64,000 bases of DNA from Chamaelirium japonicum (taxonomy: Eukaryota; Streptophyta; Magnoliopsida; Liliales; Melanthiaceae). The notes below the pieces were generated by a model. The model had not been told where the DNA came from. It was given only the letters and a program-made list of their open reading frames with translations, and did no database searches. Made by a program: the position numbers and the translations under genes. Below are positions 1 to 64,000 of the stretch, piece by piece (position 1 is the stretch's first letter; each line of letters starts with the position of its first letter). The stretch is taken from NCBI GenBank assembly GCA_947650365.1, contig OX393555.1, positions 17,657,424 through 17,721,423 on the forward strand, in the 5' to 3' direction.

Positions 1-19
1 TGTTTCGGAGAGCCCCCTC

Positions 20-105
20 AGCCTCCTCGGATGCCACCAGCGGATATATCCAGGGAGGCCGGGAAGTCGGTCAGATCCTCCTAGGGGGCAGGATCTGGTG
101 CCTCC
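20..105. repeat. GC-rich dispersed repeat fragment, copy 1
   Basis: This segment shares an ordered set of short blocks with 8850-8925, just after the TBL stop codon: GCCTCCTCGGA, then CAGGGAGGC followed by GGGA, then GGATCTGG. Two diverged copies of the same family are therefore present 8.8 kb apart. The GC-rich, C-run-bearing character would fit the 5' region of a plant LINE, but no reverse transcriptase is visible, so the family assignment is inference. Confidence 0.45.
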
Positions 106-109
106 TTCA

Positions 110-130
110 CCCCCCCCCCCCCCCCCCCCT
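110..130. repeat. poly-C tract
   Basis: An uninterrupted run of about 20 C. Similar homopolymers occur at about 1293-1307 (C) and about 1665-1695 (T then G). Such runs are prone to slippage and to sequencing length error. Confidence 0.8.
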
Positions 131-242
131 TTGTGTAGGTAAGGGCTCTAGTGGCGGCGTTTTTGTGTTCGTCTCTCCGGTGCGACACGATCCCTCCCCT
201 GCGAGTCTCGCAGGCCACCACCGGCTTCGGGGTTCGATCTTT

Positions 243-342
243 GGCTGTCTGCGACGGTAGTGGCAGATTTGGCCCCCCGAATTGCCGATGACGGCTGTCT
301 ATGACGGTAGTGGCAGATTTGGCCCCCCGAATTGCCGATGAC
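243..342. repeat. 50-bp tandem duplication
   Basis: Two adjacent 50-bp copies (243-292 and 293-342) both start GGCTGTCT and end GCCGATGAC, and differ at only about two positions early in the unit. The near identity points to a recent local duplication. The open frame across it on the minus strand is only the periodic reading of this GC-rich repeat. Confidence 0.85.
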
Positions 343-404
343 GGAAGTTCCAACGAATGGGTTCCCAGTCTCCTATAAGATGAGATTTTACAACAGAATC
401 TCTC

Positions 405-436
405 TGTGTGTGTGTGTGCGCGCGTGCGCGTACGCG
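405..436. repeat. alternating TG/CG microsatellite
   Basis: Strictly alternating purine-pyrimidine dinucleotides, first TG then CG and GTAC, for about 32 bp. This composition is known to favour Z-DNA. No gene is associated with it. Confidence 0.8.
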
Positions 437-1144
437 GACCCTTATTTAACGTGATCTCTCCGTTGAAAACTCATTTTCATCTCTTGTGGTAACAATTCTT
501 CCTAAAACGCTTAAAACAAAAATTGTAGGCGAAAAGCCAATCAAGACTACCTTTTTTGCGGCTGAAAATCAAAGTTAATGGCGAATCAATTAATCGACGT
601 ACATCTTTTTCCAAGCTTCCCAGATTGGGATGGTAATAAGGATTTCTATAACCGAGCGTAAAGTTATGACAACTTGAAGTTGGCAAATAGCATATGGACT
701 TCAAGTAATACTAGTTGATTGGGAATCCAATCACTCTCTTCGCATGTCCATTGTGTATGTTGCATCAATTATCATTCATCTTTCTAGCATTTATCCCTCA
801 CTGCCTTCTGATTGCGTAGCAAGATTCTAGATTCACAAATATCCGAGACATTGGATCGATTCCCGCTTACAACAAATTAATAACTGGTAGGGGGCTGACT
901 TAACCCTCCCTCAGCTGAGATGGTAAGGGATTCTCAAAAAAGAAAAGAAAAGATTATAGGTACCTTAATTATATTTATATAGAATCGCTTTCATCGCTTC
1001 TATATCCGGCACTGCACGTTCATTGGCGGACCCAAAAACTCTAAAATTAAAAATGTTGAGGGGGCATAAAGATTTTTGTAAAAAAACTTCAAATCTTCTA
1101 AGAGCCCTCTTAATCTCTATCTATTTGGACATGGATGGTATAGA
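437..1144. other. intergenic, no gene recognised
   Basis: Mixed-composition sequence with only short open frames that have no recognisable domain. I see no RNA gene or clear repeat structure in it. Confidence 0.5.
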
Positions 1145-1509
1145 TGCCCTCTCGCTCCAAAACCCGGGTCGTAAGAGGAGGTCCGCCAGAGAGTATTTAA
1201 GCACACGTACCATTGCGTAGACCCTAGCCGATGTGGGACTACACCCAACAATCCCCCCCTCACATGAAGTTAGGGCTGAACCTCCTGCCAGCCCCCCCCC
1301 CCCCCCCTTCTCGTGCGGCACCAGGGGACAAGATATCCATGGGTACAACCAGCCCACACCCGACTAAACCTGGTTGGGCAGAACCTAGCTATGATACCAT
1401 TTGTAGATACCCTCTCGCCTCAAAACCTGGATTGTAAAGGGAGGTCCACCAGAGGGTATTTAAGCACACCATTGTCTAGCTCCTAGCCGATGTGAGACTA
1501 AGCTCAACA
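1145..1509 (-). mobile_element. TRIM (miniature LTR retrotransposon), minus strand
   Basis: Two direct repeats of just over 100 bp (1145-1250 and 1408-1509) lie either side of a coding-free internal segment of about 157 bp. Read on the minus strand, both LTRs begin TGTTG. The 3' copy ends CA, while the 5' copy ends TA, a likely mutation. Eight bases inside the 5' LTR is TGGTATCATAGC (complement of 1388-1399), close to the initiator Met-tRNA primer-binding site TGGTATCAGAGC. A purine-rich tract (complement of 1251-1266) abuts the 3' LTR. This LTR-PBS-PPT-LTR layout in 365 bp defines a TRIM. The LTRs differ at many positions, so the insertion is old. I could not see a matching 5-bp target duplication. 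Confidence 0.85.
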
Positions 1510-1943
1510 GAAGGGCCCAACTCTAGAAGCCGGCTTGAGCCTAGATAAAGCTGAAGGCTGAACAAACTGTGTAAACAAGCAATGTAATCCCTCAATGTCT
1601 TGCCTAGAAATCGATATACAAAAGCTTCAATAATAACTGGTGGCCAGCCAAACTGAGCAAAATCTTTTTTTTTTTTTTTGGGGGGGGGGGGGGGGATCAC
1701 CAATTGATTCCCATGGAGTAGCCACTAAGACGCAACAAGCGTAAACCGACAACCCTAAAGAAAGGAAAAAAAAAAAGAAAAGCCGCTCGCCGGCGAAGAC
1801 AGATCACTCCACATCCAGTGGGAAGAAAATCCCTAAACACGGGGAATTATAACCAGAGAAACACCACCAAAAAAGAAACAAACCAAAAATTCGACGACCA
1901 CCGCCATCCCCAGCAGCCCTGCTGATAAGGAGGAGTCCGAACT
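1510..1943. other. intergenic with T/G homopolymer runs
   Basis: No gene is recognised. A T run followed directly by a G run lies at about 1665-1695 and an A-rich stretch at about 1760-1785. Confidence 0.5.
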
Positions 1944-2030
1944 GAACCAAACCTAACCGAACCAAACTGAACATGAAGTTGGGTTAGGTTGTGAAAGTGT
2001 AACCCCAAAACCTAACTAGGGTCAGCTAGC
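1944..2030. repeat. dispersed repeat shared with 10085-10155
   Basis: Both places contain an AACCGAAC-like start, then GAACATGAAGTTGGG, TAGGTTGTG and CTAACTAGGGTCAGC in the same order, with small indels. This marks an interspersed repeat that has copies on both sides of the TBL gene. Its class is not evident. Confidence 0.65.
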
Positions 2031-2126
2031 AATCTACCTCATCAGGAGCCAGACATGTATTGAACCCCTTCTAAACAAAAACCAAGTCTCAATCAAAACC
2101 AATCCAATTGCAAAAAAAAAATGAAA

Positions 2127-2387
2127 GGGTTATTTTGACTTTGCCCCAAATTTGGCCTTGAATTAGACTTTACCCCACATATTTCATGAATTAGACTTTA
2201 CCACCCAAAACTAACTGTTCCGTCAGCTCAGCCCCCAAACCTTTATTTATTTTCCGTCAGCTCACCCTTTCTCTTAGATGGTGTGCTGACGGAAAAGTTA
2301 GTTTTGGGGGGTAAAGTCTAATTAATGAAAAATGGGGGGTAAAGTCTAATTCAAAGCAAAGTTTGGTGGGCAAAGTCAAAATAACCC
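2127..2387. mobile_element. MITE with long terminal inverted repeats
   Basis: The first about 95 bases are the imperfect reverse complement of the last about 100. Both ends read inward as GGGTTATTTTGACTTTGCCC, followed by AATTAGACTTTACC and CCGTCAGC. The element is about 261 bp with no coding capacity and can fold into one long hairpin. Flanking A-runs hide any target duplication. Confidence 0.8.
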
Positions 2388-2397
2388 AAAAAAAAAA

Positions 2398-3484
2398 GGG
2401 AAATATTATTCATACCCCATAAATCTGTAATTAGCCCCCATTTCCAACAAACTTGAATACACCCCATTTTTTTTTTTCATACCCCATTCCTATCCCAAAA
2501 ATACCCTTCCCTCTTACACCCCACCTTCAATACACCCCAGTTAAATGGCCCGCCCCAACTTGATTATACCCCAATCAAACACATACCCCCTTAAATATAC
2601 CCCAATTATATGCACTCTTGAATACACCCCACTCTTAAATAAACCCCATGCAGTTGGCTGATACTTGAAGACACAAGTAGAGCTGCAACTTGGGCGGGCC
2701 AACCTGAGCGCAACCCGAGTCCAACCCGAACCCAACCCAAATTTGGGCGGGCTAATCCGAGCCCAACCCGAATCATTTCTCCTCGACCCGACAGGACCCG
2801 ACACGAAGTTAGCGGGTCTGGGTCAAGGCTAAATGGGTTCGGGTCGTAAACGGATCGACATGATAGACCCGTTTATTAAACGGGTCGGGTCCGGGTTTAG
2901 GGTTTGGACACGGTAGACCCAGGAAGACCCGTTTAGTATTCAATAGGTCATGTCGGGTTGGGTCTACCAGCAATCCGATACTATAATATATAAAACCAGT
3001 GGGTCTTTCGGGTCAGGTCGGGTCAAGTCGGATTGGGTCGGATCGGGTCAACTGAATAGATCCGGGTGGTAAACGGGTCTTATCGTGTCTACCTGTTTAT
3101 TAGCGAGTCGGGTACGGGTTTAGGATCTAGACACCATTAGTTAAACGGGTCAGGTCCTGGTTTAGGGGTTTTGGACACGACACGAACCCGACACGACTCA
3201 TTGCCACCCCTAGCTGCAACTTGAGCGGGCCAACCCGAACCCAACCCGACTTTGGGCGGGTTAACCCAAACCCACCCCGCACAACCCGACGGGTTGGGCG
3301 TGGGCTAAGTTTAAACGAACATTGGGTTGGGTTGGGGTACAAAAGACGCTGAGCAGGGGCTTTGGGGTTTGGGGTATAAAAAAAAGGGCATTGTTGGTAT
3401 TAAAGGATTGTTGAGTAAGTTATTGAGAAACGCTAGGGATACGGGGGCTAATTACAGATTTTTGGGGTATGAATAAAATTTCCC
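2398..3484. mobile_element. 1.09-kb non-autonomous element with about 46-bp TIRs
   Basis: The left end (GGGAAATATTATTCATACCC, then CTGTAATTAGCCCCC) is matched by the reverse complement of the right end (GGGAAATTTTATTCATACCC, then the same CTGTAATTAGCCCCC). No transposase is recognisable inside. Much of the interior is a nested hAT-like repeat. A-runs on both sides prevent a target-site call. It lies about 10 bp from the preceding MITE. Confidence 0.75.
2682..3265. mobile_element. nested GGGTCGGGTC-rich element with flanking direct repeat
   Basis: A block reading CTGCAACTTG, GCGGGCCAACC and CCCAACCCGA occurs at about 2682-2755 and again, in the same orientation, at about 3212-3265. Between the copies lies sequence dense in CGGGTC and AAACGGGTC, ending in a GACACGACACGAACCCGACA motif and TTGCCACCCC. 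Read from the minus strand this is the GGGGTGGCAA start common to a widespread group of plant hAT-like MITEs. The hAT assignment rests on that resemblance only. Confidence 0.5.
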
Positions 3485-3804
3485 AAAAAAAAATCAAAAC
3501 CAGTCCAACGTGCGAAGCTTCAACTGCTCTCCCACCGCAACAGTTGCGCTACTGCCTACAATTGTCTGAAGGCCCGCAAACCATGGAACATCCACAATGC
3601 AGCACACAGGCAATTTCGTAGTGGGCTCCTACCTGCCCGACACGTACACCCACCTAGAGTGGGGCCCACAAACTACTCTTGATCTGTATAAACTTCGCCC
3701 TGGTAAAACTAGTTCAACATGGCCAACCTCAACTGGTTCTCAAAAAAACATGGCCAACCACAACTCTTCCAGAAAATCCGACCAACAACTAGCAATATTA
3801 TAGA
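3485..3804. other. intergenic, no gene recognised
   Basis: This is unremarkable sequence. An open frame of 68 codons here has no recognised domain and no coding-like features. Confidence 0.4.
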
Positions 3805-4524
3805 GGCCAAATTACAAAAATCTCCCATGAACAGTACATCTTATTTATATTGCTCCCTCAAAATTTTAATTTGAACCCTAAACTATGCCTCCATCGGCAT
3901 TTAGCCCCCTCCGTCAACTTTTTATTCCGAAAATATCCTTAACAATTACATATTCCATTGAAGTCAGGGCTTCTCGTCGAACTAAAACTAGAGCACTTGA
4001 ACTAGCTAAACACGCTTCACCGACCACCCCGCCTAGACCCCACTTGCTTTGGAGATTTGAACCTGCCAATATGCTCGACTCCTATCGAGATTCTTCAACA
4101 ATTGGGACCAGACTGCAGGCTCAATATGTCGGATGAGGATATACTCGAGGTGATGAGACTTGAGAGCATAATGCGGAGAGAAAATGTGCCTCCTACAAGA
4201 GACAATCGTTTTTGAGAATTCAATTTTTTACATGTTTGGGTTTGGGCATTGATCGAGAGATCAGGTCCACCTAACCCCCTTCCCATATAGGGATGTCACA
4301 TTCTCTCTCTCTCTCAAAAAAAAATCCTTTAACAATTTCAAATAAGACTCGAATACTTGTTAAAAATTATAAATTATGCTTACTTGAGAAAGGGTATTTT
4401 CGGAATAAAAGTTGACGGATGGTGCTAAATGCAGACGGAACATAGATCAGGGTTCAAATTATTTTATAAAAAAAATTGAGGGGTTAATATGAAATGAGAT
4501 GTGGGAGGTTTTTGTTACTTGCCC
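3805..4524. mobile_element. 720-bp MULE-type foldback element upstream of TBL
   Basis: The terminal inverted repeats are about 150 bp. From each end one reads an (A)TTAC/GTAAC-AAAAA-CTCCCA start, then AATTTGAACCCT, GCATTTAGC, CCGTCAACTTTT and ATTCCGAAAATA. The flanking 9 bases are TATTATAGA (3796-3804) and TACTATAAA (4525-4533), matching at 7 of 9 with both differences being transitions. A 9-bp duplication is the Mutator-superfamily hallmark. No transposase is seen, so it is non-autonomous. The right-hand duplication overlaps the TBL TATA box. Confidence 0.7.
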
Positions 4525-4527
4525 TAC

Positions 4528-4534
4528 TATAAAA
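4528..4534 (+). promoter_or_regulatory. TATA box of the TBL gene
   Basis: TATAAAA lies 55 bases before the first ATG (4583) and 91 before the second in-frame ATG (4619). A start of transcription about 25-32 bases downstream would fall near 4555-4565, giving a leader of about 20-60 nt. The box sits in the right target duplication of the adjacent 720-bp element. Confidence 0.6.
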
Positions 4535-4582
4535 CCAGCCATTAACCAGCAGAATCAGATCTTTTATTGAGTCAAAGTTTTC

Positions 4583-5107
4583 ATGATCATCACCCAAAGC
4601 TCCCACCCCCCCTCTTCAATGGAGTCCTGTTACATTCAGCTCCTCTTTAAGATCCCACACAACCTACAGACCACTCCAACACTAGCTCTCCTATCAACAC
4701 TGATCCTTCTGCTCTTCACCATAATCCTACTATATGACCACCCAGTACTGCTGCATCAATCCCTATATTTTTCTTCATCATCCTCTTCGACCATGGACGC
4801 AGACGAGTCGACGAGCGCGGGATCAGCGAGGGAGTGCGACGTCTCGAAGGGGGAGTGGGTGCGGGATCCGGAGGCGCCCCGCTACACGAACACGACTTGC
4901 TGGACGATCCAGGAGCACCAGAACTGCATCAAGTATGGAAGGCCAGACATGGACTTCTTGAGGTGGAGGTGGAAGCCGGAGGGGTGCGAGCTGCCACGCT
5001 TCGATCCCGATCGGTTCCTCGAGCATGTGAGGGGGAAGTCGATGGCGTTCGTAGGGGACTCCTTGGCGAGGAACCACATGCAGTCTCTGATGTGCCTCCT
5101 ATCTAGG
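4583..5107 (+). CDS. TBL exon 1 (anchor, TBL domain, GDS motif)
   Basis: 525 bases, 175 codons, ending exactly on a codon (Arg175). The donor is AGG|GTAAGC with GT at 5108-5109. It encodes the cytosolic tail, the membrane anchor, a Ser-rich stem and the GDS serine. Frames on the opposite strand here are shadows. Confidence 0.9.
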
Positions 5108-8100
5108 GTAAGCGTACAAAACTGATGATCATCCTCGTAAAAAAATCATCAAATTTGAAAACCTCTAGGGTGGTCAAATAAAGCATTTCCTATATAGAGA
5201 TGGCAACGGTGCGGTTTTGGGCAAAACCAAAACCGCACCGCAACACTGAACCACCACACCGAAACCGCACCGCACCGCGACGGTTTACTTAACGGGTGAA
5301 ATAAACAGTTATAAACTGTTTACATATATGACTATGTTAAAAGTTTTCAAATTTGATGATTTTTTGTGAGGATGATCATCTAATCATATTTATATGATCC
5401 ACAAAAAAAAAAAAAGGATAAAAAAGAAGCGGCTAGCCAATTTCGGTTGAAATAGGTTAGCGTTTTATTTCCTAAATCTCATTAGATCTTGAACAAACTA
5501 TTCCCAAACCTCATCGGATCTTGATCAAAATTATCCATGAGTGAGCCGTATGACATTGGTGTTAGCTTAGCCTCTCATAATCGTGTACTATTATAGCCGG
5601 CCTTCCAACAAGACAATGTACGGTGTATCCTATTGGATCACCTCCGATGATAAATGAGAAATGCTATTTAGCCTGAAGATTTCTTCTGAATTTGCTGGCC
5701 CAATTGACATGACAGCACACAACTGGTGGCTGAAACTCACCAACATCAATTGGGCCAGCGAATTCAGGAAAATCTTCAGGCTGAATAGGATTGCTCATGA
5801 GAAAAACGTTGCTTGCATGACTTCTTCCCTAATCTTTATAGCAATAATTGATTTTGACTTTATGTCCCGAAACATCTATCTTGAATGGTCAACCTGAATT
5901 ACATGTCCGGATCATATATAGCCGTTCGTTGCACCCAGCCCCTATCGTTGAATCGCACTCAGCCCTGACTGACAGGCAAAGGGACCCTGTGATTTCGGGT
6001 TGAATAGCAATGCTCTTTTGTAATTGGCGTAATTAATAGCATTGTCAAAGATACCACAATAAATATTATTGTAAAATTCCTCACAAAATTTCACTTCTAA
6101 CTCCTCATTTAATTTTCCCTCAATTATTCATTTTTTGCCCTATTTATGGAAAGCACTCTTTGTTGTAATCCGAAGCCCTCGCATAGTGGAATACGACGAG
6201 CATAGAAGCACCACGGTAGAGACTACCACTGATCAAATAGATAAATACAAGTAAAACACCCAAAAAATTCGAACAACGATCGATCGATGGATTTATTAGT
6301 ATGGAAAAATCCGAGTACCCGCTTGTCTCTAACCAATCCCTCATACACCCACAAAGTGATACTCCCCAGAGAGAAAGATCCCACAGCCTTACACCCTGAA
6401 GAACACTAAAGAAAATCCTTCCCAAAGCGTACAAGCCTCCTTGGATTCCTCTCCCTCTCCCTTGATGATGACTACCTTTGATACTCTCTCTTGAGTTGCT
6501 CTTGTGCCTCCATGATACCCTAGGTTCGTCCTAGGACTGCCTATTTATAGGCATACATTTGTATCTGACTTGGATAAGGAATCCCATGCGAAAATGCAAG
6601 CTGAATCGCCTCACCCGCGTGCTGCCAACCCAGATCGTATGTATGACCTGGGAAGATCGTGCACACGATCTGCTAGTGCAAGTCGTGCACACGACTTGAA
6701 CAAATCATGCAAATGATCTTCTTGGCAGATCCAATCTTCTCTACTTGTGCTCTATCTTCCGCCATTCCTTCAAGCACGAACCTTGTAGTTGTATGAGGTT
6801 TGTTTGGGGCTACATCTTCAACAATCTCCACCTTGATTTTAATCAATACATGAGCACTTTTTTGAACACGAATACCATCTCTTTGAACCATGAATCCATC
6901 TCCTGATCGCCGTCGCCACCTTTGCCCCCGCACTGGGAGCCCAATCACAAGACTTGGTGATTGCCCAAGTCTTTCGACTTGGTCGACCTTCTGATCATCC
7001 GCGGCCCTGAGCATGCTCCACCTATACATTTGTTCTTCATCAAACACCGTGCATATACCGCAGCTCTCTCGGCTAACATCATGATCATGGAGTCCGTCGA
7101 TAATCCTGCCGTAAACCATGGTCATTGATTCGCTTTGTGATCCTACCAATACCCATCACTCCTAAGTTGTACCCGTCGGCCAACGCTCGAACATCTTCCA
7201 CACCCTGCTGCACCACAGGTGTGTCCGTGGCTGAATCTGTTGCCACTATGACCGTCGTCGCTATTTCCCTATCGTTAGTCGACATCCACGGCACCTTGCT
7301 AGATCGTAAGTGTGCCCACAGTTGTATTTCCCATAGATTGTTACATGCAAAAGAACCCAAAAAAATTAAAGCCCTTAACCTAGTCGCCCCGAACCACCGT
7401 GGTTCTGGCTCCAGCCATCGACCTGTTATTTCCGTCTCCAGAGACAGTTCCGGATTGTTGTGATCTACAGGGTATCGAGTGAACCCCAGGCGGCTCCTAT
7501 CGTAAGGGCTGCTTGATCAAATGGGTGTGGACAGAAGTCGATGGTTGGACCCGAACCATGGTGATTCTGTGGTTAGGCGACTATTTTAAGTCTTTCAAAA
7601 AAAATCATTCACTAATTAATATTGTCTATATTATATATTAATGATGTATCTGTGTTTTAAATCCGAAAATTTGAATTTATTTGGAGTCTTCCTTAGTAGA
7701 GCCGACTTGAATACCCAAAGTTCGATACATTAAAAAATTATTATTATTTATTATATAGCATAAAATAAAATATTATTAATATATTGTATATAATATTGAA
7801 TGTTTATATTATTGTATAAACATATTGATGAAATATGACTCGGACGAGTTTTGAAGCGAGTTAACCAAGTATAGGATCAAGTCAGCCGAGTATTGGACAG
7901 AGTAGACCGAGATGTTTCTGGTCGGGGTCGATGGACGAGTCGATTTGATTTTCGGGCGAATCGAGTCAACTCGGCCAAGACGAGCCGAGTTGGGATGAGA
8001 TATAAAACACTTTGTTTTGAAGTAAGAACTTATATTTACAATAACAATTATGTCTTGTTTTACAGGTGGAGTATCCAAAGGACATATCCTACACCTCTGA

Positions 8101-8836
8101 TGAGAATTTCAAGCGCATGTTCTACACCACCTACAATTTCACCATTGCGATTTTCTGGTCCCCATTCCTGATAAAAGCTCAGGAGGGGGACACGGGCGGC
8201 ACGCCGAGGGCCGGCCTCTGGAACCTGTACCTCGACGAAGTAGACGGGAGTTGGGCATCCCAGATCGAAGAGTTCGACTTCCTGATCATCTCCGACGGAA
8301 ACTGGTTCACCCGGCCATCGATGTTCTACGAGAAGGGGCAGCTCATCGGGTGCCACTACTGCCAGATCGACAACTTCACCGACCTGACTCTCCACTACTC
8401 TCATCGGAAGGCCTTCCGGACGGCCCTCCAGGCGATCAATGAGGCGGCGGGTTATCGCGGGATAACAATCCTTCGGACGCTATCGCCGTCCCATTTCGAG
8501 AACGGGGAATGGAACAAGGGAGGGGACTGCGTCCGAATGAGGCCGTTCCAGAGCAACGAGACGCGGCTGGAGGGGATGGAGCGCGAGCTCTACATGGCGC
8601 AGGTCGAGGAGTTCAGAGAGGCGGCGAGGGAGGGGAGGGGGAGGGGGCTGGAGTTCAAGCTCCTGGACGCCACTTACCCTATGCTACTTAGGCCGGATGG
8701 GCACCCGAGCCGCTACGGGCACTGGGAGCACGAGAACGTGACTCTGTACAATGATTGCGTGCATTGGTGCTTGCCGGGGCCGATAGATGCCTTGAACGAC
8801 TTCTTGTTCCAGATTCTGGGGTGTGTATACACTTAA
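4583..8836 (+). CDS. TRICHOME BIREFRINGENCE-LIKE (TBL) wall polysaccharide O-acetyltransferase, two exons
   Basis: The gene is join(4583-5107, 8066-8836), 431 residues and intact. TBL proteins are Golgi type II membrane enzymes that acetylate wall polysaccharides using an acyl-serine intermediate. A hydrophobic anchor lies at about residues 33-51. The TBL domain starts near residue 84 (CDVSKGEW) and has conserved cysteines at 85, 106, 115 and 135. The GDS esterase motif is [10 protein letters not shown], with Ser160. The C-terminal PC-esterase/DUF231 part ends in [10 protein letters not shown] with the DxxH pair Asp405 and His408. The blocks [12 protein letters not shown] and RWRWKP and the VEYPKD start of exon 2 resemble the TBL19-22/TBL27 (AXY4) clade, so xyloglucan is the likeliest acceptor; this is inference. 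Length is normal for the family. The alternative start Met13 (4619) gives 419 residues and a better 5' leader length. Exons are GC-rich in an AT-rich setting. Confidence 0.93.
5124..5380. repeat. inverted repeat flanking a hAT-like insert near the splice donor
   Basis: 5124-5162 and 5343-5380 are near-perfect reverse complements (GATGATCATCCTCG at one end, CATCAAATTTGAAAAC at the other), differing at about three positions near the middle. The spacer of about 180 bases begins soon after the left arm with GATGGCAACGGTGCGG and is rich in ACCGCACCGC, a pattern seen in plant hAT-like MITEs. The left arm starts 16 bases after the 5' splice site, so a transcript hairpin could form there. Confidence 0.75.
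5654..5798. mobile_element. hairpin MITE, 145 bp
   Basis: Each end reads inward ATGAG, AAT, CTATT, AGCCTGAAGATTT and then CTGAATT, GCTGGCCCAATTG, so the element is two arms of roughly 55-60 bp around a short centre. No coding capacity. It is the kind of structure that can yield small RNAs when transcribed, here in the sense direction of the TBL intron. The open frame across it is an artefact. Confidence 0.8.
6161..6823 (-). mobile_element. copia-type LTR (3' LTR), minus strand
   Basis: The 663-bp segment begins TGTTG and ends CAACA on the plus strand, giving the TG...CA ends and 5-bp terminal inverted repeat of an LTR. Next to it at 6824-6837, read on the minus strand, is the purine-rich AATCAAGGTGGAGAT, the usual plant Ty1/copia polypurine tract before the 3' LTR. 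A TATA box on the minus strand (6541-6550) sits within it. No second LTR copy is visible in the window, so the element is truncated or rearranged. Confidence 0.75.
6541..6550 (-). promoter_or_regulatory. TATA box of the copia-type LTR
   Basis: CTATAAATAG on the minus strand, in the middle of the LTR, as expected for the U3 promoter. Transcription would run away from TBL exon 2, antisense to the TBL intron. Confidence 0.5.
6824..7350 (-). mobile_element. truncated internal region of the copia-type element
   Basis: The polypurine tract (6824-6837) is followed by moderately GC-rich sequence with two overlapping minus-strand open frames of 158 and 91 codons (6673-7149 and 7085-7360). Neither shows the RNase H, integrase, protease or zinc-knuckle motifs that would sit here in an autonomous copia element. 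It may be a non-autonomous derivative or a deleted copy. Confidence 0.45.
7359..7604. mobile_element. imperfect inverted-repeat element (MITE-like)
   Basis: The left arm (about 7359-7432; AAAAAAATTAAAG, CTTAACCTAGTCGCC, then CCATCGAC) is an imperfect reverse complement of the right arm (about 7532-7604; GTCGATGG, then GGCGACTATTTTAAG and CTTTCAAAAAAAA). It is about 246 bp long with no coding potential. Confidence 0.55.
7820..8000. repeat. GACTCG/GAGTC-rich dispersed repeat, copy 1
   Basis: This AT-flanked stretch is dense in GACTCG, CCGAG and CGAGTC words. A related fragment occurs at about 9915-10075. It ends about 65 bases before the TBL splice acceptor. The family is not identified. Confidence 0.45.
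8066..8836 (+). CDS. TBL exon 2 (PC-esterase part, DxxH motif, stop)
   Basis: 771 bases: 256 codons plus TAA at 8834-8836. It begins in phase with GTGGAGTATCC (Val-Glu-Tyr-Pro) right after the acceptor AG at 8064-8065. It carries the YNFT and FWSP blocks, ISDGNWF, an [17 protein letters not shown] block and the terminal DCVH. A short GCVYT tail follows the usual family end. Confidence 0.9.
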   Translation: MEYPKDISYTSDENFKRMFYTTYNFTIAIFWSPFLIKAQEGDTGGTPRAGLWNLYLDEVDGSWASQIEEFDFLIISDGNWFTRPSMFYEKGQLIGCHYCQIDNFTDLTLHYSHRKAFRTALQAINEAAGYRGITILRTLSPSHFENGEWNKGGDCVRMRPFQSNETRLEGMERELYMAQVEEFREAAREGRGRGLEFKLLDATYPMLLRPDGHPSRYGHWEHENVTLYNDCVHWCLPGPIDALNDFLFQILGCVYT

Positions 8837-9490
8837 GGTATACCCTCTTGGCCTCCTCGGACGCCGGTGGTGGCTCCAGGGAGGCTGGGACCATGGGATC
8901 GGTGCGCTCGTGGGGTGGATCTGGTCCTAGATCGTCCCCCGTGTAGATGGGGGCTCCTCCGGCGCCGGATTTTATCTTCGTCTTGTCGGATTTGCGGCTG
9001 CAGCAACTGCTCCGATCATCGGCGTCCAATATGCAACGGAGGTGTGGTTCTCCATCGAATCTAGCTGGAGCGTCACATCTGGCCCTGGCCCCCTTTGTTG
9101 GCGTTGGTGGATGTCCGAATCGCCTCCCCTAGCCAGCGGCACGGGTCTCGGAACTGGGGTGGAGCCGGCGATCGATGGCAGGGGGTGTGAGTTTGCAAAC
9201 CCTCCTTCCTTATCGGCTACCGGAGATGGTGGTGATGACCCGATCGTGAGTTTGGTTACTTTTTGGGTTGTTTCCCCTTTGTTGTGTCTGTAATTCTTTT
9301 TTTTTTTTGCTTTGTCCTCTTTGCCGCCGGCGAAGATGGTTCCGGCTGCCGGTGGGTGACAGTTTCAGCCTGCGTGTGGTGTGTTGTCGCTGGAGGGGCG
9401 GGTTATGGTATCGTCATGGGGCGGTATGTGTGGTGATCAGGGGCGATACTGTCCCGGTCCAGCCAAAACCGATGGCCAGTACATACTGAT
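8837..9490. repeat. GC-rich repeat after the TBL stop, copy 2 of the 20-105 family
   Basis: From about 8850 the sequence shares ordered blocks with positions 20-105. It continues as GC-rich, T-run-containing DNA (T run at about 9297-9308; GCCGCCGGCGAAGATGG at about 9323). This could be the 5' part of a LINE or a similar retroelement. Any TBL 3' UTR must run into it. Open frames of 60-113 codons in several overlapping frames reflect GC content, not coding. Confidence 0.45.
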
Positions 9491-10084
9491 ATCGATCAGT
9501 TTTTTGAACCATGCTCCTATCCTAATTGAGCTTTTGAACCTGTTTGTTTTTAGGACCCACAAAGTAAAGGCTAGTAAATCTGATTTCCTTCTTGTTGTTT
9601 GTATTGATCAGTTAATTAAACCATTATTTCTGGAGGACCATTTGGATTGACCAGTATAATAAATTAGAAAGTTTTACTTGCACATTATTGAGAAGTAAAC
9701 AACTGAATTTGGTGGTAAACATTCATTCTTTTTTATATGCACTGAAATGAATTTTTTAGTAAAATATTATGCTATTCCGTGATCTTCATAATATTTCATG
9801 AAATATATTGTTTTTGAAGAGCTTGAAATGAGGGTCAAAATTGACATTTCAAACCTTACTATTGGGTTAGGTTTCACTATAGTGTAGAAATTGTACCGAT
9901 AGTGGTTACCCTAAATCGGACTTGGTCCCGATGTTCAAAAACTCAAAACTTGGACTCAACTCGAAAGCCAGCCAAGTAAACTCGGTCTGACTCGACCAAA
10001 TAACTCAACTTGAAATCTAGTCGAGTCGCATTGACTCGGCCTGACTCAGTCGATTTTTATCGAGTTTTTAAACAGTTCTTGATC
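9491..10084. other. AT-rich intergenic, with second GACTCG-rich fragment
   Basis: 9491-9910 is AT-rich with no recognised feature. About 9915-10075 holds ACTCG, GACTCGACC and CGAGTCG words related to the intronic repeat at about 7820-8000. Confidence 0.4.
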
Positions 10085-10155
10085 CAACCCGTACCCAACC
10101 GAACCGAACATGAAGTTGGGCTAGGTTGTGTAACCCTAACTAGGGTCAGCGAGCT
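10085..10155. repeat. dispersed repeat shared with 1944-2030
   Basis: Carries the same ordered words as 1944-2030 (AACCGAAC, GAACATGAAGTTGGG, TAGGTTGTG, CTAACTAGGGTCAGC). It is followed to about 10290 by a CCACCA-rich stretch that yields a proline/threonine/histidine-rich open frame of low complexity. Confidence 0.6.
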
Positions 10156-10436
10156 CCACCATTGTTGCCCACCTCCACCACCATCGCAAACCACCTCCAC
10201 TATCGTTACCCACCGCCTAGCCACCACCAACACCACCGCCCCTGCCCATCACTTACCTCCCCACAACAATCCACCACCACCACCACTCATCCACTAATTT
10301 TATCATTTTAAATCATTAATGATACTTTTGTCCAAGAAAATCCATATTTGAAGCAAACGGACAATTATAGAATATTCTAGAAATATTTCTTTAATATGGA
10401 TGTTAGTTAACTAGATGGGTATATCTGACTTAAGAT
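10156..10436. other. CCACCA-rich stretch, then unique AT-rich DNA up to the satellite
   Basis: The CCACCA-rich part runs to about 10290. About 10295-10436 is AT-rich with nothing recognised. The first satellite similarity begins near 10437. Confidence 0.45.
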
Positions 10437-10584
10437 TTAATTATTATTGTTAGGTGGGGGTCATGAGAAAATAGTGAGCGATTTTGGTCCCCAAATGTAG
10501 GGAGTCTGGTAGCGATCCTAAAAATATGGAGCATATGTCGAGACTCTTGGAGTATATTTTGGGGAGGAGTGCTCGATTTGTATA
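10437..10584 (+). repeat. first satellite monomer (array edge)
   Basis: This is the outermost monomer: GGTGGGGGTC, ATGAGAAAATAG, GAGCGATTTTGG, then GTCTGGTAGCGATCC and GGAGTGCTCGATTTGTATA. It is cut by the LTR-like insertion at 10585. Confidence 0.85.
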
Positions 10585-10801
10585 TGTCATGCCCCTTACT
10601 CTGAGTAGTAGCCAACCATAAGCAACTTAACCTACGACTAGTGTTGGCTTCCCAGAAAACACACTAAACACTCGCTCGGCAACTCGACAAGCTTATCGAA
10701 AAAACACAAAAACATTTGAAAACTCACAAGTGCTACATCAAAAGGAAAAAAAACACCCTTAAATCATTTTATTAATAAAGAAAATATTACGGATTTTTAC
10801 A
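10585..10801. mobile_element. solo LTR-like insertion, 217 bp, in satellite
   Basis: It starts TGTCATGCCCC and ends TTTTTACA (TG...CA). The flanking 5 bases are GTATA (10580-10584) and ATATA (10802-10806). Removing the insert and one copy restores the satellite word GATTTGTATATAATTTAC, which fixes both ends to the base. TGTCA-GCCCC starts are common in plant Ty3/gypsy LTRs; the family call is inference. No PBS or internal region is seen. Confidence 0.75.
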
Positions 10802-10864
10802 ATATATAATTTACTTATGGTTGTTGGGTGGGTTCCTGAGAAAATTGGGAGCGATTTTGGCTCC
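10802..10864 (+). repeat. satellite fragment between two insertions
   Basis: It continues the interrupted monomer (TATATAATTTACTTATGG, GGGAGCGATTTTGGCTCC) up to the next insertion. Confidence 0.85.
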
Positions 10865-12240
10865 TGACCTTCTCCGACCACACCAGTATTCTTAGCCGAT
10901 TGAGTTGTAGTTATATGGTTAAATACCGATATCGTCCTCTGGGATTGCGATTAGATAAACTTAGGGTAATTCTTGGAACTGGATCAATTAGAGAAAAATA
11001 TTTGTTCAAAATTAGCAACTAATTTAAACTAAGAATAAAAGATAAACTAAACGAAATATATGATAGAGAAGATCTAGGGCAGAGAATCCACTACTAGCTC
11101 CGAACTAGGCTATTCTATGCTAATTAGGGTTGTTATTTTGATGGATCGTTTCGACCAGCCATGACTAAGGGGCTATAATGGAATCTCAACGATAGTGTCT
11201 ACAATCTTCAACGGTATGAATTTTCTTTGGTTGGCATGATCCGTCCTTTGAGGCACGGATCGTCTTCCCTTAGCACAACTCATCTCATGAAAGATTAATA
11301 GGTAAAATAAGATGCCCTACCATCACGCACATGGCATGCACTATCTTTAGTTTAGCATGACCCCTTCTTTAGGGGCACATATCATCTTCCTAAGCATGGT
11401 GCATTTGTTACGTGATGGTGGGTTAGATTAAGATTCAAAGTAAGGCAAAGACATGATTGATTCAATTCCCGAACACATATTTTTTATCATCAACATTCAA
11501 GATTGAGAAACGAACAATGAGTAAAAGAACTTAATGAACTTTGTCAATCATTATTCCAATTGAAATAGATAAGCCTTAACTAGATATAAAATAGTCATAG
11601 TAACAAAATCTAGGGCTTCATCAAAATCCTAGAATAAAGCTTAGCCGAGCATGGTGAAGATGGTGATGAAGGTGTTGGCGAAGATGAACGATAAGCGATC
11701 CATGGCGGCTTTTATTATTCTTTTCTCCTAAAGCTCTCCTCTGAAGTGGATATGAAGAACTATATTCGGATTGTTTTCTTGAAAGGAGATGGCGTATATA
11801 TAGCCTTTATAGCATAAGAGATTATGGTGCATCGTAACTTGATCTTGGTTATCCAAATTAGGGTAGTCGGGTGATCTTAATGCCATGTCTGATCGATCGA
11901 CGTGTAGGTCCGATCGATTGAATAACATGAATTCTCTATCTGCAAAAATCAATGATAGTTGATTGATCGGCGCTAAGGCTAGATTGATCGGACAATGTAT
12001 TCCCTCTGTCTACAAGGAAGCTGGCTGTGGGGGTGCCTTCGGAGGTTGCTTTTCCTATGAGTTGCTCATAGTCTTTCTTGCTGACTTGTTGTCAATGCTC
12101 CATCTTATACTCTTTTTGCCTTAAGTAGTTATTGTCCTATCAATCATAAAAACATACTTAATTAAATCAATTTAGTACAGATGTAGCATGAATAAGCAAG
12201 ACTTTAGAGGTATGGATACAATGTACTTACACACCGATCA
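10865..12240. mobile_element. solo LTR-like insertion, 1,376 bp, in satellite
   Basis: The ends are TGACC and GATCA (TG...CA, with TGA/TCA inverted). The flanking 5 bases are GCTCC (10860-10864) and ACTCC (12241-12245). Joining across one copy restores the satellite run GGCTCC-CTAAATATA. This fits a solo LTR of a larger element. The interior has no domain-bearing open frame. It contains CAACTCC- and GATCGATC-type words and a GTATATATAG TATA-like site at about 11792. Open frames inside (longest 74 codons) are not convincing. Confidence 0.7.
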
Positions 12241-14940
12241 ACTCCCTAAATATAAGGAGTTCGATAGTGATCCAAAAAAATAAGGAGGCGCATGACAAGG
12301 CTCTTGGAGGGTGTTTTGGGAAGAAGTGCTCAATTTATATATAATTTACTTATAGTTGTCGGGTGGGGGTCCTGAGGAAATATGAGCGATTTTTGCTCTC
12401 CAAATGTACGGACTCTGGTAGCGATCCAAAAAATAGGAAGGCACATAGAGAGGCTCTTGGAGGGTGTTTTGCGGAGGAGTGCTCGATTTGTATATAATTT
12501 ACTTATGGTTATCGGATGGGGGTCCTGAGAAAATAGAGAGTGATTTTGGCTCTCCAAATATAAAGAGTTTGGTAACAATCTCAAAAATAGGAAGACAGAC
12601 AACGAGACTCTTGGAGGGTGTTTTAGAGAGGAATGCTTGATTTGTATATAATTTACTTATTGTTGTCAGGTGGGGATTTTGAGAAAATAGGGAGTAATTT
12701 TGGCTCTCCAAATACAGGAAGCTTGGTAGCGATCCCAAAAATAGGGAAGAAAATGACGAGGCTCTTGGAGGGTGTTTTTGGGCTGAAGGAATGCTTGATT
12801 TGTATATAATTTACTTATGATTGTCAAATAGGGGTCCTGAGAAAATAAGGAGCAATTTTGGCTCCCCAAGTATAAGGGGTCTGGTAGCGATCTTAAAAAT
12901 AGGAAGGCACATGACTAGACTTTTAGAGTGTGTTTTGAGGAGTGCTCGATTTGTATATAATTTACGTATGGTGGTCGGGTGTGAGTCCCAAGAAATTAGA
13001 AAATTTTTTTGGCTTTCCAAATATAGAGTCTTTTAGTGATCTTAAAAATAGGAAGGCATTTAGCGAGACTCTCAGAGGGTGTTTTGGAAAGGAATGCTTG
13101 ATTTATATATAAATTACTTATAGCTGTCGGGTGAGATTCCTGAGAAAATAGGGAGCGTTTTTGGCTCCCCAATGTATGGATTCTGATAACAATCTCAAAA
13201 ATAGGGAGACACAAGCGATGCTCTTGGAGGGTATTTTGAGGAAGAGTTCTCGATTTGTATATAATTTATATATGGTTGTCAGGTAGGGGTCTTGAGAAAA
13301 TAGCGAGCAATTTTGGCTCTCCAAATATTGAAAATCTGGTAGCGATCCAAAAATTAGGGAGTCACATGGCGAGACTCTTGGAGGGTATTTTGGGAAAAAG
13401 TGTATGATTTGTACATTATTTACTTATTGGTGTTGGGTGGGAGTCTTAAGAAAATAGGAATCGATTTTTAGCTTTCCAAATATTATGAGTATGGTAGCGG
13501 TCCAAAAAATAGGAATGCATATAGCGAGGCTCATGTAGAGTGTTTTGGTGAGGAGTGCTCGATTTATATATAATTTACTAATGGTTGTTAGGTAGGGGTC
13601 TTGAGAAAATAGGGAGTGATTTTGACACCCAAAATATAGACAATCTAGTAGCGATCACGAAAATAAGAAGTCACATAATGAGACTTTTGGAGGGTATTTT
13701 GGGGAAGAATACTCGATTTGTATATTATTTACTTATTGTTATCGGGTGGGGGTCTTGAGAAAATAGAAAATGAGTTTGGCTTCCCAAATATAGGTAGTCT
13801 AGTAGTGCATATAAAAATAGGGAGGTATATGGCGATGCTCTTAGATGATTTTTTGGAGAGGAGTACTCGATTTATATATAATTTACTTATAGTTATTGGG
13901 TGGGGTCCTTATAAAATAGGGAGCAATTTTGGCTCCTCGAATATAGGTAGTTTGGTATTAATCCCAAATATAGGGAGGCACATAGTATGGCTCCTGGAGG
14001 ATATTTTGGAGAGGGTACTCGATTTGTATATAATTTACTTATGGTTGTCGGGTGGGGGTCATGAGAAAATTGGAAGCAATTTTTGCTTCTTGAATATAGG
14101 GAGGCTGGTAGCGAGCTCATAAATAAGAAGATATATGACAAGACTTTTAGAGAGTGTTTTGGAGAGAAGTGCTCGATTTGTATATAATTTACTTATGGTT
14201 ATCGGGTTGGGGCTTAAGACAATAGGGAGCAATTTTAGCTCCTCAAATGTAGAGTCTAGTAACGATCCTAAAAATAGAGACACATGACGAGATTTATGGA
14301 GGGTATTTTGGGAAAAAATGCTCGATTTGTATATATATTTTTTTATTATTGTCGGTTGCAGGTTCTGATAAAATATAGTGCTATTTTTGCTCTCCAAGTA
14401 TAGGGAGTCTGGTTGCAATCCTACAAATAAAAAGGCACATGACGAGGCTTTTAGATGGTGTTTTGGGAAAGATTATTTGATTTGTATATAAATTACTTAT
14501 GACTGTTGGTTGTGAGTCAAGAAAAAATAGGGAACGATTTGGGCATCCTAAATATAGGGAGTCTGGTAGTCATCCAAAAAATACGGGGCATATGGCGAGA
14601 CTTTTGGAGGGTGTTTTGGGAAAGAATGCTTGATTTCGATATAATTTACTTATGGTTGTTGGGGAACCTGAGAAAATAGAAAGTAATTTTTTCTCGCCAA
14701 ATGTAGGGAGTTTGGTAATGATACCAAAAATAGGAAGGCATATAGTAAGGCTTTTAGAGGGTGTGTTGGGGAAGAGTGCTCGATTTATACATATATAATT
14801 TACTTATGGGTGGGTGTCCTAAGAAAATAGAGAGTAATTTTTTTCTCCTAAATATAGAGTTCAGTAACGATCCCAAAATAGGAAGGCACATGGTGAGTTT
14901 CCTTAAGGGTGTTTTGTAGAGGGCGCTCAATTTGTATATA

Positions 14941-15105
14941 ATTTACTTATGGTTATCGGTAGTGGTTTTGAAAAATACCCCCACCGATAACTATAAATAA
15001 ATTATATATAAATAATAAATATATACAAATCCCATATGTCTCGATATTTGGGATTTATAAAAATATTTAAGATTGCAAGTAATCCCAAATATCGAGAGAC
15101 ACATA
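14941..15105. repeat. local inverted duplication inside the satellite
   Basis: Forward satellite at 14941-14963 (ATTTACTTATGGTTATCGGT) is followed at about 14980-15003 by its reverse complement (CCACCGATAACTATAAATAA). The region continues through AT-rich DNA to a second hairpin pair, TCTCGATATTTGGGATT (about 15038-15055) against AATCCCAAATATCGAGAGA (about 15087-15105). It is the only clear strand switch I found in the array. Confidence 0.8.
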
Positions 15106-17956
15106 GCTAGACTTTTAGAGGATATTTTGGGGAGGAGTGATCGATTTGTAAATTATTTACATATGGTTATCTGTAGGTGTCATGAGAAAATAGGAAGCGA
15201 TTTTTACTCAAATCTGAGGAGTATGCTATTGTTATGAAAAATATAAAGGCACATGGCAAGTCTCTTGGAGGGAGTTTTGGTAAGAAGTGCTCGTTTTGTA
15301 TATAATTTATTTATGGTTGTCTAGTGGGGTTTTGAGAATTCAGGAGTAATTTTGACTCACCAAATATAGAAAGTCTGGTAAAGATCCCAAAAATAGGAAG
15401 GCACATGACAAGGCTCTTGGAGGGTTTTTTGTTGAAGAGTGCTCGATTTGTATATAATATTTACTTATATTGTCGGGTAGGGGTCCTAAGAAAATAGAAT
15501 ATGATTTTGGTTTCCTAAATATAGGGAGTCTCGTAGAGATCCCAAAAATAGGGAGGCACATAGCGAAGCTTTTTGATGGTATTTTGGAAAAGAGTGCTCA
15601 ATTTATATATAATTTAACTATGGTTGTTAGATAGGAGTCTTGAGAAAAAAAGGGAGTGATTTTGGTTCCCCAAATATAGGGAGTCTTGTAGTGATCCTAA
15701 AAATAGGGAGGCACATGGCGAGGCGCTTGAAGGATTTTTTTGGAAATGAGTACTCTATTTGTATATAATTTACTAATGATTATCGAGTGGGGGTCCTGAG
15801 AAAATAAGTAACGATTTTGGCTCCTTATATATATGTAGTCCGATATTGATTCCAAATATAGGGTGGCACATAGTAGGGCTCTTAGAGGATATTTTGGAGA
15901 GGGTGCTCGATTTGTATATAATTTTCTTACGGTTATTTGGGGGAATCTTAAGATAATAGGAAGCAATTTTGACTCCCCAAATATAGAGAGTCCGATAGCG
16001 ATCCCAAAAATTGAGAGGCACATGGCTTGACTTTTGGAGGGTATTTAGGGGATGAGTGCTCGATTTGTATATAATTTATATATGGTTGTTAGGAAGGGAT
16101 CTTAGGAAAATATAAAATGATTTTGACTTCCTAAATATAGGGAGCCTGGTAGTGATCATAAAAATATAGAGGCATATGGTGAGACTCTTGGAGGATATTT
16201 TGGGAATATATGGAGGTTCTTAGAGGGTGTTTTGAAGAGGAGTGCTCGATTTATATATAATATACTTTTGATTGTCCGGTGGGGGTCATGAGAAAATAGG
16301 GAGCAATTTTGGCTCCTTAAATGTAGGAAGTCTGGTAACGATCGCAAAAATAAGACAACACTTAGCGAGATACTTGAATGGAGTTTTAAGAAGGAGTGCT
16401 CAATTTGTATATAATTACTTATAGATATCAGGTGTGGGTCCTGAGAAAATAGGGATCGATGCTAGCTCTCCAAATACAAGGAGTTTGGTATTGATCCCAA
16501 ATATAGGGAGACACATAGCAAAACTCTTGGAGAGTATTTTGGAGAGGGTACTTGATTTTTATATTTTTACTTATGGTTGTCAGGTGATAGTCCTAAGAAA
16601 ATAGGAGATAATTTTGGTTCCTTAAATACAAAAAGTCTGGTAGCGATCAGAAAAATATAAAGGGATATGGTTATACTTTTATAGGGTATTTTAGAAAGGA
16701 GTGCTTGATTTGTATATAATTTACTTCTGATTGTCGGGTGAAAGTCATTAAAAAATGAGTGATTTTGGCTCTATAAATATAGGGAGTCTGGTAGCAATCC
16801 AAAAAATAGGAAGGCACATGGTGAGACTTGTGGAGGATATTTTGAGCAGAAGTGCTCGATTTATATATAATTTACTTATGGTTGTTGGGTGGGAGTCCTG
16901 AGAAATAGAAAGTGATTTTTTGCTCTGCAAATATAGGGAGTATGATAGCGATCACAAAATAGAAAGGTAAATATCGAGGCACTTAGAGGATATTTTGAGG
17001 AGGAGTTCTTGATTTGTATATAACTTACTTATGGTTATCGGGTAGGTATTCTGAGAAAATAGGGAGCTATTTTAGCTCTACAAATATAGGGAGTCTGGAT
17101 GTGATCCAAAAAACTGGAAGGCAAATGCTGAGACTCTTGGAGGGTGTTTTGCGGAGGAGTATTTTTGATTTGTATATAATTTACTTATGATTATCGGGTG
17201 GGGGTCCTAAGAAAATAGAAAGTGATTTTATCTCACCAAATACACTAAGTTCGGTATTGATCCTAAATATAGGGAAGCACATGGCGAGAATCTTGGAGTG
17301 TACTCTAGTTATGGTTCTCGATTTGTATATTATTTACTTATGGTATTAGGGTGGGGGTCCTGAAAAAATTAAAAGCGATTTTGGCTCCCCAAATATAGGG
17401 TGTCTAATAGCGATAAAAAAATAATAAAGAATATGACTACTTTTGAAGGGTATTTCGGATAGTAGTGCTCGATTTATATATAATTTACTTATAGTTATCG
17501 GGTGAGGGGTCCTAAGAAAATAAGGAGCGATTATGGCTCCTCAAATATAAAAAATCACATAGCGATTCCAAAAATAGAAAGGCACATATGGAGGCTCCTA
17601 GATAATGTTTTGGACATGAGTGCTCGATTTGGATATAATTTATTTATCGTTATTAGGTAGTCGTTTTGAGGAAATAAGGAGTGATTTTCGCTCCCCAAAT
17701 ATAGGGAGTCTAGTAGTAATAAAAAAATAAAGAGGCACTTGGCGAGGCTTTTAGAGCGTGTTTTGGGAAGGTGTGCTCGATTTGTATATAATTTACTTAG
17801 TGTTGTAGGTGAGGGTCCTAAGAAAATAGGGAGCAATTTTGGCTCTCCAAATTCAAAGAGTCTGGTAGCGATCTTAAAAACAGGAAGGTACACGATGAGC
17901 CTCTTTAAGGGTGTTTTGTGGAGGAGTACTTGATTTATATATTATTTACTTGTTGT

Positions 17957-17973
17957 CGGGGGCGGGGGGGGGG
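17957..17973. repeat. poly-G expansion within a satellite monomer
   Basis: The normal GTCGGGTGGGGGTC stretch is replaced here by a run of more than ten G. The same place in a class B monomer is expanded at about 48749-48765. This marks a slippage-prone spot. Confidence 0.75.
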
Positions 17974-20399
17974 GGTCTTGAGAAAATAAAAAGCGATTTT
18001 GGCTCTCCAAATATAGAGAGTTTGGTAGCGATCTAGAAATTATGGTTATCAGGTGGGGTTTCTAAGAAAATAGGAAGCGATTTTGGCTACCCAAATATAT
18101 GGAGTCTAGTAGTGATCCCAAAATTAGGGAGTCATAGGGTGAGGATCTTGGAGGGTATTCAGGGAAAGAGTGCTTGATTTGTATATTATTGACTTGTTAT
18201 TGGGTGAGTGGTCTTGAAAAAATAAGAAGCGATTTTGGCTCTCCAAATATAGATAGTCTGGTTGCGATCCTAAAAATAAGGAGGCACATGGCGAGGCTCT
18301 TGGAGGGTGTTTTGGAAAGGAGTGCTCGATTTATATATTAGTTATGGTTATTGGGTTGGGATTCTAAGAAAATAGTGAATGTTTTTGGCTAGCTAAATAT
18401 AGGGAGTCTGGTAGTAATATCAAAAATAGGAAGGCATATGGGCAGATTTTTTAAGGGTGTTTTAGGTAGGAGTGCTCGATTTATGTATAATTTACTTATG
18501 GTTGTCGGGTGTGGATCTTGAGAAAATAGAGAGCAATTTTGGCTCTCCAAATTTAGGGAGTCTGGTAGCAATCGATCCCAAAAATAGGAAGGCACATGGC
18601 GAGTCTCCTAGAGGATATTTTGGAAAGGAGTGCTTGATTTTTATATAATTTACTTATGGTTCTCAAGTGGGGGTTCTGAGAAAATAAGGAGTGATTTTTG
18701 GCTCCCCAAATATAGGGAGTCTGTACCAATTCCAAAAATTAGTAAGCACATTTGTGAAACTTTTGCAACGTGTTTTGGGGAAGCATACTCATTTTGTATA
18801 TAAGTTACTTATGGTTATCGGGTGGGGGTCTTGAAAAAATAAGGAGAGATTTTAACACACCAAATACCAAATATAGAAAGTCTAGATGCGATCACAATAA
18901 TAGGAAGGCACATGACGAGTTTCTTGGCAGGTATTTTAGTGAGGAGTGCTCAATTTTTATATATTTTACTTATTGTCAGGTGGGGAACCTGAGAAAATAG
19001 GGAATAATTTTGCCTCCCCAATTATAGGTTGTCTGGTAGCGATTCAAAAAATAAGAAGGCACATGGCGTGACTCTTGAAGAGTGTTTTGGGAAGTAATAC
19101 TCGATTAGTATATAATTTACTTATTGTTATTGAGTGAGGGTCTTAAGAAAATAGGGAATATTTTTCGCTCTCTAAATATAGAAATTCTGGTAGTAATCCC
19201 AAAAATAGAGAGGTCTATGTCAAGACTCTTGGAGGGTGCATAGAGAGAAGTGCTCGATTAGTATATAATTTGATTATGGTTGTCAAGTGGGAGTCTTAAT
19301 AAAATAGAAAGCGATTTTGGCTCCCCAAATATAGGGAGTTTAGTAGTAATTCTGAAAATAGGGAGGTATATGACAAAGTTCTTGGATGGTATTTAGAGAG
19401 AAGTTCTCATTTTGTATATAATTTACTTATACTTAATTGGTAGGGGTCTTGAGAAAAAAGGAAGTGCGATTAGCTTTCCAAATATAGGAAGTCTCGTAGT
19501 GATTCCTAAATTACGAATGTACATAGCGAGGCTCTTGGAGGATATTTTGGAAAGAAGTGCTCGATGTGTATATAATTTACTTATGGTTATCGGGTGAGGT
19601 TTTTAAGAAAATTGGAAGTGATTTTGGCTCCTTAAATATAGGGAGTCTGATAGTGATTTTGAAAATAAAGAGGTACATAGCAAGGCTCTTGGAGGGTATT
19701 TTGGAGAAGAGTGCTCAATTTTTATATAATTTACTTATAATTATTGGGTAGGGGTCTTGAAAAAAATTTAGAAGCGATTTTGGCTCCCCAAATATAGGGA
19801 GTCTGATATCGATCCAAAATATAGGGTGGTATACAGTATGGCTCTTAGAGGATATTTTGAGGAGGGTACTCGATTTGTATACAATTTACTTATGGTTATC
19901 GTGTGGGAGTCCTGAGAAAATAGAGAGTAATTTTGGCTATCAAAAATAGGGAGTCTGGTAACGATTCCAAAAATAGGGAGGCTTATGGCAAGGCTTTTGG
20001 AGGGTGTTTAGAGAAAAGTGCTCGATTTATATATAAATTACTTATGGTTACTGGGTCGGGGTTGTTGAAAAAATAGAAAGCGATTTTGGCTCCCCAAATA
20101 TAGGGAGTCTAGTAGTGTCTAGTAATTAGGAGACACATCGTGAGTCTATTGGAGGGTGTTTTGGGGAGGAGTGCTTGATTTGAATATAATTTACTTATAA
20201 TTATGGGGTAGGGGTCCTAAAAAAAATAGGGAGTGATTTTGGCTCTCCAAATATAGAAAGTTCGATATCGATTCAAAATATAGGAAGACATATGACGAGT
20301 CTCTTGGAGGGTCTTTTGGGGATGGTCCTCTATTTATATATAATTTACTTATTATTGTCAGGTGGGGGTTCTAAAAGGATAGAGAGTAATTTTGGTTCC

Positions 20400-22773
20400 C
20401 CAAATACAGGGAGTCTGTTAGCAATCCAAAAAATAAAGAGGAACATTACGAGACTTGTTGAGGGTATTTTGAAAAGTAGTGCTTGATTTATATATAATTT
20501 ACTTATGATTGTCGGGTAGGGGATCTGAGAAAATAAAGAGCAACTTTGGCTCCCCAAATATAGGGTGTCTTATAGCGATACAAAAAATAGGAAGGCTCAT
20601 GACGAAGATTTTAGAGGGTATTTTGGATAGGAATGCTCAATTTATATATAATTACTTATGCTTATCGAGTGAATATCTTAAGAAACTAGGGTGCTAATAT
20701 GGCTCCGTAAAAGTAAACAATCTGGTAGTAATCCAAAAAATAGGAAGACAAATAACGAGACTCTGAGTATATGTTTTGGAGAGGAGTGCTCGATTTGTAT
20801 ATAATTTACTTATAGTTATAGTATGGGGTTCCTGAGAAAATAATAAGCAATTTTGGCTCTCTAAATATAGGAAGTCTAATATCAATCCCAAATATAGGAA
20901 AAAATATAACAAGGCTTTTGGAGGATATTTTGGAGAGAGTGCTTGATTTGTATATCATTTACTTATGGTTATAGGGTGGGAGCCATAAGAAAAAAGAACG
21001 ATTTTGGTTACTCAAATATAGGGAGTCTGGTAGCGATCACAAAAATAAGAAGGAATATGGCTATACTTTTAAAGGGTATTTTGGATAGGAGTGCTCAATT
21101 TATATATAATTTAATTATAGTTATCTGGTATGGGTCCTAAGAAAATAAGGAGTGATTTTGGATCCTCAAATATTAGGAGTTTGGTAGCAATTTTAAAAAT
21201 AGGAAGGCACAAGGGAAGGCTCCCAAAGGATATTTTGGGAAGGAGTGCTTGATTTATATATAATTTATTTATGGTTGTCGGGTGAGGGTCTTGAGAAAAT
21301 AAGAAGCGATTTTGGCTTCACAAATATAGAGATCTGGAAGCAATCCCAAAAATAGAAAGTCGCAGGACGGGGCTTTAAAGGGTGTTTTGGGAAGAAATAC
21401 TTGATTTATATATAATTTATATAGGATTGTCGGGTGGGGGTGTAGAGAAAATATAAAGAAATTTTGGCTCCCCAATTATAGGGAGTCTGGTACCATCCCA
21501 AAAAAAAGGAGACACATGGCGAGGCTCTTGGAGGGTGTTTTGGGAAGAAGTACTCAATTTATATATAAATTATTTATGGTTGTGGGGTGAAAGTCCTAAG
21601 TAGATAGAGAGCGATTTTGGTTCCCTAAATATAGTGAGTTTGGTAGCAATTTCAAAAATAGGGAGGCATATGGCGCGCAAGACTTTTGGTAGGTATTTTA
21701 TGAAAGAGTGCTTGATTTATATATTATTTACTTATTATTATCAGGTGGAGGATCAAGAGAAAATAAGGGATGAGTTTGGCTCCCCATATATAGGGAGTCT
21801 AGTAGCTAGTGATTCCAACAATAATGAAGTATATGACGAAGCTCTTGGAGGATTTTTTAAAGAGGAGTGCTTGATTTGTTTATAATATACTTATGGTTAT
21901 CGGGTTGATGTTCTGAGAAAATAAGGAACAATTTTGGTTACCCAAATAGAGAGTAAGTAGTGATCCAAAAAATCAAAAGGAATGTGGGTAGACATTAGGA
22001 GCGTGCTTTAGGGATGCGTGCTCGATTTGTATATAATTTATGTATGATTGTCGGGTAGAGGTCTTGAGAAAATAGGGATTGATTTTAGCACCCTAAATGT
22101 ATGGAGTCTGGTAGTGATCCTAAAAATAAGGAGGCACATGGCTTGTCTCCTAGAGGGTCTTTTGGGGAGAAGTGTTTGATTTTTATATAATTTATTTATG
22201 GTTGTCGGGTGAGAGTTTTGAAAAAATTGGAAGCAATTTTTAACTCCCTAAATATTGGGAGTCGGGTAGCGATCGCAAAAATTAATAGACACATGTCAAG
22301 AGTCTTAGAGGGTATTTTGGAAAAGATTGCTCGATTTGTATATAATTTACTTATGGCTATTGGGTGGGGGTTTTAAAAAAATAGGGAATGATTTTGGCTT
22401 CCAAAATATAGGGAGTCAAGATGCAATCCCAAAAATAGGAAAGCACGTGGCGAGTCTCTCGAAGGGTGTTTTGGTACGTAGTGTTCGATTTGTATATATT
22501 TTACTTATAGTTATCAGATGGAGGACCTAAGGAAATAGGGAGCAATTTTGGCTCCTTAATTATAGGTTGCATGTAGTGATCCCAAAAATAGAGAGTCATA
22601 TGGCGAGGCACTTAGAGTGTGTTTTGGGGAGGAATGCTTGATTTGTATATAGTTTAATTATAGTTGTTGGGTGAGGATCTTGAGAAAATAGGGAGTGATT
22701 TTTTCTCTCCAAATATAAGGAGTCTGGTAGCGATAAAAAAAATATAAAGGCATATGACAAGGCTCTTGAATGG
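20400..22773 (+). repeat. satellite array, class A, start of ordered HOR domain
   Basis: Here the first run of the five ordered diagnostic monomers appears: AACATTACGAG (about 20425), GGCTCATGACGA (20595), GACAAATAACGAG (20745), an AAATATAACAAGG type (20900) and ATATGGCTATAC (21056). The same order recurs through to 46.9 kb. Confidence 0.75.
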
Positions 22774-23100
22774 TGTTGGAGGATTAGTCCCACCTTGATA
22801 AAGTCGAGGGCTGAAATGAGCCATATATGTATGATGGGATCTCATTTTAATAGGTTTTGAGATAGAGAAAATCTAAAATGGTATTAGAGCCTAAGCATAA
22901 CCATATTACTCACCTACCGGGTATGGTCCCCACACATCTATTATCCACGTGTCAAGGACCATAAAAGATTGGTTTGCACAAGAGGGAGAGTGTTAGAGGA
23001 TTAGTCCCCACCTCGGTAAAGTAGATGGCAGAAATGATCCTTATATGTATGATGGGATCTTATCTCAATACTTGGGTTTTGAGATAGAGAAAATCTCACA
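22774..23100 (+). mobile_element. TRIM inserted in satellite, 327 bp
   Basis: The 5' LTR (22774 to about 22876) starts TGTTGGAGGATTAGTCC; the 3' LTR (22991-23100) starts TGTTAGAGGATTAGTCC and ends CACA. The two share TATATGTATGATGGGATCT and GAGATAGAGAAAATCT. TGGTATTAGAGCC at 22879 follows the 5' LTR and is nearly the initiator Met-tRNA primer site. AAGAGGGAGAG just before the 3' LTR is the polypurine tract. The internal part is only about 115 bp with no coding. Flanking bases AATGG (22769-22773) and AAGGG (23101-23105) form a 5-bp target duplication with one change, and joining across it restores the satellite. Confidence 0.9.
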
Positions 23101-23163
23101 AAGGGTACTTGGGGGAGTGTCCTTGATTTACATATTTATAGTTGTTGGATGAGATTTTTAAAA
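23101..23163 (+). repeat. satellite fragment between TRIM and foldback element
   Basis: A shortened monomer remnant (GGGTACTTGGGGGAGTG, TTGATTTA, ATAGTTGTTGG) between two insertions. Confidence 0.75.
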
Positions 23164-23393
23164 CAAAAATTTTTAAGAAATAGAACAAAAATTATTAATA
23201 ATTTAATAAACGGAACAAAAGTTGGATAATTGAAAAAAAAGGAATAGTACGCCATCTCAAATGGCGTAAAGTATTTACGCCATTTAAGATGGCGTAAAAC
23301 TGAAGGGGTAAATTAAAATATCAAAATTGCCCTTTCTTTACACCATTTTAAATGGCGTAAATTCCCTATAAATAGTGCGTAAAGTCCTAATAA

Positions 23394-23760
23394 GTTTTAG
23401 GATTTAGGGTTAGGGTTTAGGGTTTTAGGGTTAGGGTTTGGGGTTTTAGGTTTTAGGTTTTAGGATTTAGGTTTTAGGGTTAGGGTTTAGGGTTTAGGGT
23501 TTAGGGTTAGGGATTAGGTTTAGGGTTTAAGGGTTTAGGGGTTAGGGTTAGGGTTTAGGGTTTTAGGTTTTAGGATTTAGGGTTAAGGGTTTTAGGTTTT
23601 AGGGTTTAGGGTTTTAGGGTTAGGGTTTAGGGTTTTAGGGTTTAGGGTTTTTGGTTTTAGGGTTTAGGGTTTAGGGGTTAGGGTTTAGGGGTAAGGTTTA
23701 GGGGTTAGGGTTTTAGGGCTTCAGTTTGACGGTTTACGTTTTGGGTTTAGGGTTTAGGTT
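23394..23760 (+). repeat. degenerate telomere-like TTTAGGG repeats, left arm
   Basis: Mixed TTTAGGG, TTAGGG and TTTTAGGG units with single-base indels, G-rich on the plus strand. TTTAGGG is the standard plant telomere unit. The irregular units, interior place and inverted partner show that it is not an active telomere. Confidence 0.85.
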
Positions 23761-23795
23761 AAAAAAAATATTTTTTAACTTCGTCAATGTAACAT

Positions 23796-23980
23796 ACTAA
23801 ACCCTAAACACTAAAACCCTTAACCCTAAAACCCTAAATCCTAAAACCTAAAACCCTAAACCCTAACCCTTAAACCCTTACCCTAAACCCTAAACCCTAA
23901 AACCCTAAACCCTAACCCAAAAACCTAAACCCTAAATCCTAAAACCTAAAACCCTAAACCCTAACCCTAAATCCTAAAAC
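23796..23980 (-). repeat. degenerate telomere-like repeats, right arm (CCCTAAA on plus strand)
   Basis: Inverted counterpart of the left arm, about half as long, so repeat number has drifted between the arms. Units are ACCCTAAA, AACCCTAAA and CCTAAATCC. Confidence 0.85.
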
Positions 23981-24223
23981 TTATTATGACTTTACTCCAT
24001 TTGAAATAGGGAATTTATGCCATTTGAAATGGCGTAAAGAAAGGGCAGTTTCGGTATTTTAATTTGCCCCTTCAGTTTTATGCCATCTCAAATAGCGTAA
24101 ATACTTTACGCCATTTGAGATGGCATAATATTCCTTTTTTTTTTTTTTTTCCAATTATATAACTTTTGTTCTGTTTATTAAATTATTAATATTTTTTGTT
24201 TTATTTTTCAAAAATTTTTGTTC

Positions 24224-25586
24224 TTAAAAAAATAGAGAGCAATTTTGGTTCCCCAACTATAGGAAGACTGGTAATGATCCCCAAAAAAAGAAAGTTAATG
24301 GCAAGGCACTTGGAGAGGATTTAGATAAAAGTTCTCGATTTGTATATAATTTTCTTATGGTTATCAGATATGGGTCTTGAAAAAATAGAAAATAATTTTG
24401 GATCCGCAAATATAGGGGGTATGGTAATGATTAAACAAATAGAGAGAAACATGAAGAGGCTCAAGGAGGCTATTTTGGGGAGTAGTGCTCGATTTGTATA
24501 TAATTTACTTATGGTTATCTGGTGAAGGTTTTGAGAAAATAGATAATAAATTTTGCTTCTTGTAAGTAGGGAGTCTGGTTGCGATCCAAAAAATAGGAAG
24601 GCTCATGACAAGACTCTTGGAAGGTATTTTGGGTATGAGTGCTTGATTTATATATAATTTAGGTATGGTTATTGATTGAAAATCATGAAAAAATAGGAAG
24701 TGATCTTAACTCACCAAATATCGGAAGTCTGGTATCTATCCCAAAAAATTGAAGGCAAATGACAAGATTCTTGTAGGGTGTTTTGGGAAGGAGTACTTGA
24801 TTTGTATATAATTTACTTATGGTTGTCGGGTAGGTATCCTAAGAAAATAGAAAGCGATTTTAGCTTTCCAAATATAGGGAGTTTGGTATCGATCCTAAAA
24901 AAAAGAAAGGCAAATGGCAATACTCTTGTAGGGTGTTTCGGGGAGGATTGTTCAATTTGTATATAATTTACTTATGGTTATAGAGTGGGGGTCTTGAGAA
25001 AATCGAAAGGAATTTTAGCTCCCAAAATATAGGGAGTCTGGTATCGATCCTATATATATAGAGGCACATGATGAGGCTCTTGAATGGTATTTTGAGGAGG
25101 GTACTTGATTTATATTTTTCTAGTTATGGTTATAGGGTGGGGTTCCTAAGAACTTAGGGTGTAGTTATGGCTCCCTAAATATAGGGAGTCCTGTAGTGAT
25201 CTAAAAAATAAGGAGAAATATGGCTATACTTTTGGAGGGTGCTTTTGATAGGAGTGTTCGATTTGAATATAATTGACAAATGGTTATTAGGTCCTAAAAA
25301 AAGGAGCGATTTTGGTTCCCCAAATATAAAAAGTCTAGTAGCAATCCCAAAAATAGGAACGTATTTATGGACGCTTTTAGAGGGTGTTTTTGGAAGGAGT
25401 GCTCAATTTTTATATAATTTATTTATGGTTGTTAGGTGGGGGTCATAAGAAAATTGGGAGCGATTATGGCTTCCCAAATATAGGGAGTATAGACGCAATC
25501 CGAAATATAAAGAGGTACATGGCATGACTTTTAGAGGATATTTTAGGGAGAAGTACTTGATTTGTATATAATTTACTTAGGATTGT
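24224..25586 (+). repeat. satellite array, class A HOR domain (between insertions)
   Basis: Resumes with AAAATAGAGAGCAATTTTGG. The ordered types recur at about 24430, 24600, 24755, 25070 and 25215. Confidence 0.88.
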
Positions 25587-25870
25587 CATACCATTTTGTA
25601 ACATCCGCCCCAAACACACAAGATTTTGTCCGCTCTGCCTGTGCCCGCACGAGAACTTCCCAGGGAGGTTACCCATCCTAGTACTACTCTCGTCCGAGCA
25701 CGCTTAACTACGGAGTTCTTACGAAATCCGTAGCGGCGCACGGTTTTAAAACGCGTCTTCTATGTTTGGGAGGGGAAATTATATAAGTAGCTCAGGATCT
25801 CCTTCTCTCCAGGCGAAGTGGGGCTAACTCATGGCCTAGTACACCTCACCTCACCTCATCCATCTTGGCA
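25587..25870 (-). mobile_element. Cassandra-type LTR with 5S rRNA sequence, truncated element
   Basis: Read on the minus strand, the LTR begins TGCCAAGATGG (at 25870) and ends GATGTTACA (at 25597). It is followed by AAATGGTAT, the first bases of an initiator Met-tRNA primer-binding site, and then satellite. The LTR carries a 5S rRNA-like block on the same strand. A TRIM LTR containing 5S sequence is the defining mark of Cassandra. Only one LTR plus the start of the PBS remains, so the internal part and 3' LTR were lost, perhaps by recombination in the array. No clear target duplication. Confidence 0.85.
25647..25735 (-). repeat. 5S rRNA-derived segment inside Cassandra LTR
   Basis: On the minus strand it contains AAGCGTGCTCGGACGAGAG, GTAGTACTAGGATGGGT and CCCTGGGAAGTTC. 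These match the plant 5S rRNA internal promoter region (A-box around AAGCGTGCT, C-box around GGATGGGTGACC) with several changes and one inserted base. It is not a 5S gene: the 5S 5' part is largely unmatched and the C-box is altered. Confidence 0.85.
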
Positions 25871-28800
25871 TTCCCGGTCCTAAGAAAATAGAAAGTAATT
25901 TTGGCTTCCCAAATAGAGGGAGTCTAGTAGCAATCCCAAAAATAGGGAGACAAATGGCGAGGTACTTGAAAAGTGTTTTAGGGAGGAGTGCTCGATTTAT
26001 ATGTAAATTACTTATGGTTGTCATGTGGAAGTCCTGAGAAGATACAGATTAATTTTGGCTCCCTATATATCTAAAGTATTGTAACGATCCTAAAAATAGA
26101 GAGGCATATTATGAGGCTCTTGGAGTATATTTTGGGGAAGAGTGCTCGATTTATATTTTCTTTACTTATTGTCGTTATGTGGAGGGTCTTGAGAAAATAA
26201 GGAGTGTTTTTAGATCAATAATTATAGGGAATCTGGTAGCGAACCCAATAATAGGGAGGCACTAGGAGAGGCTCTTGGAGAGTGATTTGGAAAGGTATAC
26301 TTGATTTGTTTATAATTTACTTTTGGTTATCATTTTAGGGTTCTGTGAAAATAGTGAGCGATTTTTGCTTCCCAAATATAGGGAGTCAGGTAGTGATATA
26401 AAAAAACGAAAGCATATTAGTAGACTAGAAGGTGTTTTAATGAGTTCTCAATTTGTATATAGTTTACTTATGATTATTAGGTAGGGGTCATGAGAAAATA
26501 GGAAGTGATTTTGGCTCTCTAAATGTATAGAGTCTGGTAGCGATTCAAAAATAAGGAGGCATATAGCAAGGCTCTTGGAGGGTGTTTTGGAAAAGAGTGC
26601 TCGATTTGTATATAATTTACTTATAATTATTAGGTGGGGGTCCTGAAAAAAATATGGAGCGATTTTGGCTCCCCAAATTTAGGGAGTTCGATATCGATAC
26701 AAAATATAGGGAGACATATGGTGAGGTTCTTGCAGGGTGTTTTGGGAAGGGTGCTCGATTTGTATATAATTTTCTTATGGTTGTTGGGTGGGGGTCCGAA
26801 AAAAATAGGGATCAATTTTGGCTCCCCAAATATAAGGAGTTTGGTAGCAATCCAAAAAATAGAGAGAAACAAGACGAGGCTTTTGGAGGGTGTTTTGGGG
26901 AGTAGTGCTCATTTTGTATATAATTTTTTTTATGATTATTGGGTGGCAGTCCTGAGAAAATAGGAATCAATTTTGGCTTCCAAAATATAGTGAGTCTGGT
27001 TACCATCTAAAAAATAGGGAGGTCTATGGCTAAGCTCTTGGATGGTTTTTTGGATAGAAGTGCTTGATTTGTATATAATTTATTTATGGTTATTAGGTGG
27101 GTATCTTGTGAAAATAAGAAGTTATTTTAGCCTATAAATATAGAAAGTCTGATAACAGTCCAAAAAATAGGAAAGCAAATGGTTAGACTTTTGGAGGGTG
27201 CTTTAGAAAGGAGTGCTCGATTTGTATATAAGTTACTTATGGCTGAAGGGTGGGGGTCTTTAGAAAATAGGAAGCGATTTTGGCTTCCTAAATATAGAGA
27301 ATTCAGTATTGATCCCAAATATAGGGAGGCAGATGGTGAGGATCTTGGAGGGTATTTTGGGAAGGATACTCGATTTGTATATTTATTACTTATGGTTGTA
27401 GGGTGGGGGTCCTGAGAAAATAGGGAGCGATTTTGGATCCCCAACTTTAGGGAGTTGGTTAGTTATCCCAAAAATAAGGTGGAATAACGCTATACTTTTA
27501 GAGGGTGTTTTGGGAAGGAGCTCCCGATTTGTATATAATTTGCTTATAGTTATCGGGTCTGGGTCCTAAGAAAATAATGAGTGATTTTGGCTCTAAAAAT
27601 ATAAGAAGTCTGGTAGCAATTCCAAAAATTAAAAGGCACTTGAAGTGGTACCTAGTGGGTGTTCTAGAAAGAAGTGCTTGATTTTTATATAATTTACTTA
27701 TGGTTGTTGGGTAGGGGTCCTAGAAAAATAGGAAGCGATGTTGGCTCTCGAAATTCAGGGAGTCTGGTATCGATCCTAAATATAGGGAGGCACATGACGA
27801 GGCTCTTGGAGGGTATTTTAGGGAGGATGCTCGATTTGTATATTATTTACTTATGGTTGTAGGGTGGGGGTCTTGAAAAATTAAAGAGCTATTTTGGCTT
27901 CCCAAATATAGGAAGTCCGATAATGATCCCAAAAATAAGGAAGAATATGACTATAATTTTGGAAGGTGTTTTAGGTAGGAGTATTCGGTTTATCGGGTGG
28001 GGGTCCTAAAAAAATAAGGAGCAATTTTGGTTCCTCAAATATAAGGAGTCTGATAGAGATCTCAAAAATAGGAAGGCACATGGGGATGCTCCTAGAGGAT
28101 ATTTTGGAAAGGAGTACTTGATTTTTATATAATTTTTTTATGGTTGTAGGTCCCGGGACCTATGAAAATAGGGAGTAATTTTGGCTCTCTAAATATAGGA
28201 ACTCTGAAAGATTTTCCTAAAATAAGGAGGCAGAGGGTGAGGCTTTTAGAGGATGTTTTGGGGAGTAGTTCTCGATTTGTATATAATTTCTTAGGATTTT
28301 CAGGTGAAGGGCCGGAGAAAATAGAAAGTAATTTTGGCTCTTTTAATAGAGGGAGTTTAGTAGCATTCCCAAAAATAGGGAGGCACATGGAGATGCTCTT
28401 AGAGGGTGTTTTGGGGATGAGTGTTTGATTTATATATAAAGTACTTATGCCTGTCGGGTGGAAGCCCTGAGTAGATAGGGTATGATTTTTGCTTACTATA
28501 AATAGGAAGTATGGTAACAATCCCAGATATAGGAAGGCACATTACGAGACTATTGGAGGGTATTTTATGGAAGAGTGCATAATTTGTATATTATTTACTT
28601 ATTGTTGTCGGGTGAAGGGTTTTGAAAAAATAAGGAGTGATTTTGACTCCCTAAATATAGGGAGTCTGGTACTGATCCCAATAATAGGGAGGCATATGGT
28701 GAGGCTCTTGGAGATGTTTTGGAAAGGATTACTCGATTTATTTAGAATTTACTTATGATTATCAAATTGGTTTCTGAGAAAATAGAGAGTGATTTAGGTT

Positions 28801-31642
28801 TTCCAAATATAGGAAGTCTGGTAGTGATCTTAAAAAAAAGAAACCATATTGATAGACTTGTGGAAGGTATTTTTAGGAGGAGTACTCGATTTGTTTATAA
28901 TTTACTTATGGTTATTGGATAAGGGTCTTATGAATTTAAGAAGCAATTTTAGCTCCTCAATTATAGAAAGTTTGGTAGCGATTCCAAAAGTAGGGTGCAA
29001 ATAGCGAGGCTATTGAAGGGTATTTTGGAGAGGAGTACTTGATTTGTATATAATTTACTTATAATTATTGGGTGGGGGTCTTAAAAAAAATAAGAAATAA
29101 TTTTGGCTCCCAAAATATAAGGAGTTCAGTATCGATAAAAAATATAAGAAGTCACATGACGTGGCTCTTGAAAGGTCCTTTGAGAAGTGTGTTCAATTTG
29201 TATATAATTTTCTTATAGTTATTACATAGGGATAAGGAAAAAATAGGGAGCAATTTTGGCTCCCTAAATATTAGGGGTCTGGTAGCAATCCAAAACATAG
29301 AGAAGAACATGACGAGGCTCTTAGTGGGTGTTTTTGGAAGTAGTATTAGTTTTATATATAATTAACTTATGGTTATCGGGTGAGGCTCTAGAGAAAATAG
29401 AAAGTGATTTTGGCTCTACAAATATAATGAGTATTATAGCGATCCAAAAAATAGGGAGGCTCATGACGAGGTTCTTTGATAGTATTTTTAGTAGAAGAAC
29501 TCGATTTGTATATAGTTATCGGGTGGATGTCTTGAGAAAATAAAGTATGATTTTGGCTCAGCAAATATAGGGAGTCTGGTAGTAATCCAAAAAATAGGAA
29601 GGTAAATAGTGAGACTCTTAGAGAGAGCCTTAGGGAGGAGTGCTCGATTTTTGTATAATTTATTTATGGTTGAAGGATGGGGGTTTTGAAAAAATAAGAA
29701 CTGATTTTGGCTCCCTAAATATAGGGAGTCTGGTTTTGATTTTAAATATAGGTAGGAATATGGCGAGGCTCTTGAAAGGTGTTTTGGGGAGGGTACACGA
29801 TCTGTATTTTATTTACTTATGGATGTAGAGGGATCCTGAGAAAATTAAGAATGATTTTGACTCCCTAAATATAGTTAGTTAGTGATCCCAAAAATAAGGA
29901 GGAATATGGTTATACTTTTGAAGGATGTTTTAGATAGGAGTTCTCCATTTATATATAATTTAGGTAGTGATCTCAAAAATAAAAAGGCACTTTAAAAGTC
30001 CCCTAGAGGATATTTTGGAAAGGAGTGCTTGATTTGTGAATAATTTACTTACGGTTATTAGGTGGGGATCCTTAGAAAATAAGGAACAATTTTGGCTCCC
30101 CAAATATAAGGAGTCTGGAAGTAATCCCAAAAATAGGGAGGCGCAAGTTAAGGCTTTTAGATGGTATTTTAAGGAGGAATGCTTGATTTATATATAATTT
30201 ACTTAGGATTATCGGGTAGGGTCCTAAGAAAATATAGAGCAATTTTGGCTCCCCAAGTATTGGGAGTCTAGTAGCAATCCCAAAAATTGGGTGGTGAATG
30301 GTGAGGGTCTTGGTGGGTATTTTAGGAAGGAGTTTTTGATTTAAATATAAATTAGTTATGGTTTTCTGGTGGAAGCTCTGAGAAGATAGGGTGTGATTTT
30401 GGCTCCTTAGATATAAAAAGTTTGGCAACAGTCGCTAAAATAGGAAGGTACATTGCAAGGCTTTTAGTAGATATTTTGGAGAAGAGTGCTCAATTTGTAT
30501 ATTATTTACTTATAGTTGTCAGGTGGAGGGGCTTAAGAAAATAAGGAGTAGTTTTGGATCTCCAAATATAGGGAGTCTGGTAGCGATCCTAATAATAGGG
30601 AGGCACATGGTGAGACTCTTGGAGGGTATTTTGGAAATGAGTACTCGATTTGTTTATAATTTACTTAGAGTTGTTGGGTTGGGGTTCTGAGAAAATATAG
30701 ACTGATTTTGGCTTTCTTAATATAGAGAGTTTGGTAGTAATCTTAAAAAAAGAAAAGCATACTGGTTGATTTTTTGTGAGTGTTTTGGAAAGAAGTGCTC
30801 GATTTTTATATAATTTACTTATAATTATCGGGTGGGGGTCTTAAGAAAATAGGAAGTGATTTTGATTCCTCAACTATAGGGGATCTAGTAGCGATTTCAA
30901 AAATTGGGAGGCACATAGGGAGGCTCTTTGTTTTAGAGAGGAGTGCTCGATTTTGATATAATTTACTTATAATTATCAGGTGGTGGTCCTAAAAAAATAG
31001 GGTTCAATTTTGGCTCCTTGAATATTGGGAGTTCGGTAATGATCTAAAATATAGGGTGGCTCTTGGAGGGTGTTTTGGGAAGGGTGCTCGATTTATATAT
31101 AATTTATTTATTGTTATCATATGAGGGTTCTGAAAAAATAGGGAATAATTTTGGGTCTCCAAATATAAGGCTTCTGGTAGCGATCCAAAAAATAGAGAGA
31201 AACATGATGAGGCACTTAGAGGGTGTTTGGGGAGTAATGCTCGATATATATATAATTTACTTATAGTTATCGGGTGTTTGCCTTGAGAAAATAGGTAAAA
31301 TATAGAGAGTTTGGTAGAGATTCAAAAAAAAAGGAGGCTCATGATGAGGCTTTTGGATGGTATTTTGGGTAGGAGTGCTTGATTTATTATAATTTAGTTA
31401 TAATTATCAAGTGGGTATCCTAAGAAAATATAAGGATATTTTGGCTCGATAAATATATGGAGTTCAGAAGAAATCTATAAAATAGGAAGGCTAAAGGCGA
31501 GTCTCTTGGATTGTTTTTTGGGAAGGAGTGCTTGATTTGTATATAATTTACTTATGGTTATCGGGTGGGGGTCCTGGGAAAATAATAAGCGGTTTTGGGT
31601 CCCCAAATATAGGGTATCGATCCAAAATATAGGGTATCATAC
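25871..31642 (+). repeat. satellite array, class A HOR domain
   Basis: Ordered types recur: at about 26855, 27175, 27325 and 27482; a partial extra run at about 27790 and 27945; and a full run at 29295, 29458, 29610, 29755 and 29908. Monomers between these runs vary in number. Confidence 0.9.
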
Positions 31643-32190
31643 ATAGTTATCAAGGCGTCAAGGCGAGACTAGACGCCCGAAAGGAGCCTAGGAGGCGTAG
31701 CCTTACGTGCATAGGTGTGGCCTTATATGCATAGGCATTTTCCAAGCATGGGTATATATGTATAGTCTATACTTGCAGGTATATATGTAATAGGAAGGAA
31801 TATAACACCTTACTAACCTAAAATTGAACATATTATAGTCAAATACATGCAATACAATGACATATACATAGTATAAACATGTAAACAACAAAAGAAATAA
31901 ATAGAATACAAACACTTGCTAATTTAAAATTGAGCATATTCTAATTAAATGTATGCAACACAAGGAGCACATAGTATAAACAAGTATACAACAAAATGAA
32001 CAAAGAAAATAAGGGCGGGTTGGGTTTTACTTAAAAAAATAAATAAAAACCATTGTCTAAAACTAGGCGTGCACCTAGCCTAGGTGTGCCTAGGCACACC
32101 TAGGCCACCGCTTAGTGAGCGCCTGGGCGTACTGGGGCCTACCTGTCTCCGGGCGCCTAGTGCGTCTTGGCCCGCGCCTTGACAACAATA
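31643..32190. mobile_element. 548-bp MULE-like non-autonomous element in satellite
   Basis: The ends are short inverted repeats: TAGTTATCAAGGCG on the left and TTGTTGTCAAGGCG for the reverse complement of the right. The flanking 9 bases are GTATCATAC (31634-31642) and GTGTCATAT (32191-32199), matching at 7 of 9 with only transitions. A 9-bp duplication points to the Mutator superfamily. GC-rich subterminal AGGCG words lie at both ends and an AT-rich middle has no transposase. The minus-strand open frame in the middle is tyrosine-rich low-complexity reading. Confidence 0.75.
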
Positions 32191-35100
32191 GTGTCATATG
32201 GTGAGGCTCTTGGAGGGTGTTTTGAGAAGGGTGCTCGATTTGTTTTTAATTTATATATGGTTATCGAATGGGGGTCCTAAAAAGATAGGGAGCAATTTCG
32301 GCTTCCCAAATGTAAAGATTCTGGTAGCGATCCAAAAAATAAAAAGAAATATTATGAGGCTCTTGGAGGGAATTTTGGAGAAAAGTGACCGATTTGTACA
32401 TAATTTACATATGATTGTCGGGTGGGGGTATTGAGAAAATAGGGAGTGATTTTGACTCCTTAAATATAGAGAGTTTAGTAGTGATCCAAAAAATTAGGAG
32501 GCTCATGACGAGGCCCTTTGAGGTTATTTTGGATAGGAGTGGTCGATTTGTATATAATTGATTTATGGTTATTGGGCGGATATCCTAAAGAAATAGGAAG
32601 CTATTATGGCTCTGTATATATAGGGAGTCTGGTAGTGATCCAAAAAATAGGAAGGCAAATGTCTAGACTCTTGGAGGGTGTGTTAGAGAGGAGTGCTCAA
32701 TTTGTATATAATTTTCTTATAGTTATTGGGTAAGGTTCCTCATAAAATAGAAAGTAATTTTGGCTCCCAAAATCTAGGGAGTCCTGTATCGATCCCAAAT
32801 ATAGGGAAAAACATGGCGAGGCTCTCAAAGGGTACTTTGGGGAGGGTACTTGATTTGTATATTTTTTACTTATTGTTTTAGGGTCAGAATCCTGAGAAAA
32901 AGGGAGCAATTTTTGCTCCTCAAATATAAGGAGCAATACTTTTAAAGGGTATTTTTGATATGAGTGCTCAATTTGTATATAATTTACTTAAGGTTATTAG
33001 GTAGGGGTCCCAAGAAAATAAGGAACGATTTTGGCTCTCCAAAGGAAGACTTGTATCGATTGCAAAAATAGGAAGGTACATAAGAAGGCTCTTAAAGGGT
33101 ATTTTGGGAAGAAATACTCGATTTGTATATAATTTACTTATGATTATCAAGTGGAGGTTTTGATAAAATAGGGATCGATTTTGGCACCCAAAATATAAGG
33201 AGTCTGGAAGTAATCCCAAAAATAGGGAGGCACATAGTGAGGCTTTTAGAAGATGTTTTTGGGAGGAATGTTTGATTTGCATATAATTTACTTAGGGTTG
33301 TCGGGTGGGGTCCAGAGAAAATAGGAAGTAATTATGGATCCCCAAATATACGGAGTCTAGTATCTATCCTAAAAATAGAAAGGCATATAGCGAGGCTATT
33401 GGAGGGTATTTTGGGAAAGAGTACTCAATTTATATATAAATTCTATATGGTTATCGGGTAGGAGCCCTAAGTAGAAAGGAAGTGATTTTGGCTCCTTAAA
33501 TATAGTGAGTTTGGTAGCGATCCCAAAAATAGGGAGGCACATGGCGATGCTCTTCTATGTTATTTTTCAAAAAAGTGCTTGATTTATAAATTATTTATTT
33601 ATTATTAGAGGATCTTGAGAAAATAAGGAGTGATTATGGCTTTCCAAATATAAGGAATCTGGTAGTGATCTTAATAATAGGAAGGTACATGGTGAGGCTC
33701 AATCTTGGAGGATGTTTTGGAGAGGAGTGCATGATTTGTTTATAATTTACTTATACTTATTTGGTTGGGGTTTTGAGAAAATAGGGAATAATTTTGGTTA
33801 TCCATATAGGGAGTCTGGTAGTTATTTAAAAAATAGGAAGGAATATAGATAGACTTTTGGAGCGTGCTTTGAGGACAAGTGTTCGATTTGTATATAATTT
33901 ACTTATGGTTATCGAGTGGAGGTCTTGTGAAAATAGGAAGCGATTTTGGCACCCTAAATATAGGGAGTCTGGTAGCAATCGAAAAAATAAGGAGGCACAT
34001 AGCAAGTTTCGTAGAGGTTTGTTTTAGAAGAATAGCTTGATTTTTATATAATTATTTATGGTTATCAGGTACGATTCCTGAGAAAATTGGAAGCAATTTT
34101 TAGTTCCCAAGATATAGGGAGTTTTATAGCGATCATAAAAATTAGTAGACACCTGACGAGACTCCTAGAGGGTATTTTGGTAAAGAGTGTTTGATTTTTT
34201 TATAATTTATTTATGATAAAATAGGGAGCGATTTTGGCTCTCAAAATATAGAGAGTCTAGATGTGATCCCGAAAATAGAAAGACACATGACGAGTCTCTT
34301 GGAAGGTGTTTTGTTGAGGAGTGCTTAATTTTATATATATTTTACTTAAATTTATGGGGTGAGAAACCTGAGAAAATAGGTAGTGATTTTGGCTCCATAA
34401 ATTATGGGCGTTTGGAAGTGATTAAAAAAATAGAGAGACACATAAAGAGGCTCTTAAAGGGTGTTTTGAGTAAGAATGCTTGATTTTTGTAAAATTTACT
34501 TATGGTTGTCGGGTGGGGTCTTTAAAAAATAAGGAATGATTTTGTCTCTCTAAATATAAGGAGTCTGGTAGCGATCTCAAAAATAGGAAGGCATATGGTG
34601 AGGCTCTTGAAGGATACTTATAGGAGAGTGCTCAATTTATAATATATAATTTACTTATGGTTATCGAGTTAGAATTCTGAGAAAATAGAGAGTGATTTTG
34701 GCTCCCCTAATAGATAGAGTATAGTAATGATCCAAAAAATAGAAAGGTTAATGGCAAGGCTCTTGGAGGGTATTTAAAGAGCTATACAATTTATATATAA
34801 TTTACTTATGATTGTCAGGTGGGGGTCCTAAAAAAAAAGAAAATTATTTTTGAATCCCCAAAAGTAGGTAGTCTGGAAGTGAATTAAAAATAAAAAGGAA
34901 CAAGACGAGGCTCTAGGAGGTTGTTTTGGGAAGTAGTGCTTGATTTATATGTAATTTACTTATGATAATCCGGTGGGTGTCCCGAGAAAATAGGGAGCGA
35001 TTTTGGCTCCCAAAAGTAGAGAGTCTAGTAGTGCTCTAAAAATTAAGGAGGCTCATGATAAGACTCTTGGAGGATATTTTGGACAGGAGTGCTTGATTTA

Positions 35101-38100
35101 TATATAATTTACTTATTGTTATCGGGTGGGTATCATAGGCAAATAGCTAGGGGGCTATTTTGGCTCTACAAATGGGAGTCTTGTAGCAATCCAAAAATAT
35201 AAAGAGACATATGGCATGACTTTTGAAGCGTATTATAGGAAGAGTGCTCGATTTGTATATTATTTACTTTTGGTTTTAGAGTGAGGGTCCTGAGAAATTA
35301 GGGAGTGATTTTTGCTCCCTAAATGTAGGTAGTCCGGTAGCGACCTACAAAATAAAAAATAATATTGCTATACTTTTGGAAAGTATTTTTAGTAGGAGTA
35401 CTCGATTTGAATATAATTTACTCATGGTTATCGGGTGGGAGTCCTATGAAAATAAGGAGTAATTTTGTCTCCTTAAATATATGGAGTCTGATAGCGATCA
35501 TAAAAATTTAAAGGCACATGGGGATGCTCCTAGAGTGTGTTTTGGGAAGGATTACTCGGTTTTTAAATAATTTACTTATTATTATCGGGTGGGGGTCTAA
35601 AGAAAATAGGAAACAATTTTAACTCCCCAAACATAGGGAGTCCGAAAGCAATCCCAAAAGCATGGAGGCAAAGGTGAGGCTTTTTGAGGATGTTTTAGGG
35701 ATGAGCACTCAATTTGTATATAATTTAATTAGAGTTGTCAGGTGGGAGTCTGTTAGCAATCCTAAAAATAGGGAGATACATTACGAGGCTCTTGGTGGGT
35801 CCTTTGGGGAGGAGTGCTTGATTTAAATATAAATTACTTATTGTTATTGGATGGAAGCCCTGAGAAGATAAAGAGCGATTTTGGCTTAGTGATCCAAAAA
35901 TAGGGAGGTACATTGCGAGGTTCTTAGATGGTATTTTGGATAAGAATCCTTAATTTGTATATTATTTACTTACTGTTGTCTGGTGGAGGTTTTAAAAAAA
36001 TAAGGAACGATTTTGACTCCCAAAATATAGGGAGTTTGATAGCGATCCCAAAAATAGGGATGCATATGGCGAGGCTCTTGGAGGGTTTTGGAAAGGAGTA
36101 CTCAATTTTTTTTTAATTTATTTATGGTTGTCAGGTTGGGGTTTTGAGAAAATAAAGAGTGATTTTGGCTTTCTAAATGTAGAGAGTTTGGTAGTGGTCT
36201 TAAAAAAAGAAAGTACATTAGTAGACTTTTGGAGGGTGTTTTGTAAAGAGGTGCTTGATTTGTTTATAATTTACTTATATTTATTAGGTAGGGGTCTTAC
36301 AAAATTAAAAACAATTTTGGCTCCCCAAATATAGGGAGTCGAGTAGCGATTCCAAAAATAGGAAGGCATATAATGACGCTCTTGGAGTTTATTTTGGGAA
36401 GGAGTGTTCAATTAGTATATAATTAATTATAATTATCAGGTGGGGGCCTTGAAAAAAATAGTGAGTGATTTTGGCTTTCCAAATATAGGGAGTTTGGTAT
36501 CGGTCCAAGCTATAGAGAGACATATGGCGAGGCTCTTGGAGGGTGTTTTAGGGATAGTTCTCGATTTGTATAAAATTTATTAATGGTTGTCGGGTGGGGG
36601 ATCAAAAAAAATATGAAGCAATTTGGGCTCCCCAAATATAGGGAGTCTAGTAAAGATCCAAAAAATAGAGAGGAACATGCCGAGGCTCTTGGTGGGTGTT
36701 TCAGGAAGTAATGATTATTTTATATATAATTTACTTGTGATAATCTAATAGATGTCATAAAAAAATAAGGAGCGATTTTGGCTCCCCAAATATAGGGAGT
36801 CTGGTAGCGATCTGCAAAACAGGGAGGCTCATGACAAGGCTGTTGGATAGTATTTTAGGTAGGAGTACTTGATTTGTATATAATTTTCTTATGGTTATTG
36901 GGTGGGTGTCTTAAAATAATAGAGAGCTATTTAGGCTCCGTAAATATAGGGAGTGAGGTAGCGATCCAAAAAATAGGAAGGCAAATGGCTAAACTTTCGG
37001 AGGGTACTTTGGGGAGGAGTGCTCAATTTGTATAGAATTTACTTATGGTTGAAGGGCAGGGGTTTTGAGATAATATGAAGAGATTTTGACTCTCCAAATA
37101 TAGGAAGTCCGATATTGTTTCCTAATATAGGGAGGCACATAGCGAGACTCTTGGAGGGTATTTTGGGAAGGGTTCTTGATTTGTATATTATTTACTTATA
37201 GTTGTAGGGGGGTCCTTAGAAAATATAGAGCAATTTTGGCTCCCTAAATATAGAGAGTCTGGTAGCGATCCCAAAAATAAGGAGAAATATGGCTATACTT
37301 TTGGAGGGAGATTTGGGTAGTAGTTCTCAATTTGTATATAATTTACTTATGGTTATCTGGTGGGTCCAAAGAAAATAAGGAACGATTTTGGCTATTAAAA
37401 TATAACGAGTCTGCTAACAATCCCAAAGATAGGAATGGACTTGGGTAGGCACCTATAGTATGTTTTAGGAGGAAGTACTCGATTTGTATATAATTTACTT
37501 ATATTCGTTAGGTAGGGGTCATGAGACAATAGGGAGCGATTTTGGATTTTCAAATGTAGGAAGTATGGAAGCAATCGCAAAAACAGGGTGGTACAAGGTG
37601 AGATATTTAGAAGGTGTTTTATGGAGGAATGCTCGATATATATATATATATAATTTACTTAGATTTATTGGGTGGGGTCTTGCGAAAATATAGAGAAATT
37701 TTGACTCTCCAAATATAGGAAGTTTGGTAGCAATTGCAAAAATTGGGAGGCGCATGGCATGGTTCTTGTTCGGTGTTTTGGAAAGGATTGCTCGATTTAT
37801 ATATAAATTAGTTATGGTTGTCCGATGTAAGCCCTGAGAAGATAAAGAACGATTTTAGCTCCCTATATATAGGGAGTTTAGTAGCGATCACAAAAGTAAA
37901 AAGGTACATTATGAGGCTTTTAGAGGGTATTTTAGAGAAGGGTGCTCAATTTGTATATTATTTACTTATTATTATCAGATAAAATATCTTAAGAAAATAA
38001 GGAGTGCATTTGGCTACCCAAATATAGGAAGTCTGGTAGCGATCGCAATAATAGCAGCACATGACTAGACTCTTGGAGGGTAATTTGGAAATGAGTACTT

Positions 38101-41100
38101 GATTTGTTTATAATTTACTTATGGTTGTCGGGTTAGTGTTTAGTGAAAATACAGAATTATTTTGGCTTTCCAATTATAGGGAGTCTGGTAGTGATAGCAA
38201 AAAAAGGAAAGTATATTGGTAGACTTTTGGAGGGGGTTTTAGGGAGGAGTTCTCGATTTAAATATAATTAGTTGTGATTATCGGGGTAAGGATCTTGAGA
38301 AAATATGAAACAATTTTGGCTTTCCAAATATAGATGATCTAGTAGCGATTTAAAAAATAGGGAGGCACATAGCGAGGCTCTTAGAGGGTGTTTTGGGGAG
38401 GAGTACTCTATTTGGATATAGAAAGTCTGATATCGATCCAAAATATAAGGAGGCACTTAGCAAGGCTCTTGGAGGGTGTTTTGGAAAGGGTGCTCAATTT
38501 GTATATAATTTACTTATGGTTATCGGGTGTGGGTCTTGAAAAAATATAGAATAATTCTGGCTCCCCAAATATAAGGATTCTTGTAGCGATCCAAAAATAG
38601 AGAGGAACATGACAAGGTTCTTGAAGGTTATTTTGTGGAGTAGTGTTTGATTTATATATAATTACTTATGGTTATCGATTAGAGACCCATAGTAAATAGT
38701 GAGTAATTTTGGCTTCCCAATATATGGAGTCTAGTAGCGATCTGAAAAAAAAGAGGCTCATGATGAGGCTCTTGGATGCTGTTTCGGGTAGGAGTGCTCG
38801 ATTTATTTATAATTTACTTATGGTTATCAGGTGGATGTCCTGAGAAAATATAGAGATATTTTGCTCCATAAATGTAGGGAGTTTGGTAGTGATCCAAAAA
38901 ATCGGAAGGCAAATGCCGAGACTCTTGGATGGTGATTTTTGGTGGAGTGCTCATTTATATATATTTTACTTATGGTTATTGGGTGAGGGTACTAAAAAAA
39001 AGGAAATAATTTGGGCTTCCCAAATATAGGGAGTCCGGTATAAATCCCAATTATAGGGAGACATATAGTGAGGTTTTTGGAGGGTATTTTGGGGAGTGAT
39101 CGATTTGTTTATTATTTACTTATGATTGTAGGGTAGAGGTTCTTAGAAAACAAGAAACTATTTTGGCTCCGCAATTATAGAAATTATGGCAGCGATCCCA
39201 AAAATAAGGTGGAATATGGCTATACTTTTGGAGGAGGTTTTGGGTAGGAGTGCTTGATTTGTATATAATTTACTTTTTTTTATCGGGCGGGGTCCTAAAA
39301 AAATAAGGTGTGATTTTGGCTCCTCAAATATCGGGAGTCTGGTAGTGATCTAACAAATATAAAGACTACTTAGGGAGGCTCCTAGAAGGTGTTTTTGAAA
39401 GGTGTACTTGATTTGTATATAATTTACTCATGGTTATCTGGTGAGGGTCCTAAGAAAATAGAAAGCAATTTTGGCTCCTTAAATATAGGGAGTCTGTTAG
39501 TAATCCAAAGAATAGGAAGGCTAATGATGAGGCTTTTGGATTGTATTTAGATAAGGGTGCTCGATTTGTATATAATTTTATTGTGGTTATCATGTAGGAG
39601 CCCTGAGAAAATAAGGAGCTATTTTGATTATGCAAATAAAGAAAGTCTGATAGCGATCCAAAATATAAGAAGGCAAATATCGAGACTCTTAGATGGATGT
39701 TTTGGGAAGGAGGGCTTGATTTATATATAATTTACTTAAGGTTATGAGGAGTTCTAAGAAAATAGAAAGTTATTTTGGCTTCCCAAATATAAGAAGTCTG
39801 GTATCGATCCTAAATATAGGAAGGTACATGGCGAGGTTCTTTAGAGGATATTTTTGGGAGGGTGCTCGATTTGTATATTATTTACTTATATTTATCGGGT
39901 GGGGGTCCTGAGAAAATATGGAGTGATTTTGGTATCCCAAATATAGTAAGTTTGGTAGTGATCCAAAAAATGAGAAGGAATATGGCTATACTTTTGGAGG
40001 GTGTTTTAGGTATGAGTGCTCGATTTGTATATAATTTACTTATGGTTTTCTGGTAGGGGTTCTAAGAAATGAAGAACTGATTTTGGCTCCCTAAATATTA
40101 AAAGCCTGGTTTCGATCCCAAAATAGGTAGGAATATAGGAAGGCTCTAGATAGTATTTTGGAAAGGAGTACTCGATTTGTATATAATTTACTTATGATTA
40201 TTGGGTGGGGGTCCTAGAAAAATAGGGAGCAATTTTTTTTCTCCAAATTTAGGGAGTCTAGAAGCAATCGCAAAAATCAAGAGGCATAAAGCTAGAATTT
40301 TAGAGGGTGTTTTGTCGATGAGTGCTTGATTTGTATATAATTTACTTAGGGTGGTCGGGTGGGGGTCCTAAGAAAATAAAGAGTGATTTTAGCTTCCTAA
40401 ATAGAGGGAGTCTAGATGCGATCCCAAAAATAAGGAAGCACGTGGCGAGACTCTTGAAGGGTGCTTGGAGGAGAGTTCTTGATTTATATATAATGTACTT
40501 ATGGTTATCGAGTGGTCCCCTAAATATGAAGAGTTTGGTAATGATCTAAAAAATAGAGAGGTGATTATAAAATCTTATAAAGGATGTTTAGAGAAAAGTG
40601 CTCGATTTGGATATAATTTACTTATCGTTGTCAGGTGGGCGTTATAAAAAAATGAAGAATAATTTTTGCTCCCAAAATATAGGAAGTCTGATAGTGATCC
40701 AAAAAATAGAGAGGAATATGACGAGGCTCTAGGTAGGTGCTTGAATAGTAGTGCACATTTTGTATATACTTTACTTATGGTTGTTGGGTGGGGGTCCTAA
40801 GAAAATAGGGTGCGATTTTGACTCCTTAAATATAGATAGTCTGGTAGCGATATAAAATATAGGGAGGCTTATGATGAGGATCTTAGAGGGTATTTTTGGA
40901 TACGAGTGCTCAATTTATATATAATTTACTTATGATTATCGGGTAGGTATCCTGAGAAAATACCGACCTATTTTGGCTCTAGAAATATAGGGATTCTAGT
41001 TGCGATCTAAAATATGAAAAACAAATGATGAAACTCTTGGAGGGTATTTTGGAAAGATGTGCTCGATTTGTATATAATTTACTTATGGTTGTCGGGTGGA

Positions 41101-44100
41101 GATCCTTAGAAAATAAAAAATGATTTTGGTTTCCTAAATATTAGGAGTCCGGTATCAATCCCTAATATATGGAGGCACATGGTGAAGCTCTTGGATCGTA
41201 TTTTAAGAAGGGTGCTAAATTTGTATATTATTTAGTTATGGTTATAGGGTGGGGGTTCTAAAAATATTGGGAGTGATTTTGGTTATATAAGCATAGAGAG
41301 TTTAGTAGAGATTCCAAAAATAAAAAGGAATATAGCTATACTTTTGGGGGGTGTTTTAGGTATGTGTGCTCGATTTGTATATAATTTAGTTATGGTTATA
41401 AGGTGGGGGTCCTAAGAAATTGAGGAGTGATTTTGGCTCCCCAAAGATAGGGTGTTTAGATACGACCCCAAAAATATAAAGGTACATGGCGAGTCTCTTG
41501 GAGGTTTTTTTTTTTGAGGAGTACTCGATTTATATATATTTTATTTTATTTTATAGTTGTTGGTTGGGAGACCTTAGAAAATAAGAAGCAATTTTGGTTC
41601 CCAAAATATATATTGTCTTGTAGCAATCCCAAAAATAGGGGGACACATGGCAAGGCTCTTGGAGGTGTTTTAGGGAGGAATATTTGATTTGTATATAATT
41701 ACTTAGGTTGTTAGGTGGGGGTCTTAATAAAATAGGGAGTGATTTTGGCTCCCTAAATATAGGAAGTCTAGTAGTAATCCTATAAATAGAGAGGCACATA
41801 GCATTATTAGAGGGTACTTAGGAAAAGTACTCGATTTATATATAACTTACTTATGGTTGTCAGTTGAGAGTCTTAAGAAAATAGAGAGCGATTTTGGCTC
41901 CCCAAATATAGGGTGTCTAATTATAATCCCAAAAATAGGGAGGTTCATGGCAAGTCTCTTAGAGGGTGTTTAGAGAGAGTTATTCGATTTATATATAATT
42001 TATTTATGGTTGTCGGGTGGGGGTCCTGAAAAAATAGGAAATAAATTTGGCTCCACAAATTTAGGGAGTCTGGTAGCGATCCAAAAAATAGAGTGTAACA
42101 TAATGAGGCCCTAGGAGGGTGTTTTGGGGAGTAGTGCTCGATATATAAATAATTTACATATGGTTGTTGGGTGAGTGTCCGGAGAAAATAGAGAGTGATT
42201 TTGGATCTTCATATGTAGAGTATCTGGTACTGATCCGAAAAATAGAAAGGCTCATAATAAGCTTTTTTAAAATTATTTTGAATAAGAGTGCTTGATTTGT
42301 ATATAATTTACTTATGGTTATTATATAGGTATTCTGAGAAAATAGGGAGCTATTTTGGCTCCACAAATATAGGGAGTCTACTAGTGATCCAAAAAATAGG
42401 AAGACAAATGATGAGACTCTTGGATGATGTTTTAGGGAGGAGTGCTCAATTTATATATAATTTACAAATGGTCTTCAAGTAAGGATCTTGAGAAAATTAA
42501 AAGTGGTTTTGGCTCTCAAAATATAGGGAGTCTTGTATCGATCCCAAATATAGGGTGGCACATAGAGAGGCTCTTAGTGGTATTTTATGGAGGGTGCTCT
42601 ATTTGTATATTATTTACTTATAGTTAGAGGGTGGGTCTTAAGAAAATAGAAAGTAATTTTGGCTTCCAAAATATAGGGAGTCTGGTAGCGATCCCAAAGA
42701 TAGGGAGATATATGGGGAGGCTCCTAGAGAGTATTTTGGGATGGAGTGTTATAGGGAGGCTTCTCGAGAGTCTTGAAGCAATCACAAAAATAGAAAGGCA
42801 CTGGGTGAGGCTTTTATAGGGTGTTTTGGGGAGGAATGCTCTATTTGTATATAATTAACTTAGAGTTATAAGGTATATATCTTGAGAAAATTGGGAGTAA
42901 TTTTGGCTCCCTAAATATTAGGAGTTTGGTAGCAATCACAGAAATAAAGAGACATATGGCGAGTCTCATGGAGATAGATTTAGAGCGGAGTGCTTGATTT
43001 ATATATAAATTACTTAAGATTGTCGGGTGAAAGCTCTAAGAAAATAAGGAATAATTTTGGCTCCTTATATATAGGGAGTTAGGTAGCGATCCTAAAATAA
43101 AGAGGCACATTGCGAGTCCCTTGGAGGATAATTTAGGGAAGAGTTTTTGATTTTTTTATTATTTACTTATTATTGTTGGGTGATGGGTCTTGAGAAAATA
43201 AGGAGCAATTTTAGATCCATAAATATAAAGAGTCTGGTAGTGATCTCAAACAATAGAGAGGCACATGGTGAGACTCTTTAAGGGTGTTTTGAAAACGAGT
43301 ACTTGATTTATTTATAATTTATTTATGATTATTGTGTTGGGGTTCTTAAAAAATAAGGAATGATTTTGGCTTTCCAAATATAGGGAGTCTATAGTGATCT
43401 CATAAAAAGGAAATCATATTGGCAAACTTTTGGAGGGCGTTTTGGGGAAAAGAACTCAATTTATATATAATTTACTTATGATTGTCTGGTGGGGGTCTTG
43501 AGAAAATTGAAAGCTATTTTGGCTCACCAAATATATGAAATATTGTAGCAAGTCCAAAATAGGGAGAAATTAGGAAGAAGTATTCAATTTGTTTATAATT
43601 TATTTATAATTATCGGGTAGGGGTTTTAAAAAAAATACGGAGCGATTTTGGCTCCCCAAATATAAGAAGTCTGGTATCGATCCAAAATATAGGGAGGCAC
43701 ATAACGAGACTCTTAAAGGGTGTTTTTGAGAGGAATATCGATTTGAATATAATTTAGTTACAGTTATCGGGTGAGGGTCTGGAAAAAATACAGTGCAATT
43801 TTGGCTCCCCAAATAAAGTGAGTCTAGTAGCGATCTAAAAAATTTAGAGGAACATGATGAAACACTTGGAGGGTATTTTAGGGAGTGGCGCTCGATTTAT
43901 ATATAATTTAATTATGGTTATCGAGTAAGGGTTTTAAAAAAATTGGGAACGATTTTAGCTCTCCAAATCTAGGGAGTTTGGTAGCGATCTAAAAAATAAA
44001 GAGGCTCATGACGAGGCTCTTAGATGGCATTTTGGGAAGGAGTGTTTGATTTGTATATAATTTACTTGTGGTTATTGGGTATGTGTCTTAAAAAAATATT

Positions 44101-46860
44101 TTAGCTCCGCAAATATAGGGAGTCAAGTAGCGATCGAAAAAATAAGAAGGCAAATTATGAGACTTTTGGATGGTGTTTTGGGGAGGAGTACTTGATTTAT
44201 ATATAATTTAGTTATAGTTGTTACGTAAGGATTCTAAAAAATTAAGAGGTAATTTTGGCTTTCCAAATATAAGGAGTCTGGTATCGATCCTAAATATTGA
44301 GAGGCAATTGGTGAGGCTTTTGGAGGATATTTTGGGAGGGTGTTCGATTTATATATTTTATATTTTACTTATAGTTGTAAGGTAGGGATCTTAAGAAAAT
44401 AGGGAGTGATTTTGACACTCCAAATATAGAGAGCCTGGTAGCTATCCTAAAAATAAGGAAGAATATGACTATACTTTTGTAGGATATTTTGGATAGGAGT
44501 GCTTGATTTTTATATAATTTACTTATGGTTATCTGGTGGGGGTTTTAAGATAATAAGGTGCGTATTTGGCTCCCAAAATATAGGGAGTCTTGAAGCAATC
44601 CCAAAAATAGGGAGGCATAATATGAGGCTTTTAGAGGCTCTTTTGGGGAAGAGTGCTCGATTTATATATAATTTAGTTAGGGTATCGGATGGAGGTCCTA
44701 GTAAAATAGGAAAAAAATTTTGCTACTCAAATATAGGGAGTCTAGTAGCCATCTTAAAAATAGGGAGGAGCATAGCGATGTTTATAGAGGGTGGGTATTT
44801 TAAGAAGGAGTGCTTGATTTATATATAAATTACTTATGGTTATTGGGTGGAAGACTTGAGAAGATAGGGAGTGATTTTAGCTCCATAAATATAGGGAGTT
44901 TAGTAGCGATCCCAAAAATAGGGAGACATATGGTGTGTTTATTGAAGTATATTTTAGGAAAGAGTGCTCAATTTGTATATTATTTACTTATTATTGTCGG
45001 GTGGAGAGTCTTGAAAAATAAGGAGCAATTTTGGCCTTTCCAATATAGGGAGTCTGGTAATGATCTCAATAATAGGAAGGTATATGGCGAGGCTCGTGGA
45101 GGATATTTTGAAGAGGCATGCTTGATTTGTCTATAATATACATATGATTCTCGAGTTGGGGTTCTAAGAAAAAAGGAAGTGATTTTGGCTACCCAAATAT
45201 TGGGAGTCTTGTAGTGATTTCAAAAATAAAAAGGCATATGGGTAGACTTTTGAAAGGGTATTTTGGGAAGGAGTGCTTGATTTGTATATAATTTACTTAT
45301 GGTTATCGGATAGAGTCTTGAGAAAATAGGGCGCAATTTTGGCTTCCCAATTATAGGGACTTTGATAGCAATTCAAAAAATAGGAAGGCACATGGCGAGT
45401 CTCCTAGTGGGTATTTTGGGAAGAAGTGCTTATTTTTTATGTAATTTATTTATTATAGTCGGGTGGGGGTCCTGAGAAAATAGGGAGTAATTTTTGGATC
45501 ACCAAATATAGGAAGTCTGGTAGTAATCACAGAAAATAGTAGGCATATAGCGAGACTCTTTGAGGGCTTTTTAGAGAAGAATACTCGATTTATATATAAT
45601 TTACTTATGGTGATTGGGTGGAAGTCTTGAGAAAATAGAGAGCAATTTTGTCTTCAAAAATATTAGGAGTCAAGATGTAATCCCTAAAACAGGAAGGCAT
45701 ATAAAGAGTCTTTTGGAGGGTGTTTAGTGAGGAGCGGTCGATTTGTATATATTTTATTTATGATTATTCGGATGAGGACCTGAGAAAATAGAAAGATATT
45801 TTGTTTTCCCAAATATAGATTGTCTGGTAGCAATTCCAAAAATAGAGAGGCACATGGTGAAGCTATTAGAGGGTGTTTTGGGGATGAATGCTCGATTTTT
45901 ATATAATTTACTTATGGATGTCGGGTGGTAGTCCTGCAAAAATAGGGAGTGATTTTGGCTCCCTAAATATAGGAAGTCTGATAGTGATCTCAAAATTAGG
46001 AGGTACATGGCAAGGCTTTTAGAGGGTTTTTTTTGGGAGAGTGATTGATTTATATATAATTTACCTATGATAGTTGGATAGGAGTTTTGAGAAAAGAGAG
46101 AGTGATTTTGGTTTTCAAAATATAGGGAGTTTGAAAATAATCCCAAAAATAGGGAGGCGCATGGCAAGGCTCATGGAAGGTGTTTATTGAGAAGTACTTA
46201 ATTTGTATATAATTTACTTATGATTGTCGGGTGGGGGTCTGAAAAAATAAGGAACAATTTTGGCTCATAAAATATAGAGTTTGGTAGCGATCTGAAAAAT
46301 ATAAAGGAACATGATGAGGGCCTGTGAGGGTGTTTTGTGGAGTAATGCTTGGTTTGTATATACTTTACTTATGGTTATCTGTTGGGGTTTCTGAGAAAAT
46401 AGGGTATGATTTTGGCTCCAAAAATATAGGGTATCTAGTCGCGATCCGAAAAATATTAAGGCTCATAATAAGGATCTTCGAGGGTATTTTGGGTGGGAGT
46501 GCTTGATTTGTATATAATTTACTTATAGTTATCGGGTGGGAATTCTAAGAAAACAGGGAGCGATCCAAAAACTATGAAGGCAAATAATGACTCTTGGAGG
46601 AATGCTCGATTTATATTTAGTTTGCTTATGGTTATCGGGTGGAGGTTCTGAGAAAAGAAAACAATTTTAGCTCCTCAAAAATTAGGAGTTCGGTATCGAT
46701 CCAAAATACAGGGAAGAATACGGGGAGGCTCCTAGAAGGTATTTTGGGAGATGTGCTCGATTTTGGCTCTTAGGAAAATATGGAGCGATTTTTGCTCCCC
46801 AAATATAGGGATTCTAATAGATATCCCAAAAATAAAGAGGAATATGGCTTTACTTTTGGA
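32191..46860 (+). repeat. satellite array, class A HOR domain, uninterrupted
   Basis: About 14.7 kb of head-to-tail monomers with no foreign insertion seen. Type A1 (AACATGACGAGG with GTAGTGCTC) recurs at about 32335, 34890, 36665, 38600, 40715, 42090, 43850 and 46300. It is followed by A2 (GGCTCATGACGAGG), A3 (GGCAAATG), A4 (CAAATATAGGGAGGCAC with TATATTATTTAC and GTAGGGTGG) and usually A5 (ATATGGCTATAC). Confidence 0.92.
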
Positions 46861-46930
46861 GGGTATGTTACCAGGCTTGCAGCAATCCCAAAAATAGAGT
46901 GCATGTTACCAGGCTTGTAGAGGGTGTTTT
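46560..46930 (+). repeat. class A to class B transition zone with truncated monomers
   Basis: Several monomers are internally deleted here: GGGAGCGATCC joined directly at about 46557, and GCTCGATTTTGGCTC joined at about 46755. ATGTTACCAGGCTTG is duplicated at about 46865 and 46907. Class A words end and class B words begin across this zone. Confidence 0.7.
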
Positions 46931-49900
46931 AGAACAGAGTGCTCGATTGTATATAATTTACTTAAGGTTTTTGGGTAAGCGTTTAAAAAAAAAAGGAGCG
47001 GTTTTGACTCTCTAAATATAAGAAGTCTATTAGCAATCCCAAAAATAGAAAGGCATATTGCGAGTCTCTTAGAGGGTGTTTTAGGGAGGAGTGCTTGATT
47101 TATATATAATTTACTTATGATTTTAGGGTATTTTTGGGAGGCAATAGCGAGGTTCTTAGAGGGTGTATATGAAAGGAATGCTCGATTGTATATAATTTAA
47201 TTAAGATTGTCGGGTGTGGGTTCTAAAAGAATATAGAACGGTTTGGCTCCCTAAATATAGGGAGACTGGTACCAATCTAATAAATAAAGAGCATATTGCG
47301 AGTCTCTTAGATGGTGTTTTAGGGAGGAGTGATTAATTGTATATAATTCACTTAGGGTTGTCAGGCGGGGGTTTAAAAAAAATATGGGGCGCTTTTGGCT
47401 CCCTAAATATAGGGAGTTTAGTAGCAATCCCAAAAATAGATATCATATTGCGAGGCTCTTAGAGGGAGTTTTAGGGAGGAGTGCTCGATTGTATATAATT
47501 TACTTAAGGTTATCGGGTGGGGGTTTAAAAAAAATATAGAGCAATTTTGGCTCCCTATATATAAAGATCCTAGTAGCTATCCCAAAAATAGAGTGCATAT
47601 TGCGAGGGTATTAGAGAGTATTTTTAGGAGGAATGCACGATTGTATATAATTTACTTAAGGTTGATGGGTGGTGGTTAAAAAAAAATATGGATTGGTTTT
47701 GGCTCCCTAAATATAGGAAGTCTAGTAGCAATCTCAAAAATATAGAGCATATTAAGCTTTTAAAGGGTGTTTTAGGGAGGAGTGCTCGATTGTATATAAT
47801 TTACTTAAGGTTATCAGGTGTGGGTTCAAAAAAAAGATAGAGCAATTTTGGCACCCTAAATATAGGGAGTCTAGTAGCAGTCCCAGAAATAGAGAGGCAC
47901 ATTGCGACACTCTTAAAAGGTATTTTAGGGAGGAGTGCTTGATTTGTATATAATTTACTTATGATTTTAGGCTGTTTTTTGGAGGCAATGCCAAGGCTTT
48001 TAAAGGGTGTTTTTGGGAGTAATGCTCAATTGTGTATAATTTACTTAAAGTTATCAGGTGCAGGTTCCAACAAAATATGGAGCTGTTTTGGCTCCCTAAA
48101 TATAGGAAGTCTCATAGCAATCCCAAAACATAGAGAGCATATTGCGAGGCCCTTAGTGAGTGTTTTAGGGAGGAGTACTCGATTTTATATAATTTACGTA
48201 AGGTTGTCGGGTGGGGGTTCAAAAAAAAAATGAAGCGGTTTTGGTTCATTTAATATGGTGAATCTAGTAGCAATCCCAAAAATAGGGAGGCATATTGTGA
48301 GGCTCTTAGAGGGTATATTAAGGAGGAGTGCTTGATTTAAATATAATTAATTATGATTTTTAGGTGTGTTTGGGAGGCAATGATATGGCTCTTAGAAGGT
48401 GTTTTTGGGAGGAATGCTCGATTATATATAATTAATAAAGGTTGTTGGTGGGGGTTCAAAAAAAATTTAAAGCAGTTTTGGCTCCCTAAATATAAGGAGT
48501 CTATTAGTAATCCCAAAAAAAGAGAATATTTTTAGACTCTTAGAAAGTTTTTTAGGAAAAAGTGCTAGATTGTATATAATTTAGTTATGATTATCAGGTG
48601 GGAGCATTGGGAAATCGGGAGCAATTTTGGCTCCTCAAATATTATAAGTCTAGTAGCGATCCCAAAAATAAGGAGGCAATGGCGAGGCTCATATAAGGTG
48701 TTTTTGGGAGGAATGCTTGATTATATATAATTTACAAAAGGTTGACGGGGGGGGGGGGGGGGTTTAAAAAAAATATGGAGCTGTTTTGACTCCTTAAAAA
48801 TAGGGTGTCTAGTAGAAATCCAAAAAATAGAGAGCATATTGTGAAGCTCTTAGAGGGTATTTTAGAAATAAGTGCTTGAGTGTATATAATTTACTTAAGG
48901 TTGTCGGGTGGGCATTCAAAAAAAATATGGAGCGATTTTGGCTACCAAAATATAGGAAGTCTATTAGCAATCCCAAAAATAGAAAGGCATATTGCGAGGC
49001 TCTTAGAGGGTGTTTTAGAAAGGACAACTTGATTTATATATAATTTATTATGATTTTAGGTTGTTTTTGGGAGGCAATAACGAGACTCTTAGAGTGTATT
49101 TTTGGGAGGAATACTCGATTGTATATAATTTACTTATGGTTGTCGGGTGGGGGTTCAAAAAAAATATGCAATGGTTTTGGCTCCATAAATATTGGGAGTC
49201 TAGAATCAATCCCAAAAATACAGAGCATATTGCGAGGCTCTTAGAGGGTGTTTTAGGGAGGAGTGCTCGATTGTATATAATTAACTTAAGGTTGTCTGGT
49301 GGGGATTAAAAAAAAATATGGTGAGGTTTTGGCTACTTAAATATCGGAAGTCTAGTAGCAATCCCAAAAATAGAAAGCATATTATGAGACTCTTAGATCG
49401 TATTTTAGGGAGGAGTACTCGATTATATATAATTTACTTAAGATTGCCTGGTAGGGGTTCAAAATAAATATGGTGTAGTTTTGCCTCCCTAAATATAGGG
49501 AGTCTAGTAGCATTCCGAAAAATAGAGAGCATATTGTGAGGATATTAGATGGAGTTTTTGGGAAGAATGCTCAATTGTATATAATTTACTTAAGGTAGTC
49601 GGGTGGGGGTTCAAAAAAAATATTAAGCGGTATTGGTTCTTTAAATATAGAGAGTCTAATAGCATTCACAAAAATAAAGTGCATACTGCGAGGCTCTTAG
49701 AGGGTGTTTTAAGATGGAGTGCCAGATTGTATATAATTTACTTATGGTTGTCAGGTGGGGGTTCAAAAAAATATGGAGCGATTTAGGCTCCTTAAATATA
49801 GGGAGTCTAGTAGCAATCCCAAAAATAGAGAGGCATGTTACGAGGCTCTTATTGGGTGTTTTAAGGAGGAGTGCTTGATTTATATATAATTTACTTATGA

Positions 49901-52900
49901 TTTTAGGATGTTATTAGGAGGCAATGGCGAGGCTCTTAGAGGGTATTTTTGAGATGAGTGCTCGATTATATATAATTTACTTAAGATTGTCGGATGGGGG
50001 TTCAATAAAAATATAGAGTGGGTTTGGCTACCTAAATATAGGGAGTCTAGTAGCAATCCCAAAAATAAAGAGCATATTGCGAGGCTCTTAGAGGGTGTTT
50101 TTGGGAGGAGTGCTCGATTATATATAATTCACTTAAGGTTGTCGGGTGGGGGTTAAAAAAAATATGGAGCTGTTTTGGGTCCCTAAATATAGGGAGTCTT
50201 GTAACAATCCCAAAAATAAAGAGTATATTGCGAGGCTCTTAGATCGTATTTTATGGAGGAGTGCTCGATTGTATATAATTTACTTAAGGTTGTAAGGTGG
50301 GGGTTTAAAAAAAATATTGAGCGGTTTTGGCACCCAAAATATAGGAAGTCTAGTAGTAATCGCAAAAATAGAGAACATATTGCGAGGCTATTAGAGGGTG
50401 TGTTTATGAGGAATGCTCGATTATATATAATTTACTTAAGGTTGTCGGGTTGGGCTTTAAAAAAAATATGAAGCAGTTTTGACTCCCTAAATATAGGGAG
50501 TCTCGTAGCAATCCCAAAAATAGAGAGGCATTTTGCAAGGCTCCTAGAGGGTGTTTTATGGAGGAGTGCCTAATTTATATACAATATTCTTATGATTTTC
50601 AAGTGTTTTTGGGAGGCAATGGCGAGGCTTTTATAGGATGTTTTTAGGAGGAATGCTCGATTGTATATAATTTATATAAGGTTTTTGGGTGGGGGTTCAA
50701 AAAAAATATGGAACAATTTTGGCTCCCTAAATATAGGTAGTCTAGTAGTAATCCCAAAAAAAGAGAGTATATTGCGAGGCTCTTAGAGGGTGTTTTAGGG
50801 AGGAGTGCTCGATTAGATATAATTAAGTTATGATTATCGAGTGGGAGCCTTGATAAATTGGGAGCGATTTTGCCTCCCTAAATATAGGGACTCTAGTAAC
50901 GATCCCAAAAATAAGGAGGTTATGGTGAGGCTCTTATAGGGTATTTTTGGGAGGAATGATCAATTGTAGATCATTTACTTAAGGTTGATGGGTGGGGGTT
51001 TAAAAAAAATATGGAGCAGTTTTAGCTCCCTAAATATAGGGAGTCTAGTAGCAATCCCAAAAATAGAGAGTATATTGTGAGGCAGTTAGAGGGTATTTTA
51101 GGGAGGAGTTCTCGATAGTATATAATTTACTGAATGTTGTCAAGTGGGCATTAAAAAAAAAATGGATCAGTTTTTGTTCCCTAAATATAGGGAATTTGGT
51201 AGCAATCCAAAAAATAGAAAGACAAGTTGCGAGGCTCTTAGAAGTTGTTTTTTGGGAGGAATACTCGATTGTATATAATTTACTTAAGGTTGTCGGGTGG
51301 GGGTTCAAAAAAATTATAGAGCGGTTTTGGCTCAATAAATATAGGGAGTTTAGTAGCAATCTAAAAAATAGAGTGCATATTGCTAGGCTATTAGAGGGTG
51401 TTTCTGGGAGAAATGCTCGACTGTATATAATTTACATAAGGTTATCGGGTGGGGGTTCAAAAAAAATATGGAGCGGTTTTGGTTCCCTAAATATATGGAG
51501 TCTAGTAGCAATCCCAAAAATAGAGAGGCTTGTTGCGAGGCTTTTAGAGGGTATTTTAGGGAGGAGTGCTAGATTTATATATAATTTACTTATGATTTTA
51601 GGGTGTTTTTGGGAGGTAATGGCGATGCTCTTAGAGGGTGTTTTTCGGAGGAATGCTTGTTTGTGTATAATTTACTTAAGGCTATCGTGTGGGGGTTAAA
51701 AAAAAATATGGAGTGGTTTTGGTTCCCAAAATATAGGGAGTCTAGTAATAATTCCAAAAAATAGAGAGCATATTGCGAGGCTCCTAGAGGGTATTTTAGG
51801 GAGGAGTACTTCTAGAGGGTGTTTTAGGGAGGAGTGCTCAATTTTGGCTCTTTAAATATAAGGAGTCTAGTAGTAATCCTAAAAATATCGAGGCATATTG
51901 TGAGGCTCTTAGAGGGTGTTTTAGGGAGAAGTGTTTTATTTATATATAATTTACTTATGATTTTAGAGTATTTTTGGGAGGCAATGGCGATGCTCTTAGA
52001 GGTTGTTTTTGGGAGGAATGCTCGGTTGTATATAATTTACTTAAGGTTGACTTGTGGGGGTTCAAAAAAAATATGGAGCGATTTTGGCTCCCTAAATATA
52101 GAAAGTCTTGTAGCAATCCCAAAAATAGAGAGCATATTGCGAGGCTCGTAGAGGGTGTTTTAGGGAGGATTGCTCGATTGTATATAACTTAAGTAAGGTT
52201 GTCGGGTGGGCGTTCAAAAAAAAATATGGATTGATTTTGGTCACCAAACTATAGGGAGTCTAGTAGCAATCCCAAAAATAGAAAGGCATATTTTGAGGCT
52301 CTAAGAGGGTGTTTTAGGAAGGACTACTTGATTTATATATAATTTATATATGATTTTATAGTATTTTTGGGAGGCAATGGCAAGGCTCTTATAGGGTGTT
52401 TTTGGGAGGAATGCTCGATTATATATAATTTACTTAAGGTTATCAGGTGGGGGTTCAAAAAAAATATGGAGCGGTTTTGGCTCCCTAAATATAGGGAGTC
52501 TAGTAGCAATCCCAAAAATAGAGAGCATATTGCGAAGCTCTTAGAGGGTGTTTTAGAGAAGCGTACTCGATTATATATAATTTACTTAAGGCTGTCGGGG
52601 TGGGGGTTCAAAAAAAATATGGAGCAGTTTTGGATCCCTAAATATAGGGAGTCTAGTAGCAATCTTAAAAATAGAGTGCATATTGCAAGGCTATTAGAGG
52701 TTATTTTTGGGAGAAATGCTCAATTGTATATAATTCACTTAAGGTTATCGGGTGGGGGTTCAAAAAAAATATGTAGTGGTTTTGGTTCCCTAAATATAGG
52801 GAGTCTAGTATTAATCCCAAAAATAAAGAGGCATATTATGAGGCTCATAGAGGGTGTTTTAGAGAGGAGTGCTTAATTTATATATAATTTACTTATTATT

Positions 52901-55900
52901 TTAGGGTATTTTTGGGCGACAATGGCACTGCTTTTAGAGGGTATTTTTGGGAGGAATGCTTGATTGTATATAATATACTTAAGGTTATCGGGTGGGGTTA
53001 AAAAATAATATGAAGCGGTTTTGTCTCCCTAAATATAAGGAGTCTAGTTGCAATCCAAAAAATAGAAAGCACATTGCGAGGCTCTTAAAGTGTGTTTTAG
53101 GGAGGAGTGCTTGATTGTATATAATTTAGTTATGATTATCGGGTGGGAGCCTTGAGAACTGAGGAGCGATTTTAGCTCCCCAAATATAGGGACTCTAGTA
53201 GCGATCCAAAAAATAAGAAGGCAATGGCGAGACTCTTATAGGGTGTTTTTGGGAGGAATACTCCATTGTATATAATTTACTTACGGTTAATGGGTAGGGG
53301 TTCAAAAAAAATATGGAGCTATTTTGGCTCCTTAAATTTAGGGAGTCTTGTAGCAATCCCAAAAATACAGAGAATATTATACGGCTCTTAGAGGGTGTTT
53401 TAGGAAGGAGTACTTGACTGTATATAATTTACTTAAGTTTGTCAAGTGGGCGGTCAAAAAAAATATAGAGCGATTTTATCTACCTAAATATAGGGTGTCT
53501 AGTAGCAATCTCAAAAATAGAAAGGCATATTGCAAGGCTCTTAGAGGGTGTTTTAGGGAGGAGTGCTTGATTTATATATAATTTATTTATGATTTTAGGG
53601 TATTTTTGGGATGCAATGGTGAGACTTTTAGAGGGTGTTTTTGGGTGGAATGCTCGATTGTATATAATTTACTTAAGGTTGTTGGATAGGGATTCAAAAA
53701 AAATATGGAGCTATTTTGGCTCCCTAAATATAGTGAGTCTAGTAGCAATCCTAAAAATAGAGAGTATATTGTGAGGCTCTTAGAGGGTGTTTTAGGGAGG
53801 AGTGCTCAATTGTTAATAATTCACTTAAGGTTATTTGGTGGGGTTTACAAAAAACATATGGAGTGGTTTTGGATTCCTAAATAAGGGACTTTAGTAGTAA
53901 TCCCAAAAATAGATAGCATATTGCGAGGCTCTTGGAGGGTATTTTAGGAAGGAGTTATCGATTGTATATAATTTACTTAAGATTGTCGAATGGTGGTTCA
54001 AGAAAAATATGAAGCGGTTTTGACTCCTTAAATATAGGGATTCTAGTAGCAATCCGAAAAATAGAGAGCATATTATAGGGCTATTAGAGGGTGCTTTTGG
54101 GAAGAATGCTCAATTGTCTATAATTTACTTAAGGTTGTCGGGTGGGGGTTTAAAAAAATAATGGGGTGATTTTGGCTCCCTAAATATAAGGTGTCTAGTA
54201 GCATTCCCTAAAATTTAAAGCATATTACGGGGCTCTTAGAGGGTATTTTAGGGAGTGCTCAATTGTAAATAATTTACTTAAGGTTGTCGGTTCGGTGTTC
54301 AAAAAAAATATGGATCGGTTTTGGCTCCATAAATATAGGGAGTCAAGTAGCAATCCCAAAAATAGATTGACATATTGCAAGGCTCTTATAGGGTGTTTGA
54401 TTTATATATAATTTACTTATGATTTTAGGGTGTTTTTAGGGGGCAATGGTGAGGCTCTTAGAGGGTGTTTTTGGGAGAAATGCTCGATTGTATATAATTT
54501 ACTGAAGGTTGTCGGGTGGGGGTTCAAAACAAATATGGAGCGGTTTTGGTTCCAAGAATATAGGGAGTCCAGTAGCAATCCCAAAAATAGAGAGCATATT
54601 GCGAAGCCCTTAGAGGGTGTTTTCGGGAGGAGTAATTAATTATATATTATTTACTTAAGATTATCGGGTGGGGGTTCAAAAAAAATATGAAGTAGTTTTG
54701 TCTCCCTAAATATAAGGAGTCTAGTAGCAATCCCAAAAATAGAGAGCAATTTGCGAGGCTGTTAGATGGTGTTTTAGGGAGTCCTCCATTGTATGTAATT
54801 TCCTTAAGGTTGTCGGGTAGGGGTTCAAAAAAAATATAAACCGATTTTGCCTCCATAAATACAGGGAGTCTAGTAGCAATCGCAAAAATAGAAAGCATAT
54901 TGCGAGGCTCTTAAAGGGTGCTTTAGGAAGGTGTGCTCGATTGTATATAATTTACTTATGATTGTCGGGTGGGGGTTCAAAAAAAATATGGAGTGATTTG
55001 GCTCCCTAAATATAGAGAGTCTGTAGCAATCCCAAAAATCGAGAGGCATATTGCAAGGCTCTTAGAGGGTGTTTTGGGGAGAAGTGCTTGATTTATATAT
55101 AATTTACTTATGATTTTAGGTTGTTTTTGGGAGGCAATAGCGAGGCTCTTAGGGGGTGTTTTTGGGAGAAATACACAATTGTGTATAATTTACTTAAGGT
55201 TATATGGTGGGGCTTCAAATAAAATATGGAGCAGTTTTTGCTCCCTAAATATATGGAGTCTAGTAGCAATCCTAAAAAATAGAGAGAATATTGCGAGGCA
55301 CTTAGAGGGTGTTTTAGGAAGGAGTGCTCAATTGGATATATTATACTTAAGGTTATCGGGTGGGGGTTAAAAAAAAATATGGAGTTGTTTTGGCTCCTAA
55401 TATAAGAAGTTTAGTAGCAATCCTAAAAATAGAAAGGCATATTGTGAGGCTCTTATAGGGTGTTTTAGGGAGGAGTCCTTGATTTATATATAATTTACCT
55501 ATGATTTTTGGGTATTTTTAGGAGGCAATGGCAAGGCTCTTAGAGGATGTTTTTGGGAGGGATGCTCGATTGTATATAACTTACTTAAGATTGACATGTA
55601 GGGATTCAAAAAAAAATATGGAGCAGTTTTGGCACCCTAATTATAAGGAGTCTAGTAGCAATCCCAAAAATAGAGAGCATATTGTGAGGCTTTTAGAGGG
55701 TGTTTTAGGGAGGAGTGCTCGATTGTATATAATTTATTTAAGGTTATTGGGTGGGCATTTAAAAAAAATATAGAGCGATTTTTGCTTCCTAAATATAGGG
55801 AGTCTAGTCGCAATCCCAAAAATAGAAAGGCATATTTCGAGGCTCTTATAAGGTGGTTTAGGTAGGAGTGCTTGATTTATATATAATTTACTTATGATTT

Positions 55901-58900
55901 TAGGATGTTTTTGGAAAGCAATGGCAAAGATCTTAGAGGGTGTTTTTAGGATGAATGCTCGATTGTATATAATTTACTTAAGTTTGTCTGGTGGGGGTTA
56001 AAAAAAAATATGCAACATATTTGGCAATCTAAATATAGAGAGTCTAGTATCAAACCCAAAAATAAAGAGCATATTACCAGGATCTTAGAGGGTATTTTAG
56101 GAAGGAGTGCTCAATTATATATAATTTGCTTATGGTTGTCAGCTGGGCGTTCAAAAAATAATATGGAGCTATTTCGGCTCCCTAAATATAGGAAGTCTAG
56201 TAGCAATCCCAAATATAGAAAGGCATATTGCAAGTGTCTTAGAGGGTGTTTTAGGGAGGAGTGCTTGATTTACAAATAATTTACTTATGATTTTAAGGTG
56301 TTTTTGTGAGGCAATGGCGAGGCTCGTATAGGTTGTTTTTGGGAGGAATGCTCGATTGTATATAATTTACTTAAGGTTGTCAGGTGGGGGTTCAAAAAAG
56401 ATATAGGGCATTTTTTACTTCTTAAATATAGAGAGCCTAGTAGTAATCCCAAAATAGAGAGCATATTGTGAGGCTCTTAGAGGGTGTTTTAGGGAAGAGT
56501 GCTTGATTGTATATAATTTACTTAAGGTTATCGGGTGGGGGATCAAAAAAAGTATGGTGCGGTTTTGGCTCCTTAAATATAGGGAGTCTAGTAGCAATCC
56601 CAAAAATAGAGAGCATATTGAGAGGCTATTAGAGGGTGTTTTTAGGAAGAATGCTCGATTGTATATAATTTACTTAAGATTGTCGGATGGGAGTTCAAAA
56701 ACAATATAAAGTGGTTTGGGCTCCCTAAATATAGGGAGTCTAGTAGAAATCCCAAAAATAAATAGCATATCAAACTTTTAGAGGGTGTTTTAGGGAGGAG
56801 TGCCCGATTGTTTATAATTTAGTTAAGGTTATAGGGTGGGGGTTTAAAAAAAATATGGAGCAGTTTTGGCTCCCTAAATATAGGTAGTCTAGTAGCAATC
56901 CCAAAAATAGAGAGGCATATTGCGTGGCTCTTAAAGGGTGTTTTTGGAAGGAATGCTTAATTTATATATAATTTACTAATGATTTTATGGCTTTTTTGGG
57001 AGGCAATGGCGAGGCTCTTAGAGGGTGTTTTTGGGAGGAATGCTCGATTGTATATAATTTACTTAAGGTTTTTGGGTGGAGGTTCAAACAAAATATAGAG
57101 AGGTTTTGGCTCCCTAAATATATGGATTCTAGTAGCAATCCAAAAAAATAGAGAGCATATTGCGAGTCTCTTAGAGAGTATTTTAGGGAGGAGTGCTCGA
57201 TTGTATATAATTTACATATGGTTATCGGGTGGGGGTTCAAAAAAAATATTGAACGGTTTTGGCTCTTTAAATATAGGTAGTCTATTAGCAGTCTCAAAAA
57301 TAATGAGGCATATTGTGAGACTTTTAGTGGGTATTTTAGGTAGGAGTGCTTGATCTATATATTATTTACTAATGATTTTATGGTTTTTGTGGGAGGCAAT
57401 GGTGAGGTGCTTAGTGGATATTTTTGGAAGGAATGCTCGATTATGTATAATTTACTAAAGGTTGTCGGGTGGGGGTTCAAAAAAATTATAGAGCCATTTT
57501 GGCTCCCTAAATATAGAGAGTCTAGTAGCAATCCCTAAAATAGAGAGCATATTGCAAGGCTCTTAGAAAGTGTTTTAGGGAAGAGTGCTTGAGTGTATAT
57601 AATTTAGTTTTGATTAACGAGTGGGAGCCTTGAGAAATTGGTAGCGATTTTGGCTTCCCAAATATAGGGAATCCAGTAGCTATCCCAAAAATAAGAAGGT
57701 AATGATGAAGCTCATGTAAGGTGTTTTTAGAAGGAATGCTCGATTGTATATAATTTACTTATAATTGACGGGTGGCGGTTCAAAAAAAATATGGAGTGGT
57801 TTTGGCTCCCTAAATATAGGGAGTCTAGTAGCAATCCTAAAAATAGAAAGCATATTACGAGGCTCTTAGAGGGTATTTTCAGGAGGAGTGCTCGATTGTA
57901 TATAATTTACTTAAGGTTTTATGGGGGGTGTTCAAAAAAAATATAGAGCGGTTTTGGCTACCTAAATATAGTGAGTTTAGTAGCAATCCCAAAAATAGAA
58001 AAGCATAGTGCAAGGTTCTTAGAGGGTGTTTTAGGAAGGAGTGCTTGATTTATATATAATTACTTATGATTTTATGGTGTTTTTAGGAGGTAATGGTGAG
58101 GCTCTTAGAGGGTGTTTTCTTATGGAATGCTCGATTGTATATAATTTACTTAAGGTAGTCGGGTGGGGGTTCAAAAAAAATATGGAGTGATTTTGGCTCT
58201 ATAAATATATGGAGTCTAGTAGCAATCCCAAAAATAGAGAGCATATTGTGGGGCTCTTAGAGGGTGTTTTAAGTAGGAGTGCTCGATTGTACATAAATTA
58301 CTTAAAGTTGTCCGATGGGGGTTCAAAAATAATATATAGCAGTTTTGGCTCCATAAATATAGGGAGTCCAGTAGCAATCCCAAAAATAGAGAGTATATTG
58401 CGAGGCTCTTAGAGGGTATTTTAGGGAGAAGTGCTCGAATGTATATAATTTACTTAAGGTTGTAGGTTGATTGTTCAAAAAAAATATGGAGCAGTTTTGC
58501 CTTTCTAAATATAGTAAGTCTAGTAGCAATCTTAAAAATATAAAGCATATTGCGGGGCAATTAGATGGTGTTTTTGGGAGGAATGCTCGATTATATATAA
58601 TTTACTTAAGGTTGTCGGGTGGGAGTTCAAAAAAAATATGGAGCGGTTTTGGCTCCCTAAATATCAGAAATTTAGTGGGAATCCCAAAAGTAGAGACCAT
58701 ATAGCTTGGTTCTTAGAGGGTGTTTTAGGGAGGAGTGCTTGATTTATATATAATTTACTTATGATTTTAGGGTATTTTTGGGAGGCAATGGCGAGGCTCT
58801 TAGAGGGTGTTTTTTGGAGGAATGCTTGGTTGTATATAATTTACTTTAGGTTATCAGGTAAGGGTTCAAACAAAATCTGGTGCAGTTTTGGCTCCCTAAA

Positions 58901-61900
58901 TATATGGAGTGTAAAAGCAATCCCAAAAAATAGAGAGCATTTTTTGAGGCTTTTAGAGGGGATTTTAGGGAGAAAGCCTCAATTGTATATAATTTATTTA
59001 AGGTTATCGGTTGGGGGTTCAAAAAAAATATGGAGCAGTTTTGACTCCTTAAATATATGGAGTCTAGTAGCAATCGTAAAAATAGAGAGGCATATTGCGA
59101 GGCCCTTATAGGGTGTTTTAGGAAGGAGTGCTTTATTTATATATAATTTACTTATAATTTTTTGGTATTTTTGGGAGACAATGGTGAGACTCATAGAGGG
59201 TGTTTTTAGGAGGAATGCTCGATTGTATATAATTTACTTAAGGTTAATGGGTGGGGGTTTAAAAAAAATATAGAGCGCTTTTTTATCCCTAATTATAGGG
59301 AGTCTAGTAGTAGTCCCAAAAATAGAGGGCAAATTGTGAGGCTTTTAGAGGGTATTTTAGGGAGGAGTGCTTGATTGTATATAATTTACTTAGAGTTGTC
59401 AGGTGGGTATTCAAAATAAATATGAAGCGGTTTTGGCTACCTAAATATTACGAGTCTAGTTGCAATCACAAAAATAGAAAGGCATATTGCGAGGCTCTTA
59501 TATGGTGTTTTAGGAAGGAGTGCTTGATTTATACATAATTTAATTATGATTTTAGGATGTTTTTGGGAAGCAATGGCAAGGCTCTTAGATGGTGTTTTTG
59601 AAATGAATGCTAGGTTGTATATAATTTACTTAAGGTTATCGGGTGGGGGTTCAAAACAAATATGGAGCAGATTTGGCTCTATAAATATAGGGAGTCTAGT
59701 AATAAACCCAAAAATAGAGAGTATATTACCAGGCTCTTAGAGGGTATTTTAGGAAGGAGTGCTCAATTGAATATAATTTACTTAAGGTTGTTCGGCGGGC
59801 ATTCAAAAAAAAATATGGACATGTTTTGACTTACTAAATATAGGGAGTCTAGTAGTAATCCCAAAAATAGAAAGGTATATTGCGAGTCTCTTAGAGGGTA
59901 TTTTATGGAGGAGTGCTTGATTTATATATAATTTACTTATAATTTTAAGGTGGTTTTAGGAGACAATGGCGAGGCTCTTAGAGGGTGTTTTTGGGAGGAA
60001 TGCTCGATTGTATATAATTTACTTAAGATTGTCGGTTGGGGGTTCAAAAAATATATGGGGTAGTTTTGGCTCCCTAAATATAGAGAGCCTAGTAGCAATC
60101 CTAAAATAGAAAGCATATTATGAGGCTCTTAGAGGGTATTTTAGGGAGGAGTGCACGATTGTATATAATTTACTTAAGGTTATCAGGTGGGAAATCAAAA
60201 AAAATATGGAGCGGTTTTAGCTCCCTAAATATACGGAGTCTAGTAGCAATCCCAAAAATCTAGAGCATATTGCGAGGCTATTAGAGAGTGTTTTTAGGAG
60301 GAATGCTCGATTGTATATAATTTACTTAAGGTTGTCGGGTGAGGGTTCAAAAAAATATAAAGTGGTTTTGGCTCTCTAAATATAGGTAGTCTAGTAGAAA
60401 TCCTGGAAATAGAGAGCATATCAGGCTATTAGAGGTGTTTTAGGGAGGAGTACCCGATTGTATATAATTTACTTAAGGTTGTCAGGTTCAAAAAATATAT
60501 GGAGTAGTTTTGGCTTCCTAAAATTAGGAGTCTAGTAGCAATCCTAAAAATAGATAGGCATATTTTGTGGCTCTTAAAGGGTGTTTTAGGGAGGAGTGCT
60601 TGATTTATATATAATTTTTTTATGATTTTACGGTATTTTTGGGAAGCAATAGTGAGGCTCTTAGTGGGTGTTTTTGGAAGGAATGCTCGATTGTGTATAA
60701 TTTACTTAAGGTTGTCGGGTGGGGGTTCAAACAAAATATAGAGAGGTTTTGGCTCCCTAAATATAGGGAGTCTAGTAGCAATTCCAAAAAATAAAGAGCC
60801 TATGTGAGTCTCTTAGAGAGTGTTTTAGGGAGGAGTACTCGATTGTATATAATTTACTTAAGGTTGTCGGGTGGGGGTTCAAAAAAAATATGGAGCTATT
60901 TTGGCTCCTTAAATATAAGGAGTCTGGTAGCAATCTCAAAAATAGAGAGGCATATTGCGAGGCTTTTAGAGGGTATTTTAGCGAGGAGTGCTTGATCAAT
61001 ATACAATTTACTTATGATTTTATGGTGTTTGTGGGAGGTAATAGTGAGGTGTTTAGAGGGTGTTTTTGGAAGGAAAGCTCGATTATATATAATTTACTAA
61101 AGGTTGTTGGGTGGGGGTTCAAAAAAAATATAGTGCCATTTTGGCTCCCTAAATATAGGGAGTCTAGTAACAATCCCAAAAATAGAGAGCATATTGCGAG
61201 GCTCTTAGAAAGTGTTTTTGGGGAGAGTGCTTGAGTGTATATAATTTAGTTATGATTAATGGGTGGGAGCCTTGAGAAATTGGGATCGATTTTGGCTCCC
61301 CAAATATAGGGAATCCATTAATGATCCCAAAAATAAGGAGGTAATGGCGAAGCTCATATAGGGTGTTTTTAGGAGGAATGCTCGATTGTATATAATTTAC
61401 TTAAGGTTGACTGGTGGGGGTTCAAAAAAAATATTCAGCGGTTTTGGCTCCCTAAATATAGGGAGTCTAGTAGCAATCCCAAAAATTGAGAGCATATTGT
61501 GAGGCTTTTAGAGGGTATTTTAGGGAGGAGTACTTGATTGCATATAATTTAGTTAAGGTTGTATGGTGGGCATTCAAAAAAAATATAGAGCGGTTTTGGC
61601 TACCTAAATATCGTTAGTCTAGTAGCAAACCCAAAAATAGAAAGGCATATTGCAAGGCTCTTAGAGGGCGTTTCATGGAGGAGTGATTGATTTATATATA
61701 ATTTACTTATGACTTTAGGGTATTTTTGGGAGGCAATAGCGAGACTCTTAGAGGGTGTTTTCTGGAGGAATGCTCGATTGTATATAATTTACTTAAGGTT
61801 GTCGGGTGGGGGTTCAAAAAAAATATGAAGCTGTTTTGGCTCCATAAATATAGGGAGTCTAGTAGCAATCCCAAAAATAGAGAGCATATTTCGAGGCTCT

Positions 61901-64000
61901 TAGAGGGTGTTTTAGGAAGGAGTGCTCGATTGTATATGATTCACTTAAAGTTTTCCGGTGGGGGTTCAAAAATAATATATAGTGGTTTTGGCTCTATAAA
62001 TATTTGGACTATAGTAGCAATCCGTAAAATAGAGAGCATATTGCAAGGCTCTTAGAGGGTATTTTAGGGAAGAGTGCTCGATTGTATATAATTTACTCAA
62101 GGTTGTCGAGTGATTGTTCAAAAAAAATATGGAGCAGTTTTGCTTCCCTAAATATAGGAAGTCTAGTAGCAATCGAAAAAATAGAGAGCATATTGCGCGG
62201 CTATTAGATGGTGTTTTTGGTAGGAATGCTCGATTATATATAATTTACTTAGGGTTGTCAGGTGTGGGTTCAAAAAAAATTTGGAGCAGTTTTGGCTCCC
62301 TAAATATAGGAAGTCTAGTAGCAATACCAAAAATATAGAGCATATAGCGAGGCTCTTAGAGGGTGTTTTAGGAAGAAGTTCTCGATTGTATATAATTTAC
62401 TTATGGTTGTCAGGTGGGGGTTTAAAAAAAATATAGAGCGATTTTGGCTCCCTAAATATAGGGAGTCTAGTAGCAATCCCAAAATTAGAGAAGCATGTTA
62501 CGAGGCTCTTAGAGGGTGTTTTAGGAAGGAGTGGTTGATTTATATATAATTTAGTTATGATTTTAAGGTGTATTTGGGAGGCAATAGTGAGGCTCTTAGA
62601 GTGTGTTTTTGAGAGGAATGCTTAGTTGTATATAATTTACACAATGTTGTCGAGTGAGGATTCAAACAAAATCTTGAGCAGTTTTGGTTCCCTAAATATA
62701 GGAAGTCTAGTAGCAATACCAAAAATATAGAGCATATTGCAAGTCTCTTAGTGGGTGTTTTAGGGAGAAGTGCTCGACTATATATAATTCACTTAAGGTT
62801 GTCGGATGAGAGTTCAAAAAAAATATGGAGCGGTTTTGTGTTCCTAAATATAGGGAGTATAGTAGCAATCCCAATAATAGAGAGCATATTACGAGGCTCT
62901 TTGATGGCATTTTAGGGAGGAGTGGTCAATTGTATATAATTTACTTAAGGTTATCGGGTAGGGGTTCCAAAAAAATATAGAGCGGTTTTGGCTCCCTAAA
63001 TATATGGAGTCTAGTAGTAATCCCAAAAATAGAGATCATATTGCAAGGCTATTAGAGGGTGTTTTTGGGAGGAATGTTCGATTGTATATAATTTACGTAA
63101 AGTTGTCGGGTGGGGGTTCAAAAAAAATATGGAGTGATTTTGACTCCCTAAATATAGGGAGTCTAGTAGCAATCCCAAAAATAGAAAGGCATATTGCGAT
63201 GCTCTTAGAGGGTGTCTTAAGGAGGAGTGCTTGATTTATATATAATGTACATATGCTTTTAGGGTGTTTTTGGGAGGCAATGGCGTGGCTTTTAGAGAGT
63301 GTTTTTGGGAGGAATGCTCGATTATATATAATTTATATAAGGTTGAAGGGTGGGGGTTCAAAAAAAATATAGAACTATTTTGGCTTCCTAAATATAGGTA
63401 GTCTAGTAGGAATCCTATAAATAGAGAGCATAATGCGTGGCTCTTAGAGGGTGTTTTAGGGAGGAGTTCTCAATTGGATATAATTTAGTTATAATTATCG
63501 GGTGGGAGCCTTGAGAAATTGGGATCAAATTTGGCTCCTTAAATATATAGAGTCTAGTAGTGATCCCAAAAATAAGAGCCAATGGCGAGGATCTTATAGG
63601 GTATTTTTGATAGAAATGTTTGATTGTATATAATTTACTTAAGGTTGATGGGTGAGGTTTTAAAAAAATATAGAGGGTTTTTGGCTCCCTAAATATAGGG
63701 AGTCTAATAGCAATCCCAGAAATATAGAGTATATTGGTAGGCGCTTAGAGGTTGTTTTAGGGAGGAGTGCTCTATTGTATAAAATTTACTGAAGGTTGTC
63801 GGGTAGGCATTCAAAAAAAATATGGAGCGATTTTGGTTCACTAAATATAGAGAGTATGGTAGCAATTCCAAAAATAGAGAGGCATGTTGTGAGGATCTTA
63901 GAGGGTATTTTTGGGAGGAATGCTCGATTGTATAAAATTTACTTTTGGTTGTTGGGTTGGGGTTTAAAAAAATTATAGAGTGGTTTTGGCTCCCTAAATA
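46931..64000 (+). repeat. satellite array, class B, with junction monomers and HOR
   Basis: The monomer is about 152-153 bp (TTCAAAA anchors at 52454, 52607 and 52759). It has class-specific changes: CGATTGTATATAATTTAC (one T fewer), TTAAGGTTGTCGGG, GGGGGTTCAAAAAAAATATGG, GCGGTTTTGGCTCCC, GTCTAGTAGCAATCCC and GAGAGCATATTGCGAGGC. About 28 truncated units of about 87 bp (GATTTTAGGGTGTTTTTGGG then AGGCAATGGCGAGG) are interspersed. The array continues past the window end. Confidence 0.93.
48581..48700 (+). repeat. class A-like monomer embedded in class B (first of six)
   Basis: TTAGTTATGATTATC, then GTGGGAGC and GAAAT-GGGAGC, then GTAGCGATCCC and ATAAGGAGGCAATGG. Similar monomers start at 50824, 53126, 57604, 61246 and 63485. 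In the copies I checked, each is followed by a GTTGACGGG-type monomer about 160 bases on and then a GTGGGCATTC-type monomer about 310-320 bases on. Confidence 0.75.

Follow-up and report, generated by a model that had tools for sequence, protein, structure and literature searches.

The window, that is, the whole stretch of 64 kb analysed here, carries two classes of satellite DNA, class A on the left and class B on the right (Table 1). One strand holds 348 of the 349 satellite profile hits, as in a head-to-tail array of one monomer family. Between 19.9 and 46.9 kb, class A consists of 165 monomers of about 152-154 bp each, which follow one another in a cycle of 13 types (A to M, about 1.9-2.0 kb), lengthened in places by five further types (N to R, 18 in all). 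The cycle occurs head to tail about 13 times between 20.1 and 47.0 kb, in full or partial copies whose length ranges from 5 to 18 monomers. The copy beginning at 38,318 is distinguished by a truncated A monomer at its start, in which profile column 103 is joined to column 11. The class A order fades leftwards: the 12.2-19.9 kb part gave no significant order in its own test (z 1.2), although the monomer order of 16.8-19.5 kb can still be aligned with that of 20.4-24.5 kb (score 17.6 against a best of 13.2 in 12 permutations).

Table 1. Satellite segments of the window and stretches interrupting class A, with the runs of types C to G found by the labels of the 18-type model.
Feature	Position	Strand	Composition	C to G run	Basis
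Class A, left part	12242..19939	+	patchy fit to the class A order; 16.5-19.3 kb labelled A-R		profile hits, model labels
Copy	20088..24400	+	18 types, A-R; interrupted between 22,784 and 24,246	full, 20.4 kb	collinear copy C5:30.018-30.024 Mb, 85%
Copy	24401..26512	+	C-D-E-E-F to M; 5S-bearing insert 25,588-25,902	full, 24.4 kb (E doubled)	model labels
Copy	26513..28951	+	16 monomers: A-H then F-M, F-G-H doubled	full, 26.8 kb	model labels
Copy	28952..30866	+	complete 13 types, A-M, 1,915 bp	full, 29.3 kb	model labels
Partial copy	30867..31594	+	A-E, then insert 31,641-32,182	partial C-D-E, 31.2 kb	model labels
Copy	32183..34699	+	B-R, 17 monomers	full, 32.3 kb	model labels
Copy	34700..36318	+	11 monomers, without B and E	partial C-D-F-G, 34.9 kb	collinear duplicate C7:17.8135 Mb
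Copy	36319..38317	+	complete 13 types, A-M, 1,999 bp	full, 36.6 kb	86% duplicate at C7:17,814,944
Copy	38318..40667	+	A-H then D-I, P, R	full, 38.6 kb; partial D-E-F-G, 39.5 kb	model labels
Copy	40668..41895	+	C-D-E-F-G then directly P-Q-R; without H-I-J-K	full, 40.7 kb	comparison with C6 and C7:17.81 Mb
Copy	41896..43520	+	11 monomers, without B and G	partial C-D-E-F, 42.1 kb	collinear with C6:9.12 Mb
Copy	43521..46110	+	17 monomers, A-R without H	full, 43.8 kb	88-90% matches C7:17.8096 and C6:9.127 Mb
Partial copy	46111..47003	+	B-H, bordering class B	full, 46.3 kb	model labels
Class B	47008..64000	+	mean identity 0.80, own order; continues downstream in L011-L013		monomer comparison, order test
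Class A gap	14,976-15,073		partly reverse-strand satellite		
Class A gap	22,784-23,091		no satellite match		
Class A gap	23,167-24,246		no satellite match		
Class A gap	25,588-25,902		no satellite match; 5S-bearing		
Class A gap	31,641-32,182		no satellite match		

Five stretches longer than 60 bp without satellite match interrupt class A in the window and none interrupts class B, so that foreign insertions lie in the old array and are rare in the young one, as in dead satellite layers, with class B judged within the window only; in the downstream locus L013, class B is satellite over only 86%. Runs of TTTAGGG/CCCTAAA at 23.4-24.0 kb sit inside a long inverted repeat. A head-to-head telomere fusion was considered for them and rejected, because the inverted repeat has no match at the collinear C5 site and an insertion fits better. 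That the DNA comes from a plant is indicated by a PMR5N/PC-Esterase gene, a domain pairing of plants, and by TTTAGGG-like repeats.

Order of the monomer types

The original prediction was a degenerate higher-order repeat in which five marked monomers (A1 to A5) follow each other in fixed order at 14 places. In the marker search, A1, A2 and A5 were allowed one mismatch at most, and A3 and A4 were accepted as exact matches only; exact copies in the 64-kb window number one for A1 and three for A2. When the marked monomers from 20.0 kb on were compared by reading with the types of the fitted 18-type model, type C comprised 9 of the 11 monomers carrying A1, type D 7 of the 8 carrying A2, and types E and G all those carrying A3 (5/5) and A5 (10/10), respectively. 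Marker A4 is unspecific, its 11 carriers being 5 monomers of type F and 6 of type K. Against 5,000 permutations, A2 was followed by A5 at +3 monomers five times (0.5 expected; matched by none of the permutations), A1 by A2 at +1 four times (0.55 expected, P 0.0002), A1 by A5 at +4 five times (P 0.0002), A2 by A3 at +1 three times (P 0.0014) and A4 by A5 at +1 three times (P 0.02), and the single succession of A3 and A4 at +1 was not significant (P 0.30).

By the labels of the fitted 18-type model, the run C-D-E-F-G is present at all 14 places, complete at 10 of them and partial at the other 4. The predicted order therefore stands, and the five monomers as a whole unit do not, since C to G are a sub-run of 13, in some copies 18, types. 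Consecutive type-C monomers are spaced by 1.15-2.56 kb, apart from one interval of 4.0 kb, which contains about 1.46 kb of mostly inserted sequence. A dot plot at 80-90% identity, which had been proposed as a check, would not reveal this order, because the copies in the window are only 74-78% identical in register. The other proposed check, clustering of the monomers without regard to order, returned labels in recurring rather than random order, with a lag-1 mutual information of 1.28 against 0.52 for 13 clusters (z 17) and a z of 20 for 18 clusters.

In addition, pairs of similar monomers tend to be followed, one step along, by pairs that are similar as well (r 0.148; z 22.5 relative to 300 permutations of the order); the same correlation reaches r 0.214 in 19.9-46.9 kb, where purine/pyrimidine and gap states only still give r 0.201 (z 25) and gap patterns alone give no order signal (z -0.8). 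When monomer order was aligned, 115 monomers between 20.1 and 40.1 kb found partners in 29.0-46.9 kb, with a score of 131.7, whereas none of 12 permutations exceeded 13.2. For a circular model of the 165 monomers in 5 folds, the held-out gain was 490 at 12 types, 597 at 13 and 651 at 17, against -141 for permuted order at 13 types; models with 16-20 types fit equally well or better than 13, and under a weak prior the gains were negative for all type numbers up to 24, still above the permuted ones. In 19.9-46.9 kb, 91% of the 164 steps follow the cycle order against 7% with permuted labels, where the labels come from the fitted model and the steps from M to A and from M to N both count. Among single lags, 46 monomers gives a stronger signal than 13 or any other. 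A super-repeat of 46-47 monomers is not claimed, as same-type pairs are barely closer at lags 45-48 (0.770) than at lags 12-14 (0.762); blocks may nevertheless have been duplicated at a second level, because lag 46 is the strongest and these pairs are slightly closer.

Divergence of the copies and related loci

Monomers of the same type are 0.758 identical (734 pairs) and those of different types 0.709 (13,012 pairs); the labels had been fitted on these very data, a concern that the held-out test answers. Global alignment with free end gaps can slide and leaves shifts ambiguous; register was judged by in-register identities and by the alignment of monomer order. The copies at 28,952 and 36,319 are 0.770 identical in register and 0.692-0.717 when shifted by 1-6 monomers. 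Among five copy pairs that were slid along each other, the in-register peak is clear in two only; the other three reach 0.738-0.746 in register, barely over the best shifted values of 0.733-0.739, because gains and losses break the register. Seven copies in the window are about equally far from one another (pairwise identity 0.739-0.779, that is, 22-26% different), and same-type identity is almost flat with distance (0.765 within 3 kb, 0.750 beyond 20 kb). The decay is thus star-like. In 19.9-46.9 kb, the substitutions C>T and G>A (0.234 and 0.224) far exceed A>G and T>C (0.028 and 0.029). Class A is a head-to-tail family with a recurring type order, in which monomers at the same position of different copies are more alike than those within a copy; its copies are too far apart for a homogeneous (live) higher-order repeat, in which they are near-identical, and it has the characters of a divergent one, with more than 10% divergence and an order still detectable.

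Collinear copies of class A segments are found on C5, C6 and C7 at 85-90% identity. Four monomers, H-I-J-K, which follow G at C6 and at C7:17.81 Mb, are missing from the window near 41.4 kb, which bears out the prediction that monomers were lost or gained between runs. The C6 copy, in which the state before class B was sought, ends in an AT microsatellite at the equivalent of 46.8 kb. At C7:57.93 Mb the multimer itself has been amplified in tandem, as three units of 11-12 monomers (same-type identity 0.858-0.871, different-type 0.70); in the window, the order suggests that the multimer was likewise the unit of amplification. The B-G part of these units is nearest to the window copy at 38,318 (0.843; six others 0.750-0.779) and the I-M part to that at 36,319 (0.843; five others 0.740-0.794), so the unit is a hybrid matching halves of two neighbouring window copies, and it looks like an exchange between neighbours that fed a new array. 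The truncated-A junction of the copy at 38,318 recurs at C7:17.81 Mb and in two of the units at C7:57.93 Mb. Furthermore, the order is kept in two stretches of 21 monomers each that are not collinear copies, at C1:37.49 Mb (z 6-8) and C4:25.47 Mb (z 5-11), which by their own test have little order (z 1.1 and 3.2); it is absent from 10 of 12 monomer sets elsewhere to which the window-trained order was applied. The best 40 of 6,086 candidates scored for the family are spread over 12 large contigs, and most of these contigs have them at several positions. An 18-letter motif of the satellite had no match in the literature searched, and the plasmid collection held no match to it.

Origin of class A and comparison with known systems

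Class A is very probably an old, decayed higher-order repeat of a plant satellite of about 152-154 bp, as is supported by the tandem hybrid at C7:57.93 Mb, the collinear copies on C5, C6 and C7 and the order on C1 and C4. The degenerate higher-order repeat of the original prediction is thus upheld by held-out likelihood, order-free clustering, order permutations and related loci. The nearly flat raw identity by lag would suit a plain monomeric satellite whose order is chance or an alignment artefact; however, order permutations fall far short in several tests and the order is repeated at related loci, and because of the permutation results this reading has virtually no chance of being right, unless the cutting into monomers was in error. 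Random duplication of blocks of arbitrary lengths, in which the 13-mer was never the repeating unit and the cycle is a by-product, would agree with the segmental copies of arbitrary length on C6, C5 and C7:17.81 Mb, with the best lag of 46 and with the variable copy length, but it is improbable in view of some 13 cycles in succession with nine steps in ten in order, of the tandem unit of about equal length at C7:57.93 Mb and of an array of the same family on C12 that has a plain unit (lags 5, 10, 15, 20); moreover, serial duplication should presumably make neighbours closer, and identity hardly drops with distance.

As to where such a repeat belonged, class A may once have been the array of an active centromere, which died out as the younger class B took over within it, a course suggested for the human alpha satellite layers; its divergence would have come after homogenisation was lost. 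Class A does flank class B, lying to its left within the window and to its right at C7:17.8096-17.820 Mb (the right flank, 17.7614-17.8119 Mb, is known only from search hits, from 17.803 Mb on), it is more divergent in 3-kb bins (0.70-0.72 at 21-45 kb against 0.76-0.82 for B), within the window it alone carries the insertions described above, and human dead layers, in the part of the source drawn on here, have mean identities of 0.71-0.85 (PMC2729386). The outermost bin, at 12-15 kb (0.756), nevertheless diverges less than 21-45 kb, which a simple gradient would not give, and the distribution of the best 40 matches is unlike one centromere each, so a relic centromere seems unlikely. We lean slightly towards a dispersed heterochromatic satellite that was never centromeric and owes its order to multimers that were amplified and moved; several loci per chromosome among those 40 candidates and non-centromeric arrays in higher-order repeats in poplar and willow, as described in the portion cited (PMC12046899), speak for it, though class A may still have a centromeric past.

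For the decayed higher-order repeat, unequal exchange or break-induced replication would have duplicated multimers, and amplification and homogenisation would then have stopped. Point mutations, for the most part the C>T and G>A changes that methylated silent DNA is expected to undergo, would have made the copies drift apart, and small blocks of monomers may have been lost or doubled through misaligned recombination, leaving what appears to be order surviving without homogeneity. Most likely, class A now does nothing of its own except to be packed as silent chromatin. A wider scheme, which we put forward tentatively, is a stack of satellite waves like the human alpha layers, in which an old 13/18-type family (C1, C4, C5, C6, C7), a younger class B unit and a composite A-like/B-like unit might each have spread between loci and been re-amplified. 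If true, layers read by monomer order would be a long record of how centromeres or heterochromatin turned over in plants, one that escapes searches based on identity.

It is usually the near-identity of their copies by which higher-order repeats are recognised. Such repeats are already known, also in decayed form, and class A is a deeply decayed plant example with a readable history, in which the order is still legible when copies differ by a quarter. It tells the kinship of the copies, the places of missing monomers and the sequence of events, and so keeps a record of the copying and movement of this DNA; genome-wide reading of order could test the spread of satellite families between plant chromosomes.

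The closest parallels are the divergent repeats and dead layers of human alpha satellite, which, in the parts of the sources used, share with class A head-to-tail monomers near nucleosome length, a fixed type order, a divergence above 10% once homogenisation stops and what looks like an older class flanking a younger one (PMC9549924, PMC2729386), whereas copies of live human repeats are described as 1-2% divergent (PMC9549924). Class A differs in being a plant satellite with several positions per chromosome and an only putative centromeric history, and in that its outer part is not the most divergent. The centromeric higher-order repeats of Brachypodium, poplar and willow likewise consist, as far as described in the cited parts, of satellite multimers duplicated together, array by array (PMC10910784, PMC12046899). 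The Salicaceae study called units by TRASH 'maxdiv 5', according to the section cited (PMC12046899), and such a search would presumably not report copies that are 22-26% different. Palv148 and Salix180 of the Salicaceae are, like class A, dispersed and arranged in higher-order repeats, both in non-centromeric arrays, but in the same portion of that study their monomers are said to resemble one another more than the centromeric ones do, whereas class A is strongly decayed (PMC12046899).

Monomer order and the unit of class A

The genome comprises 1.52 Gb in 3,253 contigs, and the window is C7:17,657,424-17,721,423 (C numbers denote contigs; positions without one are those of the window). In a profile search, satellite fragments begin at 10.4 kb and the array occupies everything from 12.2 kb to the window end apart from inserts, with 348 of 349 matches on the plus strand, the profile having been made from the window itself. 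The array is divided into class A (starts 12.2-46.9 kb), with a mean pairwise identity of 0.718 (n = 220 matches), and the less divergent class B, with 0.802 (n = 125). From the monomer-order alignment onwards, matches aligned over less than 75 columns were dropped, so that 215/220 and 124/125 were kept. Inserts and the neighbouring gene are listed in the table.

Features in and beside the satellite array
Feature	Window position	Description	Evidence
PMR5N/PC-Esterase gene	4,619-8,833	two exons ~3 kb apart; close to satellite edge	domain matches
217-bp insert	10,586-10,802	splits satellite monomer; TATAT on both sides	
Insert with two ~100-bp direct repeats	22,784-23,100	repeats GGATTAGTCCCACCT...; present at collinear C5 site too	
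Long inverted repeat	23,155-24,229	telomere-like inner arms; arm pairs 80-88% complementary	
5S-bearing insert	25,588-25,902	5S rRNA-like stretch 25,642-25,756, minus strand	Rfam RF00001, 42.2 bits
Insert	31,641-32,182	ends partly inverted copies of each other; internal ~106-bp direct repeat	

The 5S-bearing insert looks like a candidate solo LTR of the Cassandra type. Nothing at the collinear C5 site matches the inverted repeat, whose insertion most simply postdates the making of the C5 copy.

Monomer order in class A was examined by scoring all monomer pairs for rare variants in common. When a pair shares rare variants its right-hand neighbours tend to share them too (r 0.148, z 22.5 against 300 order permutations), and monomer-order alignment of 20.1-40.1 kb with 29.0-46.9 kb paired 115 monomers at a score of 131.7, against a maximum of 13.2 in 12 permutations. 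At 19.9-46.9 kb the signal persists with purine/pyrimidine and gap states alone (z 25), while gap positions by themselves carry no order signal (z -0.8). Clustering blind to order gives the same answer, the lag-1 mutual information reaching z 17 with 13 clusters and z 20 with 18.

The unit was defined with a circular type model of the 165 monomers at 19.9-46.9 kb, whose cross-validated (held-out) gain is 490 at 12 types and 597 at 13 and then flat (651 at 17, 612 at 20), against -141 at 13 types for one permuted order. These positive gains come from stronger priors; with a weak prior the gains are negative up to 24 types, yet above those of permuted order. The decoded core consists of 13 types, A-M, extended by N-R in three copies, which start at 20.1, 32.2 and 43.5 kb. 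Losses and doublings also vary the copies, for example a doubled F-G-H at 26.5-29.0 kb. Diagnostic variants mark most types, such as G>T at profile column 84 in type C (92% vs 3% elsewhere) and T>G at column 113 in type I (100% vs 1%), the types having been fitted to the same data. The original prediction of five marked monomers in fixed order is borne out: the markers A1-A5 correspond to types C, D, E, F and G (K is tagged by A4 as well), and all 14 sites listed for them have a C-G run, ten in full and four in part, as matched by reading. To the left of this region, the order of 20.4-24.5 kb can still be traced by alignment in 16.8-19.5 kb (score 17.6), but tested by itself 12.2-19.9 kb shows no significant order (z 1.2).

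Copies, hybrid unit and decay

Three stretches elsewhere are collinear with the window: C7:17.81 Mb with 34,855 to ~41.4 kb (43/47 monomers, 0.867), C6:9.123-9.130 Mb with 34.4-34.7 and 40.2-46.8 kb (43/47, 0.895) and C5:30.018 to about 30.023 Mb with 19.6-25.9 kb (29/31, 0.851). Being of common descent with the window, these copies do not test its order independently. Beyond the equivalent of 41,288, both the C6 and C7:17.81 Mb copies have four extra monomers, H-I-J-K. Between the two loci their identities are 0.887, 0.864, 0.947 and 0.864 in register, against 0.62-0.74 out of register. The window is without this block, and its loss there is the simplest reading, in line with the monomer loss earlier deduced from variable spacing.

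Three tandem units lie on the opposite strand at C7:57.93 Mb, 40 Mb from the window. They read A,B,D-G,I-M; A-G,I-M; and A-G,I-L (11, 12 and 11 monomers), with B-to-B spacings of ~1.56 and 1.78 kb and same-type identity of 0.858-0.871 against 0.70 between different types. Their B-G part is nearest the window copy starting at 38,318 (0.843; six other copies 0.750-0.779) and their I-M part the copy at 36,319 (0.843; five others 0.740-0.794), copy 38,318 having no I-M and so being absent from the latter comparison. In addition, copy 38,318 opens with a truncated A monomer joining profile column 103 to column 11, a junction also found in two of the three units and at C7:17.81 Mb. From these nearest copies and the common junction it follows that the unit matches window 37.5-39.3 kb, spanning the border of the neighbouring copies 36,319 and 38,318, closed on itself. 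Such a hybrid could have arisen by out-of-register exchange of adjacent copies or by excision as a circle, models of which are described in PMC8997354.

Class A is heavily decayed. Same-type identity is 0.758 (734 pairs) against 0.709 between types (13,012 pairs), and seven window copies are 0.739-0.779 identical pairwise. Same-type identity is nearly flat with distance, from 0.765 at <3 kb to 0.750 at >20 kb (Spearman -0.07, P 0.045). This star-like pattern would fit a single amplification followed by independent decay. When copies are slid by whole monomers, two of five pairs are clear in register (0.770 vs at most 0.717 shifted; 0.780 vs 0.737) and three barely exceed the best shift (0.746/0.733, 0.738/0.735, 0.740/0.739), because gains and losses of monomers break the register. 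Changes from the consensus at 19.9-46.9 kb are mainly C>T (0.234) and G>A (0.224), reverse transitions being 0.03. An excess of C>T and G>A is the expectation for deamination in methylated DNA, and the class A bias appears to match it.

Order at other loci

The window-trained model was run on 12 monomer sets from 21 of 28 loci, leaving out L002-L004, L006, L007 and the satellite-free L009 and L010. Window order is kept in two sets of 21 monomers each, C1:37.49 Mb (z 6-8) and C4:25.47 Mb (z 5-11), neither of which is a collinear copy, since the monomers they match best are scattered in the window; their own-order test is weak (z 1.1 and 3.2). The window order is absent from the other ten (z -2.6 to 1.7), seven of which have an order of their own, including the C12 minus strand with a clear five-monomer period (lags 5, 10, 15, 20), C7:35.70 Mb (lag 27) and C4:60.37 Mb (lags 57 and 49); the own-order test found none at C9:61.51 Mb, the minus part of C6:30.21 Mb and C2:30.26 Mb.

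Satellite matches lie on both strands at L023-L025 (C12:58.606-58.636 Mb) and L027 (C6:30.206 Mb). C231 and C10:51.41-51.48 Mb have parallel matches of near-equal scores on opposite strands, perhaps reflecting an unplaced alternative copy of the same region.

Class B, layering and known systems

Downstream of the window class B goes on, with 211 B-like monomers out of 213 in loci L011-L013. It has its own order (held-out gain 583 at 14 types vs 147 permuted; z 19-21 over the following 40 kb). Within 47,008-64,000 its strongest lag is 27 matches, and short monomers joining profile column 125 to 43 show by hand a series of seven spacings twice running at ~54.4-61.7 kb (period ~3.64 kb). Further on, L014 (C7:17,751,424-17,761,423) has a composite unit, with four copies of an A-like block, seven monomers long and in one case six, set between B-like blocks. 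Identity is 0.79-0.92 in register and 0.58-0.79 when shifted; this unit does not follow the window's class A order (z 0.6). From C7:17.803 Mb on, matches of 69-78% do not tell A from B. At 17.8096 Mb class A appears again with an 88% match to 43.5-45.7 kb, and at C7:17.812-17.822 Mb (L035 and L033) it makes up 39 of 39 monomers. With the contig read to 17.7614 Mb and from 17.8119 Mb on, older A therefore lies on both sides of younger B.

Judged from sequence, class A would most likely be the product of a past amplification of multimers that has fallen silent and is in decay, and it may possibly be a relic centromere. Higher-order repeats are known in plants (PMC10910784, PMC12046899) and decayed ones in human (PMC9549924, PMC2729386); a decayed plant example was not recognised in the portions of open-licence literature searched, and one may still be in print. 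The flanking of younger B by A on both sides is like the layers of human alpha satellite, but unlike in simple layering, divergence within the window's class A does not peak in its outer part.
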